In this document: in pieces, positions 1-64,000 of the stretch
Layout of the letters: each line of letters opens with the position of its first letter
Position numbering within the stretch: the stretch's first letter is position 1
Origin: a virus
Strand: one strand, 5' to 3'
Virus record (IMG/VR): IMGVR_UViG_3300020442_000005
Location: 186,001 to 250,000 of that record
Length of the DNA: 64,000 nt
The notes under the pieces: generated by a model
What the model saw: the letters and a program-made list of their open reading frames with translations, nothing else
Told to the model about the DNA's origin: nothing
The model's database searches: none
Translations under genes and position numbers: made by a program

Positions 1-2
1 GG

Positions 3-1448
3 GATGACCAAGAAGTGTACAAGGTCTATGAAGAAGGTCGTTGGGCTGGCATCTTCCAGTGTACTAACAACGGCGCGCAAAGATTGTTTCAACGAGCAAA
101 GCCAAAATCCATCCTTGATATTGCTGCTTTGACTTCAATCTATCGTCCTGGTCCGCTTGCTATGAGCATTGACAAGAAATACGTTAAGGCCAAAAACAAT
201 CCGGAAGATATCAAATATGATCATCCCATTCTTGAGGAAATACTTTCAGAAACCTATGGAATGCTAGTGTTTCAGGAACAGACAATGGCCATCGTAAATA
301 GGCTTGGCCAAATACCTTTGGATGAGTGTAACTCAATTCGTAAAATGATGAAACCACAGCAGTCCTCTGCAGAAGCAACGCGTAAAGCGAAAGCACTCAA
401 AAGCCGTATTGTTGATGGGTTTATGGCATCCGGACTAGATCCATATCAGGCTGACAAGCTATACGCAAACATTATGAAGTTTACGGCGTATTCTTTCAAC
501 AAGTCTCATGCTGTGGCATACGCTATGGACTCTTACTATTGTGCATGGCTGATGACATACTATGAAGAGGAGTGGCTCTGTGCATATCTAGAATCCATGG
601 AAAAGAATGCAGACAAGCGTAACAAAGCATTCAGTGAAGTAAAAGCCCTGGGGTATGAAATCGTTCCAATCGATATTAATTATGCAACCGATTCTTGGGC
701 TATCTTAGATGGAAAGAAGTTTATGCCTTCGTTCTCGTCTTGTAAAGGTATTGGAGATGCTGCCATTCATGAGATAATTGCTTTGCGTAATAAGCAGAAG
801 GGCAAGCGTTTTTCTACCATCGAGTCTATCATGTACGACAAAGATATGGTTTGGCAGCTTTCCAAGTTTAATAAGAAGGCAATGGAGGCTCTGGTGAATA
901 TTAAGGCCTTCGATTCTATGAATATAGTTGGCTTATCAAGTCGATTTGAGAATTACAATCATATGCGTGAGGCACTCATCCCGGGATGGCAAAAGTGGAA
1001 AAAGCGCCTGAAGAGTGATCCAAAGAGAGGCTATAACGATATGTTAGCGTCAATTGAGTCGACCGCAGGAACACCGGCGTTTACCAGGAAAGAAATCATC
1101 CAGAATGAAATGAATCATTTAGGATCTGTATCTATCGAAACATTGATACCGCCAAGATATATTGCACGATTCAACGAGGAACAATGGTCTCCAGTTGACG
1201 AGTTTGATAACCCTAACAAGCCCTATTGGTTCGTTGTTGTTCAGGCTGTAAAGAAAAAGACAAAGACTGGAAGAAATTATCTTCGATTGAAAATCATGGG
1301 ATCAAACGGAAAACAGTACTGGTGTAATTGCTGGGGCTGGAACGGTGTCGACACTGTGGATCCATACACGGTTTGTGTAGGTTACATTAGTGAAAACTCT
1401 TTTGGTAAGTCTACAAAATGGTCAAAAATGGAAATATTCCTTGGTTGA
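3..1448 (+). CDS. dnaE: DNA polymerase III alpha subunit (family C, DnaE type), C-terminal part
   Basis: The reading frame is open from the left window edge, so the 5' part with the catalytic aspartates lies outside. The visible 481 residues begin in the fingers region: FQCTNNGAQRLF and SIYRPGPLAM match the DnaE segment after the palm, followed by the typical ETYGMLVFQEQ and SFNKSHAVAYA motifs (around residues 80-170). The last 75 residues (from about PYWFVVVQAVKKK) look like an OB-fold domain. It is the replicative polymerase of this phage. A DnaE-type enzyme, not a family A or B polymerase, is unusual but known in some large phages. It is followed by nucleotide-metabolism genes. Confidence 0.93.
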   Translation, partial: DDQEVYKVYEEGRWAGIFQCTNNGAQRLFQRAKPKSILDIAALTSIYRPGPLAMSIDKKYVKAKNNPEDIKYDHPILEEILSETYGMLVFQEQTMAIVNRLGQIPLDECNSIRKMMKPQQSSAEATRKAKALKSRIVDGFMASGLDPYQADKLYANIMKFTAYSFNKSHAVAYAMDSYYCAWLMTYYEEEWLCAYLESMEKNADKRNKAFSEVKALGYEIVPIDINYATDSWAILDGKKFMPSFSSCKGIGDAAIHEIIALRNKQKGKRFSTIESIMYDKDMVWQLSKFNKKAMEALVNIKAFDSMNIVGLSSRFENYNHMREALIPGWQKWKKRLKSDPKRGYNDMLASIESTAGTPAFTRKEIIQNEMNHLGSVSIETLIPPRYIARFNEEQWSPVDEFDNPNKPYWFVVVQAVKKKTKTGRNYLRLKIMGSNGKQYWCNCWGWNGVDTVDPYTVCVGYISENSFGKSTKWSKMEIFLG

Positions 1449-1452
1449 AAAA

Positions 1453-1481
1453 TTATAAACTTATGATTTTTTGATTATAAT
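1453..1481 (+). promoter_or_regulatory. Putative promoter of the thymidylate synthase-family gene
   Basis: TATAAT at 1476-1481 lies 17 bp after TTATAA at 1453-1458, in the short AT-rich gap after the polymerase gene and 26 bp before the next ATG. Inferred by pattern only. Confidence 0.4.
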
Positions 1482-1507
1482 GTAGCAAAGATCTGAAGGG
1501 AGAATTG

Positions 1508-2194
1508 ATGAAAACAGTATCTGATGTACGCAATATGTTTGCGCAAAAATACCTCAACAATGAATTTGTTGTCGACAAGTCTGGTTGCAAAATGCTTGAA
1601 GTGCTTGGTGTATCTTTCATTGCTGATGATGAAACCATATTTGGAAAAGTAAACTATGCGTACATTAAGAAAGAACTAGACTGGTATTTAAGTCAATCTC
1701 TCAATGTTTATAACATACCTGATACCCCTACAATCTGGAAGCAAGTTGCGACAGCTGAAGGCCAGATTAATTCCAACTACGGATATCTTATATTTTCTGA
1801 CGTCAATGGCCATCAATACGATTATGCCTTGAAGGCTTTGCTAGCTGATGAAAACACACGTCGTGCTTGCATGATTTACACTCGGCCTTCTATTCAAACT
1901 GAATACAACACGGCTGACATGTCAGATTTTATTTGCACCAATGCGGTAACTTACTTCATAAGAGATAATCGATTGAGCTGTGTTGTGCAGATGCGTTCGA
2001 ATGATATATGGGCTGGATACCGAAACGACTATGCGTGGCAGAAATGGGTATTAGAAAAGCTACATTCAGATCTTTTGAATAAATACGATAATTTAGAAAT
2101 CGGCGATATAATCTGGAACGCTTCTTCTCTACACATGTATGAAAGAAACTTTGGGTTAATAAGAAAATTTAATAAAATCGGTCTTTACAAATAG
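1508..2194 (+). CDS. Thymidylate synthase / dCMP hydroxymethylase family enzyme
   Basis: The C-terminal half carries the family signature: the nucleophile Cys (about C143 in DFICTNAVTYF), LSCVVQMRSNDIWAG (phosphate-binding Arg-Ser) and GDIIWNASSLHMYERN. Where thymidylate synthase has the uracil-reading Asn of PFN, this protein appears to have Asp (about D174 in AGYRNDYAW). The same Asn-to-Asp change marks T4 dCMP hydroxymethylase, so dCMP may be the substrate. The protein is short (228 aa) and its N-terminus differs from cellular ThyA. ATG 1508 is chosen over TTG 1505 for its spacing from AAGGGAGA. It could also be a divergent thymidylate synthase. Confidence 0.8.
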   Translation: MKTVSDVRNMFAQKYLNNEFVVDKSGCKMLEVLGVSFIADDETIFGKVNYAYIKKELDWYLSQSLNVYNIPDTPTIWKQVATAEGQINSNYGYLIFSDVNGHQYDYALKALLADENTRRACMIYTRPSIQTEYNTADMSDFICTNAVTYFIRDNRLSCVVQMRSNDIWAGYRNDYAWQKWVLEKLHSDLLNKYDNLEIGDIIWNASSLHMYERNFGLIRKFNKIGLYK

Positions 2195-2203
2195 GAGAAA
2201 ACT

Positions 2204-2614
2204 ATGTCAAACATATTAAAGGAAGCAGATCAAATCATCAACGAAAGATCTGAAGAAAAAGAACGTCAATACGGCCCTTTCAGCGAAGGTATGAAAAGAG
2301 CGGCTATGATTGCATCAGGTATGACCGGCAGAACTTGGTCAGCCCACGATATGTATATTGCTATGATTGCACTTAAGTTTTCTCGACAATCTTATAACTT
2401 TAAAGAAGATAATCTTCTTGATGCCGTGGCATACATCGGCGCGTGGCAAAATTTTATCGATGAAGAGAGACCAGCTCACGAAGGTCCGGATTCACACGAT
2501 GATATATCAATTTCAAACAACAAAACTCTTCTTACTGAAGATAACAACGAAGCGAGCCCAGATGATCCTAGGGCTCTGCTAAAAGCAATGATTGCAATGG
2601 AAGGAAAAAAATGA
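2204..2614 (+). CDS. DUF6378-like phage protein
   Basis: 136 aa. The N-terminal 90 residues (ERQYGPFSEGMKRAA, then SAHDMYIAMIALKFSRQSY and DNLLDAVAYIGAW) match the phage family DUF6378, an all-helical fold reminiscent of MazG-type nucleotide pyrophosphohydrolases. The function is not established. It overlaps the dUTPase start by 4 nt and sits among dNTP genes, which fits a role in nucleotide metabolism. The last 40 residues are acidic and low in conservation signals. AGGAGA precedes the ATG. Confidence 0.7.
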   Translation: MSNILKEADQIINERSEEKERQYGPFSEGMKRAAMIASGMTGRTWSAHDMYIAMIALKFSRQSYNFKEDNLLDAVAYIGAWQNFIDEERPAHEGPDSHDDISISNNKTLLTEDNNEASPDDPRALLKAMIAMEGKK

Positions 2615-3054
2615 GAATAGCAAAAACAAGAAAAGTAAAAACTCCAACCCGCGGTACCAAAGGCTCGGCTGGTATTGATTTCTATGTTCCAGATAATTAT
2701 CCTGCAGATATAGGACCGATCGACCCAGGGCATGCAGTGTTTGTTCCTTCCGGAATTAGTGCAAAAGTCCCAGATGGCTATGCGCTGATTGCATTTAATA
2801 AATCTGGTGTAGCTCTAAAAAAAGGCCTTACTGTTGGAGCTTGTGTTGTTGATTCCGATTATCAAGGAGAAATCCATCTTCATCTCGTTAATACGTCTAC
2901 CAAACCCGTACACATTGAACCCGGCGAAAAGCTAGTACAGTTCTTGCTTGTACCGGTCGACCATTGTGATATTGAGGTAGTTGACAGAGATACACTTTTC
3001 CAATCTGAGTCTCAGAGAGGCGCCGGCGGATTTGGAAGTACGGGAGTCAAGTAA
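2611..3054 (+). CDS. dut: dUTP diphosphatase (trimeric dUTPase)
   Basis: 147 aa, the normal length for the trimeric family. Motif 1 is GSAGIDFYVP, motif 3 is LTVGACVVDSDYQGEI with the catalytic Asp and Tyr-Gln-Gly, and the C-terminal arm motif 5 is RGAGGFGSTG. It hydrolyses dUTP to dUMP and PPi, keeping uracil out of phage DNA and feeding dTMP synthesis. The stop is directly followed by the ATG of the epimerase gene, so the two are translated together. Confidence 0.93.
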   Translation: MRIAKTRKVKTPTRGTKGSAGIDFYVPDNYPADIGPIDPGHAVFVPSGISAKVPDGYALIAFNKSGVALKKGLTVGACVVDSDYQGEIHLHLVNTSTKPVHIEPGEKLVQFLLVPVDHCDIEVVDRDTLFQSESQRGAGGFGSTGVK

Positions 3055-4044
3055 ATGGATAAGGTGATAGTAACCGGTGGTGCCGGATTTATCGGACACC
3101 ACTTAGTAAAAAAACTAGTATCATTGGGCAAATTCGTATATGTAGTAGATGATCAAAGTTCAGCAGTAGTCAATCCATTAACGACGCCGCCTGATACACA
3201 TGTACGTGAAGTGCTACCTCAGATGCTAGAATTTTATAATGTCGATACAGACCCAGCTAATCCTGGAGTCGTGTATTTAAATTGCGATTATTCTAGTTTA
3301 GCAATCCTAAAATTAATTTATACTGGTCAAATTAAGACTGTGTTTCATTTAGCTGCAAAACCTCGAGTTGAATGGTCAGTCCAACATCCGGTTGTGTCGA
3401 CTACGGAAAACTTTGCAAAAGTTTTGCCTCTATTAAAAGCATGTGCAGCCAAAAACACGAGATTTGTATTTAGTTCAACCGCTGCTGTTTATGGAGATGT
3501 AAAAACACTACCGACTCTGGAAGGCGACAACACGAATCCTAAAAGTCCATATGGGCTGGCAAAACTATGTGTTGAGCAATACATGGATTTATTCAATGAA
3601 TTATACGATCTAGATTATGCTGCTCTACGTTACTTCAATGTTTACGGGCCAGGGCAGCCCGGCGACAGTCCTTATTCGACAGTTGTGTCAGCTTGGTGTG
3701 CTAAGGCTCTTGCCGGAGAAGCATTAAGATCTGATGGCGATGGAGAACAGACCAGAGACATGGTTTATGTAGACGATGTGGTGTCAGCCAATATCTTGGT
3801 AAGTGAAATCACAGATCTACCACATAGAGTGTTTAACGTTGGTAGTGGGCAAAGCGTATCAAACAATTACATCAGGCAAAAATTTGTCGACAAAGGTCAC
3901 AGTAAGGTGAAACATGCAGATGCTCGGCCTGGTGATGTACGAGATACTTTGGCCGGTATTGAAAAATTAGAAAGTCTTGGTTGGAAAGCTGAAACTGCTT
4001 TCGATGCTGGACTACAGAAAGTTTTCGATTATTGGAATATTTAA
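3055..4044 (+). CDS. NAD-dependent epimerase/dehydratase (SDR, GalE-like)
   Basis: 329 aa. The N-terminal Rossmann motif is VTGGAGFIGHH. The extended-SDR active site is visible as Ser-Thr in FSSTAAVYG and the Tyr-x-x-x-Lys of SPYGLAK, with YFNVYGPGQ after it. It should act on a nucleotide sugar such as UDP- or GDP-hexose, but the substrate cannot be read from sequence. It lies in a nucleotide-metabolism operon with no other sugar gene nearby. It may supply a sugar for DNA or surface glycosylation (inference). Confidence 0.87.
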   Translation: MDKVIVTGGAGFIGHHLVKKLVSLGKFVYVVDDQSSAVVNPLTTPPDTHVREVLPQMLEFYNVDTDPANPGVVYLNCDYSSLAILKLIYTGQIKTVFHLAAKPRVEWSVQHPVVSTTENFAKVLPLLKACAAKNTRFVFSSTAAVYGDVKTLPTLEGDNTNPKSPYGLAKLCVEQYMDLFNELYDLDYAALRYFNVYGPGQPGDSPYSTVVSAWCAKALAGEALRSDGDGEQTRDMVYVDDVVSANILVSEITDLPHRVFNVGSGQSVSNNYIRQKFVDKGHSKVKHADARPGDVRDTLAGIEKLESLGWKAETAFDAGLQKVFDYWNI

Positions 4045-4122
4045 TGAGCTTGGTGTTTTTGTTTAAACACATGCGGTTGAATACTTATACACGTTTCGAA
4101 ACGATACAACGGAGAATACACG

Positions 4123-5004
4123 ATGTTAGAACCATCTTCTATTAATACTGTTATTTATCACGCCAACTGCAACGACGGATTTGGCGCTTGTTATTCTGCT
4201 TGGAAGCTATTGGGTAATCGATGCGAATATATTGCATGCGCGCACGGAGATCCAGCACCTGACGTCACCGGTCGAAGAGTAGCAATTCTTGATTTTTCAT
4301 TTAATAATGCAACGACAAAGGCGATGATAGAGCAGGCGGAATCGTTGATCGTGATCGATCATCACAAGTCGGCTGTTGTTGAGTTGCACGATATATCAAA
4401 TACTATTTTTGATATGAATAAATCCGGGGCAATGCTTGCTTGGGAGTTCTTTCATCCTGGAAAAGAGCCTCCTAAGTTTGTACAATATATCGAAGATCGG
4501 GATTTATGGAAATGGGAACTTCCTTATTCAAAGGAATTCTCAGCAGCGTTTGATATGGTGCCATGGGACTTTCATGAGTATGAAAAGTTTGAAGATGATT
4601 CGGTTTTTGACGATGCTGTAAAGCGTGGATCATATATTTTGGCGTATTCAAAAACCGTCATTAAGAAGATTTGTGATAAAGCGGTTTCCAGAAAGTTTGA
4701 TGATTACGATGTCATGGTTGTAAACTCTTCCCACTGGATGTCTGAGATCGGATCGTCTTTGGCAAAAGACTGTGACTTCGCCATGATATGGTATTATGAC
4801 CATGATGAAAAGAACTACAAGTGTTCATTGCGCGCATTTCACGATACCATCGATGTGAGCGAAATCGCTAAAAAGTTTGGTGGCGGCGGTCATAGAAAGG
4901 CGGCTGGTTTTGTTCTTGCAAAGTCTAAACACCCAGATTCCATATTCATTCAACATGTAGAAGAAGAATCTATTTTGCCCGACGGAGAGTTCGGTGCAGA
5001 CTAG
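4123..5004 (+). CDS. DHH-family phosphoesterase
   Basis: 293 aa. Motifs in order: HANCNDGFGACYSAW (first metal-binding Asp), AILDFSF, VIDHHKSA (the DHH triad) and, near the C-terminus, GGGGHRKAAGF, the DHHA1 glycine-rich substrate loop. The family includes RecJ, NrnA and pAp or oligoribonucleotide phosphatases. The small size suggests a nanoRNase or nucleotide phosphatase rather than RecJ. It may recycle short oligonucleotides from degraded host nucleic acid (inference). The 3' end overlaps the dCMP deaminase gene by 11 nt. Confidence 0.85.
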   Translation: MLEPSSINTVIYHANCNDGFGACYSAWKLLGNRCEYIACAHGDPAPDVTGRRVAILDFSFNNATTKAMIEQAESLIVIDHHKSAVVELHDISNTIFDMNKSGAMLAWEFFHPGKEPPKFVQYIEDRDLWKWELPYSKEFSAAFDMVPWDFHEYEKFEDDSVFDDAVKRGSYILAYSKTVIKKICDKAVSRKFDDYDVMVVNSSHWMSEIGSSLAKDCDFAMIWYYDHDEKNYKCSLRAFHDTIDVSEIAKKFGGGGHRKAAGFVLAKSKHPDSIFIQHVEEESILPDGEFGAD

Positions 5005-5407
5005 ACCTAGCTGGAATAGAATTTGGATGGACTTTGCTGAAACTATATCTCAGCGTAGTTATGATCCTAATTTTAAGGTTGGTTGTTGTATTGTCACAGA
5101 TGATAACTGTCAGGTGCTAGCAATTGGCTACAACGGCAATCATAAGGGCGGACCTAATAAAAGAGAATCAGACACACCAGGGCATTCAGGGTTTATACAC
5201 GCTGAAATTAATGCGTTAATTAAGTTGGACTATAATAATCCAAAATCAAAGAAAATGTATTTGACACTGAGTCCATGTTCGGCTTGTGCAAAGGCCATCA
5301 TCAATGGCGGTATTAATAAAGTTTTTTATAAAGAACAATATCGCTGTACTGCTGGAATCGAGTTACTTCGAGAATGCGGAATTGTTGTCGAGCAGATTAC
5401 AGATTAA
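4994..5407 (+). CDS. Deoxycytidylate (dCMP) deaminase
   Basis: 137 aa. The zinc site is HAEINAL (His and catalytic Glu) plus SPCSACAKAI (two Cys), typical of the cytidine/dCMP deaminase family. It converts dCMP to dUMP, the thymidylate synthase substrate. The start is GTG 4994 inside the end of the DHH gene, with CGGAGAG just upstream. Together with dUTPase and the TS-family enzyme it forms a pyrimidine set. T4 likewise encodes both a dCMP deaminase and a dCMP hydroxymethylase. Confidence 0.9.
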   Translation: MQTRPSWNRIWMDFAETISQRSYDPNFKVGCCIVTDDNCQVLAIGYNGNHKGGPNKRESDTPGHSGFIHAEINALIKLDYNNPKSKKMYLTLSPCSACAKAIINGGINKVFYKEQYRCTAGIELLRECGIVVEQITD

Positions 5408-5430
5408 ATTAGTTAAAACACAACGTAGAC

Positions 5431-5440
5431 TATAATTATA
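5431..5440 (+). promoter_or_regulatory. Palindromic TATAATTATA element (candidate late promoter)
   Basis: A perfect 10-bp palindrome in the gap before the virion block, 63 bp upstream of the 822-aa gene. No -35 hexamer is seen 17 bp upstream. The same 10-mer recurs upstream of other virion-type genes. Confidence 0.55.
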
Positions 5441-5502
5441 AACAGACATTGAAGCGCTTGTAGTATATTTATACAAAAATGCATTAAGTTTGGAGTAAAT
5501 AC

Positions 5503-7971
5503 ATGTTAATGATTGAAAGCTTGTCACGCGGCGCCATTGCTGACGCTATCTACACACTTGAACAGATCGATAAGATTGGCTCTAGGGCTTTGGCTTTAAA
5601 TGAAGCAATAGACAGTGGCCTTTTAACAGAGTCTCGCCAAAGACTGCTTATGGAAGATTTAGACAAGGCAATGAAAGATCTGCAGACTCAATCACAATCA
5701 AGTTTAGGTAAACTCGATAAGGCAATCGCTTTTATTGAAAACTTTTTAACTATCGGAACACAAGGTAAAGGAGTCGCTATATGGGATCTGATCGCTGAAT
5801 CTTTTGGGGTTGCCAAGGAAAAGGTTAGTGAACTAACAACTATTGATCTGGGTGCAATCGGCAACATGAAGGCCTTCTTTAACGAGGGTGGAAAGTTAGC
5901 CGCAATCATGGATGCTCTTTCGGCTGAAATGAATCTTATGGCAGTCTATATTAAGATTCTATCTGGAGCATTTTCCCAAACTATTCGACAAATGAAAGCG
6001 CTTCCTGCAAATCTTAAAGAAAAAGGCGACAAAAAACTAACTTTGAGAGCTTATCTAGATAGCGACCAAAACCGGTTCTCAGAAGAGGAAAAGGGAAAAA
6101 CAATATCTAGCGGTGATTTTGAGGGCGGCTTACTTGATGTTATGCAGGATATTCAAGCGAAAAACGGTGGTTATACCTGGAGTATCAAGGGAATAAAGAA
6201 CTGGTTTGGTGATAACAAAAAGGGTATGGGTATCGCCGCTCTTGCTGGTGGGATTGGTGCCATAGCCGGTTTGGCAACGGGTGGTTTGGCATTGGGTCCA
6301 TTAGCCGCGCTTGCTGCTAAAGGTGCCGCTGTTGGAGGCGGTCTATTCGGCTTGGGCGGACTCGCAAAGGGTAGAGGCGCTGGTAGTCGAACTCCTAAAA
6401 ACGCTCCAGAAGCATATGAGACTTCAAACGAAGCAATTGCAAAAGCTCTTTTAGATTCAGAGGTTAATAAACTTGAGGCTTTGATACCAGCCTTCGTAAA
6501 AGCTGTTAAGGGAGTTGACCCGGACGAGTTTGCAAAAGCATCAGAAGAGGCAAAAGAAGCATTGCAGTATATTCAGGATGGTATAAGACCTGGAGATCTT
6601 ATTGACGACCACCTTAAGGCAAATCCAAGCGGATCCGAAAAGTTAAAACAACTTCGTGACCTGGACCCGGAAACGACGGAAGCAATTCTAGTTCAAACAT
6701 TAGGAAACGACAACTCAGGCATAGAACAATATAAAAATACAACGATTTATAAAAATCTTGAAATGATCAGGAATGAGTTGGTGAAAGAAGCTGTCGAAGA
6801 GACTGAGGACATTCTTCTCGAAGACGGTGACATGGCTCATGACTTTACTATGATGGATTTATTGTTTGAGGAAAAGAAAGACGGCAAGAAGAAAAAGGGC
6901 AAGGGTAAGAAAAAAGGCAAAGGAAAGGGCAAAGATAAATCCGGGAAATCAGACGATAAGCCTGGGGTTACAAAGCCCGAATACAAAAAAATGAAGGGCA
7001 AAATGCAGGCCAAAGGCGAAAGAAGTTTAGAGAAAGCAGAACGCAAGCCTGACAAAGCCGGCAAGTACTCAAAACAAGTCGACAAATACGAAGACAAGAT
7101 AAACAGGAAAATGGTCAACAAGGACAGGCAACGCAACATCACAGCAATTGCTGATGAGTTTGAAAAGAAGATCATGGCACTTGAGGACGAAAAGGACACT
7201 GGCCGCGAAGATGCCGACACGGAAACTGAAGAGCAAGATGAGGAAAAAGACTCTGGCGTTAAAGCAATGCTTGGCCTGGATGAAAATCCAATAGTGAGAG
7301 ACACGCGCAAAAAAGCAGAGAAGATTGTAGCTAATGTAAAGAAAAAAATCGCCGCCATTGCTGAGAGGCGACAAAGACGAAAACTCCTTGAAATGATCGA
7401 TACTGTGAGTGATGGGACCAATTATTTCACTCTTCCTCCGGAGGACCTCGATGCCATCATCAATGACCTAAAAGATGGTGAAAAGATCAACATTCCAATA
7501 CCGGATGGAACATCACCAGATGTTGTCGAAGACGTTGAAGAAGTCGAGCTCAAGCTCAACGACGCGGTCGATGAACTACAACAGCTGGACAGAGACTCTG
7601 AGATTGACGCAGAAAACGAAAGATTAAGGCAAGAGGAGGATGCTGCTCGGCAGGCTGCTATAGACAAAGCCAATGCCGAACTGGCCCAGGCACTCAAAGA
7701 TTTAGCCGAGAAACAGGCGCAAAGAGCAGAGCAGCAAGAAGAAACCGAAGGTGGCGAAAGCAAAAGATTCGATGGAGATCTTTTCATCAAGGGCAAACCA
7801 TTGTCTAAATATGGAAATTTCTCTAAAGATAATCCACCAACAGGTCAAGGCGCAGCGTATCTACTGTTGCTTTACGGCGACGAAAACTATAGTAAGCTTC
7901 TTGGTGAGTCTAGACAGCTCACAAATGAGTCATATGACCGTAGACTTTTGAGACTTGCAGGTATTAAATAG
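5503..7971 (+). CDS. Large virion-type protein with Lys-rich and Gly/Ala-rich segments
   Basis: 822 aa, family not recognised. Residues 1-170 are helical. Residues 241-290 form a Gly/Ala-rich hydrophobic stretch that could insert in a membrane. Around 455-480 is an extremely Lys/Gly-rich segment. An acidic part follows, then a Glu/Gln/Ala-rich coiled coil near 670-750. The C-terminus ends in RRLLRLAGIK, a motif shared with three other virion-type proteins here. ILLEDGD and LLTES are possible prohead-protease sites. It opens the structural-type operon. A DNA-injection or internal head protein is possible but unproven. GGAG precedes ATG 5503. Confidence 0.75.
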   Translation: MLMIESLSRGAIADAIYTLEQIDKIGSRALALNEAIDSGLLTESRQRLLMEDLDKAMKDLQTQSQSSLGKLDKAIAFIENFLTIGTQGKGVAIWDLIAESFGVAKEKVSELTTIDLGAIGNMKAFFNEGGKLAAIMDALSAEMNLMAVYIKILSGAFSQTIRQMKALPANLKEKGDKKLTLRAYLDSDQNRFSEEEKGKTISSGDFEGGLLDVMQDIQAKNGGYTWSIKGIKNWFGDNKKGMGIAALAGGIGAIAGLATGGLALGPLAALAAKGAAVGGGLFGLGGLAKGRGAGSRTPKNAPEAYETSNEAIAKALLDSEVNKLEALIPAFVKAVKGVDPDEFAKASEEAKEALQYIQDGIRPGDLIDDHLKANPSGSEKLKQLRDLDPETTEAILVQTLGNDNSGIEQYKNTTIYKNLEMIRNELVKEAVEETEDILLEDGDMAHDFTMMDLLFEEKKDGKKKKGKGKKKGKGKGKDKSGKSDDKPGVTKPEYKKMKGKMQAKGERSLEKAERKPDKAGKYSKQVDKYEDKINRKMVNKDRQRNITAIADEFEKKIMALEDEKDTGREDADTETEEQDEEKDSGVKAMLGLDENPIVRDTRKKAEKIVANVKKKIAAIAERRQRRKLLEMIDTVSDGTNYFTLPPEDLDAIINDLKDGEKINIPIPDGTSPDVVEDVEEVELKLNDAVDELQQLDRDSEIDAENERLRQEEDAARQAAIDKANAELAQALKDLAEKQAQRAEQQEETEGGESKRFDGDLFIKGKPLSKYGNFSKDNPPTGQGAAYLLLLYGDENYSKLLGESRQLTNESYDRRLLRLAGIK

Positions 7972-7980
7972 GGGATCATG

Positions 7981-8427
7981 ATGAACGAAAGAAAAGTTAT
8001 TGCAAGAATCCGAAACGCCTACAAAAAACGCCTGACCGAAGCCGTTATTGCTGGCGCGCTTGAAGAAGTTGACATGTTCGACAAACGTGGTAATATGATA
8101 TTGACACCGGATCTCAAGGTTAGACACAAGGCATCCGGATACGAATATACGATCGATCATATAGAAGGCGAAGGAGAGGACGCTGTGGTGTATCTCAGAC
8201 ATCCAGAGGAGCCAAGATTCTCAACTGCTGATGCGGAAACACCTTTAGTTGAAAAAACCAAGCTTCAAATGAAAGGTCTTAACGTTGCAAATATCTCTGG
8301 CGGAGGTATGTCTGACATGCCGGAAGAATTGTCTTTGGAAAAGCCTTCTGATGTAGAGAAAAAGGCACCGGCTTCGTTGTTGTCAATAACAAAGAAAGAG
8401 TTTGAAAACGAATACGAGGTAGAATAA
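7981..8427 (+). CDS. Virion-type hypothetical protein
   Basis: 148 aa, unrecognised. The N-terminus is basic and amphipathic and reaches LTEAV by residue 20, resembling the leaders of the other virion-type proteins here. The middle (residues 35-70) looks like a small beta domain with VRHKASGYEYTIDHIEGE. ATG 7981 is preferred over 7978 because it is better spaced from AGGGGA. The stop overlaps the next ATG by one base (TAATG). Confidence 0.65.
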   Translation: MNERKVIARIRNAYKKRLTEAVIAGALEEVDMFDKRGNMILTPDLKVRHKASGYEYTIDHIEGEGEDAVVYLRHPEEPRFSTADAETPLVEKTKLQMKGLNVANISGGGMSDMPEELSLEKPSDVEKKAPASLLSITKKEFENEYEVE

Positions 8428-9110
8428 TGGATAAAACTTTGAAAGAAATGATTGCAGAAGATTTAGGACTTAAAAAAGACAAGTCTTTGAACGAATCATA
8501 TGTAACTGCTGCCAAAAAATATGATGTTACTACTGAGCTGCTTTCAAAGAAAAATATTGAGGCGCATAATCAGTTATTGGCTCAATATGTCGACGATCTA
8601 AACACAGTGTCTGCCAAACTTGATACAGTATCACGTGAGGATGCTAACCTAAACCATTCAGAGTTTAGGGGTTTGAAGATCGATGAGACCTATAATTTGA
8701 ATGCTGCCTACTTGCATGCCATGTTTTTCGAAAACATAGGAGACCCAAATTCAACAATCACTATGGATTCAATGACTTTTTTACGGCTAGAAAGAGACTT
8801 TGGTTCTTTCGATGCTTGGCAAAAAGATTTTATCGCATGTGGTCTATCGGCAAGAAACGGCTGGGCTGTAACTGTATACAACGACTTTCTTGGTAGATAC
8901 ATGAACGTTGTGGTTGATCTACATAGTTTAAACGTGCCTTTCTCTTCTAAACCTGTTATCGTATTAGATTGCTGGGAACATAGCTACTATCGTGACTATC
9001 TAAAAGATAGAAAGACATACATATACGCGATGATGAAGGAACTCAATTGGAGCCAGATTGAAAAGCGTGTTAAGATAGCTGAGAAGATAGCAAAAATTAC
9101 CAAAAAATAA
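8427..9110 (+). CDS. Fe/Mn superoxide dismutase-like protein
   Basis: 227 aa. The fold is recognisable by IEAHNQLLAQYVDDLN, LNAAYLHAMFFENI, NGWAVTVYND and the C-terminal DCWEHSYYRDYLKDRK. All four metal ligands appear conserved: H47, H97, D181 and H185. It would convert superoxide to peroxide and oxygen if active. The N-terminal 24 residues are extra compared with cellular SODs and end in SLNES, a possible processing site. It lies inside the structural-type operon, so it may be a virion part rather than a free enzyme (inference). Confidence 0.85.
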   Translation: MDKTLKEMIAEDLGLKKDKSLNESYVTAAKKYDVTTELLSKKNIEAHNQLLAQYVDDLNTVSAKLDTVSREDANLNHSEFRGLKIDETYNLNAAYLHAMFFENIGDPNSTITMDSMTFLRLERDFGSFDAWQKDFIACGLSARNGWAVTVYNDFLGRYMNVVVDLHSLNVPFSSKPVIVLDCWEHSYYRDYLKDRKTYIYAMMKELNWSQIEKRVKIAEKIAKITKK

Positions 9111-9127
9111 ATCTCGGAGTAGCACCA

Positions 9128-9898
9128 ATGAAAAACAGAAGATTAGCCGAACTTGCAGGATTGATTCATCGATCAACCACTGAAGAGCTTAAGCCTTTAA
9201 ATGAATCCGCTCGACTCCTTCTAGAAGAAGAGGAAGAAGGCGGTGGTGATGACGAAGGCGGAGGAGAGGGCCTAGATCTATTTGGTGGCGAAGGCGGCGA
9301 CGATGCTGGAGATGATGCTGGCGGAGATGAAGCCGGCGATGAGGGCGATGAAGAAAAAGGCGATGAAGATGCCGAAGAGGAAGCCGAACCAGAAGTTGAG
9401 CCGGCTGAAACTCTTAAAACAAAAGACATCGCAAAGTATGGTCCCGGTGAAATAGACAAAGAAATCGATTCCGTAATAACTAATATATTCTCGGATTCAA
9501 CAATGCGTGCAAAAGTTCAATCGAAAACTTCGTTAGGTTATCCTGGCGCCGCAGAGCTTGATCTGGAAGAATCCTTTAGCAAATCCATGAAAAATAAATC
9601 ACTTGCCTTTCTGATGGAGGATTCAAAAGAACCTGCATATGAGCAGATTGATATTGGTCATTTTACATCTGAGGTTGCACGCTATATAAATAATTACCAG
9701 AACCTATTGGATATTGAAGGTATGTTATTTAATAAAGCAAGACAATTTTTGTTGAACCAAATCGGAAAAGAAGCCGAAGGTGAGTTTGTTGAATTGCTGG
9801 CTACAAAGTTTGGTTTGGATTTTAAAGAAGACTTTACCGAAACTAGTCCCGCATTCAACCCTACGGCAGTTGGTGCCAGCGCAGCCGCGGGAGCATAA
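9128..9898 (+). CDS. Acidic scaffold/prohead core-like protein
   Basis: 256 aa. The N-terminus NRRLAELAGL carries the LAG motif shared with other virion-type proteins, followed by LLLEEEE. Residues 33-100 are almost only Asp, Glu and Gly. The C-terminal half is helical and ends in Ala/Gly. Strongly acidic, protease-prone proteins of this kind form the prohead core in T4-like phages, and this is the most scaffold-like gene in the window. Function is inferred from composition and position. Confidence 0.65.
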   Translation: MKNRRLAELAGLIHRSTTEELKPLNESARLLLEEEEEGGGDDEGGGEGLDLFGGEGGDDAGDDAGGDEAGDEGDEEKGDEDAEEEAEPEVEPAETLKTKDIAKYGPGEIDKEIDSVITNIFSDSTMRAKVQSKTSLGYPGAAELDLEESFSKSMKNKSLAFLMEDSKEPAYEQIDIGHFTSEVARYINNYQNLLDIEGMLFNKARQFLLNQIGKEAEGEFVELLATKFGLDFKEDFTETSPAFNPTAVGASAAAGA

Positions 9899-10188
9899 TG
9901 TCAGCTCCGAAAAAATATGATTTCACCGGTCGGAAAAGCGTACATATTCATATCATGAAATCTCAGCATGCTGAATTTCGTTCTCGGGTAATGTTGGCTG
10001 GATTAACCATGCAAGACGTTTTAGAGGAATGCGCAATCCGGATTGCTGAAGGTGATTCATATATGGAGAAGTTAATAAATGATGTCATTGATAAAAAAGC
10101 TAAAGGCGAGCTTCAAGTTGCTAAAGCAGAAATTGAGTCTATCTACGAAGCAATTAAGTCAGCAAGAGACGACGAAGATACAGAATAG
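9898..10188 (+). CDS. Small protein with possible ribbon-helix-helix fold
   Basis: 96 aa. KSVHIHIMKSQHAEFRSRV followed by GLTMQDVLEECAIRI reads as a beta strand and two helices, as in ribbon-helix-helix proteins, then a charged helix. It starts at the last base of the previous stop codon (TAATG). I do not recognise the family with certainty. Confidence 0.6.
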   Translation: MSAPKKYDFTGRKSVHIHIMKSQHAEFRSRVMLAGLTMQDVLEECAIRIAEGDSYMEKLINDVIDKKAKGELQVAKAEIESIYEAIKSARDDEDTE

Positions 10189-10414
10189 ATTAGACGCATT
10201 AGAGAGCGAAAATAAGGAACTAGCACGTGCTCTTGAGGTTGTTACTAAATCGTTAATCTTGACGGCAAACAGCTTAGAAGAAATTGCGTTTGTTCAAAAG
10301 AAACACTTGATAGAAACTGAAGCGCTCATGATCGTAATAGAAGATCTAAATTCCTTGCTTAATCCAAAAAATAACCTTCTCAAATACGACTTACTCAACG
10401 AGCCACATAATTAA
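10079..10414 (+). CDS. Coiled-coil hypothetical protein
   Basis: Up to 111 aa with heptad-like LDALESENKELARALEVV and further helices, no recognised domain. ATG 10079 has GGAG ten bases upstream but would overlap the previous gene by 110 nt. A later start is possible because the most protein-like part begins near 10180. Start uncertain. Confidence 0.5.
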   Translation: MMSLIKKLKASFKLLKQKLSLSTKQLSQQETTKIQNRLDALESENKELARALEVVTKSLILTANSLEEIAFVQKKHLIETEALMIVIEDLNSLLNPKNNLLKYDLLNEPHN

Positions 10415-10464
10415 TACTGTGGTCAAACCACGTTAATTGTAAACATCGTTTGAGGTATTGTATA

Positions 10465-10734
10465 ATGTCAATAGAAGAAATTAAAGCAGCTGTGCAGAAC
10501 ATGCCGGCTGAAAAAGTAGATAAGTTAAAGAAAGATTTATATCTTGAAAGCAAATCAAAAGGTGTTTTAGATGCCGTACAGGAAAAGGTTATTTCTAGAA
10601 AGCTCCTTGTTTTTGCAGCTGCCACCACATTATTTATCTGGTCAGGCTTAGATGCAGATATTTGGGGTATGATTGCAATGTGCTACATCGGTGGACAGTC
10701 AGCAATCGATTTTGCAAAAATTTGGAAAGCATAA
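10465..10734 (+). CDS. Small membrane protein, possible holin
   Basis: 89 aa. A charged N-terminal helix of about 45 residues is followed by two hydrophobic segments, KLLVFAAATTLFIWSGL and IWGMIAMCYIGGQSAI. ATG 10465 is chosen because GAGG lies 9 bases upstream. It is directly followed by a spanin-like gene, so a lysis role is a reasonable guess, not proof. Confidence 0.55.
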   Translation: MSIEEIKAAVQNMPAEKVDKLKKDLYLESKSKGVLDAVQEKVISRKLLVFAAATTLFIWSGLDADIWGMIAMCYIGGQSAIDFAKIWKA

Positions 10735-10747
10735 ACCAGGAGAAATT

Positions 10748-11155
10748 GTGTTTGCTGTTTTATTATTTATTGGATTAGCTTTTGCTGATGATATTGTAAC
10801 CATTCGTAAAGGCGAAAAAGCTCCATTTGATGGTACTTTACTTTCTCCAAATGCCGCGGCAAAGATTATCACCGAAACAGATTACACACTTGAAAAGTGT
10901 TTGATCGATGCCAGACGTGAAAAATCATTGCTTGAAGCTAAACTTACACTAGAAAGAAAAAATGTTGAATCTGAGCTAGCTGCCTGCACATTAAAGTACA
11001 CTGAAATGCAAAAACTCTACGAACAGCAGATCGATTACTTGGAAAAACGATCATCGCTTCCTCAATGGCAAACTCCAGCATATTTCACCGGCGGTGTTGT
11101 TGTGGGCGCCGCTTTGGTTTATGGATCTAGCTTAATTTTAAAAAACATTCAATAG
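10748..11155 (+). CDS. Secreted/anchored coiled-coil protein, spanin-like
   Basis: 135 aa from GTG 10748, which follows CCAGGAGA at ideal spacing. The N-terminus FAVLLFIGLAFADD looks like a cleavable signal peptide (cleavage after AFA). Next comes GEKAPFDGTLLSPNAAA, a coiled coil with Glu/Lys/Leu heptads, and a C-terminal membrane segment FTGGVVVGAALVYGSSLIL. This layout resembles envelope-spanning lysis proteins (spanins) and is common in large marine phages. With the preceding membrane gene it may form a lysis pair. Confidence 0.6.
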   Translation: MFAVLLFIGLAFADDIVTIRKGEKAPFDGTLLSPNAAAKIITETDYTLEKCLIDARREKSLLEAKLTLERKNVESELAACTLKYTEMQKLYEQQIDYLEKRSSLPQWQTPAYFTGGVVVGAALVYGSSLILKNIQ

Positions 11156-11165
11156 GTAAAAGATT

Positions 11166-12263
11166 ATGAGCACTACAGACGACAAATTGGTTGGATATTT
11201 TGATACAGATGAGCCCGACTTGCCAATCGATGCGGCAGAACATACAAGCAGCCAGATATCTGTAGTTGCGCCTCCGATTGAAGATGAAAAGTACGTGCCG
11301 GCAACACCGAAAGAGTTAGGGGTTGCTGTTCAAGCCATAGCCGAGAAAGTACCTGCTGGCCAAGTGGAAAGATTTTATAAAGAAGCGCTTGACTTATTAG
11401 AGGATTGCGTCAATAAATCGAAAGATGTACCTGAAAATCTTTATCTAGCGGACGAGGAACCAATAAAAAGACCAATTATTGTGCAAAAAGAATCAAAAAA
11501 ACGTGTGAACAGACGTCTAGTTGATTATATTATATATGAACGTAGCAAAAAAGGAGTTCATATGTTAAATGAAACTAGTAAAAAAAGAAACCCAGTCGAA
11601 GACGAATATGATTTCGACGATGATGTCGAGTTCCACCCGGATGCAGATGACTTGATTGCATTTATGGAGGAAACCGGTGAGGAAGATGCTGCCAATGTGT
11701 ACGGCGCCACAGCGGCTGCAGCCGAAGAGGCAAATGCAGAGTTCTCACTAACAGACGTCCTCAAATCAAGGGTTTTCCCAAAGGCCGGCCGTGAAAGTGC
11801 AATTCATAACAAGATTGAAAGAGACATGTTTCAAACGTTGAGAATTGTTGATTCAGCTCCACAAGTATCACACAGGCTTACAAGTCTCATTCAGTCTCAA
11901 TATGGATACGACGCGTTTCTTGATTCAATGTATCATGCGGATTTGTTATCAGATGAATCTCTCGCAGAGCTTGAAGCCAACCCAGAGTCTATTGGACAAT
12001 CGTCTTTGTACAAGTATTTTACTAGCATTGCATTTGTTCGCCCAACCATCAAAGAGCTAGAAAAAATGGCTGAGCTTGGTCCGGATGTTTTTGATTTTAA
12101 GCGAAGAAAATCTCAGATATCACCATCCGATGCGAATCGTATAATCAAGGCCGTAAAAGATGCATGGTCTCGGAAATCTGCTAGCCAGAGATCAAACATC
12201 GCTCGTAAGGCAGCAACAAACATGACCGAATTTGAAAATCGTGACAAATCAGTTATGGGATAA
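11166..12263 (+). CDS. Virion-type hypothetical protein
   Basis: 365 aa, unrecognised. The N-terminal third is acidic and probably disordered. Around residue 135 is LNETSKKRNPVEDEYD followed by an Ala/Glu-rich stretch. The C-terminal half is helical with DANRIIKAVKDAWSRKS. It lies in the structural-type operon. AGGTAAAAG precedes the ATG. Confidence 0.6.
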   Translation: MSTTDDKLVGYFDTDEPDLPIDAAEHTSSQISVVAPPIEDEKYVPATPKELGVAVQAIAEKVPAGQVERFYKEALDLLEDCVNKSKDVPENLYLADEEPIKRPIIVQKESKKRVNRRLVDYIIYERSKKGVHMLNETSKKRNPVEDEYDFDDDVEFHPDADDLIAFMEETGEEDAANVYGATAAAAEEANAEFSLTDVLKSRVFPKAGRESAIHNKIERDMFQTLRIVDSAPQVSHRLTSLIQSQYGYDAFLDSMYHADLLSDESLAELEANPESIGQSSLYKYFTSIAFVRPTIKELEKMAELGPDVFDFKRRKSQISPSDANRIIKAVKDAWSRKSASQRSNIARKAATNMTEFENRDKSVMG

Positions 12264-12270
12264 AAACAAA

Positions 12271-12624
12271 ATGAAGATGGCAGATTTAATGAGTGGTTAT
12301 TTAGATAAAAAAGAGGCCGGAATGCTTACGGAAGCAAAGGTTAGTACATCAAGGCTTCCGGTCACTACTAAAAAATCAATTGATTGGCAAGTTAGAGACG
12401 ATCCGCCTCGATATGTCAAAAAATTTAAGTTTAAATCGCATGAAAATTTTCTAAATTTCATGATTGCAGTTTTTCAGTATGAAAATAGTGTAAAGCACAA
12501 TGCCAAAATAACTGTCGGGTACCCAGAAGTAATTTTCGAGGTTTGGACCCACACTCTCGATGAAATTACGGATATGGATAAAGAGTATTGCAGAGAGGTT
12601 GATCACATATACAGAGAGCTGTAA
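12271..12624 (+). CDS. Pterin-4a-carbinolamine dehydratase-fold protein
   Basis: 117 aa from ATG 12271. Residues 50-112 follow the PCD/DCoH pattern: KFKFKSHENFLNFMIAVF, a His-Asn in place of the His-His-Pro motif (KHNAKI), YPEVIFEVWTHT and DMDKEYCREVD. The catalytic His-His-Pro is only partly kept (Lys-His-Asn), while the Thr-His pair is present. Catalysis is doubtful, and a structural reuse of the fold is likely. The leader ends in MLTEAKV, a possible processing site. Confidence 0.65.
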   Translation: MKMADLMSGYLDKKEAGMLTEAKVSTSRLPVTTKKSIDWQVRDDPPRYVKKFKFKSHENFLNFMIAVFQYENSVKHNAKITVGYPEVIFEVWTHTLDEITDMDKEYCREVDHIYREL

Positions 12625-12625
12625 T

Positions 12626-12970
12626 GTGAGCAACATATACGACAGTTATCTCAGCCAAGATACGCCGGTCATCAGTTATGATGACAGGTGCATTGTTGTA
12701 TTCGATGAAAATAAATCGTTGATTGGTAAATTTAACAAAATACTTAAAAATGAAAATAATAACACTGATTTTGTTATGTTCTTTTCAATCGGAACCGGTG
12801 CTGTTTATTATTTTGGAATTAAACCCACAAAAATCATAATTAATAATGATAGCAAACAAATGATCGTAACGGCGGAAGACTTTACAGTATCATCAGTAAC
12901 GGTTGACAGAAAACACAACCAGTATGCAATGACAGTTGAGGCGAAAAATGAAAAATATACTAGGAATTAA
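12626..12970 (+). CDS. Hypothetical protein
   Basis: 114 aa, unrecognised and rich in beta-type residues (CIVVFDENKSLIGKF, FVMFFSIGTGAVYYF). GTG 12626 is chosen because it lies just after the previous stop and avoids a long overlap. The 3' end overlaps the next gene by 23 nt. Confidence 0.5.
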   Translation: MSNIYDSYLSQDTPVISYDDRCIVVFDENKSLIGKFNKILKNENNNTDFVMFFSIGTGAVYYFGIKPTKIIINNDSKQMIVTAEDFTVSSVTVDRKHNQYAMTVEAKNEKYTRN

Positions 12971-13580
12971 TCTTCAGGATCTTTTAAAAGAGGCTGTAAA
13001 AGAATCTGTTGGCGACATCGTTTCCTCTAAGGGAAGTGATAATGAAAAACTTAAGCAAAAACAAGCTGCGCATGCGATGAAAAGTTTCAAGGCAGCCAAA
13101 AAGTCAAAACAAGGCATCGATAAAGACGAAGACAAAACTGGAACTGCAGTTGATGAAGATGAAGATACAGCAGGTCTTATAAATAAAAAAAGCTCATCAG
13201 AAGAAACACCCGATGTTGATTTACCAGCTATTATTGATTTAATAGGTAGCATCCGTTCAGGTAGATCATTAAAAGATAAGGATGTACTAAAAGACTTTAA
13301 GATTTATTTTAAAAGACTGAATGGAAATGAACGCCTGGCTCTGTACGCCTTCTTGACCGGTATATCAAAAATCATGTTGGCGCCAGAATCTGAAGATCTT
13401 GAAAAGGTCAAGAAACCGTCATCAGACCCTTATTCTGTGCAAATGGACAGAGAAATTGAGAAGAAAAAATCAGATTCAGACAGTAAATCATCTAGCAAAA
13501 AATCTGATGATACACCTATCATGATCGGTGAGGCTCAAGACAAGACCGATATACTACGCAAACTCAGAGTTTACCGGTAA
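12948..13580 (+). CDS. Virion-type protein with N-terminal leader
   Basis: 210 aa from ATG 12948, with GAGG 6-10 bases upstream. The N-terminus MKNILGINLQDLLKEAVKES resembles the leader family. A Lys/Glu/Asp-rich disordered region follows (residues 25-85), then a helical domain (VDLPAIIDLIGSIRSG to YAFLTGISKIML) and a Ser/Lys tail. Family unknown. Confidence 0.6.
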   Translation: MKNILGINLQDLLKEAVKESVGDIVSSKGSDNEKLKQKQAAHAMKSFKAAKKSKQGIDKDEDKTGTAVDEDEDTAGLINKKSSSEETPDVDLPAIIDLIGSIRSGRSLKDKDVLKDFKIYFKRLNGNERLALYAFLTGISKIMLAPESEDLEKVKKPSSDPYSVQMDREIEKKKSDSDSKSSSKKSDDTPIMIGEAQDKTDILRKLRVYR

Positions 13581-13584
13581 CGAT

Positions 13585-14166
13585 ATGTCCAAGTTAAGAA
13601 GAGTAATCCGAAAAATATTATTAGAAAGCATGACCAACAAAGCGTGGTCGTTCTTTAACCAGCAAGATGGTTTTGAACAAATGACTCGAAGAGAAGTGCC
13701 ATCAAAAGAATTGCTGAGTAGCAATAGAAATGTTTACTATGGCCGCTATATTTTAGACAACTGCCAAACTTTGTTTCAGATTGAAGAAACCGAGATATAC
13801 GACTTTGTTAATAATGAAGGTGTGCAGGTTGTATATATACATGGCTTGAGATCGACGCCACCGATGGAATGCCAGGGTAAAGGTATGGGAACACACGTGA
13901 TGAACAAGATTATGGAGTTCGCTGATTCTTTGGGCATGGGTGTCGCGGGAGAAGTTGTACCCTACGGATCCTCTAAAATGTCACGCGATGACATGAGAGC
14001 ATTTGACGCCAGGTTTGGTCTGTTTCCACTTGAACATTATTTACAGTTCCTCGATCCACTCGATGCAGCAGATGAGGACGTGATGTATGAAATTAACGAG
14101 TTTATTAATTCAAACACTGACATGGTGTGGAGACCAGCAAAAGGATCAATGCCGGAGCCACTATGA
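13585..14166 (+). CDS. Leader-bearing GNAT-like acetyltransferase
   Basis: 193 aa. Residues 1-15 are the leader MSKLRRVIRKILLES. The body contains VVYIHGLRSTPPMECQGKGMGTHV and MNKIMEFADSLGMGV, matching GNAT motif A, where Q/R-x-x-G-x-G/A holds acetyl-CoA. An acyl transfer activity is therefore likely, but the acceptor is unknown. The previous gene ends 4 bases before this ATG. A GNAT domain behind a virion leader suggests an enzyme delivered in the particle (inference). Confidence 0.65.
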   Translation: MSKLRRVIRKILLESMTNKAWSFFNQQDGFEQMTRREVPSKELLSSNRNVYYGRYILDNCQTLFQIEETEIYDFVNNEGVQVVYIHGLRSTPPMECQGKGMGTHVMNKIMEFADSLGMGVAGEVVPYGSSKMSRDDMRAFDARFGLFPLEHYLQFLDPLDAADEDVMYEINEFINSNTDMVWRPAKGSMPEPL

Positions 14167-14417
14167 AAACACTACGAGAAACAATACGAAGAATCATACT
14201 CGAGACGAAGTCACACCGATGTTTGAGCGGCAAATTGGTTGATAAAGACAGTATGGAATGTTATAACGATGTTTGCATGCGTATCGAAGATATGACCTAC
14301 GAGCGTGATTTAAACAACAGAGGTACAGCAAATCGAGCTTATTACAATGGCGTTCTTTCAGATTTGCGCAAAAGAAGACGCCGCCTAGAAAAATTACATG
14401 GGATAAACAAAAGATAA
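14163..14417 (+). CDS. Small leader-bearing basic protein
   Basis: 84 aa. It begins MKTLRETIRRIILETKSHR, a clear leader, then CLSGKLVDKDSMECYNDVC with paired Cys and a very basic C-terminal helix (DLRKRRRRLEKLHG). It overlaps the GNAT-like gene by 4 nt (ATGA). DNA binding in the head is plausible, but no family is recognised. Confidence 0.6.
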   Translation: MKTLRETIRRIILETKSHRCLSGKLVDKDSMECYNDVCMRIEDMTYERDLNNRGTANRAYYNGVLSDLRKRRRRLEKLHGINKR

Positions 14418-14419
14418 CA

Positions 14420-14429
14420 TATAATTATA
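14420..14429 (+). promoter_or_regulatory. Palindromic TATAATTATA element (candidate late promoter)
   Basis: Exact copy of the 10-bp palindrome, followed by a second overlapping TATAAT (14426-14431), 50 bp upstream of the ParB-like leader-bearing gene. No -35 is recognisable. Confidence 0.55.
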
Positions 14430-14479
14430 ATGTAGATCCGCTAGGACATTATTAACTAAAACTAAATAGGAAACAAAAA

Positions 14480-15742
14480 ATGAGAGATTTAAATTATCTG
14501 CGAAAACTCGTGATGGAGACTATTGAAGAAGATGTCAGAAAGTCTTCTAGAAATAGAAAGAGACTTTCAGAATCATCGAAGGAAAAGTTACATAAAAGAA
14601 AATTGGCCGAGGGTCTAAGAAAAGCAAAATTGCTTTTAGAAGAGGAGCAAGATGTTCCTACTGAAGTAGCTGCATCTGAAGGCGAAGGTGAAGGCGGCGG
14701 GACATCGGTTGAAAGTCTGACGACAGCTACCGACATTAATAAAGTAGATGCAAAATCACTTGCGGCCGCAATCTTCGGTGGGTCCGGTGCTGAAACGGTT
14801 TTGCAAGCAATGAAAGATGTTACAAAAGGCAAAGAGAAAGATTGGGCGACTGGCGCACTTAAAGGTAATGGCGTTACTGATGTTGACTCTATGAAGACCG
14901 CTGCTGAACAGATTTTCGGTTCGCAAGATGAGCTTGAAACGCGGATCAAAGATCTTAGCGGAATGGTAAATAATGCTACGGGATTTGCAAAGCCGGAAAT
15001 GCCAGCGTTCGAAAAAAATGATTTCGACGCAATTGCCGATGCGTTAGATGCAACCGATGGTGGCGACATGGCAGTCGACTTTGAAGCTGACTACAAAGAC
15101 GGTATAGAAGGTTTTGCAGACTACAAAAAGAGACTGGAAACAGGTGAAGGGCCATCCGGCAATCAAATGAGAAGAAAGTCCAGCACTCTTACTGATGCAG
15201 ATGAAAAAGAAGTAAAAAATGAAAGTGTATCTAGATGGGCAAAGCTTGCCGGCTTGCCGCTTCTCACTGAAATTAATAATGATCCGCGGTTTCCGTTTTC
15301 GGGAGCTGGTGAAGTTATGCCCGGCGCAAAAAATCGTAAAGATTCCAAATCAGCAAATTACGATCACTCAACAGCTTCTGGCTCTGCGAAGCAGTTTTTG
15401 GAAAAAGGCGAAGGTACTGGAGACCAGACGAAGGTAGAAAGAGCTCAAAACGCAAAAAATGCTAATCTTAAACCTACGCAAACAAACGTTAAAGCTGCAA
15501 AATCATTGCTTTTCGCTTTTTGCAATTCTGGATTAGACTTTGATGGCGCATACGCAGATCAAGAAGGCCACATACTTGATGGTCACCATCGCTGGTCCGG
15601 ACAGTATTTAAGAACGAAAGGTGAGGCAGAGCATACAAACTTGCACATCATTCACCGACCCGAAGGACAGGATGTACCAACTTTCCTAACGATGTTAACG
15701 GCTATTGGTCAAGCACTCGGACGTCCAACAAAACTCAAGTAA
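14480..15742 (+). CDS. Leader-bearing protein with ParB/sulfiredoxin-like domain
   Basis: 420 aa. The N-terminus (RDLNYLRKLVMETIEED) is leader-like and basic. The middle is acidic and Ala-rich. Near residue 250 is RWAKLAGLPLLTE, the LAG motif shared with other virion-type proteins. The C-terminal 70 residues contain EGHILDGHHRWSGQY, the G-x-x-D-G-H-H-R loop of ParB/Srx-fold proteins, which bind nucleotides and in some cases cut DNA or transfer phosphate. A perfect hairpin terminator follows. Confidence 0.7.
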   Translation: MRDLNYLRKLVMETIEEDVRKSSRNRKRLSESSKEKLHKRKLAEGLRKAKLLLEEEQDVPTEVAASEGEGEGGGTSVESLTTATDINKVDAKSLAAAIFGGSGAETVLQAMKDVTKGKEKDWATGALKGNGVTDVDSMKTAAEQIFGSQDELETRIKDLSGMVNNATGFAKPEMPAFEKNDFDAIADALDATDGGDMAVDFEADYKDGIEGFADYKKRLETGEGPSGNQMRRKSSTLTDADEKEVKNESVSRWAKLAGLPLLTEINNDPRFPFSGAGEVMPGAKNRKDSKSANYDHSTASGSAKQFLEKGEGTGDQTKVERAQNAKNANLKPTQTNVKAAKSLLFAFCNSGLDFDGAYADQEGHILDGHHRWSGQYLRTKGEAEHTNLHIIHRPEGQDVPTFLTMLTAIGQALGRPTKLK

Positions 15743-15764
15743 TTAGCTTTACCGCGGTAAGAAT

Positions 15765-15790
15765 AAAAGAGGAGCATGCTCCTCTTTTTT
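15765..15790 (+). terminator. Rho-independent terminator
   Basis: A 24-nt perfect palindrome, AAAAGAGGAGCA with its complement, folds into a GC-containing stem followed directly by T residues, 22 bp after the ParB-like gene. Both arms end in A or T runs, so it could work in both directions. Confidence 0.85.
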
Positions 15791-15819
15791 AATTTACTGT
15801 ATATATTCGTGTTTACGGG

Positions 15820-15829
15820 TATAATTATA
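15820..15829 (+). promoter_or_regulatory. Palindromic TATAATTATA element (candidate late promoter)
   Basis: Exact copy between the terminator and the 401-aa virion-type gene, 25 bp before its ATG. It is the only copy with a plausible -35 (CTGTAT at 15797-15802, 17 bp upstream). Confidence 0.6.
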
Positions 15830-15854
15830 CTCAGAGACTTGGAGATTTTATTTT

Positions 15855-17060
15855 ATGGTAAAAATTATTAATGAGGCTATATTCAGCGCTATAGCAAACG
15901 CCTTAGGCGCTGGAAACCTGTGGACTGTTCTTAAAGGGAGATTTTTGCAGATGATCCGTGGCTGGACTGCAATTGCGGATATCTGGAAAGCTGAAACGCA
16001 GGAAGAGCTAGATAAAGCATGGGCATCATACAACGATGACATTGAACAAATTAAGGGCCGATACAGACAGGCTGAAACAGAATTTGCCAAAAACAATTCT
16101 GTTATTAATAGTTCCTTTGGTGACCATTTAATTTTTATGCATCCTGCACTGGCAATGACAACTGCCTTGTTTGAGCCATTGATGGATCAGACCTATAGAC
16201 AGGATACCCGGGCATTGCTTGCATACACTGGAATTGATCGATGGGGACTAACGCCAGACTTTATATCCACTTGGATTGATGAACAGCCAGATGAAGAGAG
16301 AAGACTTACTCGAACAACCACGACTGATTCCAAGGGTGTAACAACAACATCAGATACTTTTGTGGTTGTGCCAAAAAACAAAAAAGACAAGGTAAGCCAA
16401 ATCATGTCTTTATTTCTAGCGGAAGACAATAAGGCTGGTAAACCGTTATTGAATGAAAACTTTTCGAAGAAAGACGCAAAAAAGTTAGCAGTGACTATTT
16501 CTAAAGCTTACGAGTCTGAAGGCGTTTTTGCGGAAATGCAAGCCATCGCAGAAAAGATTCTCGAGAGTAAACAAACACTTATTGCAGAAGTGGTGACACC
16601 ATCAGCTCAAACTCTAAAACTCTTATCTGATCTGTTATCAGCACCAAGCCCAGAAGAGTTTATACAGATCATGACTAACATTGCAAAAATTAATCCAAAA
16701 TTATCTGATATGAAACCTGGGGACTTTGCTAGTCAAATCGATGGTTCGATTGAACAAATCAAAAACGATGAAAATATTTTGCAGGACATTAAAAACCAAC
16801 TAAAGGTAGAAGAAGTGGATGATAATATATTGAGATCCATGGTTTTTGAATCGGCAAGAAACAATTTTGCAGCTGCCACGTTAGATTCCTTGGAGTCTAT
16901 ATATGAGAATACCATAGAGCTGCTTATGGAGGGAGTAACAGAGAAAGGGCTAAAGGCAATGAAGAGTACTGAAGTTGGGAAGACTTACGCTAATCTTATT
17001 GAAAATAATATACAAATACTTGAAGACGCGATAAAATCACTTGAAACATTAGAACAGTAA
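15855..17060 (+). CDS. Virion-type protein with short leader
   Basis: 401 aa, helical throughout, unrecognised. The N-terminus MVKIINEAIF contains an I-x-E processing-type site at residue 7. An Asp/Thr-rich segment (TRTTTTDSKGVTTTSDT) lies near residue 155. It stands alone between a terminator plus palindromic element and the next small gene. Confidence 0.6.
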   Translation: MVKIINEAIFSAIANALGAGNLWTVLKGRFLQMIRGWTAIADIWKAETQEELDKAWASYNDDIEQIKGRYRQAETEFAKNNSVINSSFGDHLIFMHPALAMTTALFEPLMDQTYRQDTRALLAYTGIDRWGLTPDFISTWIDEQPDEERRLTRTTTTDSKGVTTTSDTFVVVPKNKKDKVSQIMSLFLAEDNKAGKPLLNENFSKKDAKKLAVTISKAYESEGVFAEMQAIAEKILESKQTLIAEVVTPSAQTLKLLSDLLSAPSPEEFIQIMTNIAKINPKLSDMKPGDFASQIDGSIEQIKNDENILQDIKNQLKVEEVDDNILRSMVFESARNNFAAATLDSLESIYENTIELLMEGVTEKGLKAMKSTEVGKTYANLIENNIQILEDAIKSLETLEQ

Positions 17061-17074
17061 ACAAGGAGTTCTTC

Positions 17075-17464
17075 ATGCCAACCAAATCAAAAAGAAAATG
17101 GGTACCTGAAATTTGTTACGAGGAATACGACGAAGACGGATTGACAGGTGGACTGCCATTTATTCAAGTTCCTTCAACCCACGAAACACCTGATATTTTA
17201 TTCATGTTTGCCAGCAAGGAATCTGGTGAAATGACAATCGGTGATGACGGTGAGCCCGAGCCAATAGTCGAAATGGAACTTAATCAATACGCGTGTATGA
17301 AATATTTACAAGAGGGTCTAAGTGAAGAGGACTATGACAAAGTCCGCATATGCTTAGGATTGTTACCTCTTAACGAAGCGAGAGAAAAGGGTAAGCAAAA
17401 CAACGTTGGCAAGTTTGTTGAAACAATCAAAACTCAAATACAAGAAACAAAAGAAAGTTTATAA
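17075..17464 (+). CDS. Hypothetical protein
   Basis: 129 aa, acidic. It opens KWVPEICYEEYDEDGLTGG, with PFIQVPSTHETPDILFMFASK after it, and a Gln/Lys-rich C-terminus. I recognise no domain. AAGGAG precedes the ATG, 14 bp after the previous gene. Confidence 0.6.
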   Translation: MPTKSKRKWVPEICYEEYDEDGLTGGLPFIQVPSTHETPDILFMFASKESGEMTIGDDGEPEPIVEMELNQYACMKYLQEGLSEEDYDKVRICLGLLPLNEAREKGKQNNVGKFVETIKTQIQETKESL

Positions 17465-17469
17465 AAAAA

Positions 17470-17498
17470 GTGTAAAACTGCCTCTGCAAGATTATAAT
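17470..17498 (+). promoter_or_regulatory. TGTA-class promoter upstream of the nuclease gene
   Basis: GTGTAA at 17470-17475 and TATAAT at 17493-17498 with a 17-bp spacer, 29 bp before the ATG. Same spacing as at least eight other sites in the window. Confidence 0.7.
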
Positions 17499-17526
17499 AT
17501 AGACGTCCAATAACTCAGGAGAGAAT

Positions 17527-18309
17527 ATGGAATGCTATATCACAAAAGCACAGGCAGAACAAACTTGCAAAAAATTGCGTGACTTCTATTTGGGGCTCAA
17601 AAAATATTATGCTGACAATGGCCTAGACATCGAGTCAAACCGTGGTCGCCGAAACATTTTAATGTCAGAACCAATGGAAGTTTTCTTGGCTGATGAATTA
17701 TTAAAAGTTTTTCATCAAGTAGAAGCCGACGGTCGGACAGGTAAGGCTGACATTTGCATCACAAATAAAGATGGATCTCAGAGAGAGCTTGAATGCAAAT
17801 TAACCTCGCCACATGCTAGTTCCGGATCAATAGCGTTCCAGACAGATTATGAAACCCTAGAGAAAAAAGGAAAGCTGGACTATGTATACATCATAGCTGA
17901 CGCATCATTTGACAAGTTTTGTTTTATCTATTTTAAAGACTTAGAATTGTCAGACTTTAGAGGATTGTCTCCTGGTGCTCGCGGAAAGGTACAGATGTTC
18001 AAACACAAGGGTATGAAGAAAGCAACCGTATTGCATGGAAGCTATACCGATTTGAAAGAAGTGGCAATCAACAATCTAGAGAAAGAGTTGCAAGACATGA
18101 TTTCTGAAGGTCGAGAAAAATTGCAATCTATAGAAACCAGGATTGAGTGTTTACAACCAACGCAAAACTATGAAAGAAAAAAATTGATGGCAAGTTATAA
18201 GCACAACAAAGAAACCTTTTCTAAAAGAATAAACAAACTCAACGAAAGAATTATAATAAAGAGGACTACAAATAGTTCATACTCATTTCATTGTGGAGAT
18301 CTAAAATGA
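17527..18309 (+). CDS. PD-(D/E)XK family nuclease, candidate
   Basis: 260 aa. EADGRTGKADICITNKDG followed by ELECKLTS matches the D...E-x-K catalytic core of PD-(D/E)XK nucleases (D near residue 80, ECK near 97). Downstream are QTDYETLEKKGKLDYVYIIA and FCFIYFKDL. The C-terminal 90 residues are a coiled coil. It resembles restriction-type enzymes, and no partner methyltransferase gene is adjacent. A role in host DNA breakdown or defence against rival phages is possible. It is preceded by a TGTA-class promoter. Confidence 0.65.
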   Translation: MECYITKAQAEQTCKKLRDFYLGLKKYYADNGLDIESNRGRRNILMSEPMEVFLADELLKVFHQVEADGRTGKADICITNKDGSQRELECKLTSPHASSGSIAFQTDYETLEKKGKLDYVYIIADASFDKFCFIYFKDLELSDFRGLSPGARGKVQMFKHKGMKKATVLHGSYTDLKEVAINNLEKELQDMISEGREKLQSIETRIECLQPTQNYERKKLMASYKHNKETFSKRINKLNERIIIKRTTNSSYSFHCGDLK

Positions 18310-18494
18310 AATTACATCAAACATTAGTCGATAAATTAATTGTTCTATTCGAAGTTAACTCCGGTTGGCCCGAACAACGAAAGTTAAAAGAGGCTTTGGC
18401 TCGCTTGGACGTCACCGTGTACAAGCAGAAGAACGGCACAGAGGTACTCGTATCAACAAAGCAGCTGCAAGAAAACTTAAATAAGAAGGAGTGA
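18306..18494 (+). CDS. Small hypothetical protein
   Basis: 62 aa from ATG 18306 (TGGAGA upstream), beginning MKLHQTLVDKLIVLFEVNSG. It overlaps the end of the nuclease gene by 4 nt. It may be a small winged-helix protein, but this is not certain. Confidence 0.5.
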   Translation: MKLHQTLVDKLIVLFEVNSGWPEQRKLKEALARLDVTVYKQKNGTEVLVSTKQLQENLNKKE

Positions 18495-18499
18495 ACTAA

Positions 18500-18922
18500 A
18501 TGTATAATGTTGGTGATATACTTTGGATAATCTCACAAGACAAACCTGGAGTTTTGCCTTATCGCATTATTGAAGAAGTTACTAAAAAAACTCTTGATGG
18601 CAGCTCAACTCAATACGTTATCGAAACTCCAGGCAAAAATCGACCGAGATTGCTAAGAGATGATGATGACGTATACCGGTCTATTGAATCTGTTAAATCA
18701 CAGTTGTTAAGCCGAGCCGAGAACGCCATTGATAAAATGTTAGATATAGGTACAAAACAGATATCGATATGGTCAGCAGACTTAGAAACGATCGAAAATA
18801 CAGCTAAAGAAGATACAGAAGAAAACAATGCAGAGTTGAAAGACAACACAATCGGCGAAGAGATGGTTACTTTGCCTGATGGACAAAAAGTTAAAATTAA
18901 TTTTAAAGGAGACATACCATGA
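18500..18922 (+). CDS. Hypothetical protein with SH3/KOW-like N-terminus
   Basis: 140 aa. The N-terminus YNVGDILWIISQDKPGVLPY and the following beta pattern resemble the small beta-barrel proteins found elsewhere in the window. The C-terminal half is acidic and helical. Function unknown. Confidence 0.55.
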   Translation: MYNVGDILWIISQDKPGVLPYRIIEEVTKKTLDGSSTQYVIETPGKNRPRLLRDDDDVYRSIESVKSQLLSRAENAIDKMLDIGTKQISIWSADLETIENTAKEDTEENNAELKDNTIGEEMVTLPDGQKVKINFKGDIP

Positions 18923-19116
18923 GTAACAACGTATTAAACGATAACCAGCTCGCAGAATTGCGCGGCAAAGGTGTCATCACTGACCAGGAAATAGCAATTT
19001 TGGAAGGCGATATTTTAGTAGCTAAAAATGTCGTAACTGAGGAAAGACGGATTATTGGAAACTCTTCTGATTTAATTTCCGAAGGAAACGATAACAAAAG
19101 AATCCTCAAAGGGTAA
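18919..19116 (+). CDS. Small hypothetical protein upstream of groEL
   Basis: 65 aa, with LAELRGKGVITDQEIAILEG as a helix-turn-helix-like stretch. It lies 3 bases before the chaperonin gene. It is not GroES: size and sequence do not fit. Confidence 0.55.
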   Translation: MSNNVLNDNQLAELRGKGVITDQEIAILEGDILVAKNVVTEERRIIGNSSDLISEGNDNKRILKG

Positions 19117-19119
19117 ACA

Positions 19120-20709
19120 ATGCCTGAAGCAGCGAAGAAAAAGTTAATATTTCATGACGAAGCCCGATCTATACTTTTAGACGGAGTGAACAAGTTGGCT
19201 GATGCTGTCAGTGTTACAATGGGTCCGGGTGGTCTTAATGTAGTAATACAAAGAGAGAACTCGGTACCTATTCTAACAAAGGACGGTGTGACTGTTGCAC
19301 GTGCAATTAATTTACCAGATGAAATGGAAAATTTGGGAGTGCAGCTAGTGAAAGAGGCAGCTCAAGGGGCAGCTGATATAGCCGGAGATGGTACAACTAC
19401 ATCGACCGTGTTGGCTCGTGAAATTTTCTCGCTGGGCTTGAGAGCCATGGCCGCTGGAAACAGTTCCGTCGATATTAGGGAAGGCCTGCGCCAAGCCGGC
19501 GAGGAAGCTATCAAGCTGATAAACCAAAACTCGATACCAATTCAGACTGACGAACAAATAAAGCAGGTTGGTACCATATCAGCAAACGGTGAGGAAGAAA
19601 TCGGTCAGTATTTAGCAAACGCAATGTCCGCAGTCGGAAGAGAAGGCATCATTGCAGTTGAAGAAGCGAAGGGCTTTAAAACCAGTCTTGAAAAAGTGTC
19701 AGGTACCAGAATCGACCGAGGATTCGTAAGCCCATATTTTATTAACAATGCAGCGAAAAGTCATTGCGTTCTTAATAAACCAAAGGTACTACTTGCCAAC
19801 AGAAAAATTAGCTCGATGCGTGAACTGTTGCCGTTGTTAGAAGCTGCGCATGAACGTCAGAAACCAATATTGATTATTGCGGATGAAGTGGAAGGCGAGG
19901 CTTTAAACGGACTTGTAGTAAACGCCTCCAATGGAACTATCAAGGTTTGCGTAATCAGACCGCCAGAGTTCGGTCAAAATAGACTAGGTGCAATGGAGGA
20001 TTTGGCAGTCCTTTTGGGAACAAAAGTATATCGATCATCTGATGATCTTGCAACCGTAAATTTTGACACTCTCGGTACCGCAAAAAAGATTACTGTCAAA
20101 AAAACAGAGACAGTTATTCTTGAGCCAGGAGGAGACGAGGTTGAAATAGTCAAACAGAAGGATTCTATCCGTGAAGAACTTGCCACACCTGGACTGGAAA
20201 AATCTCTGAACGACGCCCTGCAACGAAGGTTGTCACGATTGGCAGACGGAATTGCAATTATAAGAGTTGGTGGCGCAACGGAAGCAGAGCTAAGAGAAAG
20301 AAAGGATCGAGTCGAAGACGCTTTACACGCAACGAGAGCCGCTGCAAATAAAGGGATTCTACCGGGTGGAGGAACGGCATTGCTGAGAGTTTCAGAAAAA
20401 ATAAAAGTTCCAGACGATGAACGTCTGCATGCAGGTTTTAGAATAATACAATTGGCCTGTAGAAAACCACTTACTCAAATCGTAAATAATGCTGGAATGG
20501 TACCCGAAGTAATTATTGAAAAGGTGTTGGCATCAGATAACTTTGATTATGGGTATAACGCTAGAACAAACACTTTTGGAGATTTGAAGGAAATGGGAGT
20601 CATTGATCCAACTTTAGTCCTGGTGTCAGCTTTAAGACACAGTGTTTCAGCGGCAGATAATTTGCTCAGCGTAGCCTGTGCAATGCATGATATAGATTCT
20701 AAATTCTAG
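19120..20709 (+). CDS. groEL: GroEL-type chaperonin (phage type)
   Basis: 529 aa, close to full HSP60 length. Visible are DAVSVTMGPGGLNVVI, the ATP loop AGDGTTTSTVLAR (residues 89-100), VEDALHATRAA and GILPGGGTALLR. The Gly-Gly-Met tail of bacterial GroEL is missing. It should fold phage proteins in an ATP-dependent ring. No groES is seen in the window, so it either uses host GroES or works without it, as reported for some large-phage GroELs. It is translated with the small upstream genes. Confidence 0.93.
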   Translation: MPEAAKKKLIFHDEARSILLDGVNKLADAVSVTMGPGGLNVVIQRENSVPILTKDGVTVARAINLPDEMENLGVQLVKEAAQGAADIAGDGTTTSTVLAREIFSLGLRAMAAGNSSVDIREGLRQAGEEAIKLINQNSIPIQTDEQIKQVGTISANGEEEIGQYLANAMSAVGREGIIAVEEAKGFKTSLEKVSGTRIDRGFVSPYFINNAAKSHCVLNKPKVLLANRKISSMRELLPLLEAAHERQKPILIIADEVEGEALNGLVVNASNGTIKVCVIRPPEFGQNRLGAMEDLAVLLGTKVYRSSDDLATVNFDTLGTAKKITVKKTETVILEPGGDEVEIVKQKDSIREELATPGLEKSLNDALQRRLSRLADGIAIIRVGGATEAELRERKDRVEDALHATRAAANKGILPGGGTALLRVSEKIKVPDDERLHAGFRIIQLACRKPLTQIVNNAGMVPEVIIEKVLASDNFDYGYNARTNTFGDLKEMGVIDPTLVLVSALRHSVSAADNLLSVACAMHDIDSKF

Positions 20710-20741
20710 AATTTGGAATTTAATATTTTTTTTATTAAAAA

Positions 20742-20765
20742 ACCTGTGTACTTTTGTGCACAGGT
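20742..20765. promoter_or_regulatory. Inverted repeat overlapping the sigma-gene -35, possible operator
   Basis: ACCTGTGTAC and GTGCACAGGT form a 10-bp inverted repeat (one G-T pair) around TTTT. It covers the -35 at 20746. On the plus strand no T-run follows. On the minus strand a T-run does follow, but no minus-strand gene ends here. An operator or mRNA-end hairpin is more likely than a plus-strand terminator. Confidence 0.5.
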
Positions 20766-20774
20766 GATTAAATT
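20746..20774 (+). promoter_or_regulatory. TGTA-class promoter of the sigma factor gene
   Basis: GTGTAC at 20746-20751 and TAAATT at 20769-20774, spacer 17 bp, in the 117-bp gap after groEL. The downstream part reads TAAATTATAGATG, almost the same as the promoters near 28.5, 59.2 and 61.4 kb. Confidence 0.7.
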
Positions 20775-20826
20775 ATAGATGATTGCACAAAATGCAATTA
20801 ATACTTAACTTTATTTTGGGGGTCGA

Positions 20827-21528
20827 ATGAGACAAATATCGCACAAACTATTGACAGCTGACGAAGAGAAAGAGTTAGCAAAATTAATCGAAAAGGGAGA
20901 TCGTCGTGCGCGAGACAAAATGATCTGCTGCAATCTCAGATTAGCGCTTTCAATTGCTAACCAGTATAGAAAATCTGGTCTGCCAATGGAGGATATATCA
21001 CAAGAAGCAAATGTTGGTTTGATCAAGGCTGTCGACAGATTCGACTGGAGAAAGGGATTCAAGTTCAGCACATATGCAGTGTGGTGGATTAAACAATCGA
21101 TTAGAAGATATATCTCCTCTCAAGGAACTCACATTAAATTTCCAGCTGGATCTCGTCATACGATATATAAGATCGAAAAGCTGAGAAAAGAATACTTCGA
21201 CGATTTTGGCGTTTATCCAGACGACAAAGAAATTGCAGAAATCATGGGTATGTCGAAAGACGTCGTGTCATCGATTAGGGCTGGAATGCAATGGCCTGTA
21301 AACATCGACCAGCCCATGAAAGGATTTGAGGGTAGAACTTATGCTGAAGTGATCCCTGATGAAGATTCGACTATGCACGAAGAGATGATCGATCGCGATA
21401 CAATTATTAATCTAATCAAAACAGGGTTTAGCTCACTAACTAAACAAGAGGAAATGGTTCTAAGACTACGTTTCGGCATTAAGGAATCCGATACAGATAC
21501 TGAAAAATTTCCTTCAACCAATCAATAA
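20827..21528 (+). CDS. Sigma-70 family factor lacking region 4.2
   Basis: 233 aa. Region 2 is clear: NLRLALSIANQYRKSGLPMEDISQE, then GLIKAVDRFDW and FKFSTYAVWWIKQSI (core binding and -10 melting). Region 3 follows (KIEKLRKEYFDDFGVYP) and region 4.1 is present (TKQEEMVLRLRFGI). The protein then ends (TDTEKFPSTNQ) where the -35-binding helix-turn-helix of region 4.2 should be. GGGGG precedes the ATG. Sigma factors without region 4 direct T4 late transcription (gp55), so this may be the late sigma. Confidence 0.9.
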   Translation: MRQISHKLLTADEEKELAKLIEKGDRRARDKMICCNLRLALSIANQYRKSGLPMEDISQEANVGLIKAVDRFDWRKGFKFSTYAVWWIKQSIRRYISSQGTHIKFPAGSRHTIYKIEKLRKEYFDDFGVYPDDKEIAEIMGMSKDVVSSIRAGMQWPVNIDQPMKGFEGRTYAEVIPDEDSTMHEEMIDRDTIINLIKTGFSSLTKQEEMVLRLRFGIKESDTDTEKFPSTNQ

Positions 21529-21547
21529 TTAAACAGGAGAAATATAT

Positions 21548-21820
21548 ATGTCTATGCCAAAAGGATTTAAATCGGAAAATGGTTACGCCACCGTCACAGG
21601 AACAGATGGGTTGGGCTACAGAGAAATTGCAGAAAAAATGACAAGTGATGGTATAAAAATGAATCACGCAACAGCAAGAAATTATTTTATTCGCGCAATG
21701 AAAAAGATCGCGAAACCCCTAGCTGGCCACAGTGAAAGAAGCCCTGATAAGTTAGCAGCAGATCCAGGGTTTCAAGGAGCTGTAGCTACACTCATGAAGG
21801 AAAAGAAACTTGTATTATAA
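21548..21820 (+). CDS. Small helix-turn-helix protein, region 4.2-like
   Basis: 90 aa. GLGYREIAEKMTSDGIKMNH and ATARNYFIRAMKKIAK resemble the region 4.2 HTH that the preceding sigma factor lacks, with a longer turn. It has its own AGGAGA and ATG 20 bp after the sigma stop. It may act together with the sigma factor or as a separate regulator. Confidence 0.65.
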   Translation: MSMPKGFKSENGYATVTGTDGLGYREIAEKMTSDGIKMNHATARNYFIRAMKKIAKPLAGHSERSPDKLAADPGFQGAVATLMKEKKLVL

Positions 21821-21821
21821 A

Positions 21822-22097
21822 ATGCTTAAGCTGGAGTTCGCAAACATGGCTGCTCATACAGCCTTGGTTGAAGCCTGTGATTGGGATGAGTCGCAGGCTG
21901 CTTCTGTTATCGAAGTCGTGTCAGAATTTTTAGATCAGTTGAAGCCTGATCGGGATATGAAATGGGAAGATTTTAGGGAACTCATAAGATCTTACATGGC
22001 AAACATATACGGCGAAATAATTTCTGATATAATTATAAACATACTCGAAGCAAAAGCTGATGAAGTAAAATTTTATTCGGAGATTGATAATGATTGA
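21822..22097 (+). CDS. Hypothetical protein
   Basis: 91 aa from ATG 21822, helical and acidic (ALVEACDWDESQAASVIEVV). It contains by chance or design an internal TATAATTATA at 22028-22037. Family unknown. Confidence 0.5.
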   Translation: MLKLEFANMAAHTALVEACDWDESQAASVIEVVSEFLDQLKPDRDMKWEDFRELIRSYMANIYGEIISDIIINILEAKADEVKFYSEIDND

Positions 22098-22347
22098 TTG
22101 GGAATTTTATTCAAAAAGAAGAAATATTGACTTAGCCAAATTTATTGTTTTAAACGACGTAGAAACATATGATGCTCTTGTTAGCCTCTTGGCTGCCAAA
22201 GGAGTTAATCCTCCAGAAAAAGGTTTGTTTCAGTCAGCATATGCAGTCGCCTTTCCTCCAATAGCGCCTAAGCCGCGGCGTAAAACAACTAAACGCACGA
22301 CTGGTAAATCAACTAAGAAAACCTCAAAACCTAGAACAAAGAAGTAA
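22090..22347 (+). CDS. Small protein with basic Lys/Thr tail
   Basis: 85 aa from ATG 22090 (CGGAGA upstream), overlapping the previous gene. The N-terminal 55 residues are helical. The last 25 are Lys, Arg, Thr and Pro only, like a nucleic-acid-binding tail. Unrecognised. Confidence 0.55.
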   Translation: MIDWEFYSKRRNIDLAKFIVLNDVETYDALVSLLAAKGVNPPEKGLFQSAYAVAFPPIAPKPRRKTTKRTTGKSTKKTSKPRTKK

Positions 22348-22348
22348 C

Positions 22349-22912
22349 ATGCTAAAGAAAATACTTAAATGGCCCAACAAAACATTGCAAACCCCATCGG
22401 TTGCTGTTACGGCGTTTGATGACGAACTTGAAAAAACCATTGTTGATCTTGTCGACACATGTCGGGTAAACTACGGTGCTGGGCTAGCTGCTCCTCAAAT
22501 AGGGGTAAACAAGAAAATTGTGATAATCAAGACGTCAGGGTTAACTGAAGAAAACTTAAGTCCGGCGTCGTACAATCCAGATTATATGGTTTTAATTAAT
22601 CCGATTCTGGAACTAGATGGCGATGAGATTGAGTGGAGAGAGGCATGCCTTAGCGTTCCCGATGTTAGTGGAAAAGTAAAGCGAAAAAAGAGATGCTCGG
22701 TTGTATTTATGGACGAGAAGGGTGACACAAAAAAGATAAATGCTGACTGGCCCTTTTCTGGAGTCTTGCAGCACGAAATAGATCATTTAGAAGGGATAGT
22801 TTATCTTAACAAAATGGACAAACGAAAGAGGACTGCTTTAGTGTGGGAGCTGAGTCGCAACAAACGAAAAAAATACATCGAAGCAAAAAGGAAGAGAAGA
22901 AATGCAAGATGA
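22349..22912 (+). CDS. def: Peptide deformylase
   Basis: 187 aa. All three motifs are present: GAGLAAPQIG (residues 43-52), EACLSVPD with zinc Cys at about 100 (the usual Gly is Ala), and QHEIDHLEG with the two zinc His and catalytic Glu (141-149). It removes the N-formyl group from new proteins. Phage deformylases are known and may speed maturation of phage or photosystem proteins. A basic C-terminal tail is added. It overlaps the next gene by 11 nt. Confidence 0.93.
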   Translation: MLKKILKWPNKTLQTPSVAVTAFDDELEKTIVDLVDTCRVNYGAGLAAPQIGVNKKIVIIKTSGLTEENLSPASYNPDYMVLINPILELDGDEIEWREACLSVPDVSGKVKRKKRCSVVFMDEKGDTKKINADWPFSGVLQHEIDHLEGIVYLNKMDKRKRTALVWELSRNKRKKYIEAKRKRRNAR

Positions 22913-23189
22913 TTTAAAGATATACGCTGGGCGAAAACACTTAGGTCCGCTTGATAAAGCCGTCATAAGTATTACAAAGGCAAGACTCGAGTTTGCAAAA
23001 ACAATGTTACTAGATTCTTTTATTAAAGAGATCCAGAATCTAGAACAGCTTTTAGAACGTGATGACTTATTAGATTATGAGAAAAAGGTTTATGAAATGG
23101 CATTGCAGATTAAAGAAGAAGAACTACAAAATTTTTTAGGTATTCCAGATGATAGAAAAAATACGAATGATAAATTATCTGAAACGTAG
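22902..23189 (+). CDS. Helical hypothetical protein
   Basis: 95 aa, with a long helix pair (IKEIQNLEQLLERDDLLDYEK region). Unrecognised. It overlaps both neighbours. Confidence 0.5.
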   Translation: MQDDLKIYAGRKHLGPLDKAVISITKARLEFAKTMLLDSFIKEIQNLEQLLERDDLLDYEKKVYEMALQIKEEELQNFLGIPDDRKNTNDKLSET

Positions 23190-23376
23190 ATACGACGAGT
23201 ACTCGCCAAAGAGATTAGGATCTGCAATGGAGTCAATCATAAATAGACTTCTAGAAAGCGGCCACTATGAAAAAGAATTTTTATTGGACGTGATTGAAGA
23301 TTTAAGTCAGCGAAAATGGACGAAAGCTAAGATAGTAGCCTATCTAGACATTCTTGATGTTGAGGAGAGAACATGA
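23149..23376 (+). CDS. Small helical hypothetical protein
   Basis: 75 aa (ATG 23149, or 69 aa from ATG 23167). It overlaps the previous gene by 41 nt and the next by 4 nt. No domain recognised. Confidence 0.45.
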   Translation: MIEKIRMINYLKRRYDEYSPKRLGSAMESIINRLLESGHYEKEFLLDVIEDLSQRKWTKAKIVAYLDILDVEERT

Positions 23377-23675
23377 AAAAAAACGGCAAGCATGAGGCTC
23401 AAGTAATTGATATAACTGAACATATCAAGAAAAGAAAGCTTCAAAACGCAATAAAGCAAGAGCAGCTCAATGATACGGAAAGCGATTTGAGCGAACTCAT
23501 TGAATTAATGGAACTGGGTACCGACGATATAGCCGGAACACTAGTCGCGCGACACATATACAATGTTGACTTGTTGCCTGGAATATCAACTCAAGACTTA
23601 ATGAAAGAACTTAAAATTAGAGTAGTACATCACACAACTCTTTTAGAAGATCTTGAGGATAAACTTAATGATTGA
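23373..23675 (+). CDS. Hypothetical protein
   Basis: 100 aa, charged and helical, with VIDITEHIKKRKLQNAI near the start and KIRVVHHTTLLEDLEDKL at the end. It overlaps the VOC gene by 8 nt. Unrecognised. Confidence 0.5.
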   Translation: MKKNGKHEAQVIDITEHIKKRKLQNAIKQEQLNDTESDLSELIELMELGTDDIAGTLVARHIYNVDLLPGISTQDLMKELKIRVVHHTTLLEDLEDKLND

Positions 23676-23970
23676 CCACATTGCAATCCAAGTTGAGTCT
23701 ATCGAAGATTCTGTAAAATGGTATTGTGATAGATTCGGCGGTGAAATATTATACTCGGACGAAACTTGGGCAATGATAGATATGGGAAACGTAAAATTGG
23801 CATTAACGATTCCATCGCAACACCCGCCACACATTGCAATAAAAATTAAATCGATCGATGATTTTCCCAAAAACAAAAAAATAAAGACCCACCGTGACGG
23901 GTCTTTGTTTGTTTATCAATCTGACGATTGTGGTAATGTTATTGAATATATCTACTATCCAGAATCTTAA
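23668..23970 (+). CDS. Glyoxalase/VOC superfamily protein
   Basis: 100 aa from ATG 23668. IDHIAIQVESIEDSVKWYCD, WAMIDMGNVKLALT, PPHIAIKI and CGNVIEYIYYP give the paired beta-alpha-beta-beta-beta pattern of the vicinal oxygen chelate fold. The reaction is unknown: members act as lyases, dioxygenases or resistance proteins. An 8-bp hairpin (AAAGACCC/GGGTCTTT, 23883-23906) followed by GTTT lies inside the coding region. The gene converges with, and overlaps by 4 nt, the minus-strand virion block. Confidence 0.75.
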   Translation: MIDHIAIQVESIEDSVKWYCDRFGGEILYSDETWAMIDMGNVKLALTIPSQHPPHIAIKIKSIDDFPKNKKIKTHRDGSLFVYQSDDCGNVIEYIYYPES

Positions 23971-24572
23971 CCTTCGACTTCTGCAGCTGAGTCAACAACG
24001 CTTTCAGGTACTTGTTCACCCTCTTTGTCTCCACCCGGAAGATACTTGAGAATCATATCGATGCCTGGTACAACACTTAAAACTTCGCTCCAGGATAGAT
24101 TGCAAAGAGAATCAGCAACTTTTTCAGCCATTTCCTCCGCCGGCTCCCCAAAAATAGTTTGCAGCTTTTGCGAAAACTCTCCATCTTTATCTAATCCCAA
24201 CGTTTTTGGAATGTCCTGCACGATCAAACCTATTAGAGTTGAAGAAAACTTCTGTAGGGTTTCTTTGCAGCCACCTTTACCCATTACGATATTGGCAATA
24301 TCTTTGATACCCGATTTCTCAAAGAACTTTGTGATTGCAGTGGCACCGATTCCTTTAGGTTCAATTTTAAGCATGTCAACGACTGCTTTACCAACTGCCT
24401 TTTTAACTCCACCAAAAGCTCCATCAGCCAAATCTGTAAAGAAATCAAATATTCCTTCGTTGAGTGACCGGATTCTTTGAGTTTCTCTGTATTCCAGCAA
24501 GATTGAATGTCTTACGTATGATCTTATTTGAGATTCAATAATAAGATCTCGTCTACTTTGCGTGTAGTACAT
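23967..24572 (-). CDS. Leader-bearing virion-type protein
   Basis: 201 aa. The N-terminus has three leader-like [LI]-x-E sites: RRDLIIESQ, RHSILLEYR and RIRSLNEGIFDFF. The rest is helical and Ala/Gly/Lys-rich with one Cys-containing loop (GKGGCKETLQKF) and an acidic tail. No enzyme family recognised. GAGGAG precedes the ATG and a palindromic TATAATTATA lies 26 bp upstream. Confidence 0.65.
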   Translation of the reverse strand: MYYTQSRRDLIIESQIRSYVRHSILLEYRETQRIRSLNEGIFDFFTDLADGAFGGVKKAVGKAVVDMLKIEPKGIGATAITKFFEKSGIKDIANIVMGKGGCKETLQKFSSTLIGLIVQDIPKTLGLDKDGEFSQKLQTIFGEPAEEMAEKVADSLCNLSWSEVLSVVPGIDMILKYLPGGDKEGEQVPESVVDSAAEVEG

Positions 24573-24597
24573 TGTTTATACTCCTCATTTATACTTG

Positions 24598-24607
24598 TAT
24601 AATTATA
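24598..24607 (-). promoter_or_regulatory. Palindromic TATAATTATA element (candidate late promoter)
   Basis: Exact copy of the palindrome 26 bp before the minus-strand ATG at 24572. No -35 is visible at the 17-bp position. Confidence 0.55.
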
Positions 24608-24628
24608 TGGCTAATGAGCAAAATGTAA

Positions 24629-25360
24629 TTATTTTTTCTTTGATGACTTCTTCTTCTTGCCACCTTTCTTTTTCTTAACTACAGCCCATGATTTTGATGG
24701 AGTAGCAGAATTAACTCTTGCATGTGCCCATTGGTGTTGTGACATCCCTTTTCGCGAACCGCTGCTCGCCCAAGCTGCAAGTCCTTTTTCGAACTCTCTA
24801 TATACGGAGCTACGGGTTAAACCACGTTTGTCTGCTTTTTTATCGAGTGATTTTTTTGTTTTGGCTGAAAGTTTTTCCAACAAAATTTTGCGAACTAATG
24901 CACGTGCATAAGCCTCGTTCTTTCGTTCCTTCTTTTCCATTTTTTCTCTCCTGTTGTATGCTCTCTGTTCCAGTTCTTTGGCCTTTCCGGTTTTGCCTTG
25001 TTTCCGAAGTTTTTTGGCTTTTTTTAAATCTTCTTGGGTTTTATCTAGTTGTTTGTCCCTTTTTGATCCTTCGGGGGCACCATATTGTTTTAAGTGTCCT
25101 GACGAATCCTTTGCAGCCTCTGTAAGTTCGTCGATTTCTTCAAGCAATTCGTCTAGTGTTTCGTCAACTTCTCGTGGCCCGCCTTCAATAGCAGCGCGCT
25201 GTCCGGATGCGCCTTTTTTTGACGTGTGGCAACCGGCTTTTACATAGCCTTGACTGTCTTTCTTTTTCTTTGTCGGACTTTTAGGTTTATACTTGAGGAC
25301 GTATTTTCCTTTTTTACCATCCGATCTAGTACAATTCTGTTTAACTGTTTTATATGGCAT
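24629..25360 (-). CDS. Lys-rich virion-type protein with internal leader-like motif
   Basis: 243 aa, extremely basic. The N-terminal part is Lys/Gly/Ser-rich, an acidic helix follows (ETLDELLEEIDELTEAAK), then a coiled coil. The leader-like motif ALVRKILLEKLSA lies internally near residue 155. The last domain (residues 165-230) with FEKGLAAWASSGSRKGM and QHQWAHARVNSATPS matches a domain common in large marine phages (DUF5872-like, from memory). Probably DNA-associated in the head. Confidence 0.65.
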   Translation of the reverse strand: MPYKTVKQNCTRSDGKKGKYVLKYKPKSPTKKKKDSQGYVKAGCHTSKKGASGQRAAIEGGPREVDETLDELLEEIDELTEAAKDSSGHLKQYGAPEGSKRDKQLDKTQEDLKKAKKLRKQGKTGKAKELEQRAYNRREKMEKKERKNEAYARALVRKILLEKLSAKTKKSLDKKADKRGLTRSSVYREFEKGLAAWASSGSRKGMSQHQWAHARVNSATPSKSWAVVKKKKGGKKKKSSKKK

Positions 25361-25377
25361 TATTAACTCCTGAGATC

Positions 25378-25773
25378 CTATCGCACGCCGTGCATTGATC
25401 TTAAGGCTTCTATGTTTGGAATCTTTTGTGCTGCATTTGGTCTCACGATAGACAAAAGAACGGCCTCTAATTGAACGCGTTCTTTTTCTTCCGGGTTGAA
25501 CATTCTGAAAGTCGGAGACATAAGTGGAGCGGAAGCTAGGTATTGTGGATCTATGCTTCGTATGAAATCTTGGAGATTTAATCCTTCAAATTCACCATTG
25601 TATCCACTAAAGGCAACCCTTGCCTTTTCGTAGAAATCTGGATATTTACTTTGGATATCAGCCCATTCTTGAAATTTGCCAAACCCGCCCATTGGTCGGT
25701 TGCCTCTTCGGCCGTAGCTAGAATTAAACGTCTCTAAAATAATTCTTCTAATTTGGGTTCTTGTTAATTTCAT
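25378..25773 (-). CDS. Leader-bearing virion-type protein
   Basis: 131 aa from ATG 25773, the second of two adjacent ATGs and the better spaced from GGAG. It begins MKLTRTQIRRIILETFN, a typical leader, followed by a Gly/Arg-rich linker and a helical domain (FQEWADIQSKYPDFYEKAR). Domain unknown. It overlaps the stop of the upstream gene. Confidence 0.65.
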   Translation of the reverse strand: MKLTRTQIRRIILETFNSSYGRRGNRPMGGFGKFQEWADIQSKYPDFYEKARVAFSGYNGEFEGLNLQDFIRSIDPQYLASAPLMSPTFRMFNPEEKERVQLEAVLLSIVRPNAAQKIPNIEALRSMHGVR

Positions 25774-26660
25774 CATGAACTCCACGTCTCTGGCCGAGGA
25801 CCACCTCTGTAAAATCCTATTCTCATCTGATCAACAACATTGAAGGCTTTAGTGAATCCTTTCACCGCATCTCTCTCGTCTTGAGAATTTTTAATTAGAT
25901 GATCCATCATAGAATACTTTTCAATATCTCTCATTACGCCTTCTCTACTGGGATTTTGTCCAGCAAAACCCATGCCAGGAACTCGATTGGTCTCGGCAAC
26001 TCTTCGGAAGAACGTATAGTATCCAACTTTGTAGGCTTGGCTTCTGTTGTATCGATCCATCGTTTTAAATCTAGGAGATCCAAACATGTCATCGTAATCA
26101 AGAATATCCTGCCATGCAATGTCGAGAGCAATTGAAAGCTCTGTTGGTCGACCATTATTGTGATATGCCGACATCAGATCTGGCTGGTAGTGTTTTTGTC
26201 GAGCCTCACCTATTATGCCTTCTTCGATTATTCGCTCACCCCGAGGCATATCCTCATCGAATCCTTGTGGACCAGGGTCTGTTTTACGGTATTCGTCAAC
26301 AAGATATTCGTATGCGCCTTCTTCGAATTCTCTTTCATAGGGCGCAAAAGCATATTCATCTACGGGATGGTCATCACCATAAAACTTCATGAAGTTGTAC
26401 CCCATTATGTACGCAAACTCATAACCATCCGAATCTGCATTTAAATGTCCACCCTTGTTAAGCCAATCCATTATCTGGCCTATTAAACCTGCATGATCGA
26501 TTTTATAAGCATCTGCCAGACTAATGGCTTGCAGATGATCACTTTTTCTGCCGGTGTAGTATTGATACAATTTCTTAAGTTGATGATCTGGTATGACGTA
26601 CAGCTGTTGCTCAATTGATTCTCTAATGATCTGCCTAAGTTGTCTTTTTGTGATTTTCAT
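25773..26660 (-). CDS. Leader-bearing virion-type protein
   Basis: 295 aa from ATG 26660, where the leader MKITKRQLRQIIRESIEQQ begins. The frame is open further upstream, but that part would overlap the next gene. The body is rich in Tyr, Phe and Asp (GYEFAYIMGYNFMKFYGDD, AYKVGYYTFFRRVAETNR) and contains a second [LI]-x-E site (EGIIGEARQ). No family recognised. Confidence 0.65.
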   Translation of the reverse strand: MKITKRQLRQIIRESIEQQLYVIPDHQLKKLYQYYTGRKSDHLQAISLADAYKIDHAGLIGQIMDWLNKGGHLNADSDGYEFAYIMGYNFMKFYGDDHPVDEYAFAPYEREFEEGAYEYLVDEYRKTDPGPQGFDEDMPRGERIIEEGIIGEARQKHYQPDLMSAYHNNGRPTELSIALDIAWQDILDYDDMFGSPRFKTMDRYNRSQAYKVGYYTFFRRVAETNRVPGMGFAGQNPSREGVMRDIEKYSMMDHLIKNSQDERDAVKGFTKAFNVVDQMRIGFYRGGPRPETWSS

Positions 26661-26661
26661 A

Positions 26662-27099
26662 TTACCATAAATCCTTGCAAGCCCAGTGTCTAGCTGAAAG
26701 TTTATTATTCTTAGTTGATTGTAAATCACACTTGTGTCTGGCTCTGAAGCTTTTTCGTCTTTTGGGATCTTTGTGCTGACTAAAATGCTGCATACCTCGA
26801 TGTCCGTAATGGATGATTTTTTCTTTCCCATCTTGACATGCTTTTACGGTTTTCTTTTTCTTACTTCCGGCAGCAGCCCTACGCGGTTTATTACATTTCA
26901 TTTTGTCTTTATCAAGTTTCTTCTTTTTTGCTTCGTCGACATCAGCTTCCCGAAGATCTGTCTCGTTTTTTGGAACGCAGTTTGGCACAAGTCGGTTTCC
27001 TTTTTTCTTCATTCCAACTTGCTTGTGGCTCTTCCAACAGGCTTCAAGAATTACTGTTCTGATTGCTCTTCGCAGCTTCATTTCATTTCTATAATTCAT
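26662..27099 (-). CDS. Leader-bearing basic Cys/His-rich protein
   Basis: 145 aa. The leader MKLRRAIRTVILEACW starts at residue 7. Then comes CWKSHKQVGMKKKGNRLVPN, a motif that recurs in large marine phages. The C-terminal part (KIIHYGHRGMQHFSQHKDPK, SFRARHKCDLQ, SARHWACKDLW) is His/Cys/Arg-rich and might bind metal or nucleic acid. It is the first gene of the minus-strand block. Confidence 0.65.
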   Translation of the reverse strand: MNYRNEMKLRRAIRTVILEACWKSHKQVGMKKKGNRLVPNCVPKNETDLREADVDEAKKKKLDKDKMKCNKPRRAAAGSKKKKTVKACQDGKEKIIHYGHRGMQHFSQHKDPKRRKSFRARHKCDLQSTKNNKLSARHWACKDLW

Positions 27100-27202
27100 G
27101 TGTAAAATTCCAAAAAATCATCTATAATAATGTGTGTGTATTATATAGTCTAATTATATTCTATATACGGAATCTTCATAATTATTTACAAAGGAGTCAA
27201 CT

Positions 27203-28141
27203 ATGTCCGGTTCAATTAATCTTGGTTACGCATGTATCAACATGTATTTGTCAGAAACAGAAAAAAATACACCAGCTCGAACGTGTCGCAAAGCAACGTT
27301 TCTGGAAAAAGGTTTGCCTCATGTCGGTATGTTGTTCGAACAAAACATTTGCAATCTCATTGCGATTCTCAAGTGGAATTACCGCAATGGTTTCACTTTG
27401 TACCGTATGTCATCAGATATGGCTCCATGGTGTTCAGAATACAACCTAGAAGACCTTCCAAACTGGGAAACATGTAAAGACTTACTCGCCAAAGCCGGCG
27501 CGTACGCTCGCGAAACTGGACAACGTTTGTCATTCCATCCCGGGGCATTTACCGTTCTAGCAGGTAAAAATCCAGCAACACTAAAGAAATCACTCCATGA
27601 GCTTGAAATCCATGGCAAAATTATGGATACGATGGGATTACCACGTTCCCGATATGCAAAAATCAACATTCATCTTGGTGGTGCATATGGCGACAAAGAC
27701 GCAGCAATTGCTCGGTTTATTGAGAACTACAAAAAGCTATCACCAGCGGTTACTACACGTCTGACGCTAGAAAACGATGATCGACCCAATCTGTATACAA
27801 CGCGTGATCTTGTTGAAAAAGTTTTTCCACACACAGGCATCCCAGTCGTGTTTGACTATCATCATCACTTATGCCATCCTGGTGACGACACAGCCGAGCA
27901 GGCTCTTGATCTTGCAGTTTCTACGTGGGGCGACGTGAAACCAGTTACCCATTATTCTGAGACTGCGCAAAAGGACAAGCCCAAAGCTGTCTTCCGTGCG
28001 CACAGCATCATGGTCGAAGGCTATATCAATACGTACGGCCATGACATCGATTGTGTAATCGAAGCTAAAGGTAAAGAGCGCGCTGTGCAAGGTTATCTAG
28101 CTCTATACGGCAAGGAAAACACGTGTCCTGAGGTTGCGTAA
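27203..28141 (+). CDS. uvsE: UV damage endonuclease (UvsE/UVDE)
   Basis: 312 aa, full length. LGYACINM at the N-terminus, TLYRMSSDMAPW, LSFHPGAF, KINIHLGGAYGDK, LTLENDDRP, PVVFDYHHHLCHPG, THYSE and VIEAKGKERAV are the TIM-barrel motifs whose His, Glu and Asp hold the metal ions. The enzyme nicks DNA 5' of UV photoproducts and starts alternative excision repair, useful in sunlit water. AAAGGAG precedes the ATG. Codon choice is more C-rich than in the virion genes. Confidence 0.93.
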   Translation: MSGSINLGYACINMYLSETEKNTPARTCRKATFLEKGLPHVGMLFEQNICNLIAILKWNYRNGFTLYRMSSDMAPWCSEYNLEDLPNWETCKDLLAKAGAYARETGQRLSFHPGAFTVLAGKNPATLKKSLHELEIHGKIMDTMGLPRSRYAKINIHLGGAYGDKDAAIARFIENYKKLSPAVTTRLTLENDDRPNLYTTRDLVEKVFPHTGIPVVFDYHHHLCHPGDDTAEQALDLAVSTWGDVKPVTHYSETAQKDKPKAVFRAHSIMVEGYINTYGHDIDCVIEAKGKERAVQGYLALYGKENTCPEVA

Positions 28142-28512
28142 TGCCGGCCAAAAAAGTTAAAAAACCGATAAAAAACAACAATCTAGATTTTATTGCAACC
28201 TATTTGTTTGAGTATCCCGGTTCGTCTGCAACCGATGTTCGCCGAGCGCTTTGGATATATCGTAATAGAAAATGGTCAGACATCGATCAGAAAGGTTTTT
28301 CGGAAAGAACAACATACGTATCGTATTTCCACATTTCGAAAGGACAATCCCACCGCGGTTATGCTGGAAAATTTTGGGTGAAGCGGAATAGAAACAGTTG
28401 GATACTCACTGCTGATGGATTGTATCGCGTAAGGCAGAAATTAATTAAACGTGTACATTCAATTAATAGAAAAATTGTTAAGCAAAAAATGTGTAGGCGT
28501 GGCGCAAACTAG
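28141..28512 (+). CDS. Basic hypothetical protein, possible winged helix
   Basis: 123 aa. NLDFIATYLFEYPGSSATDV then RRALWIYRNRK, and a Tyr/Trp-rich strand region ending in ILTADGLYRVRQKLIK, resemble a winged-helix DNA-binding protein. The C-terminus is basic. It shares one base with the uvsE stop (TAATG). Confidence 0.5.
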   Translation: MPAKKVKKPIKNNNLDFIATYLFEYPGSSATDVRRALWIYRNRKWSDIDQKGFSERTTYVSYFHISKGQSHRGYAGKFWVKRNRNSWILTADGLYRVRQKLIKRVHSINRKIVKQKMCRRGAN

Positions 28513-28519
28513 ATAAATT
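28491..28519 (+). promoter_or_regulatory. TGTA-class promoter with 5' stem-loop leader
   Basis: GTGTAG at 28491-28496 and TAAATT at 28514-28519, spacer 17 bp. The -10 is the start of TAAATTATATATG, and a stem-loop follows directly (28526-28542). Confidence 0.75.
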
Positions 28520-28525
28520 ATATAT

Positions 28526-28542
28526 GTAAGGAGAAACCTTGC
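28526..28542 (+). promoter_or_regulatory. 5' UTR stem-loop over the ribosome-binding site
   Basis: GTAAGG and CCTTGC pair (one G-U) around an AGAAA loop. The Shine-Dalgarno AAGGAG lies in the 5' arm and loop, and the TTG start codon at 28539 is in the 3' arm. The predicted transcript would begin at or near the stem. Confidence 0.55.
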
Positions 28543-28859
28543 AGGTACATTATGGAGTAAATATGCCGAAGAAAGTCCCAGCCCGCGCGAAAACAATCGC
28601 TTTCGCAAACCCAGAAGTCGATGCAAAAATCACTAAATTAATAAATGAAAAACGATGGCCTCTCAGTCGTTTTGACATCAGAGATCTTGCCAAACAAATC
28701 CAACGTGTTCTTGAGCCTGTGTATGTCGGACCAACAAAAGGAGTCTACTTGAAAGGAGACGCTATCAGCCGACTCACTGCAAAGGAAGACGCAGCTGCGT
28801 TAGCCGCTTTGGTTGGACGCACACACAAAAGACTTCAACCTCATCTCTACAACAAGTAA
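28539..28859 (+). CDS. Small basic protein, first of a tandem pair
   Basis: 106 aa from TTG 28539, or 98 aa from ATG 28563, which has its own TGGAG. It is a paralogue of the next gene: shared features are a basic N-terminus, DIRDLAKQIQRVLEPVYVGP, an L-x-AKEDAAALA helix and the end PHLYNK. The TTG start is supported by a gene at 60242 with the same peptide opening (MQVH, GVNM) encoded by synonymous codons. Function unknown. It is under a TGTA-class promoter, so probably early. Confidence 0.65.
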   Translation: MQVHYGVNMPKKVPARAKTIAFANPEVDAKITKLINEKRWPLSRFDIRDLAKQIQRVLEPVYVGPTKGVYLKGDAISRLTAKEDAAALAALVGRTHKRLQPHLYNK

Positions 28860-28872
28860 CAAGGGAGACATC

Positions 28873-29160
28873 ATGCCTAATATGAATCGCGCAAAGACAG
28901 CAGCTTGCACCATTCCTGAGCTCAAAGCTGAGCTTGAGAGACACATGAATTTTCATAGACCTATCTATCAAGGTGATGTCATAGCCTTAGCAAAAGAGAT
29001 TCGAGATAGTATCGTAGATATCTATGTTGGCCCGGGTCCTCACACCGTCTTGGAATGGAAACACCGGAACAGACTCGCTGCTAAAGAAGATGCAAGGGCT
29101 CTTGCAAATGCAATCGCAGCACACCATCGCAAAGTCAAACCACATCTCTACAACAAGTAA
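28873..29160 (+). CDS. Small basic protein, second of a tandem pair
   Basis: 95 aa from ATG 28873 (AAGGGAGA upstream). It aligns with the upstream gene along its length (YQGDVIALAKEIRDSIVDIY, LAAKEDARALANAI, KPHLYNK). The last 20 bases of the two genes are nearly identical, so this is a tandem duplication. No known domain. Confidence 0.65.
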   Translation: MPNMNRAKTAACTIPELKAELERHMNFHRPIYQGDVIALAKEIRDSIVDIYVGPGPHTVLEWKHRNRLAAKEDARALANAIAAHHRKVKPHLYNK

Positions 29161-29179
29161 GCCAAAACCTGGAGGCAAT

Positions 29180-29401
29180 ATGACAGAACAACCTAGATTC
29201 AATCCTGGCGATCGCGTCGCTGTCGAAATCACCCAAAATCCAGACGTTAAGCATGGCGACGGTGGCATTGTGGTCAACGTCCGGCAAAGCACCTACGGCG
29301 GTGGCTGGTATTATGACGTTATTCTTGATACCGGCATCAAGCTCGGTAACTATCATGAGGGAATCTTTATCAAAGAAGACAATAATCAAAACCGGAGATA
29401 A
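29180..29401 (+). CDS. SH3/KOW-like small protein
   Basis: 73 aa. FNPGDRVAVEITQNPDVKHG, GGIVVNVRQ and WYYDVILDTGIKL form the five-strand pattern of a small SH3-like barrel, as in several other genes here. GGAGG precedes the ATG. Confidence 0.6.
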   Translation: MTEQPRFNPGDRVAVEITQNPDVKHGDGGIVVNVRQSTYGGGWYYDVILDTGIKLGNYHEGIFIKEDNNQNRR

Positions 29402-29402
29402 T

Positions 29403-30167
29403 ATGGCTAAAAGAAAATCAGCTCAGAAAAGATTCGACGAAATGAAGTCTCTGATAGAATCATATTCTACGGTTGAAAGAGAATTCTTTTCCTGGGATAT
29501 AAAATTTATGAACGCAATGATGGAAAGAATATGGCTTGGTCAAGCGTTGTCTAAAAAGATGCGTGCCAAAATTGATGAACTAGTCGATATCGGAAAAAAA
29601 GAACTACCATTGAAGACGCCTAGAATCGTCGAGCTGGAAAATGCAGTTCCATTTCACAACGAAAGAGAACAACAGATATTGAGAAGTTTTATTACCACTC
29701 TATATAAAAGATGGAAGCTGAGTGAAAAACAATCAAAACTTGCAGATGATCTAGTTGAGCAGGCCGGCCGACCTCCTTGGATCCCATCGGCAGAAGAGGA
29801 AGCAGACATCGATATTATTTGCACCATTGCCGTAACTTATGACGCGATGTGGTATGGAAATAATCCATCAGCAAAACGTGTACTCGATAAGCTGCAAGAT
29901 TACAAGATTCAAGGTGCCAGAATTACATATCAGGACTACGAGTTCGCAAAGAAGAAATTCGCAGGTGGATTTAGAAAGATGAAAACACCTAGGTTTCAGA
30001 GTGGAGACAAGGCCTTCACTTCGGTTGATTGCGCCTGGAATGAACCAAAAAGATTTTGTCTTGTACTTGAAGGACCGTATGTAAAAGGCCGGCATATAGT
30101 TTATGATGTAATGCTTGACGGTACAATTACAACAATTACCAATGATCAATTATACAAAAGGAGATAA
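29403..30167 (+). CDS. Two-part protein with C-terminal SH3-like module
   Basis: 254 aa from ATG 29403. The N-terminal 190 residues are helical and basic. The C-terminal 55 (FQSGDKAFTSVDCAW, LVLEGPYVKGRHIVYDVMLD) closely match the small protein at 31485, so a barrel module has been fused or split off. Function unknown. Confidence 0.6.
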   Translation: MAKRKSAQKRFDEMKSLIESYSTVEREFFSWDIKFMNAMMERIWLGQALSKKMRAKIDELVDIGKKELPLKTPRIVELENAVPFHNEREQQILRSFITTLYKRWKLSEKQSKLADDLVEQAGRPPWIPSAEEEADIDIICTIAVTYDAMWYGNNPSAKRVLDKLQDYKIQGARITYQDYEFAKKKFAGGFRKMKTPRFQSGDKAFTSVDCAWNEPKRFCLVLEGPYVKGRHIVYDVMLDGTITTITNDQLYKRR

Positions 30168-30170
30168 CAA

Positions 30171-30422
30171 ATGTCAGCAACACAACAAGAAATCAACGAT
30201 ACAGTAGAGCATTTCAAGATTTTGAGAGCTGGAATGCGCCAATCGGTAGAAGTACAATTCATGCATATGGCAAAAGGCGGAGACGGCTCAGCCGCATTAG
30301 AAGGTGCAATCCGGAAGGAGTATTACCCTACATGGACAACCGCAGACTTTCAAAAAGTGTGTGATATGATGGGCTGGGATTATAACAATGCAAGAATCCA
30401 ATCACCGGAGACATCACCATGA
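30171..30422 (+). CDS. Small hypothetical protein
   Basis: 83 aa, helical, with a short GGDGSAALEGAIRKEY segment. Unrecognised. It overlaps the next ATG by 4 nt. Confidence 0.5.
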   Translation: MSATQQEINDTVEHFKILRAGMRQSVEVQFMHMAKGGDGSAALEGAIRKEYYPTWTTADFQKVCDMMGWDYNNARIQSPETSP

Positions 30423-31252
30423 AAGAAGAAACAGAACGCAAAAAATACAGGGAATTAAGTATTGCCGAGATAACAAAATTTATAAAGTTGATGAGCAAGA
30501 AAAAATTTAAGTATGAAGATTACGTAAAATCAGAAGAGGACTGGTGGGATTTGACAAATTTCGTAGCCCAGTTTGGCAACAACAACTCTCCTAGAACCAT
30601 GTGGCTCAAGTTGGCGGACAAGAACGAGGCCACCCGGGAATGGCTGGGCGAATATTCTTGTGGAGACTCTGGTTTAGAAAGCGCGATCGCTGATATCTTC
30701 TTTTCTAGCGAGGGTGGCCAATCCTCATATAGGAACTATTGGCCTCAAGGCCGTCGGCAGTCTTTTACTTATAAGTACAATAGAATTATTAGTGCGATTC
30801 AACATTTCCATCGTATGGAGCTTCGAAACCCTGATCGTGATCATGGGTACATGTATGGAAGCCGAACATGTTTTCGAAAGTCGTTTGACATTACGTCATT
30901 GTGGGTTTCTCAACATCGACACTACGGGAGTATAGATAACGGCTACTTAGGTGTAGCAGACGCAAAAGACATAGAAGAAGCGTTAATGCAGTTTAAAATG
31001 TTTGTATACCCATTAATTGGGCTCACTGAAGATAATCCGGATATTACACGCGTTGAAACCAGCTGGAAATGTTATGTTTCTCAAGAACAAAAGCTAGATG
31101 CATATATTGTTTTGAATGGAGAGTTAATTAAGAAACGTACGGAACACAACGATTCACACGATCAGGCACTTCATGATATACAAAAACGAATCGATTTCAA
31201 TAACCGCATAATTGAAACTGCCCGGGGAAACCTATTGGCGAACATGGCATAG
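30419..31252 (+). CDS. Hypothetical protein
   Basis: 277 aa, aromatic and charged (SEEDWWDLTNFVAQFGNNNS, YGSRTCFRKSFDITSLWVSQ). No known domain. It sits in an operon of small barrel proteins. Confidence 0.55.
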   Translation: MKEETERKKYRELSIAEITKFIKLMSKKKFKYEDYVKSEEDWWDLTNFVAQFGNNNSPRTMWLKLADKNEATREWLGEYSCGDSGLESAIADIFFSSEGGQSSYRNYWPQGRRQSFTYKYNRIISAIQHFHRMELRNPDRDHGYMYGSRTCFRKSFDITSLWVSQHRHYGSIDNGYLGVADAKDIEEALMQFKMFVYPLIGLTEDNPDITRVETSWKCYVSQEQKLDAYIVLNGELIKKRTEHNDSHDQALHDIQKRIDFNNRIIETARGNLLANMA

Positions 31253-31260
31253 GTTTGACA

Positions 31261-31482
31261 ATGATTAAAGTTGGTGATAGAGTGTTTTACTATGAAGACA
31301 ATTGCAAATGTACGGGTTTTGGACTAGTAATCGATGAGGTGCAAGAGAGTGAAAAATACAAAATCACAAAGAGCCATATCAAAAAAAACAATTTAAATGT
31401 CCAGATTTTTTTGATACTTAAGGATAACGGGCAGCTCGAAGAATTTGTTGAAGTAGATTTAAAAAAGGTTGTGGACTTTTAG
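31261..31482 (+). CDS. SH3/KOW-like small protein
   Basis: 73 aa from ATG 31261. IKVGDRVFYYEDN, GFGLVIDEVQE and VQIFLILKDNGQLEEFVEVD show the same barrel pattern as neighbouring genes. Confidence 0.55.
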   Translation: MIKVGDRVFYYEDNCKCTGFGLVIDEVQESEKYKITKSHIKKNNLNVQIFLILKDNGQLEEFVEVDLKKVVDF

Positions 31483-31484
31483 AC

Positions 31485-31691
31485 ATGTCAAAAATGGTAA
31501 AGATATCTCAAGATTACGTAAAGCAACGGCAGCTGCCATCAGATATAGGGCTGGTTATCAGAGGTCCGTATGAACATGTTATGAAACTGACGCAGAATCT
31601 TGAAAGCTGCGAAGTGATGTATGATGTTTTAATTGACGGAAATATAGTTAATCTCATTCCAGTGGTTTACTGTCAAAAATTAAAGCGGTAA
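31485..31691 (+). CDS. SH3-like small protein
   Basis: 68 aa. PSDIGLVIRGPYEHVMKL and CEVMYDVLIDGNIVNLIP match the C-terminal module of the protein encoded at 29403. Function unknown. Confidence 0.55.
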   Translation: MSKMVKISQDYVKQRQLPSDIGLVIRGPYEHVMKLTQNLESCEVMYDVLIDGNIVNLIPVVYCQKLKR

Positions 31692-31715
31692 AATAGTCTC
31701 TAAATGGAGATTATT

Positions 31716-32015
31716 TTGAGCCAACATTTATATATCATTCAATCAGATAAAACGGGATCCTTAAAAATTGGAAGAAGCAAAGATCCAGAAAAAAGATTAA
31801 AACAGCTTCAGACGGGATCCCCATATTCTTTGCGTTTAATATTGATTATCGAGAATAGCGGCCACATGGAAAAACAGCTGCACAATCACCTGAAGCGATA
31901 TAAAGAAAGACGTCGTGGTGAATGGTTTGATTTTGAATGTGCAGGATCATTGCCCGACTGGATATGTGAAATGATAAACTGGGATGAAGCAAATGTCTGG
32001 TGGAACAAAAATTAA
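31716..32015 (+). CDS. T5orf172 / GIY-YIG-like protein
   Basis: 99 aa from TTG 31716, which follows TGGAG by six bases. ATG 31704 (103 aa) lacks a good ribosome site. LYIIQSDKTGSLKIGRSKD then PEKRLKQLQTGSP and a basic stretch ending GEWFDF match the T5orf172 domain, a relative of GIY-YIG nucleases found in phage DNA-binding proteins. Nuclease activity is uncertain. Confidence 0.75.
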   Translation: MSQHLYIIQSDKTGSLKIGRSKDPEKRLKQLQTGSPYSLRLILIIENSGHMEKQLHNHLKRYKERRRGEWFDFECAGSLPDWICEMINWDEANVWWNKN

Positions 32016-32379
32016 TTATTATATGATCTTTGGTGTTAAGCCTGATGCAGATCAATCTGAGATAAAGAGTCGCTATAAAAAACTGGCAATGCAGTTCCAC
32101 CCAGACATGGCCACTGGTGACGAAGAGTATTTTAAACTAGTAACCCAAGCCTACTCAATCCTCAGCGATCCGTATAAACGTGCGGTATACAACATAGATC
32201 TATTTTCTGGTTCACTTTCTCATATTGAAAACACCAAATCTTTATGCCCAGTGTGCAACGGGAATGGATCTTATGTTTCGAAAGTTAAATATGGAAGGTA
32301 CAAAGTGGATTCAAAAATAGTTTGTACAACATGCAGAGGGACTGGTATTATAGTAAGTGAAAATCCTATTGGAGAATAA
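31993..32379 (+). CDS. Short DnaJ-like protein
   Basis: 128 aa from ATG 31993 (GGGA 8 bases upstream; ATG 31984 is also possible). The J-domain is complete, with YKKLAMQFHPDMATGD holding the His-Pro-Asp that stimulates DnaK. It is followed by two CxxCxGxG units (CPVCNGNG, CTTCRGTG), enough for one zinc centre where bacterial DnaJ has four units. The C-terminal substrate domains are missing. It likely recruits host DnaK to a phage target. Confidence 0.85.
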   Translation: MSGGTKINYYMIFGVKPDADQSEIKSRYKKLAMQFHPDMATGDEEYFKLVTQAYSILSDPYKRAVYNIDLFSGSLSHIENTKSLCPVCNGNGSYVSKVKYGRYKVDSKIVCTTCRGTGIIVSENPIGE

Positions 32380-32517
32380 ATGTATTATGTTAGGAGCGTC
32401 GTTAGATTTATAAGTCAACGGCTATGTAAACCAAAAACAATAAACAAAGAATTAGATCCGGAGTACTGTGATGCCTGTGAATGCACGCCCTGTGATTGCG
32501 GATTTGGGAGTTATTAA
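32380..32517 (+). CDS. Cys-rich micro-protein upstream of metK
   Basis: 45 aa. It opens MYYVRSVVRFISQRL. The C-terminal third, EYCDACECTPCDCGFG, has five Cys and could bind zinc or another metal. It starts at the last base of the dnaJ-like stop and its own stop overlaps the metK ATG (TAATG), so the three genes are coupled. GGAG lies upstream. Not recognised. Confidence 0.5.
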   Translation: MYYVRSVVRFISQRLCKPKTINKELDPEYCDACECTPCDCGFGSY

Positions 32518-33500
32518 TGTCATTTAAAAATTATAGAACAGCAGAATGCGTCACACCAAAACATCCGGACAAAATTTGTGATACGATTTCTGACGCAATC
32601 TTAGACCATTGTCTTAAGTCAGATCCATATTCTCGAGTTGCCATTGAGACTGCTGGCGGCCATGGCCATATTCACATCACTGGTGAGATTACAACAAATG
32701 CCTTTTTGCCGCTTGAAGAAATTGCAACAGAGGTTTATGGAAAGCCAATCAAAGTTACGACCAATGTTGTACAACAAAGCAATGAGATCGCGCAAGGTGT
32801 TGACACAGGTGGAGCCGGAGATCAAGGGATTATGGTAGGCTATGCATGCGATCACAATCCAGAAATGATTCCAAACGAGTTGTTTCTTTCAAGACAGATC
32901 TGCAAAGAAATATTTAAAGCCTTTCCGTTTGATGGTAAAACACAGGTCACTCTAGAAAACAACAAAATCAAGACAGTTGTTGCCAGTTTTCAAAACGCTC
33001 CGAAAACAGAACTGACAAGAATCATCAATGGTTGGCTAAGGTCTTGTAGTTTTCCAGTCGATGATAACGTTACCCTTCACTGTAACCCAGCTGGAGATTG
33101 GAAAGTCGGTGGCTTTGATGCGGATGCCGGACTTACCGGTAGAAAGATCGTGATTGATAACTATGGCCCAGCTATCCCAGTCGGTGGAGGAGCATTCTCT
33201 GGTAAAGATCCAACAAAAGTAGATCGGTCCGCCGCATATATGGCTAGAAAAATTGCTGTAGATCACTTGCAACTTCTTCCAAAAAGAAAAGATGGAAACG
33301 AAATCTACGTTTATCTTGCTTATGCTATTGGCTATGACCAACCTGTACAAGCAACGATGATCGTTAACGGAAAAGAGAAATTAGTAACTGGATACGATTT
33401 AAGTCCGAACGGAATTATTGAGCATCTGGATCTAAGAAAACCAAAGTACTTTGAAACTGCACGTTGGGGCCATATGGGCACTGACCAAACATGGGGATAA
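32517..33500 (+). CDS. metK: S-adenosylmethionine synthetase
   Basis: 327 aa, shorter than the usual 380-400. Motifs: HPDKICDTISDAILD, GAGDQGIMVGYACDH, LTGRKIVIDNYGP and GGGAFSGKDPTKVDRSAAY (ATP and metal binding), then YAIGYDQPVQ and the end FETARWGHMG. It makes AdoMet from methionine and ATP. It opens a metK, queF-like, metH, ahcY cluster covering the activated methyl cycle. GGGAG precedes the ATG. The upstream in-frame ATG at 32496 is rejected since it lies inside the Cys-rich ORF. Confidence 0.95.
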   Translation: MSFKNYRTAECVTPKHPDKICDTISDAILDHCLKSDPYSRVAIETAGGHGHIHITGEITTNAFLPLEEIATEVYGKPIKVTTNVVQQSNEIAQGVDTGGAGDQGIMVGYACDHNPEMIPNELFLSRQICKEIFKAFPFDGKTQVTLENNKIKTVVASFQNAPKTELTRIINGWLRSCSFPVDDNVTLHCNPAGDWKVGGFDADAGLTGRKIVIDNYGPAIPVGGGAFSGKDPTKVDRSAAYMARKIAVDHLQLLPKRKDGNEIYVYLAYAIGYDQPVQATMIVNGKEKLVTGYDLSPNGIIEHLDLRKPKYFETARWGHMGTDQTWG

Positions 33501-33501
33501 A

Positions 33502-33945
33502 ATGAGTTCTGAATCAACACCAAAACCAAAAAGAAAAAGAAACTGGGCAAAGAACAGAGATATTCTGAAAGCTATACCAAACCCTTCCGGGGATGCGTAT
33601 GAGATTAAAATGAAAATACCTGAGCTTACATTTGAAGGTGTTCGATCTCAGCCGGATTTTGCTAATCTGTATATCACTTTTTACCCGGGCAAAAAAGTTA
33701 TTGAGCTTAAGTCATTGAAAGAATATTTCTTTGCTTTTAGATCACAAATATATTCATATGAAAGAATCATCAATGTTATCTACGATGATATGATGGCTGT
33801 GTATGAACCAACAAGATTGCGACTGGTCATGACTTGTAATCCTCGTGGTGGGATCTCGTCTAAATTAACTGTAGATTCAGACTGGGGAGTTCGTGGTGGC
33901 AATGACCAGTTTATGGATTGGGTAGGGCAAAAAGAAGAATGGTAA
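33502..33945 (+). CDS. QueF-like tunnelling-fold protein without the catalytic Cys
   Basis: 147 aa from ATG 33502. [38 protein letters not shown] and CNPRGGISS are hallmarks of QueF (preQ0 reductase). The nucleophile Cys of CPVTGQPD is replaced: here the segment reads EGVRSQPD, with Glu at about residue 45. Nitrile reduction as known is thus unlikely. It might bind a 7-deazaguanine or have another activity. No other queuosine gene is in the window. It overlaps metH by 7 nt. Confidence 0.75.
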
Positions 33946-36900
33946 GTTTTGATAAAAATCAGATCTATATTATTGATGGTGCAATGGGCACCGAAATACA
34001 GAAAAGACAGGTTGAATCCAAATTCTTTAAATACGAAGGAATCGACTGCGATGGCTTTAATGATATTTTGGTGCTCACCAAACCCGGCCTGATAAAAGAT
34101 ATACACGGTGATTACATCAACTCCGGCGCAAATATCATTGAGACAAATACCTTTAACGCTAATTATATTTCAGCGTTAGATTACGGACTTAGTGATGGAG
34201 CGATCGATAAAATAAACTTTAGCGCTGCCAAAATTGCAAAACAGGCTGCAAAAAAATCTAAAGAAGAGGTGTATGTAGCCGGTGTTTTAGGCCCGACTTC
34301 AAAAACTTTAAGCATGTCACCAAACGTTACAGATCCTTCTTATAGAGATATCACGTACCATGAATTACTCAATGCTTATAAAGCCGCAACTGAAAATCTA
34401 ATTCGTGGTGGCGCAGATTTGATTTTAATCGAAACAGTCTTTGACACACTTAATGCCAAGGCTGCGATTGAGGCTGTGAGACTGGTAGGAGAAGATATTC
34501 CTATCATGATATCAGGTACAATCGTTGACATGTCTGGTCGGACTTTATCTGGCCAGACTGTCGAGGCTTTTTGGAATTCCATTAAACACGCAAGGCCTAT
34601 TAGTGTTGGTTTGAATTGTGCGCTAGGTGCAAAGCAAATGGATCCATTTCTGCGGCGTCTAGCAGACGTCAGTGGTTGCGCAATCAGCGCACATCCGAAC
34701 GCGGGGTTACCAAACGAATTAGGTGAATACGACCAATCCCCGTCTGATATGGCAAACTATATTAAGAACTGGGCAAAAGCCGGGATTGTAAATATAATAG
34801 GTGGATGTTGTGGGTCGACTCCGGATCACATCAAAAAGATAGCCAACACCGTAAAAAAGTTTAAACCCAAAAGGCACATAACCAGAAGTTTTAATTTGGA
34901 CCGGTCAATGATTCTTTCTGGTTTAGAGGTCTTTGATAGCAAAGGAAAGAACTTTATTAATATTGGCGAGCGAACAAACGTCACTGGGTCTTCAAGGTTT
35001 AAAAAATGTATCGTAGAAAAAAGATATGATGATGCGTTGAATATTGCTCGTTCGCAGATTCTAAATGGCGCCCAGATTATCGATATCAATATGGACGATG
35101 GACTCTTAGATTCTAAGAGTGAAATGATTAATTTTTTAAAAATGTTGGCATGCGAGCCTGATATTGCAAAAGTACCAATCATGCTTGATTCTTCGAAGTG
35201 GGATATCCTATCGGAAGCCATGAGATGGATACAAGGGAAAGGTATTGTAAATTCAATTTCTCTTAAAGATGGAGAATCAGACTTTCTTGCCCGGGCAAAA
35301 GAAATTGTTTCGTGCGGACACGCTTTTGTGGTAATGGCTTTTGATGAAAAAGGGCAGGCTGATACTTTTGATAGAAAAATAGAGATATGTGAACGCGCTT
35401 ATTGGATTTTAGTTAACGCAGGAATAAAGCCACAAGACATTATTTTTGATCCAAATATCTTTGCAATCGCCACCGGGATAGAAGAACACGACAACTATGC
35501 AGTCGACTTTATAACTGCTACTGCATGGATTAAAAAGAACCTGCCTGGATGCTACGTCTCCGGAGGATTATCAAACCTATCATTCTCTTTCAGGGGAAAT
35601 CCTCGCGTGAGAGAGATGATGCATTCCGTCTTTTTGTTTCATGCTATCAAAGCCGGGTTGGACATGGCGATTGTAAACGCAGGTCAACTAATGGTGTACG
35701 ACCAGATCGATCAAGGCCATCGGGACATTGTTGAATCTGTTATTTTAAATAAGCATGAAGAAGCATCGGCACAGCTTTTAGAATTAGCAAAATCTCTATC
35801 TGGTAAAACCCGAGTAGAATCTAACGGGTTCCAAGAATGGCGTAACGAAGAGGTTGAAGAAAGAATATCTTTTGCCCTTATAAACGGTATCGATAAATTT
35901 ATCGTCGAAGATGTCAAGGAATGTTACAACAAAATAGGCTCGGCATTAAACGTTGTTGAAGGACCGTTGATGGATGGTATGAACGTAGTTGGAGACCTTT
36001 TTGGCTCCGGTAAAATGTTTTTACCTCAAGTAGTCAAGTCAGCGCGTGTAATGAAAAAAGCAGTCTCGTGGCTCGAGCCTTTTATGGTTGGCACAGATGA
36101 AGCAATACAGAGGGAAAAAATACTGCTTGCCACAGTTAAAGGCGACGTTCATGACATTGGAAAAAACATTGTTAGTATAGTTCTTCAATGTAATGGATAC
36201 GAGATAGTTGATCTAGGAGTCATGGTTCCATTAGAAAAGATACTAGAGGAAGCTGATAAACACCAGGTTGCAGCAATCGGTCTTAGCGGATTGATTACAC
36301 CAAGTTTAGATGAGATGGTTAAAGTTGCTCGAGCAATGAATGAAAGACAAATGGATATACCTTTACTAATTGGTGGAGCAACAACATCAAAAGTTCACAC
36401 GGCAATCAAAATATCTCCGGAGTACTCAAAAACAGTATATATACAAAATGCATCGATTGCAGTCGGAATTGTTAATGACGTGTTAAGTAAGAGTGATGCA
36501 TTCGATAAGATTAATAGGGATTATGAAGAAACTAGGGAGAGAAGAAACTCGAGAAAGCAAACGTTTGTAAGTGTTTCTGATGCAAGAAGAAATGCATATC
36601 AGCTAAAAGGAAAGCCACAGATTCCAGATAACTTTGGAATGACTATCAAAAGCAAAGCTTCAGTTTCAGAGATCATACCATATATTGATTGGGCACCGTT
36701 TGCAATGACTTGGGGAATGAAACCAAAAGATCTTACAAGCCAAGTCGGTAAAGATCTAATGAAGGATGCCCGAGAAATGCTTCGAAAACTTGATGATAAG
36801 ATTGTAGTTAACTATTCATTTGCTATCGATAAATGTACAAAAACAAATAATGACGATGTACTGGTGAAAAGACCGGATAAATCAACGACTTTTAATTTCA

Positions 36901-37454
36901 TGAGGCAAGCAACAAAAAAATCTCGGCCGAATCTTTGTTTGACAGATTTCTTACATCAGGAAGATTGGATAGGGTCTTTTGCGGTCTGGGTGTGCGGAAT
37001 CGATAAGAGAGCAGACATGCTCAGATTAGCCAACGATGATTACGGATCGATCATGATGCAAGCGCTTGGGGATAGACTCGCCGAAGCAACGGCTGAATGG
37101 CTACACGAGAGGGTTCGTAAGTCATGGTGGGGTTACTCAAAAGACGAAAACTTGACAAATACCGACCTTATAAAAGAGCGTTACTTAGGAATCAGGCCAG
37201 CACCCGGATATCCAGCCTGTCCGGATCATACCCAGAAGATAAAAATATTAAACTGGTTAGAAATTAGTGATACAATAGAGCTGACCGAGGGTTTAACAAT
37301 GTCGCCAAAGTCCGCAATATGTGGTTGGTACTTTGCAAGTGCAGAATCAAAATACTTCGGTGTTGGAAAAATACCAGACGAATACGTAGAAGATTTAAAA
37401 GAAAGAAATCCATATCTAAAAAAATACAAAAATCATATAACGGGAGTTAGTTAA
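33939..37454 (+). CDS. metH: Cobalamin-dependent methionine synthase, full length
   Basis: 1171 aa from ATG 33939. Order of domains: homocysteine-binding barrel (1-320) with zinc Cys in GLNCALG (C227) and GGCCGST (C290, C291); pterin/methyl-folate barrel from about 340 ([13 protein letters not shown]); B12 cap and Rossmann domain (about 640-880) with cobalt-ligand His in [10 protein letters not shown] (H738) and [10 protein letters not shown]-terminal reactivation domain with [12 protein letters not shown]. All modules are kept. It needs B12 and methyl-folate from the host. One base separates it from ahcY. Confidence 0.95.
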
Positions 37455-37455
37455 C

Positions 37456-38784
37456 ATGGATAAATTTACAGATTACAAAGTCGCAGATACAAATCTATGG
37501 CGTTGGGGAAAAGACGAGGTAGAATTAGCAGAACATGAAATGCCAGGCCTCATGGCACTGCGTGAAAAGTATGCAGCAGACAAACCACTTCAAGGAGCTA
37601 GAATTGCCGGGTGTTTGCATATGACAATCCAGACCGCTGTTTTAATCGACACTCTTGTCGAGCTTGGCGCAGATGTACGTTGGATGACGTGTAATATCTA
37701 TTCGACACAAGATCACGCCGCGGCATACATTGCAGAGCAGCAAATCCCAGTGTTTGCTTGGAAGGGAATGACCGAGGATGACTATGAGGAATGTTTAGAA
37801 AAAGTCTTATGGTTCGATGAAGGCGTAGGTCCAAACATGATTCTAGATGACGGTGGTGACCTCACAGGATATATCCTGAAGAACCATCCGGATCTTTATA
37901 AGGATATTAAGGGTATCTCCGAAGAGACAACTACTGGTGTTTTAAGATTGGTAGAGTATCAAAACGATGGGGTCCTGCCGGTACCTTGCTTTAACGTTAA
38001 CGATTCTGTTACTAAATCAAAGTTTGACAACAAGTACGGATGTCGTGAGTCGTGTGTTGATGCGATTCGAAGAGCGACAGACATCATGATGGCGGGAAAA
38101 GTTGCGACTGTGGCTGGCTATGGCGACGTAGGTAAAGGTTCTGCTGCTAGTCTGTCCGCGGCTGGCTGTCGTGTTATTGTCACTGAGATCGATCCAATCT
38201 GTGCATTGCAAGCCGTAATGGACGGATTCCAGGTTTTACCTATGGACGAAGCGGTTAAGCAATCCGACATTGTAGTTACAGCAACCGGTAATTGCGACGT
38301 GGTTAGATCAGAACATTTTTCCAATATGAAAGACAACGTTATCGTTTGTAACATTGGACATTTTGATAACGAGATCGATGTAGCATGGTTAAACGAGAAC
38401 TTCGAATCCAAAAACGTAAAACCACAGGTCGACGTATATTATCTTCCGTCCGGACTGACTGATAATAAACCAAATCCTCCGTACAAGAAGATCGTTCTGT
38501 TAGCACAGGGAAGACTAGTGAATCTAGGTTGCGCCACCGGGCATCCAAGCTTTGTTATGTCCTGTTCTTTTGCAAATCAGGTACTTGCACAGATCGAGTT
38601 ATTTTTGAACTCTGATAATTATGAAAATAAAGTTTATGTGCTCCCAAAGATTCTTGACGAAGAGGTTGCCAGATTGCATCTCGATCACGTTGGCGCCAAA
38701 CTCGATAAACTTTCAAACGTTCAGTCGAAATACATTGGCGTGAAACAAACCGGTCCATTTAAGTCTGACGAATATCGTTACTAG
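37456..38784 (+). CDS. ahcY: S-adenosylhomocysteine hydrolase
   Basis: 442 aa, full length. Motifs: [44 protein letters not shown], the NAD loop [36 protein letters not shown] and the C-terminal NAD-contacting KSDEYRY. It splits AdoHcy into adenosine and homocysteine, removing the product that inhibits methyltransferases and feeding MetH. It is last in the methyl-cycle cluster, followed by a strong terminator. Confidence 0.95.
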
Positions 38785-38805
38785 ATTTAAAACACTGCGC
38801 CAATG

Positions 38806-38837
38806 GAAAGGAGGGTTAATCCCTCCTTTCTTAATTT
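38806..38837 (+). terminator. Rho-independent terminator after ahcY
   Basis: GAAAGGAGGG and CCCTCCTTTC form a perfect 10-bp stem with a TTAAT loop, followed by TTAATTT. It ends the methyl-cycle operon 21 bp after ahcY. Confidence 0.85.
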
Positions 38838-38864
38838 GTAAAAATGCAGATTAGCTATTATATT
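38836..38864 (+). promoter_or_regulatory. TGTA-class promoter of the 378-aa gene
   Basis: TTGTAA at 38836-38841 and TATATT at 38859-38864 with a 17-bp spacer, 29 bp before the ATG and just after the terminator. Confidence 0.65.
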
Positions 38865-38893
38865 ATAGTACACGTTACTTATAGGGAGACATT

Positions 38894-40030
38894 ATGAAAA
38901 CAATAGAGGAATATGATTTTACTGAGCTGGATAATAAGTTCGAATCAAAACTGAGACCAGACACCAAGAGAAAAATCATTCGAACAATTAACATGGGCAA
39001 GTCTGTTGATTATATACCAGACTTTAATAAGCCTCCTCAAGCTCGAGCATACTATCTAGATAATTTCCTAGTGTATGTTGATCACGAGGATAGAAAAAAA
39101 ATACTGAATGTATATTGGAATAAAAAGCTAATTGACACTAAGCTGCGAGATATCGAAAATTTTGAGCTCAAAAAACCTTTAAGAATTTCCGGAAGAGATA
39201 GTAGCCACATCTTTTCTAGAACCATTGCGCGAGTAATTTCCAAGAAAGAAATATTAAATTGCCTGGCTAACGGCGCACAAGTAAAGAACTTTAGTAAAAC
39301 TCAGAAACCAGACGGATCATTTTATGTTTTCTATGACAGATACTACTTTGCTGACGATGTGTGCGTCGTAGCTTCTGAGACTAAGAACTATATAAATGTA
39401 CGTACTGTTTATCGAACAACTCCAATCGCAGATCAACATTTTCTCGATTTGCTTCCCAAGCTCATTAATGAACTGAAAATAAATGAAAGTAGCAACGTAA
39501 GGGCTTCTATCGTAAACAACTCTGCCCGAATGAAATATCTGCAGACAAAGGAATACATGGACTTGCAATTATTCTTGAGAACTATCAGTGGCAACAATCC
39601 ATTTGTACAAGAAGAATCACTTGAGAAAGTAATCGATCAAAAATCTGTTTTGATGCCTAAGATTCTCCAATCCGCGGCAGCTGCCCGATTAAGATGCAAA
39701 GATATCGAATATTATGTTGCAACAACTGAAAACAGCGAAAGTCGATCAAATATAAATGATTTTGTTCTGGAGTCCAACAAATCCTACAGTCTCCAGCTGT
39801 CATTTGATAACGTGAATGATAAAACCATCGACAAGAATAGAGCGGTTACACTTAGAGAGTACGGTATTGACATTGATAAATATGAACACAGTTTAAATAT
39901 TGAAAACAACAAAGCGATTCTTACGATTGATTTTAGTCATTTTTCTGCTGCAGAAAATCCTTGGGCCATCAGAAAGAACAAGAAAAACCTTTCATTTGGA
40001 TCTTTTGATTTAGAGGAGAGCGAGGTATGA
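38894..40030 (+). CDS. Hypothetical protein
   Basis: 378 aa, unrecognised. The first 150 residues are mixed alpha/beta and basic (KIIRTINMGKSVDYIPDFNK, FYVFYDRYYFADD). The C-terminal part is Asn/Asp-rich. AGGGAGA precedes the ATG. It overlaps the glycosylase gene by 4 nt, so the two may act together. Confidence 0.55.
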   Translation: MKTIEEYDFTELDNKFESKLRPDTKRKIIRTINMGKSVDYIPDFNKPPQARAYYLDNFLVYVDHEDRKKILNVYWNKKLIDTKLRDIENFELKKPLRISGRDSSHIFSRTIARVISKKEILNCLANGAQVKNFSKTQKPDGSFYVFYDRYYFADDVCVVASETKNYINVRTVYRTTPIADQHFLDLLPKLINELKINESSNVRASIVNNSARMKYLQTKEYMDLQLFLRTISGNNPFVQEESLEKVIDQKSVLMPKILQSAAAARLRCKDIEYYVATTENSESRSNINDFVLESNKSYSLQLSFDNVNDKTIDKNRAVTLREYGIDIDKYEHSLNIENNKAILTIDFSHFSAAENPWAIRKNKKNLSFGSFDLEESEV

Positions 40031-40488
40031 AAAGATTGTGGAACCCACCGTTGCTCAATGAATGGGCTGAGCCTTTAATACAAGAGAGATATTTCCCGGA
40101 TAGATGGAAGATGCTGGTATGTTGTCTAATGTTAAATCTGACGTCACATAAACAGGTCAATCCAATCATCGATGGCTTTTTCGAAAGATGGCCCACCGCT
40201 TTGAAAGCTTCTCAGGCTGATGAGTTAGAGATGAAAGAGTATCTAAAATCCTTGGGAATGTATAACAAGCGTGCAAAAACAATTATAAAAATGTCAAAAC
40301 AGTTTCTAGAAGGCTTTTCTCAGCCAAAACAATTATATGGATGCGGTAAATACGCGTCAGACTCTGATCTTATATTCTATCAGGGAAGATGGAAAGAGGT
40401 TGAACCAACCGATGGCGCGCTCAAGAGATATATACGATTTATGAAAAACTATGAAAAAAACCGTGTACAATCGATCAAAACGGCTTAA
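40027..40488 (+). CDS. MBD4-like HhH-GPD DNA glycosylase
   Basis: 153 aa. RWKMLVCCLMLNLTSHKQ, LKSLGMYNKRAKTIIKMS, the helix-hairpin-helix LYGCGKYASDSDLIF (103-117) and WKEVEPTDGALKRYIRF match the glycosylase domain of MBD4. The catalytic Asp of the family appears kept (D129 in EPTDGAL). MBD4 removes T or U opposite G, the products of 5-methylcytosine or cytosine deamination. In a phage that may carry modified cytosine, such repair would make sense (inference). Confidence 0.75.
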   Translation: MKRLWNPPLLNEWAEPLIQERYFPDRWKMLVCCLMLNLTSHKQVNPIIDGFFERWPTALKASQADELEMKEYLKSLGMYNKRAKTIIKMSKQFLEGFSQPKQLYGCGKYASDSDLIFYQGRWKEVEPTDGALKRYIRFMKNYEKNRVQSIKTA

Positions 40489-40491
40489 ATT
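40463..40491 (+). promoter_or_regulatory. TGTA-class promoter
   Basis: GTGTAC at 40463-40468 (inside the end of the glycosylase gene) and TAAATT at 40486-40491, 17-bp spacer, 22 bp before the next ATG. Confidence 0.65.
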
Positions 40492-40512
40492 ATAATATAC
40501 CAAGGGGGTAAT

Positions 40513-41097
40513 ATGAACGAAATACAACAAGCTTTCGACAATACTGATTCTTCCTACATGGAGGCATCACTCAAACAAAGAAATCCGGGTCCTGGATCTG
40601 CGGGAAGTACGTTTTTTGAGACGACCACGTTTGAAGATCTAAAGTTCGCAGACTGGCAACCAGCAAACGATGATGCCATTACTGCTCCAGCTGAAGGATT
40701 TACAACAAACCAGTTCGGTGGATTACTTGGGATTACAAGGTTAGAAAACCTTCCGCAAGACATGACCGTTGTTTTGCAACCAGCTCACGGTGGCAAAGCA
40801 AAGATTAGAGGTGGTGAATATGACGGTCAAAATCCTGCCGAATGTGCAGCGATTCTCACAGACAGTCAAAGAATGGCGGTTGATTTTACTACACTAATCA
40901 TTGGACCTGACAAAGTAGATCCTACCAAGAAAGTTGTTTGGACTTTTTTCCCGGGACCGGCGACATTCAAGTTTAAGGACATTCCTTTTTCAATGTTGCA
41001 GCAGAGATTTGGAACAGAAGATAACCAAATTAGAATTACAGTTGCGGAAGCAATTGCGGTTGGTTACAACTTCTGCAAACACGTACCAACTCTATAA
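40513..41097 (+). CDS. Hypothetical protein
   Basis: 194 aa, unrecognised: a beta-rich domain with DMTVVLQPAHGGKAKIRGG and VVWTFFPGPATFKFKDIP. It has its own promoter and an AAGGGGG ribosome site and lies just before the tRNA genes, so probably well expressed. Confidence 0.6.
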   Translation: MNEIQQAFDNTDSSYMEASLKQRNPGPGSAGSTFFETTTFEDLKFADWQPANDDAITAPAEGFTTNQFGGLLGITRLENLPQDMTVVLQPAHGGKAKIRGGEYDGQNPAECAAILTDSQRMAVDFTTLIIGPDKVDPTKKVVWTFFPGPATFKFKDIPFSMLQQRFGTEDNQIRITVAEAIAVGYNFCKHVPTL

Positions 41098-41147
41098 GGT
41101 ACCGGTGTCAAAACACCAAACAGTTCTTTTAAATCGCAGTAAACTTT

Positions 41148-41231
41148 GCTCGGGTGGCGGAATCGGTAGACGCACCAGACTTAAAATCTGTTGTCCGTAT
41201 GGGCGTGAGGGTTCAAGTCCCTCTTCGAGCA
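41148..41231 (+). tRNA. tRNA-Leu (TAA)
   Basis: Class II tRNA of 84 nt. The acceptor arms GCTCGGG and TTCGAGC pair with two G-T pairs. The D-arm is GGCGGAATCGGTAGACGC, the anticodon loop is CTTAAAA (anticodon TAA), a long variable arm follows, and the T-loop is TTCAAGT. CCA is not encoded. Confidence 0.9.
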
Positions 41232-41242
41232 TTACAATAGGG

Positions 41243-41265
41243 AATACCTGAGGGGAAGGTATTTT
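41243..41265 (+). terminator. Weak hairpin terminator after tRNA-Leu
   Basis: AATACCT and AGGTATT pair around a 7-nt loop, followed by TTTTAAA, 11 bp after the tRNA. Confidence 0.45.
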
Positions 41266-41391
41266 AAATGAGATTGACCTGAAGCTAGATATTACGCTGG
41301 GATCCACAACGAACTTTTATATGATCGACCGCTATAATCTAGAACATCCGCCCTTTCATTTCTTTAAACAATAATTAATTAGGTTATACAA

Positions 41392-41781
41392 ATGGAATTA
41401 ACAAATGGCCAGATTGAGATAGGTATAGTGTTTTTCTATGGCTTTGTAGCAGGATTAGTTGTCAGTATTCTGTATGCTCATGAGCGTTGGAAAAACTTCA
41501 ACTACGACGAGGAACGACGGTTACAATATCAAAAAGAAACGGATGAAAGAAGAAGGATACGCCTTGAGAAATATAAAGAGATGAGAAATCCTGAATCTCA
41601 GTTACGAGTGATACATAAGCAGGAAGAATATATAAGAGAATTACTCTTAGAGCAAGCTAGACTGCACAAACAACTCAATGCATTCGCTGGATGGCCTGAA
41701 TATGAACACTTCCACGAAGATCTTATGAAAAAAATCGACAAACGATTTGAATCTTTACGAATTGAACATGATAACATTTGA
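41392..41781 (+). CDS. Membrane-anchored coiled-coil protein
   Basis: 129 aa. One N-terminal membrane segment (IGIVFFYGFVAGLVVSILYA) is followed by a highly charged cytoplasmic coiled coil. It lies between tRNA genes. The 160-bp gap before it holds the weak hairpin and a TATAAT at 41333, nothing else recognised. Function unknown. Confidence 0.6.
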   Translation: MELTNGQIEIGIVFFYGFVAGLVVSILYAHERWKNFNYDEERRLQYQKETDERRRIRLEKYKEMRNPESQLRVIHKQEEYIRELLLEQARLHKQLNAFAGWPEYEHFHEDLMKKIDKRFESLRIEHDNI

Positions 41782-41828
41782 ACAACTACAGGACTATCTG
41801 TATAATAACTAGGTAAACAAAACTTCAT

Positions 41829-41902
41829 GCATCCATAGCTCAGCTGGATAGAGCATCCGCCTTCTAAGCGGACGGTCGCAGGTTCGAATCCTGCTGGATG
41901 TA
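41829..41902 (+). tRNA. tRNA-Arg (TCT)
   Basis: 74 nt. Acceptor GCATCCA pairs with TGGATGT, D-arm GCTCAGCTGGATAGAGC, anticodon loop CTTCTAA (anticodon TCT) on a 5-bp stem, T-arm GCAGGTTCGAATCCTGC. It reads AGA, a codon used heavily in these genes. Confidence 0.93.
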
Positions 41903-41906
41903 CTTT

Positions 41907-41978
41907 TGGTCTGTAGTGTAATAGGTAACACACCAGTTTTTGGCACTGGCGTTCTAGGTTCAAGTCCTGGCAGACCAG
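41907..41978 (+). tRNA. tRNA-Gln (TTG)
   Basis: 72 nt. Acceptor TGGTCTG/CAGACCA, anticodon stem CCAGT/ACTGG with anticodon TTG, T-loop TTCAAGT. It lies 4 bp after tRNA-Arg. Confidence 0.92.
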
Positions 41979-42018
41979 CTTTTATACAACTTTAAACAAT
42001 AGGGTATTATTATTTATG

Positions 42019-42058
42019 GGTCTAGTTAACCTCGAGGGTTCGAACCCCTCTATGACCA
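42019..42058 (+). pseudogene. tRNA remnant (T-arm and acceptor only)
   Basis: GAGGG-TTCGAAC-CCCTC is a perfect T-arm, followed by TATGACC and A as a 3' acceptor. Only GGTC at 42019 pairs with GACC. The D-arm and anticodon arm are absent (about 9 nt instead of 45). It looks like a deleted tRNA gene. Confidence 0.55.
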
Positions 42059-42059
42059 A

Positions 42060-42180
42060 GCAGGCAGGGAGCAATGACTAGATGTCGCCAACAGAAAGAT
42101 ATTCACCAGTATCTCCTTTTGGTTGATAAGCCTTGGGATAGGAAAGTGGTGAGTCCTATCCCAAAGTTCCATCCTTAACT
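42060..42180 (+). ncRNA. Possible structured RNA within the tRNA cluster
   Basis: No ORF fits here. It holds a perfect 11-bp hairpin (TTGGGATAGGA/TCCTATCCCAA, 42133-42164, 10-nt loop) and a smaller AGATA/TATCT hairpin before it. It lies between the tRNA remnant and tRNA-Thr and is probably transcribed with them. Identity unknown. Confidence 0.4.
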
Positions 42181-42189
42181 TCATCACAC

Positions 42190-42262
<73 letters not shown>

Positions 42263-42265
42263 TAG

Positions 42266-42338
42266 GCGGGAATAGCTCAGTTGGTAGAGCACCACGTTGC
42301 CAACGTGGAAGTCGCGAGTTCAAGTCTCGTTTCCCGCT
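42266..42338 (+). tRNA. tRNA-Gly (GCC)
   Basis: 73 nt. Acceptor GCGGGAA/TTCCCGC, D-arm GCTCAGTTGGTAGAGC, anticodon stem CCACG/CGTGG with loop TTGCCAA (anticodon GCC), T-loop TTCAAGT. Confidence 0.93.
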
Positions 42339-42343
42339 CTTTT

Positions 42344-42416
42344 GGACACTTAGCTCAGCGGTCAGAGCATCCGACTCATAATCGGCAGGTCCAGGGTTCA
42401 ATCCCCTGAGTGTCCA
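42344..42416 (+). tRNA. tRNA-Met (CAT)
   Basis: 73 nt. Acceptor GGACACT/AGTGTCC, D-arm GCTCAGCGGTCAGAGC, anticodon loop CTCATAA (anticodon CAT), T-arm CAGGG/CCCTG. A CAT anticodon could also be a lysidine-modified tRNA-Ile. Confidence 0.88.
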
Positions 42417-42421
42417 CTTTC

Positions 42422-42505
42422 GTTCGGCTGTACGGTTGCAGATAACTAACGTGGGCAGGCAATATTTAACGTTAGAATTGCGGGGTTCAAATCCCCGCCC
42501 GAACA
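42422..42505 (+). tRNA. Atypical tRNA-like gene, anticodon unclear
   Basis: 84 nt. Acceptor GTTCGG/CCGAAC and T-arm CGGGG-TTCAAAT-CCCCG with discriminator A are clear. The middle does not fold as a normal tRNA: CTAACGT and ACGTTAG pair over a 16-nt loop where a 5-bp stem and 7-nt loop are expected, and no proper D-arm is visible. It may be decayed or interrupted. Confidence 0.5.
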
Positions 42506-42510
42506 TTTTT

Positions 42511-42538
42511 TTGACATATATATAATATACTATATATT
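42511..42538 (+). promoter_or_regulatory. Host-type sigma-70 promoter of the cysteine synthase-like gene
   Basis: A consensus -35 TTGACA at 42511-42516 and TATATT at 42533-42538 with a 16-bp spacer. It is the only perfect TTGACA promoter noticed, 24 bp before the ATG. Confidence 0.65.
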
Positions 42539-42562
42539 ACATGTTAGCGTCATGGAGAAATA

Positions 42563-43420
42563 ATGATCGGACATACACCATTCATCTGTATTGACAATGA
42601 TGAAAGAATATGGGCAAAACTAGAAACACACAATAAAACCGGATCTGTAAAAGATCGAATGATTGATTACATATGCGATAATGCTCTTGCAAATGGTGCA
42701 ATCATTCCTGGAAAGACCCGGCTCATTGAGGCAACCAGTGGAAATACTGGAATTGCTTTAGCCAGTTATGCAGCCTCAGTGGGATGCAAATGCCAAATCA
42801 TAATGCCATGTAACATGTCGGAAGAAAGAAAACAAATGATGCATGCGTTCGGCGCCGAAATTATAGAAACCGGCCCAAACGAATTTGGACGTGCAATTGC
42901 GATGAGAGACTTGAAACTGCGGAAGTCTAACCCCGGAGAATATTTCTCGCCTCTTCAATTTAGTAATCCTTTAAATGTGGAATGTCACAGAACAACCACA
43001 GCGCCAGAGATTCACCAGAACATAACAGACATTAAGTGTCTCGCTTGGGATGCATTCGTGCATGGCTCTGGAACTGGAGGGACTATGATGGGATTGAAGA
43101 GTTACATTGATGAGAATAGGTTAGGAGTGAAATGCGTCTTAACTCAGCCGGAAGAAGATAACGCATCCCATGGAATACAGGGCATTAACGATGGTGCTGA
43201 TTTTCTATTAGATAAGTCATTGATGGATGAGTTTATATACGTGAAGACGTCCTCAGCAATTGAACGAATGAAGAGATTCTGGAAAGAAAATGGTATCCTG
43301 ATCGGCATCAGTTCCGGGGCAAACATTCTGGCTGCAGAAGAATACGTGAGAAAGCATGATCCAGCTGGAATCGTCGTCACTATTTTATGTGATCGTGGAG
43401 AAAGATATTTAAAATGTTGA
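42563..43420 (+). CDS. Cysteine synthase / cystathionine beta-synthase family enzyme
   Basis: 285 aa. The N-terminus MIGHTPFICID fits the family start. The PLP lysine is in NKTGSVKDRMID (about K30), the substrate loop is EATSGNTGIALA, phosphate binding is HGSGTGGTMMG and the C-terminal motif is GISSGANILAA. It joins a sulfur donor to serine or O-acetylserine. With the methyl cycle encoded upstream, homocysteine or cysteine metabolism is a natural link (inference). Its promoter looks host-type. Confidence 0.87.
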   Translation: MIGHTPFICIDNDERIWAKLETHNKTGSVKDRMIDYICDNALANGAIIPGKTRLIEATSGNTGIALASYAASVGCKCQIIMPCNMSEERKQMMHAFGAEIIETGPNEFGRAIAMRDLKLRKSNPGEYFSPLQFSNPLNVECHRTTTAPEIHQNITDIKCLAWDAFVHGSGTGGTMMGLKSYIDENRLGVKCVLTQPEEDNASHGIQGINDGADFLLDKSLMDEFIYVKTSSAIERMKRFWKENGILIGISSGANILAAEEYVRKHDPAGIVVTILCDRGERYLKC

Positions 43421-43427
43421 GGATAAT

Positions 43428-43736
43428 ATGAAAGGATATAAAACAAGAGAAGAAATAGAAACCATGGTACCGAATCTTCTAGTTCCCTGGTTTATGATGG
43501 GAAGCTATGCTTACTATTCTTTGGGCATGCCATTAATGGAAGACCCAACCTTTGATTATCTTGTACAAAGGCTCAAAGAATGTTATGATGAAGTAGAACA
43601 TATTCATAAAAAACACATCACAAAGGAACATCTAGATGCTGGAACTGGATACGATATAGATTATCCGGAGATGGCTAAGGGTGCTACTATACATTATTTA
43701 AAGGAGAGCGGATTATGGAACTTATATTTGGAATGA
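43428..43736 (+). CDS. Hypothetical protein similar to the N-terminal ligase domain Ia
   Basis: 102 aa. PWFMMGSYAYYSLGMPLMED and FDYLVQRLKECYDEVEHIHK recall the first domain of NAD-dependent DNA ligase, which binds NMN, but the rest of a ligase is absent. The family is common in large phages. GAGG-type site upstream. Confidence 0.55.
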   Translation: MKGYKTREEIETMVPNLLVPWFMMGSYAYYSLGMPLMEDPTFDYLVQRLKECYDEVEHIHKKHITKEHLDAGTGYDIDYPEMAKGATIHYLKESGLWNLYLE

Positions 43737-43801
43737 TGGTTTCAGTGGGGTTATTTGTTTTTGCCTGGTATTGGTTTTGCGATAAGATGGGATGGTTGTA
43801 A
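43715..43801 (+). CDS. Single-span membrane micro-protein
   Basis: 28 aa: MELIFGMMVSVGLFVFAWYW and a short charged end. AAGGAGA lies 8 bases before the ATG. It starts inside the previous gene and its stop overlaps the next ATG (TAATG). Probably a small inner-membrane peptide. Confidence 0.55.
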   Translation: MELIFGMMVSVGLFVFAWYWFCDKMGWL

Positions 43802-43959
43802 TGCAGTGGTTAGCTAGTAAAAATATGTCACTGTTCTGTTTCGTTTTGAATTGCATCTTTGCGTTTTCAGCTTTAGTTGCAGGAGACGTACTATGGTTTT
43901 TTATAAGTGCTGGATTTGCAGCGCTTTGTTTCTACAATTATAACAACAGTACGGAGTAA
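43801..43959 (+). CDS. Small two-span membrane protein
   Basis: 52 aa with two hydrophobic helices (LFCFVLNCIFAFSALVA and LWFFISAGFAALCFY). Similar small membrane proteins are common in marine phages. It is coupled to the upstream micro-ORF. Confidence 0.6.
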   Translation: MQWLASKNMSLFCFVLNCIFAFSALVAGDVLWFFISAGFAALCFYNYNNSTE

Positions 43960-43962
43960 AAA

Positions 43963-44217
43963 ATGGAATACTTAAAAAGGCTTTGGGAAGTAATCAAATC
44001 AAACGCATTGCTTATTGTTCTCGCAATTGCTTTTGCAATATATATTTGGGCCAACTATGCGGTTGAAAAGCAAAAGGCGCAAGTAAGCGAGAATGAATTC
44101 ATGTGTGAAACAACATGTTTTCCAGCTCAGCATGAGTACATATATGCTGGCAAAGTTGGTTCATGTTGGTGTTATGAAAACAAGGACAGTTTGAAACGCA
44201 TCAAAGACGAGGATTAA
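43963..44217 (+). CDS. Membrane-anchored Cys-containing protein
   Basis: 84 aa. One membrane span (ALLIVLAIAFAIYIWANYAV) is followed by a periplasmic-type domain with four Cys (FMCETTCFPAQHEYIYAGK, SCWCYEN), possibly disulfide-bonded. Third in a run of membrane proteins. Confidence 0.6.
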   Translation: MEYLKRLWEVIKSNALLIVLAIAFAIYIWANYAVEKQKAQVSENEFMCETTCFPAQHEYIYAGKVGSCWCYENKDSLKRIKDED

Positions 44218-44218
44218 A

Positions 44219-44476
44219 TTGGCGAATAATATTCCATGGAAAAAACATGATCTTTATTTTGAGTTCGACGGTGATCAAGTGCATGCTGAAATTATTTGGT
44301 GGGCAAAAGACTATTACATTCTTATCAAGAAGCCGTACGAAATGCATTTGAAGGGCCTGCATATGATGTATATGATTCCTGCAAAGTTCGTTATTGAGAT
44401 CGATCCAAAAGACAAGCTGCATCAGGTTCCAATTCTTGACACATGCAAATCAATGATTATGGACGCGCTGTCATGA
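44219..44476 (+). CDS. Hypothetical protein
   Basis: 85 aa from TTG 44219 after GAGG. Beta-rich with many aromatic residues and Met (ADGD-like FEFDGDQVHAEIIWWAKDYY). Overlaps the GIY-YIG gene by 4 nt. Unrecognised. Confidence 0.5.
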   Translation: MANNIPWKKHDLYFEFDGDQVHAEIIWWAKDYYILIKKPYEMHLKGLHMMYMIPAKFVIEIDPKDKLHQVPILDTCKSMIMDALS

Positions 44477-44727
44477 AGGACTATTTTGTATACATTGTGG
44501 AATGCGCCGACGGCACTTACTATACCGGCATAACGACTGATGTTGACAGACGAATACTAGAGCATAACTACTCTTTTAAGTCTGCAAAGTATACTAGATC
44601 CAGACGTCCAGTTAAACTTGTGTACTCAAAGTTGGTTGGCAACAGATCAGAAGCTTCTAAGGAAGAATGCAGGATAAAAAAACTTAGCAGATCAGCTAAG
44701 AGCGCAATAATTAGAGATGATCAGTAA
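44473..44727 (+). CDS. GIY-YIG domain protein (YhbQ/UPF0213-like)
   Basis: 84 aa from ATG 44473. YFVYIVECADGTYYTGITTD, VDRRILEHN and the basic AKYTRSRRPVKLVYSK match the single-domain GIY-YIG family. These are small nuclease-fold proteins of uncertain cellular role. No extra DNA-binding domain is present, so it is not a typical homing endonuclease. Confidence 0.82.
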   Translation: MKDYFVYIVECADGTYYTGITTDVDRRILEHNYSFKSAKYTRSRRPVKLVYSKLVGNRSEASKEECRIKKLSRSAKSAIIRDDQ

Positions 44728-44737
44728 GGAGTTTTTT

Positions 44738-46501
44738 ATGAGTAGCAGCAAGTACAGTCTTAGAATATTATTGGAAGATTTACAAGTTCCCAATTTTTTG
44801 CTCGAGGAAAAGTCAAGCGCCAAGTCTGGTGCTAGCAAGTTCAAAGGCGTATACACAGAATATGCTTGTGCAGATAAGCTGGCAACACATCTCGATCTAG
44901 ATGTGACGGATGCAACAGGAAAAAAGATTAATGCAAATTCATTGGCCGATGATGAGTTGAAAAAATACGATGCAAACCGCGCAAAAGACCCAACTATTCC
45001 AGTGATGGAAAAATCTGACACGAACGGGAAAAACCCTGCCGATAACCAATTTGAAGTTTTTAAAAAAGCAATTGAGGATGTTAAGGCGAGGGAAGAAGAA
45101 GCTGGTGTAGGTTCTTTCGCTGATTGCTTGGAAAGAGGCGACGCGCGCATTGAGTGCGTTGGCCAAAGCCCCGGGAAAGAGATAGCCCAAGAAGATATTC
45201 GAATACGCTGGCCTTTGAAGGGTGACAACCCGAATTATTTATTATTCACTGCAAAAGCTGCCGGCAGCCAATTGACAAAAGCATCATCTACTCCAGGTCA
45301 GTTTTCGATGGCTTTAGCGGAAGGTGCAACATCAAACATGGTTCAGCAAGTTTTTGATTTTATAGAAACGCAATCAAAATCTGAACCTAACAAATCGACC
45401 CTTTTAGCAGTCAAAGAAGAATATGGATTATCAGCAACTGATCATCTGAAAAAAGCAAACGGCAGTTTGAATAGAGAATTGCCAAACAGTAAAATTTTAT
45501 TCCCAGCCATGTCATCACTGTTAGCTGACGCGATTATAAAACAGATCACTTCTTGGTCACCAGAAACAGCTGCCGCTCAGATGAAAGTCGCATTTACTAA
45601 ATATTATAAGAATTCAACCCCGGAAAAAATGGCAACAATGGCTAAAAATCCACCTCCATATTACTATGGCATCAAGCATGGGAGACGTCAATCAAAGCTT
45701 GTAAAAATGAGCGAAATGCATAACGCATTTCTTTCAGCGCTCGGTGACGTTTTAGTGAATGGAGGAGGAAGTCTAGGCTATGTAGTACCAAAGACCGGTG
45801 CAAAGTCAATAACGATTACTCATAACAACAACGCTGTGCTTACGTTTCGTGTAGACTGTAGCATCAAGTCAAAAAAGTTTACTCTGGCAATAACATTAGG
45901 CCTACCAACAAAAAAGCCAGTATCCGCTACGACTTTCACCGGAAAAGGGACCGTTTCAGTTGAGGATGACGCGTTCGAGCTTGACTCAAAGGAACTTAAA
46001 GACGTTGCTGGAGAAGCAGTGGGCGCATTGGCAGCGGCCGTTGAAAAAACTATGGGAGTTGCCGATGATGAGTTTTCGACCTACGAATTTGGCCGGAAGT
46101 TAAAAGCTTTTTTTGTTGAGAAATCTACGAACTCGATTAAGTTGCTCAACCAACAGCGGGATAATGAATGGCAGATGTATCTACAATACATTCTCATGGA
46201 TACATATGGGATATCCCCAGCAGCAAAAGAAGCGGGAATGATAGCAACAAAGCTGAAAGAGAAGGGATATGGGACATATGATGGTAGGCTTGGTACTTAT
46301 AGCTTATCAAACAAATCGGTTTCAAAAAGTAAGCGCAACCTTGAGGGTTTTACCCAGGCGCTCTATGACTCAGTGGACGAATTAATTAAAGACGGTAAAA
46401 TAAGTTACCAACTAACTGGACCTTTCGCCATGAGCGCAGATAAGGCACGAGAGTTGAGTCTGCTCGAGCGTTGGTCTAGACTAGCTGGATTGATTAAATA
46501 A
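44738..46501 (+). CDS. Large leader-bearing virion-type protein with C-terminal LAG motif
   Basis: 587 aa from ATG 44738 (AAGGAG upstream). The N-terminus SSKYSLRILLEDLQVPNFLL is leader-like with two [LI]-x-E sites. The body has GVYTEYACADKLATHL and YLLFTAKAAGSQLTKASS, a pattern that might be a degenerate nuclease core. The end ERWSRLAGLIK is the LAG motif seen also at the end of the 822-aa protein. Probably packaged in the virion. Confidence 0.65.
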   Translation: MSSSKYSLRILLEDLQVPNFLLEEKSSAKSGASKFKGVYTEYACADKLATHLDLDVTDATGKKINANSLADDELKKYDANRAKDPTIPVMEKSDTNGKNPADNQFEVFKKAIEDVKAREEEAGVGSFADCLERGDARIECVGQSPGKEIAQEDIRIRWPLKGDNPNYLLFTAKAAGSQLTKASSTPGQFSMALAEGATSNMVQQVFDFIETQSKSEPNKSTLLAVKEEYGLSATDHLKKANGSLNRELPNSKILFPAMSSLLADAIIKQITSWSPETAAAQMKVAFTKYYKNSTPEKMATMAKNPPPYYYGIKHGRRQSKLVKMSEMHNAFLSALGDVLVNGGGSLGYVVPKTGAKSITITHNNNAVLTFRVDCSIKSKKFTLAITLGLPTKKPVSATTFTGKGTVSVEDDAFELDSKELKDVAGEAVGALAAAVEKTMGVADDEFSTYEFGRKLKAFFVEKSTNSIKLLNQQRDNEWQMYLQYILMDTYGISPAAKEAGMIATKLKEKGYGTYDGRLGTYSLSNKSVSKSKRNLEGFTQALYDSVDELIKDGKISYQLTGPFAMSADKARELSLLERWSRLAGLIK

Positions 46502-46503
46502 TC

Positions 46504-46532
46504 CTGTACATTTTGATCCCATAGGTTAATAT
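46504..46532 (+). promoter_or_regulatory. TGTA-class promoter (weaker match)
   Basis: CTGTAC at 46504-46509 and TAATAT at 46527-46532 with a 17-bp spacer, 27 bp before the ATG. Confidence 0.45.
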
Positions 46533-46559
46533 AATGTATCCAAACAACAAGGAGACATT

Positions 46560-46805
46560 ATGTCAGATCAAAAAACAAATGTGGCTTTAAAGAACTTTAT
46601 TGAAAAATATAAAACCATTGAAGCCGAAATTAAACTTTTGCAAGAAGATAAAAAAGCTCTAATTGATGACCTCAAAGAAAATCAAGGTATTGAACCAAAG
46701 GTTATCCGGAAAGCTATCCAGGTTGCAAAGATTCGAACCGGGATGGGCGACAACATCATCCAGTTGGACCAGATTGTTGATCAACTCGAAGGCACGATTG
46801 TGTGA
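46560..46805 (+). CDS. DUF2312 / GapR-like protein
   Basis: 81 aa. LKNFIEKYKTIEAEIKLLQE then KKALIDDLKENQGIEPKVIR and KAIQVAKIR match the DUF2312 coiled coil followed by a short helix, as in GapR, a nucleoid protein of alphaproteobacteria that binds overtwisted AT-rich DNA. Similar sequences are found in phages. A DNA-binding role is likely. Confidence 0.7.
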   Translation: MSDQKTNVALKNFIEKYKTIEAEIKLLQEDKKALIDDLKENQGIEPKVIRKAIQVAKIRTGMGDNIIQLDQIVDQLEGTIV

Positions 46806-46813
46806 GGTGAACT

Positions 46814-47146
46814 GTGAAAAAGCGTACTACAATTTGGCTTATTGATATTGATGGAACTGTTTGTGAGGATATTCCAAACGAACAAGCATATCTATTCGGT
46901 GCGGCAAAACCATTGCCTGGCGCACTTGAGAAAGTAAAAGAGTTTTATGAACGTGGAGACCGAGTGACATTTTTTACATCACGCACTTCTGAACATGCGG
47001 AGATTACAGAAGCATGGCTCAAAAATCATGGTTTCCCTTTTGAATCAGTTTGTTATAATAAACCTAGAATAAATGAAGGCGAAGAATACTGTTGGGTTGA
47101 CAACAAGCCTGTCATGGCAATATACCTACCAGAAGGTCTTAGATAA
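46814..47146 (+). CDS. HAD-family phosphatase
   Basis: 110 aa from GTG 46814. The catalytic DIDGTVCED is at residues 10-18, motif II is VTFFTSRTS, and a final Asp is in YCWVDNKPV. It lacks a cap domain, like polynucleotide or nucleotide 5'/3' phosphatases of phages. Substrate unknown. AGGTGA precedes the start. Confidence 0.8.
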   Translation: MKKRTTIWLIDIDGTVCEDIPNEQAYLFGAAKPLPGALEKVKEFYERGDRVTFFTSRTSEHAEITEAWLKNHGFPFESVCYNKPRINEGEEYCWVDNKPVMAIYLPEGLR

Positions 47147-47156
47147 AGGATTTAAC

Positions 47157-48080
47157 ATGTTGACAACACTATTTACATCTCTTCTGCTTGGGTGTGGTAG
47201 CGACATTGCTATCATAACCAGAGACAAAGCAATTACTGATACAAATTCAGTATCAGATGTAGTCGAGGAAACCAGCACACCGGACGATACAGTAACAAAC
47301 GAACCTGGCGACGATGAACCTTCTCAGCCATCGGCCGAACCATCTGATGAAATGACTGAGCTGACAATCGGATTTGCAGAATTATCGTTAACGCAAATTG
47401 CATGTCCGGCCTGTATGGGCGTTCCGTCTGAGTTTGATATATCAGCTAGTTTAAAACTGCATCAACCAACAACTGGCGGATACAGCGACATGCTGCAAGT
47501 TGGAACTTGCGTTACCCAGGAACTGGGTTCATATGTTAGCTCGACTCCTCTGAATGTATCTGGTGTTGCTTCATTTAACTCAATCCAGCTTTACCCATCT
47601 GGTCCTGGGGAATGGACTGCGGCAAATCTTCAAGAGTTTCAAATCCCACGACGTGAACCGATCACTGTTGTAACCGATGCTGGTGTCATACCAAATGCAT
47701 TTGAAACTCTTGAAGGCTTTGATGATGTACAGCCATGGGAGCTAAGATATGTCGATCCATCATATGCTTTCGCGGCGGTGGTTTCAAAGCAAGGAACGAC
47801 TTTCACATGGTATCCAGTGATTACGGGAGCTTTGTTTGAAGTCATGGTAGTAGTGTACACACCTGATGGTTCGCAGATACTCGGTTTAGTATCTTGTCTA
47901 GAGCCTGACATGGGTTACATGACTATCCCCGGCTCATATTTCCAGTCGTACCCAACATGGGCTTTGACAGCAATTTATCTAACCCGCCACAGGATTGATA
48001 GACAGCCTGCATATGAGTTCAATGGTTACTTAGAATCACATCAAACATGGACTGTACTTGGTACAGGTCACATTGAATAA
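47157..48080 (+). CDS. Predicted lipoprotein
   Basis: 307 aa from ATG 47157 (AAAGGA upstream). LTTLFTSLLLGCGS is a lipoprotein signal with lipobox LLGC. An acidic Thr/Glu/Pro linker follows, then a beta-rich domain of about 250 residues with paired Cys (IACPACMGVP). It should be exported and lipid-anchored in the host envelope. First of three lipoprotein genes in a row. Surface exclusion is one possible role. Confidence 0.7.
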   Translation: MLTTLFTSLLLGCGSDIAIITRDKAITDTNSVSDVVEETSTPDDTVTNEPGDDEPSQPSAEPSDEMTELTIGFAELSLTQIACPACMGVPSEFDISASLKLHQPTTGGYSDMLQVGTCVTQELGSYVSSTPLNVSGVASFNSIQLYPSGPGEWTAANLQEFQIPRREPITVVTDAGVIPNAFETLEGFDDVQPWELRYVDPSYAFAAVVSKQGTTFTWYPVITGALFEVMVVVYTPDGSQILGLVSCLEPDMGYMTIPGSYFQSYPTWALTAIYLTRHRIDRQPAYEFNGYLESHQTWTVLGTGHIE

Positions 48081-48147
48081 AAATACATAAAATAATATAC
48101 AACAATAGAAACGTACATAATATATAGAGAAATAAATGGAGGTGCTA

Positions 48148-48408
48148 ATGCGCATTTTAATCTTGGCTGCGACTCTTGCAGCATGTACAACAAAGAACGA
48201 CACTGTTGAGACAACGGAAACAACCGAAACAACGGAAACAACGACAGAAGTTCTAAAAACCGATCAATCAGATGCGACGGTTTCGGGGAAAAAAACAAAT
48301 ACAACAACCGAAAATAAAACCGAGACTACGACAAACGACGAAACTACCGTCACAACTGAAAAAACAGATAAAACTGAAAACAACACTAATGAGGTAACAA
48401 ATGATTAG
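48148..48408 (+). CDS. Predicted lipoprotein with Thr/Glu repeats
   Basis: 86 aa from ATG 48148 (GGAGG upstream). RILILAATLAACTTK ends in lipobox LAAC. The rest is low-complexity Thr, Glu, Lys and Asn (TETTETTETT). It overlaps the next lipoprotein gene by 8 nt. Confidence 0.65.
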   Translation: MRILILAATLAACTTKNDTVETTETTETTETTTEVLKTDQSDATVSGKKTNTTTENKTETTTNDETTVTTEKTDKTENNTNEVTND

Positions 48409-48577
48409 TTTACTATTAACAATGTTCTTGGCCTGCGGCGATAAAGAAAATGAAGATACGGCTGCCGAGGATGTAGCAGAAGACACCGCAGCAGAACTTG
48501 AAGATACAGGCGAAGAGCAATCCGAAGAATCCGAAGAATCAGAGGAATCCGAAGAGAGCGAAGAGCCGGCCGAGTAA
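48401..48577 (+). CDS. Small acidic lipoprotein
   Basis: 58 aa. MISLLLTMFLACGDKE has a lipobox (FLAC) after a very short signal. The mature part is only Glu, Asp, Ser, Ala and Thr, with ESEESEES repeats. GAGG precedes the ATG. A terminator follows. Confidence 0.6.
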   Translation: MISLLLTMFLACGDKENEDTAAEDVAEDTAAELEDTGEEQSEESEESEESEESEEPAE

Positions 48578-48622
48578 TCGGTTTAAAAAAATACACAAAC
48601 TCTCCCCCCAAAATGTGTTTTT

Positions 48623-48650
48623 AAGCCTAGGTTAATCCTAGGCTTTTTTT
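48623..48650 (+). terminator. Rho-independent terminator
   Basis: AAGCCTAGG and CCTAGGCTT form a 9-bp stem with a TTAAT loop and a seven-T tail, ending the lipoprotein operon. Confidence 0.88.
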
Positions 48651-48677
48651 GTAAAACGTGTTTTTGGTAGGTATATT
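48649..48677 (+). promoter_or_regulatory. TGTA-class promoter
   Basis: TTGTAA at 48649-48654 and TATATT at 48672-48677, spacer 17 bp. The hexamers are identical to those of the promoter at 38836. Confidence 0.65.
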
Positions 48678-48701
48678 ATTAATACGAACAAGGAGTAATA
48701 A

Positions 48702-49121
48702 ATGTTAGATGACAAAACAAAAATGTTTTTAATCAAAGCAATGACTGAAGGAATTGAGTGCAATTTCCAGAACGAGGAAGCCAAAGATTATTTCATACAT
48801 ACGTTGCAAAAGACTGTCGACAAAAACGAAAAGATTGGTTCGAAGTTGATAGGTGACTCGTATGGCTTATTGATGGAAGATTCAACCGGGGATCCGTACG
48901 GTATAGTCAAATTGTCAGACAATCTAGTTTTGTTTGCGTTGCTAATACCTGAACCTGATCTAACCAGTGAGCAATCTGTTGATTTTGGTAGAATAGTATT
49001 AGCAGTTCTTTCGACTTTCGCTTTGATTGAAGCTGAGCAATCATTAGGAAAAACTGGCAGATCTGCCGCTAAGAGCGAATCTGTCAAGTTCAACATATCA
49101 GAAATCGGTGTAATTATTTAG
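48702..49121 (+). CDS. Hypothetical protein
   Basis: 139 aa. Mixed alpha/beta, with SYGLLMEDSTGDPYGIVKLS and a long hydrophobic helix FGRIVLAVLSTFALIEAEQS. Unrecognised. AAGGAG upstream. Confidence 0.55.
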   Translation: MLDDKTKMFLIKAMTEGIECNFQNEEAKDYFIHTLQKTVDKNEKIGSKLIGDSYGLLMEDSTGDPYGIVKLSDNLVLFALLIPEPDLTSEQSVDFGRIVLAVLSTFALIEAEQSLGKTGRSAAKSESVKFNISEIGVII

Positions 49122-49130
49122 GAGATAAAA

Positions 49131-49286
49131 ATGCCAAGACCTTTAAAGAATAATGAAATCAATGAAAAAATAGAAGACCTGAAATCTGTTGTCGATAACA
49201 ATCAATACAAAGTCGGCCTTCAAGATAAAATCAATATTGGATTTGCCTTTTTGATTTTGGTCTTGCTTGGTGCAACTTTTTTCTAA
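49131..49286 (+). CDS. Small tail-anchored membrane protein
   Basis: 51 aa. A charged N-terminal helix of about 30 residues is followed by one C-terminal span (IGFAFLILVLLGATFF). GGAGA lies before the ATG. Confidence 0.55.
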   Translation: MPRPLKNNEINEKIEDLKSVVDNNQYKVGLQDKINIGFAFLILVLLGATFF

Positions 49287-49296
49287 TGGAGAGGTA

Positions 49297-49494
49297 ATGA
49301 ATTATTCATCCGCAAAAATCAACTACAAAAAGATAATTGAATATATTGCTAAAAGTCGTAGAAAAGACAAGGGTTTATACGACCGAGCTAAATCATATCT
49401 GTCACAGATGAATCCGGACTGGGATAACGTGAAGCTTGAAACCAGCGTACTGTGGGACGTGAGGGATTATTTCAAAAGATCTTCTAAAAATTAG
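49297..49494 (+). CDS. Small basic protein
   Basis: 65 aa from ATG 49297 (GGAGAGG upstream), basic and helical (KKIIEYIAKSRRKDKGLYDR). Unrecognised. Confidence 0.5.
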   Translation: MNYSSAKINYKKIIEYIAKSRRKDKGLYDRAKSYLSQMNPDWDNVKLETSVLWDVRDYFKRSSKN

Positions 49495-49519
49495 AAACTG
49501 AAAAGTTTACCTTTTCACT

Positions 49520-49577
49520 GAACCATACTTATAAATAGGGGGAGGGCAGCACGCAATACCTATTTTGGGTATGGTTC
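49520..49577 (+). promoter_or_regulatory. Structured leader RNA candidate
   Basis: GAACCATAC (49520-49528) and GTATGGTTC (49569-49577) form a perfect 9-bp long-range stem, and ATAGG/CCTAT can pair inside it. The enclosed part is G-rich (AGGGGGAGGGCAG) and begins with TTATAAATAG. It ends 13 bases before ATG 49591. I cannot assign it to a known riboswitch. Confidence 0.45.
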
Positions 49578-49590
49578 TTTGCTGGCATCA

Positions 49591-49995
49591 ATGGATTTTA
49601 GGGAAAATGATCTAGTTGTAATAAAGGGCATGAAATATTCCGCGGATAAGGAAGAGATAGTTGCAGAAATATACAGAATATTATTTGTGGGTCTACACGA
49701 TTTAATAGTAATCTCGAGAAAAAAGTATGGTAAAGTACCATTCAAGATCTCAAAATCTTCTTGCATATCTTTAAGAACAAAAATCAAAGAGACTAATCCA
49801 ACAGGTGAAAATGAAATTAAACTAGGGTCACTTGTGCTTGGGATCGACGTAAATTATGATGGATCGATCCAAAAGAAAGTAGTTGGACATGTCATACAAA
49901 TTATTGAAAACCACAACTCGATGAAATACTATGTCATCAATTCAGATAACAAGGACACAATGTTCGAAAAAGACAAGGTTTTATTGTTGCAGTAG
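49591..49995 (+). CDS. Protein with two barrel-like halves
   Basis: 134 aa from ATG 49591. Two similar SH3-like stretches: ENDLVVIKGMKYSADKEEI to LIVISRKKYG, and LGSLVLGIDVNYDGS to VVGHVIQII. Possibly a duplicated small barrel. A structured leader lies upstream. Confidence 0.55.
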   Translation: MDFRENDLVVIKGMKYSADKEEIVAEIYRILFVGLHDLIVISRKKYGKVPFKISKSSCISLRTKIKETNPTGENEIKLGSLVLGIDVNYDGSIQKKVVGHVIQIIENHNSMKYYVINSDNKDTMFEKDKVLLLQ

Positions 49996-50040
49996 GTGTC
50001 AACTATATATTTATAAATGCACTATTTCAAAGGGTTATTT

Positions 50041-51033
50041 ATGGAAAAATATGGTTGGAATCCTCTGTCAGGCCTAATAAAAGATATAAAGCTGTCAGGT
50101 GGATTTGTAAATGCGCACTCTCATTTGGACAGAGCACATACCGTTACACAAGAGATGATGGTAAAAACAAAAGACCATCTACACCAAAAATGGAAACTAG
50201 TTGACGACATTAAATTAAAAAGAACTACTGATGATTACCGATTTGATATCAAACGTGCTCTAGATCATCAGAGACATATCGGAATCAACACTATATGTTC
50301 GTTTATAGACATTGACGAAGTAGTAGGTTACAAAGCTATCGATGGCGCTGTACTAGCGAGAAAAGATATTCACGACCAAATCGGTGTAGACGGAATGAAT
50401 ATCCAGTTTGCATGCCAAACCTTGAAAGGAGTTTTAGATCAGAATAATTTTGAGCTGATAAAAAATAGAATCCATTGTTTTGATATCATAGGATCACTGC
50501 CTGGCGCTGATAAAAATCGAGAAGCAGAACATTTGGATGTTGTGATGAAACTTGCAAAAGACCAAAACAAAATGTTGCATGTACACGTCGATCAACTCAA
50601 CGACCCAAACGAGAAAGAGACGGAACTCTTGTGTAGGAAAACAATCGAACACGGGTTAGAAGGAAAGGTCGTTGCAATACATTCAATTTCTCTTGCTGCG
50701 CATTCTAAACGATACAGACATGAAGTTTATAAAATGGCAAAGGACGCTGGTCTAATGTTTGTTACATGTCCGACCGCATGGATCGATCACCCAAGAAATG
50801 AAACTCTTATGCCTTTCCATAATGCTGTAACTCCAGTTGATGAATTACTTACTTATGATTTAACCATTGGAATCGGATCGGATAATATACATGATATCTA
50901 TAAACCATATTCAGACGGAAACATGGAAACTGAATTAAGATTCTTGCTTGAATCTTGCAAGATATATGACGTTAACGTACTAAAAAACATTGCAACCATT
51001 GGTGGATTAAAAGTTTGCGGCATAATTAAGTAA
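50041..51033 (+). CDS. Amidohydrolase, cytosine deaminase-like
   Basis: 330 aa from ATG 50041, with AAAGGG 6 bases upstream. Metal motifs of the amidohydrolase barrel: FVNAHSHLDRAH, MLHVHVDQLND, VAIHSISLAAHS and LTIGIGSDNIHD. The closest pattern is CodA-type cytosine or related base deaminase. It may salvage pyrimidines, but the substrate is not certain. Rare in phages. Confidence 0.78.
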   Translation: MEKYGWNPLSGLIKDIKLSGGFVNAHSHLDRAHTVTQEMMVKTKDHLHQKWKLVDDIKLKRTTDDYRFDIKRALDHQRHIGINTICSFIDIDEVVGYKAIDGAVLARKDIHDQIGVDGMNIQFACQTLKGVLDQNNFELIKNRIHCFDIIGSLPGADKNREAEHLDVVMKLAKDQNKMLHVHVDQLNDPNEKETELLCRKTIEHGLEGKVVAIHSISLAAHSKRYRHEVYKMAKDAGLMFVTCPTAWIDHPRNETLMPFHNAVTPVDELLTYDLTIGIGSDNIHDIYKPYSDGNMETELRFLLESCKIYDVNVLKNIATIGGLKVCGIIK

Positions 51034-51056
51034 TGAAAAAAGAAATGGAGTAAGTC

Positions 51057-51419
51057 ATGAGTAAAAAATGGTCTAGATCAGACGTGGTTAACTGGATGAG
51101 AATGATAAACGAGTGTGGCTGTGAGGACGAAAGCCACAGCGTACATGGTGATACGATGTTCAGCGTTTCGTTTGAGCCACAGATGTTGCGTGACGTCGTA
51201 CAACAAAAGATGGGATCCATGAATGCAATGTGTCCTGAATCATATGAAATGGCAGCTGACTTTGTATGCCAAGATCCTCATGCAGTTCTGGAAATGATAA
51301 AGCCTTTAATGGCTCAGATTGGAATAGGATGTCCCCAGTCATTTGCAAAAGCGATGGCAGATGTATTTTACGCCGGGCAGGACATGGGAATTGTTAAACC
51401 TTTCAACACAGAGAAATAA
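51057..51419 (+). CDS. Hypothetical protein
   Basis: 120 aa, Met- and Cys-rich (VNWMRMINECGCEDESHSVH, MNAMCPESYEMAADFVCQD). Unrecognised. Directly upstream of the leader-bearing paralogues. Confidence 0.5.
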   Translation: MSKKWSRSDVVNWMRMINECGCEDESHSVHGDTMFSVSFEPQMLRDVVQQKMGSMNAMCPESYEMAADFVCQDPHAVLEMIKPLMAQIGIGCPQSFAKAMADVFYAGQDMGIVKPFNTEK

Positions 51420-51420
51420 A

Positions 51421-51825
51421 ATGAAGATTACAAAGAGCCAATTAAAAAGAATCATTCGAGAAGAATACACACGACTTATGCACAGTGGTTTACTAGCTGA
51501 AACTAATTACATGGCTATGGGTGCTCCATACGACAGTCAATTATTTGCCGATTGGTGCGATGCAGTAGACAGCTTGTACGATGACGTTCCATCTTGGACT
51601 ACCAACGCGTTAGGGTACCTTTGGGAACAAGACATTGAAGAAATGTTAGATGAAGACGGGAATTATTATGTTAAGACCTTGTTTGCATCAACTGGCGCTT
51701 ACGATGGTTGTGCATCTCTTGTGAAGTTGGCTATGGATAACGGATCAAAACCTAGACACGTAGAGTACCTTATGAATAAATTCTTAAAATTCGCAAGAGA
51801 AGAGCAAGGATACACTGTCGTCTAA
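51421..51825 (+). CDS. Leader-bearing virion-type protein
   Basis: 134 aa. The leader MKITKSQLKRIIREEYTRL continues to SGLLAET, a perfect [LI]-x-E site at residue 27. The acidic body (DWCDAVDSLYDDVPSWTTNA) has no known domain. The leader is almost the same as in the genes at 51907 and 53732, while the bodies differ. Confidence 0.7.
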   Translation: MKITKSQLKRIIREEYTRLMHSGLLAETNYMAMGAPYDSQLFADWCDAVDSLYDDVPSWTTNALGYLWEQDIEEMLDEDGNYYVKTLFASTGAYDGCASLVKLAMDNGSKPRHVEYLMNKFLKFAREEQGYTVV

Positions 51826-51906
51826 AGACTGCATTTAATCTCATGAAAAAAGTGTATCCGGACTGTCTGAATTAATTTAAAAACCATTCAACAAAGAGCC
51901 AGTCAT

Positions 51907-52287
51907 ATGAAAATATCAAAACGACAACTCAGAAGAATAATCAAAGAAGAATACTCACGACTTGCCCGGCATGGACTTATCAAAGAGGCGAACGAATTTT
52001 ATGTAAGTGCAAGCGACCCGATCGTGATGGAAATTATCGATATTGCAAAAGATGCAGTGCAGCGTGGTAAGCCGGGTATCACATATCAAGATATTGAGTA
52101 TGCATTTTACGAGGCTGCTGAGCCTGATGAGTTCGTTCATCCGGTTAGCTATGAAGACATCGACTTTGTAACGTCAATGAACGAGATGGATATTGAGAGT
52201 TTTTTGAATCACTTGGCTGGCATGGGTGTCCTGAGGTTGGTTTCAAGCCCTAGTAGCCGAGTTGCTATGTACGCAGCTGCCGTATAG
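51907..52287 (+). CDS. Leader-bearing virion-type protein
   Basis: 126 aa. Leader MKISKRQLRRIIKEEYSRL then HGLIKEANE. The body is related to the protein at 53732 (a repeated helical domain ending in an FLNHLAGMGVLRLV wing, like a winged helix). Confidence 0.7.
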   Translation: MKISKRQLRRIIKEEYSRLARHGLIKEANEFYVSASDPIVMEIIDIAKDAVQRGKPGITYQDIEYAFYEAAEPDEFVHPVSYEDIDFVTSMNEMDIESFLNHLAGMGVLRLVSSPSSRVAMYAAAV

Positions 52288-52296
52288 AGAGACAAA

Positions 52297-53421
52297 ATGT
52301 CAGAAAAAATACTTAGAGAGTATATAAAAGGCCTTTTGCTGAGTAATTCTGACGTCCTTCTTGAGAGGGCTAAAAGAAAAAAAGCCAGACAGAACAATAT
52401 AGATAAAGAGATAATGGCTGCAGCCAAATCAGCTGAAGCTGAAGGGCAGAGTTTTACTAGTCAATATTTTGCTGGCTACATTATGGATTCATATCCAGAT
52501 TTTACTCATGTCCGCAGCCGAAAAGACAAAAATTATCTAAATGACCTAGCTGAAGAACCAATAAGCTTGCAGGCGCTTCTGGACAGCTTGGTTGATTTTG
52601 ATTTGCTAGAAGTGACCGGCCAGCAGAATAATTTTAAAATATATTCGATAACTGGCCGGCCCAAAACAAAACCGGATATTAAGAGGGGTGATTTTAACGG
52701 AGCCTCCGAGCAAGAGTTTTATAATTATCTCCAGGAAATCTTAGATTCGGATAGTTATTTGACTGATATGAAAGAGGCCATGGAGCATTTCGGCGGCGGT
52801 CTTTTGTTTGATCTTTTCGTTAAAAATCAAAATCCTGCATTTACGAGAAAAGTGACCCCACCCCAGGGTACTGATAACCGAACTGATAAATTAATAGACT
52901 ATTCGACTATGTTTGATTTAAACGGCGCATTAGCTCGAAACGAATGGAGTGCGGTACTTACTCCTCAATTCAAATTCAGAAATAATAGTAGGACAAAGAA
53001 AGTAAGGGGAGTTTTTGTCCGCTTCAATCACGTGCATTCTCTAATGGAACCATGGCAACTTCTTATTCGAATGGTTGATAAGGCAATTTTTGATTTCCTT
53101 AAGAGTCGACCAACATTTGCAAATAAGGAAGAGTTTAGATTACGACTTTTAGATTCGTTCTGGCAGTTTCCGCTCGAGGTTGATGCCGGCGGTTTACACT
53201 TAGAATTGACAAATTTGCCGATTCCTGGAAAACCATATTACTTTCATACCGCTGATGTGTTGACATCAGCAAATATAAATAAAGCAATCTCATGGCTTGA
53301 CTCGAATGGAACTGACCCTGAAGATCAAATATATCTGGTGCTTCGTAACGCAAACAACGAAACAGTGGTAAATCGAATATCTCAGGCCGCCAAACATAAA
53401 CAAAAAGAAGAAGCCAGATAA
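52297..53421 (+). CDS. Leader-bearing virion-type protein
   Basis: 374 aa. N-terminus SEKILREYIKGLLLSNSDVL then LLERAKRKK, a variant leader. Next is a small winged-helix-like domain, then an unknown domain of about 250 residues with FGGGLLFDLFVKNQNPAFTR. AGAGAG precedes the ATG. Confidence 0.62.
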   Translation: MSEKILREYIKGLLLSNSDVLLERAKRKKARQNNIDKEIMAAAKSAEAEGQSFTSQYFAGYIMDSYPDFTHVRSRKDKNYLNDLAEEPISLQALLDSLVDFDLLEVTGQQNNFKIYSITGRPKTKPDIKRGDFNGASEQEFYNYLQEILDSDSYLTDMKEAMEHFGGGLLFDLFVKNQNPAFTRKVTPPQGTDNRTDKLIDYSTMFDLNGALARNEWSAVLTPQFKFRNNSRTKKVRGVFVRFNHVHSLMEPWQLLIRMVDKAIFDFLKSRPTFANKEEFRLRLLDSFWQFPLEVDAGGLHLELTNLPIPGKPYYFHTADVLTSANINKAISWLDSNGTDPEDQIYLVLRNANNETVVNRISQAAKHKQKEEAR

Positions 53422-53450
53422 AATATCATTAAATTAAAATTGGAGTTCAA

Positions 53451-53645
53451 GTGATTAAAGTAGGAAATCAAGTAAGTTTATTCAACAACATCGGAAAAGA
53501 AGGCATCGTCATTGGCCTTAAACCCGTAAAGATCAACACAAGTTTTACCAACGGTACAGCCACAAATTCATGGGCAATTATTATACAGTGGAAAGACGGA
53601 ACAACAGGTACATATCCTATTGGCGATGTAATGAGAATAGACTAA
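53451..53645 (+). CDS. SH3/KOW-like small protein
   Basis: 64 aa from GTG 53451, six bases after TTGGAG. IKVGNQVSLFNNIGKEGIVI and NSWAIIIQWKDGTTGTYPIG show the small-barrel pattern. Confidence 0.58.
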   Translation: MIKVGNQVSLFNNIGKEGIVIGLKPVKINTSFTNGTATNSWAIIIQWKDGTTGTYPIGDVMRID

Positions 53646-53731
53646 TTTTTTTTTGGATATATAAAATTTAATTTATAATTAATATAGAACATCAACCACC
53701 AATTATTTTCATGGAACATAAGGAAAATAAA

Positions 53732-54046
53732 ATGAAAGTATCAAAAAGACAATTGAAAAGAATCATTCGAGAAGAATATTCAAGGCTAAAACGATCTGGA
53801 CTTCTTAACGAAGCCATGGGACTAGGTAACGACATGTATGTCGAGCAAATCATGGAAGAGCTTCGTGATGGTGACGAACTGTCCTATATGGAATTATCAA
53901 GAGCATTGAGTCCAATCATACCAGGCTTTGATGAAGCTGAATTAGGAAATGCAATTGATCACGCTTTGCAAAGGGGAATGATTCAAGCTCGTATGGGAAG
54001 AGATGGATTAGGCGTGTTTATGGTGTCACCCCAGTACATGATGTAA
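53732..54046 (+). CDS. Leader-bearing virion-type protein
   Basis: 104 aa from ATG 53732 (AAGGA upstream). Leader MKVSKRQLKRIIREEYSRL then SGLLNEAMG. The body (YMELSRALSPIIPGFDEAEL to ALQRGMIQARM) reads as a small winged helix, similar to the 51907 gene. Ends before a terminator. Confidence 0.7.
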   Translation: MKVSKRQLKRIIREEYSRLKRSGLLNEAMGLGNDMYVEQIMEELRDGDELSYMELSRALSPIIPGFDEAELGNAIDHALQRGMIQARMGRDGLGVFMVSPQYMM

Positions 54047-54069
54047 ATAACTTACATTTGCCTGATTTA

Positions 54070-54099
54070 AAATAGACGCTTCGGCGTCTATTTCTAATT
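54070..54099 (+). terminator. Rho-independent terminator with UUCG loop
   Basis: AAATAGACGC and GCGTCTATTT form a 10-bp stem closed by the very stable C(TTCG)G tetraloop. The TTT tail is short. Confidence 0.8.
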
Positions 54100-54111
54100 T
54101 GTTTGTATACT

Positions 54112-54121
54112 TATAATTATA
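54112..54121 (+). promoter_or_regulatory. Palindromic TATAATTATA element (candidate late promoter)
   Basis: Exact copy between the terminator and the genes leading to the 944-aa virion-type protein, 15 bp before ATG 54137. Confidence 0.55.
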
Positions 54122-54136
54122 CGGGGGTAATTATGT

Positions 54137-54361
54137 ATGCAATTTTTGGGAGACAACATATATGGATTTAGGCCGGGCCAAATTATATACTATGCAAAAA
54201 GTCATTTGGCTTTACTGATTAAGCCTGAAGACGGTGAAGACGTATGGCAGCCGGGTTTGTTCGTAAGATATTTAAACGGATCAAAAGAAAACTGTATAAT
54301 AACAGACATACACGGAACGAAACTCGAATGTCCTACATATATGATCCAGAAGGTGTACTAG
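54137..54361 (+). CDS. SH3-like small protein
   Basis: 74 aa. FRPGQIIYYAKSHLALLIKP and LFVRYLNGSKENCI fit the small-barrel pattern. GGGGG lies 9-13 bases before the ATG. Overlaps the next gene. Confidence 0.52.
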   Translation: MQFLGDNIYGFRPGQIIYYAKSHLALLIKPEDGEDVWQPGLFVRYLNGSKENCIITDIHGTKLECPTYMIQKVY

Positions 54362-54594
54362 ACGCTCACAGCTTTATTTATCTGACTATAGGCAGCCTTG
54401 TGTACTATGGTCCAGTAACAAATGTCGGGAAAGAGCGGCATATCGGCATAATTATCGATGCGAACTATTCTAATATTGTCGCTGGTGAATGCATATTCCA
54501 CGTATACGCTGACGGTAATATAATAGAGACAGCCATTGTTTATCCAGTTGCAGAGGAAGTTTTACATGAAAAAATTGTACGAATCGAGTCTTGA
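54328..54594 (+). CDS. SH3-like small protein
   Basis: 88 aa from ATG 54328. LTIGSLVYYGPVTNVGKERH, IGIIIDANYS and FHVYADGNIIETAIVYPVAE are barrel-like. Overlaps both neighbours by about 30 nt. Start uncertain. Confidence 0.5.
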   Translation: MSYIYDPEGVLDAHSFIYLTIGSLVYYGPVTNVGKERHIGIIIDANYSNIVAGECIFHVYADGNIIETAIVYPVAEEVLHEKIVRIES

Positions 54595-57400
54595 TGAGGG
54601 TTTCATGGATCATCTCAAAAAGCTTACAAAGCTCGGAGAGATGGGATCAAAGGCCAAGGCAATATTTACAGCATTAACTAGTTTCAAGGATGGCGACGCC
54701 ACAGAAGCTACAATAGCAATAATAGATCTTATGCCTGACAGTGAAGATTCTAAAGGTTTTAAAAGTAAACTTTCTAAGTTCGTAGAAGACAATGGCGAAA
54801 TAATTTCACAGATCAGATCTGCAGCCGATGCCAAGAAAGCTATTCAAGATATTGGTCCGGAAAAGATTGCAAAGTTTTCAGAAAGTGATGAAGGTTCTTG
54901 GCTAAGGGATTTTAAAGCATTTGTCGTAAAAAATTCTGAAAAGTTTGAACAGATACTACAAACTATTTCCAGTGGAGAGCTTGAAGATTTTGAGGAGCTA
55001 GCTGACTTTGAAGTACCCAGTATGGTAAGATCAAAAGCCCAACAGCTTCTTAGCAATGTCGCGGAGAAGGCCGGTGAACAAGCCGACAAGATTTCTGGGT
55101 TCTTAGATATGGTCGCAGAACTACCGATCGCAGATGCTGAAGTGCAGACTGAGTCTCGCAATCTCTTTGTTGCAATGTCGGATTCTGCGTTGAATGAATC
55201 GATTAAGATTCTAGCTGAAAAGTGTTCGAACATTGGCAATGGATATATTGAGGTTGAAATACCGCTCAACAGTTATCCAGACGAGCACACATCAGAAGAC
55301 GGCAGGATGCTTGACTACGGCGGAACAAAGTCAGATTCTCATGAGGGTCGAATGACTAAAGCAAAACTGTTCAGGCTTGCTCAAATGGCGCAAAGCCTGC
55401 ACGATAGAATGGAGGATGGCGATGATCTGCCTGAATGGGTTCAGGATAAGATTACAACTTCTGAAGATAGGATAAGCTCCGCCCATGATTATATTGATTA
55501 TAAATTACGAAGAATTAATGAAGGTGCGACTCTGTCCGAGATAATATTTGAAAGCCTTAGAAGATCTGCTGGTTTGAATCTTATTGCGATTGAAAACAAA
55601 GAAGCCGTCGAGGGAAACAAGGATTATATCTATAAACCGTTAGCTTCAAACCGAGTCAAAGTTTATCCAGCTACTGCGCTTGAAGACGTTTTTCCAACAT
55701 ATGGTAATACATATAAGCAAGCAAGATTAGACAAAGCCAGACAATCGACTGATGCAAAACTTAAAGCGCTTCCTGCAAACTACGCAGACTTAAAATCATA
55801 TCAGAAGGTTGTTTTGGGTATGAGTTCCGATCGTGCTAGCTCACATTCCGGAGGAGTAAAAGAAGATTTTATTGATTTGTTAACTCCATTTGGAATCTTT
55901 GATATTACAGCAGACACTGTTGTTCCTGGAGCTGCAAGACTTACAAGACGGTTTGATTCGAGTTTAGCTGAGGAAGTTCCTTACAACCCAACCCAAGACT
56001 CTGCAGTAATGTTGAGAACCGACGAAAGTGATTTTTTGCTAACAATCGGCGATGAAACTTTTGTAAAAGGCAGGATTTATAATCTGCTTAATAAAACTTT
56101 AAAACGTCGGCTGAAAGGTATTGATTATACACAAAGATATTATGTCAAGCTAGACACATTGTTTACAGAATCCCCAACGGCAGCTGGTGGGTTAGCTTCT
56201 CAATCGGCAGTAACAAACGCATTACAGGTGTATAATGCTTTAACTACTAGTCAAAAAACAGGAATAGCCCAGCTTCTTCAAGTTGATGGACCTTTTGTGA
56301 ATTGGTCAGATGCATTTCGTACTTTGTACAGTAGCGGCCCAGCACCAATCTTTAAAATGCCTAATAGCGATGATATACCTATTTCATCAACATCAAATTG
56401 GGGAAATCTATTTAAAAAGAAAACCGACGATGCTGGAAAGGGTGAATATTTGGCGGCGGCTTTGTTTCCAAACTTGGTTGCAATCGGTGGCGCAGGTGCA
56501 GTTGCTGGTGTTGATCTTTATGATGCAAATTCTGGCGACAAATATGAAGTGAAAGAACCGAACTTTAGATCCGGAACAAAAGGTCGGACAAAACCATCTC
56601 AAGTTATCAAAAGTGTTGAGTCTGCATACGCAGATTTGATCGATGGAATAGCAACGATTAAGGCTACAATAGAAGACGAGTTTGATGTTGCAACAGTCAC
56701 ATCAGAACTTCCCCAGAATGCGCAAAGAGCACAAAAGGTTGAGTATATTAGAACAAAACTAAAATATACCGATGCAGTTCCCGATGACAAGAGAGCCGTA
56801 ATATTTGGTTACTTTGATGCAGCACACAGCGGCAAAGACATTGATGGTGAAGTAATTTCCATGCGGGAAAGGGAAAGTTATTTGAAAACGGCGGTAGAGC
56901 TTTTATACGGTCAAATACTTGACGTTCTTACTGCAGAAAGCGATTATGTCTTGCGTGGTGAACTTCCGGTTTCTAGAATAAACATACTAAGAACAACTTT
57001 TGAGGTGTTAGATATTGCAAAACACTTCAGCGCACTTAGCCGATCAAAACTTAAAAACAATCCGCTTTTCAAAGACGTAATCAAGCGGAATAGAATCGAT
57101 TTTGCAAAGTTTAACGCGAACGTCAGGGACGCATATCTGGCAGCTATCAACCCACAAGATGCTTTTGCCGGCGTGACTGGTATAATGATCGTAACTAAAG
57201 ATGGCTATCGTATATTTAGCCAAGTCATGCTTAAAGAAATGATTATCGATAATTTTGATTCAATCCTAACGAGGGATCAACAAAGAACGTCACTCGGAGC
57301 TAGCGCAAATATCACCCAGGGATTGGTCGGAATGACAGTTAAAAATTGGGAAGCAACAAGAGCGCGTTCTGCAAACAGAAGAAGAAGACCCCAACCATAA
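54566..57400 (+). CDS. Very large leader-bearing virion-type protein with nuclease-like motif
   Basis: 944 aa from ATG 54566 (AGAGGA upstream). The N-terminus KKLYESSLDEGFMDHLKK has I/L-x-E-type sites. Residues 30-330 are acidic and helical. Near residue 645-665, GVDLYDANSGDKYEVKEPN fits a D...E-x-K nuclease core (PD-(D/E)XK type). The C-terminus is basic (RSANRRRRP). It may be a virion-packaged enzyme. A related pattern is seen in the 587-aa protein at 44738. Confidence 0.62.
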   Translation: MKKLYESSLDEGFMDHLKKLTKLGEMGSKAKAIFTALTSFKDGDATEATIAIIDLMPDSEDSKGFKSKLSKFVEDNGEIISQIRSAADAKKAIQDIGPEKIAKFSESDEGSWLRDFKAFVVKNSEKFEQILQTISSGELEDFEELADFEVPSMVRSKAQQLLSNVAEKAGEQADKISGFLDMVAELPIADAEVQTESRNLFVAMSDSALNESIKILAEKCSNIGNGYIEVEIPLNSYPDEHTSEDGRMLDYGGTKSDSHEGRMTKAKLFRLAQMAQSLHDRMEDGDDLPEWVQDKITTSEDRISSAHDYIDYKLRRINEGATLSEIIFESLRRSAGLNLIAIENKEAVEGNKDYIYKPLASNRVKVYPATALEDVFPTYGNTYKQARLDKARQSTDAKLKALPANYADLKSYQKVVLGMSSDRASSHSGGVKEDFIDLLTPFGIFDITADTVVPGAARLTRRFDSSLAEEVPYNPTQDSAVMLRTDESDFLLTIGDETFVKGRIYNLLNKTLKRRLKGIDYTQRYYVKLDTLFTESPTAAGGLASQSAVTNALQVYNALTTSQKTGIAQLLQVDGPFVNWSDAFRTLYSSGPAPIFKMPNSDDIPISSTSNWGNLFKKKTDDAGKGEYLAAALFPNLVAIGGAGAVAGVDLYDANSGDKYEVKEPNFRSGTKGRTKPSQVIKSVESAYADLIDGIATIKATIEDEFDVATVTSELPQNAQRAQKVEYIRTKLKYTDAVPDDKRAVIFGYFDAAHSGKDIDGEVISMRERESYLKTAVELLYGQILDVLTAESDYVLRGELPVSRINILRTTFEVLDIAKHFSALSRSKLKNNPLFKDVIKRNRIDFAKFNANVRDAYLAAINPQDAFAGVTGIMIVTKDGYRIFSQVMLKEMIIDNFDSILTRDQQRTSLGASANITQGLVGMTVKNWEATRARSANRRRRPQP

Positions 57401-57414
57401 ACTGGACCATAAAA

Positions 57415-58101
57415 ATGATTTTAACTAGAAGCGAATTAAGATATCTTATAAAAGAGGCCGTTGAACAGAAACAGGCAAATGAGTTGGAAAAAAGATATGA
57501 TCAATTTTTCGACAAGGCCGAAGTAGCTGGAGCAGATTTCCTTGAAGATCTTGCTAAAGAAATGAAAGCCGCGGCCGCAGAAGAAAGCCAGAGCTTAGAC
57601 GAAGTGGATCCAATTATTTTGGGTGCCAGTTTCGCCGCAGCAATGCCTATTCTAATGAAGGGAGTTGAGAAGCTTATTGCGTCTATAGCTTCAGGTCTGA
57701 AGGGTATCGATAATTTAGTGATAGGTCGTGGACGGCTTTACGATGCTGGCGAGCGAATGGATCAATGGGTTGATTGGTGGGCAACAAAATCTGAGGAACT
57801 TCATCATGCTTATATTGGTGGAATCGAAAAAATAATCGATGCAGCTTGTTTTATAACTCGCAAAAACCCACCGCAAGAAAGTCGTCACAAAGCAGCTAAA
57901 GCAATATGGACAATGATTGTCGCGTATTTAATGGTTCAGTCTGGAATCGGTGTTCTTAAAGCTGTCGGTCATCACGCTTATGGTATTGCCGGTATTGAAG
58001 GAGTTTTAGCAACGATTAAAGCCGGAGAGATTGGCGTATACCTTTACGACGTGTTTGAAACTCTACTGGCCGCCGGGACTGTGGCGGTTTTAGCAACATA
58101 A
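57415..58101 (+). CDS. Leader-bearing membrane-type virion protein
   Basis: 228 aa from ATG 57415. The leader MILTRSELRYLIKEAVEQ is followed by an acidic helix, then hydrophobic stretches (PIILGASFAAAMPILM, AIWTMIVAYLMVQSGIGVL and an Ala/Val-rich end). It could insert into the host membrane during DNA entry (inference). Confidence 0.65.
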   Translation: MILTRSELRYLIKEAVEQKQANELEKRYDQFFDKAEVAGADFLEDLAKEMKAAAAEESQSLDEVDPIILGASFAAAMPILMKGVEKLIASIASGLKGIDNLVIGRGRLYDAGERMDQWVDWWATKSEELHHAYIGGIEKIIDAACFITRKNPPQESRHKAAKAIWTMIVAYLMVQSGIGVLKAVGHHAYGIAGIEGVLATIKAGEIGVYLYDVFETLLAAGTVAVLAT

Positions 58102-58103
58102 AA

Positions 58104-58131
58104 AAGAGCCGGCTCTCTCGAACCGACTCGT
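58104..58131. terminator. Possible bidirectional terminator between convergent genes
   Basis: GAGCCGG and CCGACTC pair with one mismatch over a 10-nt loop, after six A residues. It lies between the converging leader-bearing gene and the methyltransferase. Confidence 0.4.
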
Positions 58132-58153
58132 ACAAATGAAAGAACTCTTAGGT

Positions 58154-59089
58154 TTAGCGACCTGCGAGTTCTTTCCAGTTTTCGTTGTTGCTCCATGGAC
58201 CTTCAACAAATGGCAATCCTGGGAAACGTCGTGTATAGTTTGGACTTTGTTTCTTACGAAGCTTCCATAACGCGTTTCGGCTATTCTCGGCTCCCACAAC
58301 AGGTGCTAGCATATTTGAAACAAGTGTCGTATCATAATATGCAGACAGCTTATCAAAGAAGTCCTTAGGAATCACTGTGCCAATCAAGTGTTTATAATCT
58401 TTCTGAGAGGCAAAAGTTCCATAAACCTCTTCGATCTCAAAACCCAAATCTTCCATCAAAGCGCCTAGTGCTTCATATGTCATTTCATTGGGATGGTTAT
58501 CAGCCGCACCAGTCTTCTCATCGTAGCAAGGAGTAGAAACCCAGAAAACAGATTCGTCGTGCATCAGGTCCTGGCCTCGTCGAAGAAACTCGTTCGCTTG
58601 CCATGGTTGTACGTGCTCAATAACTTCTAAGCAAACAATGGTATCAAATGTTTTGTTCTCACCAAACTCATGAGTCAAAAAATCTGCACGTGCATGAAGC
58701 TGTACGTTTTTAAGTGAGTTTGATTTACCAGACAGAACAGTGTTTTCCAATCGTTCTGTCCCTCTTGTCTTAAACTTATCAGCAGCTTCCAGACCAACGT
58801 ATTCCGAACATTTTACTCGGTTACAGTGCATTGAATTAAGAAGCTGAAGTTCTGGTCCACATCCAATGTCTAGAACGGATGGTCCATTACCTTCATTTAG
58901 TTTACGAGTCTTTGTAGAAAGAAGATGTTTTCCTACGACGTGTGAATAACGAGCGGCATGTGCGATATAGTCGCGGTGTAATTGAACGCGTTGCATTGCG
59001 GTCTCCACTGATAGATGTGTACGATTAAACTCTTCGCGATATCGCTTGAGTTCCTCTTTGTTGATTTGTTTAGTTTCAATAACTGACAT
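58154..59089 (-). CDS. Class I SAM-dependent methyltransferase
   Basis: 311 aa. Motif I is SVLDIGCGPEL (around residue 72), with the acidic ribose-binding residue later in YVGLEAADKF. The post-I motif FDTIVCLEVIEHVQPW is typical of UbiE/Methyltransf_11-type enzymes, and no DNA base methylase motif (DPPY or PC) is seen. The target is unknown: a small molecule, glycan or protein. It would consume AdoMet made by the metK cluster. A TGTA-class promoter lies upstream and AAGGAGA precedes the ATG. Confidence 0.83.
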   Translation of the reverse strand: MSVIETKQINKEELKRYREEFNRTHLSVETAMQRVQLHRDYIAHAARYSHVVGKHLLSTKTRKLNEGNGPSVLDIGCGPELQLLNSMHCNRVKCSEYVGLEAADKFKTRGTERLENTVLSGKSNSLKNVQLHARADFLTHEFGENKTFDTIVCLEVIEHVQPWQANEFLRRGQDLMHDESVFWVSTPCYDEKTGAADNHPNEMTYEALGALMEDLGFEIEEVYGTFASQKDYKHLIGTVIPKDFFDKLSAYYDTTLVSNMLAPVVGAENSRNALWKLRKKQSPNYTRRFPGLPFVEGPWSNNENWKELAGR

Positions 59090-59118
59090 TTGTTCTCCTT
59101 GTGAGTATTAACAGTTAT

Positions 59119-59147
59119 ATTCTAATGATACACGGTTAAATGTACAT
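59119..59147 (-). promoter_or_regulatory. TGTA-class promoter of the methyltransferase gene
   Basis: On the minus strand, ATGTAC (59147-59142) and TAGAAT (59124-59119) with a 17-bp spacer, 30 bp before the ATG. Confidence 0.5.
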
Positions 59148-59179
59148 GTAGAATATTTTTAAAAAATTTTTGTATTTTC

Positions 59180-59208
59180 GTGTGCTCGTCGCCCTAGTGG
59201 GGTAAATT
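59180..59208 (+). promoter_or_regulatory. TGTA-class promoter
   Basis: GTGTGC at 59180-59185 and TAAATT at 59203-59208, spacer 17 bp. The -10 is part of TAAATTATATATG, identical to the sites at 28514 and 61426. Confidence 0.72.
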
Positions 59209-59237
59209 ATATATGAACGCAAACCAGGAGAATGATT

Positions 59238-59423
59238 ATGACTGAATGGAAAATTTATTGGGTTAGAGTGAATGATGACAAGACCGTGGAAAGAGGCGTG
59301 AAGATGATTCTTGCCTCAGACGAACAGGATGCTCGCGAGCGTGGAGACGTTCTCAGCAAGTTGTTTTACACATCTAGATGGTCAATTGAAAAAATCGTTG
59401 AAGTAAAGAAGGAGAATGCATGA
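59238..59423 (+). CDS. Small hypothetical protein
   Basis: 61 aa from ATG 59238 (AGGAGA upstream). WKIYWVRVNDDKTVERGVKM and DEQDARERGDVLSKLF suggest a small alpha/beta fold. Unrecognised. First gene of an early-type cluster. Confidence 0.55.
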   Translation: MTEWKIYWVRVNDDKTVERGVKMILASDEQDARERGDVLSKLFYTSRWSIEKIVEVKKENA

Positions 59424-59644
59424 TCAAAAAAGGAAAGTTATATAGATACGCCGAAAACAGTGACACTAATGTTCCATTGGTTGAGGTAAACAAAACTTGG
59501 GATAAACCAGACATCGACCCATATTGTCCAGAGTCTGTGGCAATCGTTGGCATGGTTACCTTTACCTATCTTAGCGGTCCAAAAATCGGAAAAACAAGAT
59601 CAGTTCGAAGAAGAGTATTTTCAACAGTAGCACAGGAGCAATAA
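59420..59644 (+). CDS. SH3-like small protein
   Basis: 74 aa. IKKGKLYRYAENSDTNVPLV then AIVGMVTFTYLSGPKIGKTR reads as a small barrel. Overlaps both neighbours (ATGA, TAATG). Confidence 0.52.
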   Translation: MIKKGKLYRYAENSDTNVPLVEVNKTWDKPDIDPYCPESVAIVGMVTFTYLSGPKIGKTRSVRRRVFSTVAQEQ

Positions 59645-59829
59645 TGAAAAATTTTGAATATGTCAATGACAATGACATCGTTAGCGTCGCAGTGGGATTT
59701 TTCTTCGCTGTATTTATTGGATTGATTTTTTCTTACGCCATGATTTGGTCAATCGAAAAAGAAATCCAACTTGGGATTCACGGCAAGTCATCCGAATCAT
59801 TAATCAACGGGAAAGGGAGTCGAAAATGA
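59644..59829 (+). CDS. Single-span membrane protein
   Basis: 61 aa with one strong span (VAVGFFFAVFIGLIFSYAMI) and a charged C-terminal tail. Coupled to the next membrane gene by a 4-nt overlap. Confidence 0.58.
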   Translation: MKNFEYVNDNDIVSVAVGFFFAVFIGLIFSYAMIWSIEKEIQLGIHGKSSESLINGKGSRK

Positions 59830-59957
59830 CAAGAGAAACAGAGGACACGATTATGGGCTGGTATATCATTATGGCTGCATTGCTCTTTGCGATTGCAATT
59901 TTTAATGCAACACCAGTTTTGAAAACCAAAACATGCGAATGTACTGAGGTAAACTAA
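59826..59957 (+). CDS. Small single-span membrane protein
   Basis: 43 aa from ATG 59826 (GGGAG upstream). One span (GWYIIMAALLFAIAIFNA) and a short Cys-containing tail (KTCECTEVN). Confidence 0.55.
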   Translation: MTRETEDTIMGWYIIMAALLFAIAIFNATPVLKTKTCECTEVN

Positions 59958-60190
59958 TGGCGATAAGAAAGAAAGAAGATAGAAAAAATCATGTGATCGA
60001 CATTGATTTGACAGGTCCAGAGGGCAACGCGTTTGTGCTGATTGGATATGCGAAACGTTTTTGCAAGCAGCTTGGCTACACCCAGTATAAAACTGATCTG
60101 ATTGTACAAGAAATGATGCTTACGGACTACGAAGGTCTGTTGCATACTTTTGATCGTGAATTTGGAACATTTGTTAATTTGTGGCGATAA
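59957..60190 (+). CDS. Small hypothetical protein
   Basis: 77 aa. HVIDIDLTGPEGNAFVLIGY then AKRFCKQLGY is a compact alpha/beta pattern seen in many phages, with no known function. Overlaps the previous stop by one base. Confidence 0.58.
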   Translation: MAIRKKEDRKNHVIDIDLTGPEGNAFVLIGYAKRFCKQLGYTQYKTDLIVQEMMLTDYEGLLHTFDREFGTFVNLWR

Positions 60191-60193
60191 TTT

Positions 60194-60222
60194 GTGTGGC
60201 CACCTGACCAACAAGATACATT
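60194..60222 (+). promoter_or_regulatory. TGTA-class promoter with 5' stem-loop leader
   Basis: GTGTGG at 60194-60199 and TACATT at 60217-60222, spacer 17 bp, followed by the stem-loop at 60229-60245. Confidence 0.7.
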
Positions 60223-60228
60223 ATATAT

Positions 60229-60245
60229 GTAAGGAGAAACCTTGC
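60229..60245 (+). promoter_or_regulatory. 5' UTR stem-loop over the ribosome-binding site
   Basis: GTAAGG/CCTTGC stem with AGAAA loop, the same 17 bases as at 28526-28542. AAGGAG and the TTG start (60242) lie in it. Confidence 0.55.
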
Positions 60246-60670
60246 AAGTTCATGGAGTAAATATGAAAAAAGATATTATTTCGGCCATTCATGCTGCGCG
60301 CGGTAATCGCCCAGCCCTTCTCGCCCTCGCCTCGTTTGAGACGTTAGATCTTGTCGCTGCGGCTTACAATGTCAGCCCGCAATATGCCGCGCCCAAAGTA
60401 GCTCAGCGTCTGTTTGATGCAAAGTCGGTCACAATCAAAGGCTCAAGCCAAACATACGGCAGACGATTCAGTAAGCGATACGATCTCACCGACCAAAATC
60501 AAGCGTGTCAAGCTCTTAAAACCTGGGGTGTGCGATCTCTCTCAAACCGGGTATGGCATCAAGTCGGCAAAGACATCGATGCTTACTATGCGGCTTTTGA
60601 AGCTGACAAAACAGATCTTTTGTCAAGACACACCACTGTCGAGCTCGAGCTCATTCGTCACAGCAAATAA
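60242..60670 (+). CDS. Hypothetical protein with TTG start
   Basis: 142 aa from TTG 60242, or 135 aa from ATG 60263. The opening MQVHGVNM matches that of the 28539 gene apart from one missing codon, though the proteins then differ. The body is helical with SQTYGRRFSKRYDLTDQNQA. The DNA is more C-rich at third positions than in the virion genes. Unrecognised. Confidence 0.58.
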   Translation: MQVHGVNMKKDIISAIHAARGNRPALLALASFETLDLVAAAYNVSPQYAAPKVAQRLFDAKSVTIKGSSQTYGRRFSKRYDLTDQNQACQALKTWGVRSLSNRVWHQVGKDIDAYYAAFEADKTDLLSRHTTVELELIRHSK

Positions 60671-60684
60671 CCCGGGAGTTATCA

Positions 60685-61047
60685 ATGGCTAAATATAATC
60701 CAGCAAATAACCAGCATCAGGCTTGGCTCGCGCAAAACGTTTTAAGCACTCTCAAAAAGTGGGGTTTCGTCATCGATGAGGAATGTTCAAAAACCTCATG
60801 GGAGTTTGTTTGCTCTCGTGTCGATAGATTCGATGCATCCAAACGCATAATCGTTTACACGTCCATTGACAAAACGTCTGGTGCAATGCGAGACAACGGA
60901 ATGGACAGAATAAGAGTTGTCGTCAAGAAAGATTCTGATAAAACCGGTTTTGCAACTCGTGTTGGGCGTATCAATCGGGTTGGCGAGTTCAAAGCAATCA
61001 CAAGTCGTTTGTGTGAATGCATAATCAAAGCACAAAAAATCAAGTAA
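60685..61047 (+). CDS. Hypothetical protein
   Basis: 120 aa, alpha/beta. LKKWGFVIDEECSKTSWEFV, RIIVYTSIDKTSGAMR and DRIRVVVKK. No known domain. GGGAG upstream. Part of the C-rich early cluster. Confidence 0.55.
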   Translation: MAKYNPANNQHQAWLAQNVLSTLKKWGFVIDEECSKTSWEFVCSRVDRFDASKRIIVYTSIDKTSGAMRDNGMDRIRVVVKKDSDKTGFATRVGRINRVGEFKAITSRLCECIIKAQKIK

Positions 61048-61056
61048 GGAGAAAAC

Positions 61057-61389
61057 ATGATTAAAGTTTGTAAACACTGTGGCGAAGATTTTGAAACAAC
61101 ATCCTATGCCAAGAAACAAGCCGGCGGCTATATCAACGAATGCGCTGATTGTGTTGTTGAACTTGGTACTGAGACTGCGGTTCGTTATCGTGGCGTAATC
61201 TCGGGCGATGGAAAAATGGCTGCAATCTCTATCGTGCGTTTTGATAGCGAAGATGATGCAGAGGCATATGTCAAGTCATTCAATGCTAGCGGTGCTTTTG
61301 GCGGCAGAAAAACAAACACATGCAATACAATCAATCACTATCATGTGGGCGCAAATATTGCAAACTCAAATCACAAGGGGAAAAAATAA
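61057..61389 (+). CDS. Zinc-ribbon protein
   Basis: 110 aa. CKHCGEDFETTSYAKKQAGG and NECADCV provide two CxxC pairs for one zinc ion. Residues 45-85 form a second alpha/beta domain. Likely a nucleic-acid-binding or adaptor protein. AAGGAG upstream. Confidence 0.65.
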   Translation: MIKVCKHCGEDFETTSYAKKQAGGYINECADCVVELGTETAVRYRGVISGDGKMAAISIVRFDSEDDAEAYVKSFNASGAFGGRKTNTCNTINHYHVGANIANSNHKGKK

Positions 61390-61402
61390 TATGCGGAATT
61401 CC

Positions 61403-61431
61403 GTGTAATCATATGACCAGTGTGGTAAATT
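61403..61431 (+). promoter_or_regulatory. TGTA-class promoter with 5' stem-loop leader
   Basis: GTGTAA at 61403-61408 and TAAATT at 61426-61431, spacer 17 bp, followed by a GTAAG/CTTAC stem-loop (61438-61454) with a poly-A loop. Confidence 0.75.
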
Positions 61432-61437
61432 ATATAT

Positions 61438-61454
61438 GTAAGAAAAAAACTTAC
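61438..61454 (+). promoter_or_regulatory. 5' UTR stem-loop
   Basis: GTAAG and CTTAC form a perfect 5-bp stem over seven A residues at the predicted mRNA 5' end. Here it does not cover the ribosome site, which is 20 bases further on. Confidence 0.5.
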
Positions 61455-61484
61455 ACCTACTAAACCTAGTTCAATGGAGAAACC

Positions 61485-62327
61485 ATGAATACAATTAAAA
61501 TGCTCAATCCCGAGACAAATGAAGTCTCAAACGTCCCAGCTGTACAAGTAACAGATTATCTCGTTTCCGGCTGGATCATCACTGAAGGCGCGCTTACTGA
61601 ATGGTGGGAAACCCAAGGCAAAGAAATCTATGATGACGAGCCTACGGAAACTTACTACGAAGAGGACGTCGACGCCAACGAAGCAATCGATCGCGATTTT
61701 GCGGCTGCTGTCTTTGAAGACGAGACGGACCAAGCTCCGGAGCATACCAAAGAAAATGTTATCCAGGCTCTTCTCGACAACAACATTCTCAATGCGGCTG
61801 TTGCTCACCTTGGCGACTTGCAAACTGCTGACGAGCTAGCTGCTGGCGTGACTAGTCACAATAACGGCGCCGGCTTCTCAGCCGCATATGCGCGCACCGG
61901 TCGTCGATTGTGGCAATGGGTTACTGGTAAAGACGCTAAGTCGATGGAAGAACGTTGGGACAAGAAGTGTCTCAGCCATACTCGAGCCAACGCAGCTTTT
62001 CAGCGCCAAGTTCGCAACTATGATTTTGATACGGCTGTAGAGCTGGCAAGATATGTTTGTTCGTTTCACTGGCGTCAACTGTCTCATATTCTTGAGCCTG
62101 ATTTCGCAGGAATGGATCTACCAAAAGTGGATGAGAAAAAGCGAAACAACTTCGTGCCATCAAAGTGGCTTGATATTACCGGTGCAAAAGTGCTAACAAT
62201 CAAAGGCAACGGTACACAAATCTTGTGGGACAGCCGAAAGATCTGGCTTCCTTCTAGCCAGTTTAAGAATGCAAACGGTAAGATGAGTATTCCTATGTGG
62301 TTGGCTCAGAAGAATGACATGATTTAA
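61485..62327 (+). CDS. Hypothetical protein
   Basis: 280 aa. Residues 45-85 are very acidic (EDVDANEAIDRDFAAAVFED). The C-terminal two thirds contain AYARTGRRLWQWVTGKD and FNVPSK-like basic patches, with ILWDSRKIWLPSSQFKN near the end. It may be a nucleic-acid-binding protein. Own promoter and terminator, C-rich codons. Unrecognised. Confidence 0.58.
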   Translation: MNTIKMLNPETNEVSNVPAVQVTDYLVSGWIITEGALTEWWETQGKEIYDDEPTETYYEEDVDANEAIDRDFAAAVFEDETDQAPEHTKENVIQALLDNNILNAAVAHLGDLQTADELAAGVTSHNNGAGFSAAYARTGRRLWQWVTGKDAKSMEERWDKKCLSHTRANAAFQRQVRNYDFDTAVELARYVCSFHWRQLSHILEPDFAGMDLPKVDEKKRNNFVPSKWLDITGAKVLTIKGNGTQILWDSRKIWLPSSQFKNANGKMSIPMWLAQKNDMI

Positions 62328-62349
62328 GGATCGACTTGTTCTGTCGACG

Positions 62350-62375
62350 GGAGGTGCTTGCACCTCCTTTTTTAT
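62350..62375 (+). terminator. Rho-independent terminator
   Basis: GGAGGTGC and GCACCTCC form an 8-bp stem (the innermost pair likely opens) followed by TTTTTTTATT, 22 bp after the 280-aa gene. Confidence 0.87.
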
Positions 62376-62407
62376 TATGGTTTTCATATACTTTTGTCCT
62401 CAAACTG

Positions 62408-62417
62408 TATAATTATA
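62408..62417 (+). promoter_or_regulatory. Palindromic TATAATTATA element (candidate late promoter)
   Basis: Exact copy after the terminator and 28 bp before a leader-bearing gene. No -35 is found at 17 bp. Confidence 0.57.
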
Positions 62418-62445
62418 CTTTGTTAATGATGGGCTGAGATGTTTC

Positions 62446-63252
62446 ATGAAAAATTATGTTTTAAGAAAAATCATATCAAATTTGATTGTTGAGAACTTTA
62501 AGGTCAGAGGTTATATAAAGCCGGCTGAGAGTTTTCACTCCCTTGGCGAATTACAGGCCATGGCAAATTATGTTTTAAATCTTCAGCGTGCTGGCTATGA
62601 CGCGAGGGATAAAAATTCTGGACTGTTATTGAATTTGCTCTACGAATATATGCCCCATATTGAAGACGATATAGAAAGATACGGTGCGAGATTTGACATA
62701 ACAAATGTATATAACTTTTTAGAAGATTTTGCAAACCATCGAGTCTGGTCCTTTGAAGACCAGTTTGGCCAATATTTCCCGGACATAGGTAGTTTAAGAT
62801 TCTCGTATTTTTATTCTAGGGGAGACATGGAACCATATGTGCTTCTGGATGAGAACTACACAAAGCAATTGTATGGATCCACAGATAATGTATACACTGT
62901 GAAACATTATACTACCGAAGCTGGATTGCAAAACATAGAAGCATCAATCCAAACTGGAAAACCTTTTGATATATCATGCTTCACTGCCATGAAAAAGGAA
63001 TACTTTGACAAGAAATCAAATATTTTATTGACGCTCAAAGGTAACGTGAGGGCTGGCTTTAGATCTGACGTAAAATCTTTTGCTGTCGACAACGGTAGGA
63101 GAGCATGCAACTTATTTAGACTCGGATATCCGGGGGAAGAAACAAATATCTGCGAAAACTTAGATGGATGCGAAGACAATGCTACGTCTATTTGGAATGA
63201 ATATATCGCGACACCATTAGAAATTATCAAAGTAGAGGTATTAAACAGATGA
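62446..63252 (+). CDS. Leader-bearing virion-type protein
   Basis: 268 aa. N-terminus MKNYVLRKIISNLIVENFK is leader-like (LIVEN). The C-terminal half has VYTVKHYTTEAGLQNIEASI, PFDISCFTAMKKEYF, NILLTLKGNVRAGFRSDVKS and NICENLDGCED. The order (a Tyr/His-Thr start, a Ser-Cys-Phe-Thr strand, then a late acidic motif) loosely recalls ADP-ribosyltransferase folds such as T4 Alt, but this is a weak suggestion. Confidence 0.6.
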   Translation: MKNYVLRKIISNLIVENFKVRGYIKPAESFHSLGELQAMANYVLNLQRAGYDARDKNSGLLLNLLYEYMPHIEDDIERYGARFDITNVYNFLEDFANHRVWSFEDQFGQYFPDIGSLRFSYFYSRGDMEPYVLLDENYTKQLYGSTDNVYTVKHYTTEAGLQNIEASIQTGKPFDISCFTAMKKEYFDKKSNILLTLKGNVRAGFRSDVKSFAVDNGRRACNLFRLGYPGEETNICENLDGCEDNATSIWNEYIATPLEIIKVEVLNR

Positions 63253-63605
63253 GAACATGGAAACCATTATTTTTTGAAAACAGTTCGCTGCCATTGATTC
63301 TTTCCGTAGTGGCGCCAATTGATATCGGAGCTATCACACTTGGACCATTCGTATTTTCGCGTGGAGAAATGTCTGAGGTCACTAAAAATCATGAAGCAAT
63401 CCATTGGCAGCAATATATAGAAACCGGGATTATTGGTTTTGTGTTGCTATACTTGCTTTACTGGGTGATTGGTTTGATAAAATACAGAGATGGACAAAAG
63501 GCATACTACCAGATACCCTTTGAACAAGAGGCATATGAAAATCACGAGGATATGGAATATTGCCTAACCAGAAAAAGATATGAATGGTTCCGGAGAAGCA
63601 TCTAA
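63249..63605 (+). CDS. Membrane protein with HExxH motif
   Basis: 118 aa. HEAIHWQQYIETG carries a zinc-peptidase HExxH signature, followed by a membrane span (IIGFVLLYLLYWVIGLI) and FEQEAYENHED, where a third ligand Glu could lie. It may be a small metalloprotease. Overlaps the upstream gene by 4 nt and the next by one base. Confidence 0.6.
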   Translation: MRTWKPLFFENSSLPLILSVVAPIDIGAITLGPFVFSRGEMSEVTKNHEAIHWQQYIETGIIGFVLLYLLYWVIGLIKYRDGQKAYYQIPFEQEAYENHEDMEYCLTRKRYEWFRRSI

Positions 63606-64000
63606 TGTGGCAGCTAAGAAAATACATACGGAATTTATTGTTTGAAAATTTATCAGACGCAACTATTCCACCTCCACCAAAGGAATCAATCGAAGAGTTA
63701 AGTTCGGTTATTAACCAGTACTACGACCGTGTTAACGATGATTCTGTTCAGTACGATTTAGACGAAAGGATGGAATTGCTGTTTAACGAAGTGGTCGAAA
63801 AGAACAGTGGGGAAAACGTTGTTGAATATGTCAAGGAACTAAAGACGCATCCACTGGAAATAGTGTCAGCACTCAAGGAATACTTTGCAAGAAAAAGACC
63901 CGAAGATGTCGCCGCAGATTTTGGTATTGACTGGAAGAGTGATAGCGTTGATATGAAAACTATTAACAACAGTTATTCATATCCATCCGGTCACACTGCT
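63605..64000 (+). CDS. Leader-bearing PAP2-type phosphatase (partial, cut by window end)
   Basis: At least 132 aa, open at the right edge. The leader is MWQLRKYIRNLLFENLSDA. Near residue 98 comes KEYFARKRP, an exact K-x6-RP (PAP2 motif 1), and the window ends in SYPSGHTA, PAP2 motif 2 with the catalytic His. The third motif lies beyond the edge. PAP2 enzymes remove phosphate from lipids or other small molecules, usually at membranes. No membrane span is seen so far. A leader-tagged phosphatase suggests delivery with the virion (inference). Confidence 0.75.
   Translation, partial: MWQLRKYIRNLLFENLSDATIPPPPKESIEELSSVINQYYDRVNDDSVQYDLDERMELLFNEVVEKNSGENVVEYVKELKTHPLEIVSALKEYFARKRPEDVAADFGIDWKSDSVDMKTINNSYSYPSGHTA

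What the first reader, a model, noticed from the sequence alone, without database searches (positions are those of the whole stretch)
12948..64000. A shared N-terminal leader on about 17 otherwise unrelated virion-type proteins
Seen directly: genes at 13585, 14163, 14480, 15855, 24572(-), 25773(-), 26660(-), 27099(-), 44738, 51421, 51907, 52297, 53732, 57415, 62446 and 63605 start with an amphipathic basic helix (pattern MKxTKxQLRRIIR) ending in [LI]-x-E within 10-28 residues. The 12948 and 54566 genes have weaker versions. The bodies differ: GNAT, ParB-like, PAP2 phosphatase, nuclease-like, winged helix, membrane. Known: T4 internal proteins carry an N-terminal capsid-targeting peptide that gp21 cuts after L/I-x-E. 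Inference: this is a modular cargo tag that loads a set of effector proteins into the head and is removed on maturation.
Basis: partly seen in the sequence, partly recalled or inferred. Interest (0 to 1): 0.93.

Follow-up and report, generated by a model that had tools for sequence, protein, structure and literature searches.

The report
Phage cargo tag on ~55 proteins
A giant bacteriophage puts the same short, probably removable address label on the front of about 55 otherwise unrelated proteins, most likely so that they are loaded into the virus head and delivered into the next bacterium; phage T4 does this with a different label on only a handful of proteins.

Summary
The window is bases 186001-250000 of a 273-kb phage record that encodes a gp21-type (S77) prohead protease and a gp23-type capsid protein. 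A profile trained on window leaders finds 55 leader-bearing genes genome-wide (62 at a looser cut; 0 in reversed DNA), including five directly after the capsid gene and a nearly unbroken run of 17-19 genes starting at the window edge. Three related large viruses carry 38, 43 and 11. Leaders are basic amphipathic helices of two sub-classes ending at [LI]-x-E; in the long class a second, independent site occurs in 41 of 45 (null about 18%). Bodies are mostly unrelated, acidic, and turn over faster than other genes. One tagged body is an Alt-family ADP-ribosyltransferase with its catalytic residues; its ortholog in a relative lacks the leader. A head-cluster protein beside the protease has a leader-like N-terminus, and the capsid protein has a conserved LRE|A site. 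Best reading: a T4-type capsid-targeting signal, divergent in sequence and greatly expanded. Packaging, cleavage and injection are inferred, not shown.

The parts
13585..14166 (+). Tagged gene, leader MSKLRRVIRKILLE|S (predicted P1 residue 14), body of unknown function
   Evidence: PSSM 26.0; no Pfam match
14163..14417 (+). Tagged gene, leader MKTLRETIRRIILE|T
   Evidence: PSSM 23.6; body shares a cluster with other tagged bodies
23967..24572 (-). Moderate tag, segment QIRSYVRHSILLE|Y at residues 15-27
   Evidence: PSSM 12.5
25378..25773 (-). Tagged gene, leader MKLTRTQIRRIILE|T
   Evidence: PSSM 22.6
25773..26660 (-). Tagged gene, leader MKITKRQLRQIIRE|S
   Evidence: PSSM 32.6
26662..27099 (-). 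Tagged gene, leader MNYRNEMKLRRAIRTVILE|A, body with DUF5754
   Evidence: PSSM 18.8; DUF5754 E 3.6e-8
51421..51825 (+). Tagged gene, long leader MKITKSQLKRIIREEYTRLMHSGLLAE|T
   Evidence: PSSM 30.2, sites at residues 14 and 27
51907..52287 (+). Tagged gene, long leader MKISKRQLRRIIKEEYSRLARHGLIKE|A
   Evidence: PSSM 32.1, sites at 14 and 27
52297..53421 (+). Tagged gene, leader MSEKILREYIKGLLLSNSDVLLE|R
   Evidence: PSSM 18.7
53732..54046 (+). Tagged gene, long leader MKVSKRQLKRIIREEYSRLKRSGLLNE|A
   Evidence: PSSM 31.2, sites at 14 and 27
57415..58101 (+). Tagged gene, leader MILTRSELRYLIKE|A
   Evidence: PSSM 21.5
62446..63252 (+). Moderate tag MKNYVLRKIISNLIVE|N
   Evidence: PSSM 11.4
63605..64000 (+). 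Tagged gene cut by the window edge (525 aa in the genome): leader MWQLRKYIRNLLFE|N, then PAP2 phosphatase domain, then a domain shared with 9 other tagged genes; first of a 17-19 gene tagged run that goes on to genome position 263662
   Evidence: PSSM 25.9; PAP2 E 1.1e-11 on the whole gene; run; shared domain

Best explanation
The leader is a capsid-targeting propeptide that works like the T4 internal-protein CTS. A basic amphipathic helix of about 12-25 residues binds the scaffold core of the prohead and so carries any body fused to it into the assembling head. The phage's S77/gp21-type protease then cuts after the terminal [LI]-x-E and frees the body inside the head. The freed bodies are packaged with the DNA and ejected into the next host cell, where they act as takeover or counter-defence proteins (one is an Alt-type ADP-ribosyltransferase, one a PAP2 phosphatase). 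About 55 genes, roughly 30 kb or 11% of the genome, carry the tag. Shown: the leader, its modularity, its recurrence in related viruses, the protease, the matching cleavage motif in the capsid protein, and the leader-like start of a head-cluster protein. Inferred: core binding, cleavage, packaging, ejection and cargo function.
For: S77 protease and Gp23 capsid protein in the same record. 55/38/43/11 tagged ORFs in four related records, reversed-DNA control 0 at that cut. [LI]-x-E at the leader end, with an independent second site in 41/45. Capsid protein L[RK]E|A/S/T site in 37/39 relatives; the protein encoded next to S77 has a leader-like N-terminus (median profile score 13.7 against -6.8 for untagged genes) and 3.75-fold more [LI]-x-E than shuffles. 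Five tagged genes directly follow the capsid gene. Leader conserved and bodies not: 140 tagged proteins fall in 95 clusters, 79 of them singletons, and alignment consensus exists essentially only over the leader. Alt-family body (phrog_832, E 2.9e-8) with invariant R165, S191-x-S193, E255-x-E257. Its 37%-identical ortholog in G003 has no leader; homology starts at residue 23, four residues after the predicted cut at 19, and a stop codon lies upstream. T4 precedents: leader-only similarity, L/I-x-E cleavage, injected inhibitors.
Against: No virion proteomics, and no cleavage or localisation data. The leader does not resemble the T4 CTS MKTYQEFIAE in sequence or charge. Tagged bodies are acidic (median -7 per 100 residues against -1), whereas T4 internal proteins are described as basic. 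No T4-type late promoter (TATAAATA) was found upstream of tagged genes, nor upstream of the virion block. S77 is common in large phage records anyway.
Confidence: 0.82

Rival explanations
1. The leader is a localisation helix that is not cut: a basic amphipathic helix that binds the inner membrane, the nucleoid or a phage compartment during infection, and the [LI]-x-E is only part of the helix.
For: The helix is strongly amphipathic (moment 0.63) and basic (median +4), as in membrane-binding helices. Bodies are acidic, unlike T4 internal proteins.
Against: It does not explain why a second [LI]-x-E recurs at set offsets (12 and 17) with S/A/G/N/T/M after it, why a protein next to the prohead protease has the same kind of N-terminus, or why the capsid protein shares the LRE|A motif.
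Confidence: 0.09
2. The shared N-terminus is mainly a relic of gene duplication: tandem paralogs keep a common start while their bodies diverge, with no targeting function. The near-identical leader DNA may also serve as a homologous recombination handle for cassette exchange.
For: Part of the set is paralogous: 10 tagged genes of G000 share one domain. Leader codons are less varied than body codons for K, R, T and E.
Against: 79 of 95 body clusters are singletons. One body family occurs with both leader classes (133826 with the run at 249.6-263.7 kb). Synonymous codons differ while the peptide stays fixed. An ortholog has lost or never gained the leader. A relic would not stay the best-conserved part while bodies become unrecognisable. 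A recombination role may coexist with targeting.
Confidence: 0.04
3. The tagged proteins are scaffold or core constituents that shape a large head and are degraded at maturation, not delivered cargo.
For: A neighbour of the protease has the same type of N-terminus and is dense in [LI]-x-E sites; five tagged genes sit next to the capsid gene.
Against: Tagged bodies are not enriched in [LI]-x-E beyond background (rate 0.013 against 0.015), include enzymes (Alt-type ART, PAP2, zeta-toxin/kinase), and are poorly conserved between relatives (28% shared against 67-74% for other genes between G009 and G011), which is odd for structural parts.
Confidence: 0.05

Closest known systems
T4 internal proteins IPI-IPIII with the capsid targeting sequence (CTS)
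   Same: Short N-terminal leader shared by otherwise unrelated small proteins; ends at L/I-x-E; gp21-type protease and gp23-type capsid protein in the genome; variable, hotspot-like cargo.
   Different: Different leader sequence (basic helix such as MKITKRQLRRIIREE or MKHLRQYIRQILLTEA, not MKTYQEFIAEA); about 55 tagged genes instead of 3 (at least 10 reported across T-even relatives, PMC12373910); long gene arrays; acidic bodies.
T4 Alt ADP-ribosyltransferase
   Same: A tagged body of G000 (174903-175760) matches the phage RNA-polymerase ADP-ribosylase family with the R, S-x-S and E-x-E catalytic residues; in T4 Alt is head-packaged, processed by gp21 and ejected.
   Different: 285 aa, with the new leader; its G003 ortholog has no leader.
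phiKZ/SPN3US inner-body and ejection proteins
   Same: Many proteins packaged in the head of a giant phage and processed by a head protease.
   Different: phiKZ protease recognises S/A/G-x-E (PMC13282480); phiKZ has no S77 match at the cut-off and no leader pattern.
P1 Dar proteins
   Same: Head-associated proteins that act against restriction at infection (PMC12810830, abstract).
   Different: No sequence link to the present leader was tested.

Membership tests
T4-type capsid-targeted internal proteins | Short N-terminal leader common to otherwise unrelated proteins | tested here: met
   55 ORFs at score 18 or more, reversed control 0; consensus essentially only over the leader
T4-type capsid-targeted internal proteins | Leader ends at the gp21 motif L/I-x-E | tested here: met
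   125 of 128 have a site near the helix (partly built into the profile); independent second site in 41 of 45 against about 18% null
T4-type capsid-targeted internal proteins | Genome encodes a gp21/S77 prohead protease and a gp23 capsid protein | tested here: met
   PF03420 E 1.3e-27; PF07068 E 9.8e-64; S77 in 16 of 16 leader records of at least 120 kb, though also in 2 of 2 random records of that size
T4-type capsid-targeted internal proteins | Leader sequence homologous to the T4 CTS (MKTYQEFIAEA) | tested here: not met
   T4 ipII/ipIII read MKTYQEFIAEA, ipI MKTFKEFTSTT; leader pattern absent from T4 and eight other named phages
T4-type capsid-targeted internal proteins | Leader is sufficient for incorporation into the head | not testable with these tools
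   needs fusion experiments
T4-type capsid-targeted internal proteins | Proteins present and cleaved in mature virions, ejected into the host | not testable with these tools
   needs virion proteomics
T4-type capsid-targeted internal proteins | Basic cargo bodies | tested here: not met
   bodies acidic, median -7 per 100 residues against -1
Alt/Mod ADP-ribosyltransferases (tagged body 174903-175760) | R, S-x-S, E-x-E catalytic residues | tested here: met
   invariant R165, S191, S193, E255, E257 in the alignment with two phage ARTs and the G003 ortholog; phrog_832 E 2.9e-8
phiKZ-type inner-body system | S/A/G-x-E cleavage motif and phiKZ-type protease | tested here: not met
   P3 is L/I by pattern and conservation; protease is S77

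The most novel reading that the evidence does not exclude
A lineage of giant phages uses a new, sequence-unrelated capsid-targeting helix as a general cargo tag for a rapidly changing arsenal of 40-60 head-delivered proteins, arranged in cassette arrays where the conserved leader DNA helps swap bodies. Many of the small acidic bodies could be anti-defence proteins, some of them DNA mimics. Reading the tag would then predict hundreds of injected phage effectors directly from sequence.
Probability: 0.5. Interest if true: 0.88.

Novelty: new variant of a known kind. Interest (0 to 1): 0.76.

Why it matters
T4 carries three tagged internal proteins, and these turned out to be injected inhibitors of distinct restriction enzymes (PMC12373910). 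If the present tag does the same job, one genome names about 55 candidate injected proteins, and a sequence profile names many more across uncultured giant phages, almost all without database annotation. That gives a direct route to new anti-defence and host-takeover proteins, and a second capsid-targeting signal, independent of T4's, for loading proteins into phage heads.

Tried and rejected
tblastn of leader peptides against cultured phages found nothing, but short and possibly filtered queries make that weak; the DNA pattern search of nine named records is the better control. Late promoter TATAAATA: not enriched anywhere. The S77 co-occurrence test in large contigs has little power because large random contigs also have S77. 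'GNAT' fold for the 10-member body family: AlphaFold body confident in parts, leader a low-confidence helix at residues 2-15, but no significant PDB match. The structure of the ADP-ribosyltransferase came out at pLDDT 56, so it was not searched. A viral-contig scan for further relatives of that protein matched nothing. Several apparently untagged homologs were wrong start calls with the leader in frame upstream; they were dropped as evidence of tag loss and the set was recounted. Terminase 120937 and two other low-scoring ORFs were treated as false positives.
Full report
1. What the window is. The window is bases 186001-250000 of a 273,025-base virus record, G000. The record encodes an S77 (gp21-type) prohead protease at 125400-126011 (E 1.3e-27; sequence) and a Gp23-family capsid protein at 130393-132372 (E 9.8e-64), both outside the window. 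Its protease is under 60% identical to any cultured phage, but 476 related stretches were found in IMG/VR.

2. The observation. A 12-column profile built from the window leaders and then iterated on the genome was scanned over all ORF starts. In G000, 55 ORFs score 18 or more and 62 score 15 or more; the reversed genome gives none. Internal methionines give 2 of 1353. The tagged genes form 16 groups covering 29.8 kb. Outside the window are five genes right after the capsid gene (132445-134386) and the run 249605-263662, 19 nearly unbroken genes at the looser cut, of which the window catches only the first 396 bases.

3. Two classes. Class A reads MK[IVL][TS][KR]xQL[RK]xII[RK]E, often followed by a further turn to a second [LI]xE at residue 22 or 27. 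Class B reads MKxLRxYIRxILLxE. Both are amphipathic (moment 0.63 against 0.35 shuffled) and basic (median +4). Because the profile itself contains the first glutamate, the cleavage motif was tested outside the trained columns: of 45 leaders with IIxEE, 41 have a second [LI]xE at offset 8-21, mostly 12 or 17, against 18-19% in null windows and at most 20 in 500 composition-preserving shuffles. The next residue is usually S, M, A, G, N or T. Identical leader peptides use different synonymous codons, so selection is on the protein, although leader codons are somewhat less varied than body codons, which could reflect recent exchange.

4. Modularity. Alignments of 54 and 69 tagged proteins from G000 and three related records give a consensus essentially over the leader only. 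By body similarity 140 tagged proteins fall into 95 clusters, 79 of them singletons. One body family occurs behind both leader classes (133826 and the 249.6-263.7 kb run). The cleanest boundary is the ADP-ribosyltransferase gene 174903-175760: predicted cut after residue 19, homology to the G003 ortholog from residue 23, and that ortholog starts at the homology with a stop codon upstream. Other apparent tag losses mostly proved to be wrong start calls and are not used.

5. Link to head assembly. Downstream of the protease, 77 homologs from related loci begin MAKVxRSxLKxIVKECLVEILxEG; they score a median 13.7 on the leader profile against -6.8 for untagged genes and are 3.75-fold enriched in [LI]xE. 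A second small neighbour (LTPxLLRKIVLEEKxRMIRET) is weaker (median 6.9), though 28 of 30 carry L[RK]xx[IVL] followed by E. The capsid protein carries a conserved L[RK]E|A/S/T near residue 60 in 37 of 39 relatives, just before the Gp23 domain begins. So leader ends and capsid propeptide share one motif, and it is the gp21 motif known from T4, L/I-x-E (PMC9026906).

6. Recurrence. Related large records carry 38 (G009, 288 kb), 43 (G011 contig 5, 305 kb, sitting in a bacterial MAG) and 11 (G003, 167 kb) tagged ORFs, again in long arrays, one spanning 33 genes. All 16 leader records of at least 120 kb have S77, while smaller fragments often lack it. This is consistent but weak evidence, since both random records of that size also have S77. 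A DNA pattern for class A occurs 16 times in G000, 25 in G009 and never in T4, KVP40, P-SSM2, Mosig, Mel-JY01, immuto, phiKZ, phage G, an Erwinia jumbo phage or two random large contigs, eight of which have S77. S77 alone therefore does not bring this leader.

7. The cargo. Most bodies match nothing. Exceptions across the viruses: PAP2 phosphatase (E 1.1e-11), a zeta-toxin/AAA kinase-like body (5e-14), HD domain, DUF5824, DUF5754, and the Alt-family ADP-ribosyltransferase (phrog_832, E 2.9e-8) with its R, S-x-S and E-x-E residues. Bodies are acidic (median -7 per 100 residues against about -1, p 2e-15) and less often shared between G009 and G011 than untagged genes of like size (28% against 67-74%, p about 1e-5).

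8. Mechanism. The best-supported reading is a capsid-targeting propeptide removed by the S77 protease, delivering a changing set of proteins into the next host, as in T4, where ten N-terminal residues of IPIII suffice for targeting (PMC9026906) and injected internal proteins inhibit restriction enzymes (PMC12373910). Steps shown by sequence: leader, motif, modularity, protease, head-cluster link. Steps inferred: core binding, cleavage, packaging, ejection, cargo function.

9. Membership and novelty. It works like the T4 CTS but fails two features tested: sequence likeness to the T4 leader, and basic cargo. It is filed as a new variant of a known kind. No paper found in the searched library describes this leader; most subscription papers and all preprints were out of reach, so novelty is provisional.

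Noticed in passing
window 32496-38784: Neighbouring genes that read like SAM synthetase, a 1178-aa cobalamin-type methionine synthase and adenosylhomocysteinase, i.e. a near-complete activated-methyl cycle in a phage. Identified by eye only.
   Followed up: no
window 19120-20709: 529-aa protein that reads like GroEL/Hsp60 in the phage genome. Identified by eye only.
   Followed up: no
window 41147-42417: Cluster of six tRNA genes (Leu, Arg, Gln, Thr, Gly, Met).
   Followed up: no
L031/L029 (NHDW01000006, PBIO01000025): Contigs binned in bacterial MAGs (Methylococcaceae TMED69, Halobacteriovorax) carry long leader arrays; the 305-kb one also carries S77, so these look like giant phage contigs in bacterial bins.
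   Followed up: partly
window 24629-25360 (-): DUF5754-like basic protein without a leader; similar segments occur in leader-bearing proteins of G011 (188215, 191164).
   Followed up: partly
G000:249605-261799 and G000:133826: A ten-member tagged body family (G-x-G-P-x-x-Y-D ... D-R-x-x-V-S motif) of unknown fold, one copy fused behind a PAP2 domain.
   Followed up: partly
G000:254715-255407 and G011:200403-200924: Two tagged bodies share a YHGT motif reminiscent of ADP-ribosyltransferases, but no family match was found.
   Followed up: partly

What the first reader, a model, noticed from the sequence alone, without database searches (positions are those of the whole stretch)
20827..21820. Sigma factor without region 4.2, followed by a separate region 4.2-like HTH protein
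The sigma protein has regions 2, 3 and 4.1 and then stops where the -35-reading HTH should begin. The next gene, with its own ribosome site, encodes a small HTH of region 4.2 type. This could be a split sigma factor whose halves recombine on the polymerase, allowing a switch between -35-containing and -35-less promoters. That would fit the two promoter classes seen here.
Basis: partly seen in the sequence, partly recalled or inferred. Interest (0 to 1): 0.83.

Follow-up and report, generated by a model that had tools for sequence, protein, structure and literature searches.

The report
Phage sigma factor split in two
Many large aquatic phages make the promoter-reading sigma factor as two neighbouring proteins, one lacking its usual -35-reading end and a small helix-turn-helix protein that probably supplies it, and these phages share a promoter type that fits such a two-part reader.

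Summary
The sigma (20827-21528) ends just after region 4.1, and a 90-aa HTH protein (21548-21820) follows with its own ribosome site. In 81 of 83 HTH loci a sigma truncated at the same point lies within about 40 nt upstream. Reciprocally, the 80 sigmas most like this one all lack 4.2 and all have the HTH. The two genes occur in all three relative frames and are under purifying selection, so this is not an assembly error or a conserved frameshift. One distant phage carries both as a single 357-aa protein with the HTH where 4.2 belongs. No sequence homology between the HTH and region 4.2 was detectable, so it may be a replacement.

Split-sigma phages share a promoter class, GTG(C/T)AA-17/18-TATAAT, absent from 66 outgroup loci. 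In the window's clade the -10 is TAAATT, and the sigma gene itself carries such a promoter. Best reading: a two-part sigma whose HTH reads the -35-like element.

The proposed switch to -35-less promoters is not supported: the phage encodes a second, T4 gp55-like late sigma that fits the CATAATTAT class better. Two-part sigmas are known (SigO/RsoA; T4 gp55/gp33); a cut inside domain 4 is a new variant. No biochemistry was possible.

The parts
20827..21528 (+). sigma-70 family protein, 233 aa, regions 1.2 (partial), 2, 3 and 4.1, then a short tail; no 4.2
21412..21480 (+). region 4.1 (SSLTKQEEMVLRLRFGI), the last conserved part of the sigma; invariant L204 E208 E209 R213 L214 R215 F216 G217 (expected to bind the beta flap tip, by homology)
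21481..21525 (+). short acidic tail after 4.1; relatives keep 6-36 aa after RFG with a near-invariant F (often FP[IV]T..E), either a vestige of 4.2 or a docking segment (inference)
21535..21539 (+). Shine-Dalgarno AGGAG of the HTH gene, 8 nt before its ATG
   Evidence: direct reading
21548..21820 (+). 90-aa HTH protein, proposed detached -35-reading part of the sigma; conserved N-terminus MSMPKGFKxxxGYATV, HTH YREIAExMTxxGxKMNHxTARN, C-terminal DPxFQ
21617..21724 (+). HTH helices (aa 24-33 and 40-59 in the model)
20746..20751 (+). -35-like GTGTAC of the bipartite promoter before the sigma gene
20769..20774 (+). -10 TAAATT of the same promoter, 17 nt downstream
28491..28519 (+). another bipartite promoter (GTGTAG-N17-TAAATT), before the ORF at about 28563
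59180..59208 (+). another bipartite promoter (GTGTGC-N17-TAAATT)
61403..61431 (+). another bipartite promoter (GTGTAA-N17-TAAATT), before the ORF at 61485
14421..14428 (+). example of the other class: ATAATTAT, -35-less, assigned to the gp55-like sigma (inference)
15821..15828 (+). second example of the ATAATTAT class
19120..20709 (+). GroEL, directly upstream of the sigma; homologues of GroEL, sigma, HTH and the peptide deformylase occur close together in the same order in four relatives

Best explanation
The two genes encode the two parts of one sigma factor for the host RNA polymerase; no beta'-type polymerase subunit gene was found in the 273-kb record. The large part holds the polymerase by regions 2, 3 and 4.1 and reads the -10 element. 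The 90-aa HTH protein docks next to 4.1 and takes the place of region 4.2, reading a phage-specific -35-like element, GTG(C/T)AA. Together they read the bipartite class GTG(C/T)AA-17/18-TATAAT (TAAATT in the window's clade), which lies mostly outside the structural genes and includes the promoter of the sigma gene itself, so the pair probably activates its own synthesis. Late promoters without a -35 are left to a separate gp55-like sigma. Shown: the conserved split at one point, the pairing, the natural fusion, the promoter class and its absence in outgroups. Inferred: physical assembly, which protein reads which element, autoregulation and timing.
For: (1) 81/83 HTH loci have a sigma truncated after 4.1 within -23 to +38 nt; reciprocal 80/80. 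(2) Relative frames vary (36/17/12) and dN/dS is below about 0.08 for both genes. (3) L184 carries sigma-4.1-HTH in one 357-aa ORF with no in-frame start codon before the HTH except two at its very edge. (4) The outgroup phage sigmas (L002-L080) carry region 4 to the C-terminus in frame, and the tree separates them from the split/fused set (99/87, all bootstraps). (5) In a single-chain AlphaFold model Foldseek aligns about 300 columns of 330 residues to SigA; the HTH alone matches no solved structure. (6) GTGYAA to TATAAT spacing is 40 cases at 17 nt and 11 at 18, with at most 1 at any other; the reverse strand has 1 at 17. 32/750 upstream regions against 0/437 in outgroups, p=5.6e-7, and 0/92 in a relative without the pair. 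(7) A promoter of this kind lies within 300 nt of 34/87 sigma genes against 3.7% of random windows. (8) The window's phage and its closest relative (sigma 58-59% identical) both use TAAATT as -10 where other clades use TATAAT, and they share a divergent region 2.4, WWIKQSIRRY.
Against: The HTH has no detectable sequence homology to 4.2 (hhalign P=0.097; HMM scores near shuffles). The distant subfamily B and the fusion phage share the MNHATARN helix but lack the GTGYAA class, so the helix alone does not set the -35, or other determinants matter. Host sigma-70 could read the class, many sites having an extended -10 (TGGTATAAT); the hosts are unknown and differ between family and outgroup. G001 showed no site by the pattern (3 by the looser one). 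No interaction was measured, and the model gives no interface score.
Confidence: 0.68

Rival explanations
1. gp55/gp33-like reading: the HTH protein is a co-activator that binds the beta flap or sigma 4.1 and upstream DNA without reading a sequence; the truncated sigma alone sets promoter choice.
For: T4 gp33 binds the flap as sigma-4 does and is called part of a split sigma (PMC2988020, PMC7892883). HTH not homologous to 4.2.
Against: T4 gp33 does not recognise DNA sequence and T4 late promoters have no -35, whereas these phages have a sharp -35-like element at fixed 17/18-nt spacing. No beta or gp45-type clamp found by Pfam in this record.
Confidence: 0.15
2. The HTH is an independent regulator (for example a repressor or an activator of the same operon) that only shares an operon with a sigma that works without 4.2.
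For: A few relatives have 0.45-1 kb between the genes (L182, L195, L199, L221). HTH proteins are common regulators.
Against: Reciprocal one-to-one pairing over about 80 loci, the cut always after 4.1, and the natural fusion.
Confidence: 0.1
3. One reading: one sigma works with the HTH on -35 promoters and without it on -35-less late promoters.
For: Both promoter classes exist.
Against: A separate gp55-like late sigma exists in the genome and in 7/7 relatives and in a relative without the split pair.
Confidence: 0.06
4. Assembly error or programmed frameshift making one full sigma.
For: Five relatives have the two genes in one frame separated by a single TAA.
Against: All three relative frames occur, many pairs overlap or have their own ribosome site, and about 65 distinct pairs show the same split.
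Confidence: 0.01

Closest known systems
Bacillus subtilis SigO-RsoA two-subunit sigma
   Same: Sigma-2 and sigma-4 functions on two proteins from one operon; together they start transcription, including that of their own operon (PMC8103513).
   Different: [quoted passage not shown] here a nearly whole sigma (1.2-4.1) is kept and only the 4.2 half of domain 4 is detached, and it is phage-borne.
T4 gp55 + gp33 (with clamp gp45)
   Same: Phage 'split sigma': one protein for -10, another at the beta flap (PMC2988020).
   Different: gp33 is unrelated to sigma and does not read sequence; late promoters lack a -35; a clamp is needed. This phage has a gp55-like protein in addition to the split pair.
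SPO1 gp33/gp34 late regulators (from own knowledge)
   Same: Two phage proteins acting together on host polymerase.
   Different: Not compared here; recalled as a lead only.
Sigma-70 group proteins SigA/RpoD
   Same: Regions 1.2 to 4.1 align (E about 1e-73).
   Different: No region 4.2 in the same chain.
RpoD-like and minimal sigmas of jumbo phages (review PMC7824862)
   Same: Large phages recruit host polymerase with their own sigmas.
   Different: The passages found describe no split RpoD-like sigma.

Membership tests
Sigma-70 family | region 2 (-10 reading, core binding) | tested here: met
   Sigma70_r2 3.3e-20; F80 S81 T82 Y83 W86 W87 Q90 invariant
Sigma-70 family | region 4.2 in the same protein | tested here: not met
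   absent in the window and in all 80 nearest relatives
Sigma-70 region 4 (for the HTH protein) | sequence similarity to Sigma70_r4 | tested here: not met
   Pfam E=0.22; hhalign P=0.097; scores like shuffles
Sigma-70 region 4 (for the HTH protein) | position after 4.1 in one polypeptide | tested here: met
   natural fusion L184, one case on a long branch
T4 gp55/gp33 system | sliding clamp partner | tested here: inconclusive
   no PF00712 or PF02916 hit in the record; a divergent clamp or missing sequence is possible
T4 gp55/gp33 system | no -35 element | tested here: not met
   fixed-spacing -35-like element
T4 gp55/gp33 system | physical binding to beta flap | not testable with these tools
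   no biochemistry; no complex prediction
SigO-RsoA | sigma-2 and sigma-4 on two proteins that work together | tested here: inconclusive
   two parts and pairing shown; joint function not testable; the cut is at a different place
SPO1 gp33/gp34 | sequence relationship | not tested
   recalled from own knowledge only

The most novel reading that the evidence does not exclude
A sigma factor cut inside domain 4, whose -35-reading half is a separate, non-homologous HTH protein that has replaced region 4.2 and gives host polymerase a new -35 specificity (GTGYAA), with the split kept over a whole group of large phages.
Probability: 0.45. Interest if true: 0.85.

Novelty: new variant of a known kind. 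Interest (0 to 1): 0.74.

Why it matters
If right, the -35 reader of a sigma factor can work as a detachable part supplied in trans. Domain 4 would then be two pieces that reassemble on the polymerase, and -35 specificity could be set by a 90-aa protein. It gives a natural, conserved system with matching promoters for asking how much of -35 recognition must be covalently joined to sigma, and a family-specific promoter signature for reading the transcription programme of uncultured large phages.

Tried and rejected
Sequence homology of the HTH to 4.2: tested three ways, not found (profile alignment of the tandem put the sigma tail, not the HTH, on 4.2). HTH relatives among isolated phages: none. 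Fold of the HTH alone: no significant match. Phage RNA polymerase beta' in the record: none. Second HTH copy in the genome: none. TTGAC-type -35 promoters in the family: about none. The GTGYAA class in subfamily B and in the fusion phage: absent.

Full report
What is there. In the window, a 233-aa sigma-70 family protein (20827-21528) is followed after 19 nt by a 90-aa HTH protein (21548-21820) with AGGAG 8 nt before its start. The sigma has regions 1.2 (partial), 2 and 3 by Pfam; its family profile aligns to SigA/RpoD through region 4.1 and the printed alignments stop after LRLRFGI. It ends about 16 aa later, where 4.2 would begin. The window is 186001-250000 of a 273-kb virus record with tail sheath genes, ribonucleotide reductase and DNA polymerase III alpha, so a large myovirus-like phage.

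Is it conserved? A scan of viral contigs with the HTH found 34 relatives, all with a sigma directly upstream. Extended scans gave 83 loci; in 81 the truncated sigma ends between 23 nt inside and 38 nt before the HTH start, in one (L182) 488 nt before it, and in one (L184) the two are fused. A further scan added a distant subfamily B and a few loci with 0.45-1 kb between the genes. Reciprocally, the 80 sigmas most like the window's all lack 4.2 and all have the HTH. Relative frames are 36/17/12 among 65 distinct pairs, and dN/dS is about 0.04-0.05 for sigma where it could be computed and below 0.08 throughout. This rules out assembly error and a conserved frameshift. The outgroup phage sigmas (L002-L080) carry region 4 in frame, nearly all with a recognisable 4.2; the tree puts them on one side of a branch (99/87, all bootstrap trees) and the split and fused ones on the other.

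Does the HTH belong to the sigma? L184, in a contig binned as Flavobacteriales, encodes sigma regions 2-4.1 and the HTH in one 357-aa frame. There is no in-frame start in the linker except an ATG and a TTG at the edge of the HTH. It is a single case on a long branch. The HTH alone has no significant match in solved or viral structures. Sequence homology to 4.2 is not detectable. So the HTH sits in the place of 4.2 but may be a replacement rather than a descendant.

What does it read? EM motif search in the 273-kb genome found two classes: ATAATTAT/CATACTTAT without a -35 (LL 66.5 against 28-34 for shuffles) and a bipartite one (LL 189.5 against 98-105). Refined, the second is GTGTAA-N17-TAAATTATATATG, with 9 sites including one before the sigma gene (20746-20774). 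Across 85 family loci and four genomes, GTG(C/T)AA lies 17 nt (40 cases) or 18 nt (11) before TATAAT and at most once at any other spacing; the reverse strand has 1. It is in 32/750 family upstream regions, 0/437 of outgroup phages, 0/92 of Flavobacterium phage immuto (p=5.6e-7 family against outgroup). TTGAC-N16-19-TA(T/A)AAT occurs once. A looser form of the promoter is within 300 nt of 34/87 sigma genes against 3.7% of random windows. In G002 and G003 the sites lie outside the core block of structural genes; in the window's genome most do. The closest relative of the window (G009) shows TGTGTA(A/G)-N17-TAAATT, also before its own sigma gene, so the -10 TAAATT goes with a shared, divergent region 2.4. 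That favours a phage sigma over the host sigma, but hosts are unknown.

The -35-less class. A second sigma-like gene at G000:72783-73523 matches PHROG 234, 'late sigma transcription factor' (E=0.0025; best relative 2.5e-6). It is present in 7/7 relatives at 41-59% identity and in phage immuto, which has no split sigma or HTH. T4 late promoters, read by gp55, also lack a -35. The ATAATTAT class is therefore assigned to this gene, by inference.

Caveats. Subfamily B genome G006 and the fusion phage contig lack the GTGYAA class although their HTH has the same MNHATARN segment; the fusion contig has a different bipartite motif, with TTGATA. G001 has few sites (3, none with the pattern). The gene calls and motif searches are home-made scripts; controls are reverse strands, shuffles and outgroups.

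Place among known systems. Two-part sigmas are known: SigO-RsoA in B. subtilis and, loosely, T4 gp55/gp33. In the papers held, searches for split or two-subunit sigmas found no phage RpoD-like sigma cut after 4.1; that library is partial. I rate it a new variant of a known kind.

Noticed in passing
G000:72783-73523 (outside the window): gp55-like late sigma next to baseplate genes, conserved in relatives and in Flavobacterium phage immuto (gp118).
   Followed up: yes
window 33939-37454: Full-length cobalamin-dependent methionine synthase (MetH, 1171 aa, five Pfam domains) encoded by a phage.
   Followed up: no
window 8427-9110: Fe/Mn superoxide dismutase.
   Followed up: no
window 22349-22912: Peptide deformylase close to the sigma/HTH pair and GroEL, in the same order in relatives.
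   Followed up: partly
window 20743-20764: Hairpin CCTGTGTAC-TTTT-GTGCACAGG overlapping the -35-like element of the sigma promoter; terminator or operator.
   Followed up: no
L386-L393 (contig of the fusion phage): Different strong bipartite motif A[AT]TCA[CG]TTGATATTC with a TGnTAT-like -10.
   Followed up: partly
L394-L406 (subfamily B genome G006): Strong upstream motif with CAAACAAAA, unexplained.
   Followed up: no
L487-L491 (Flavobacterium phage immuto): Very strong upstream motif TTG...TTC.TATATTTA (LL 417 against 92 for shuffles) in a phage with only a gp55-like sigma.
   Followed up: no
outgroup loci L002-L080: TATAAATA is about four times as frequent on the reverse strand of upstream regions as on the forward strand.
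   Followed up: no
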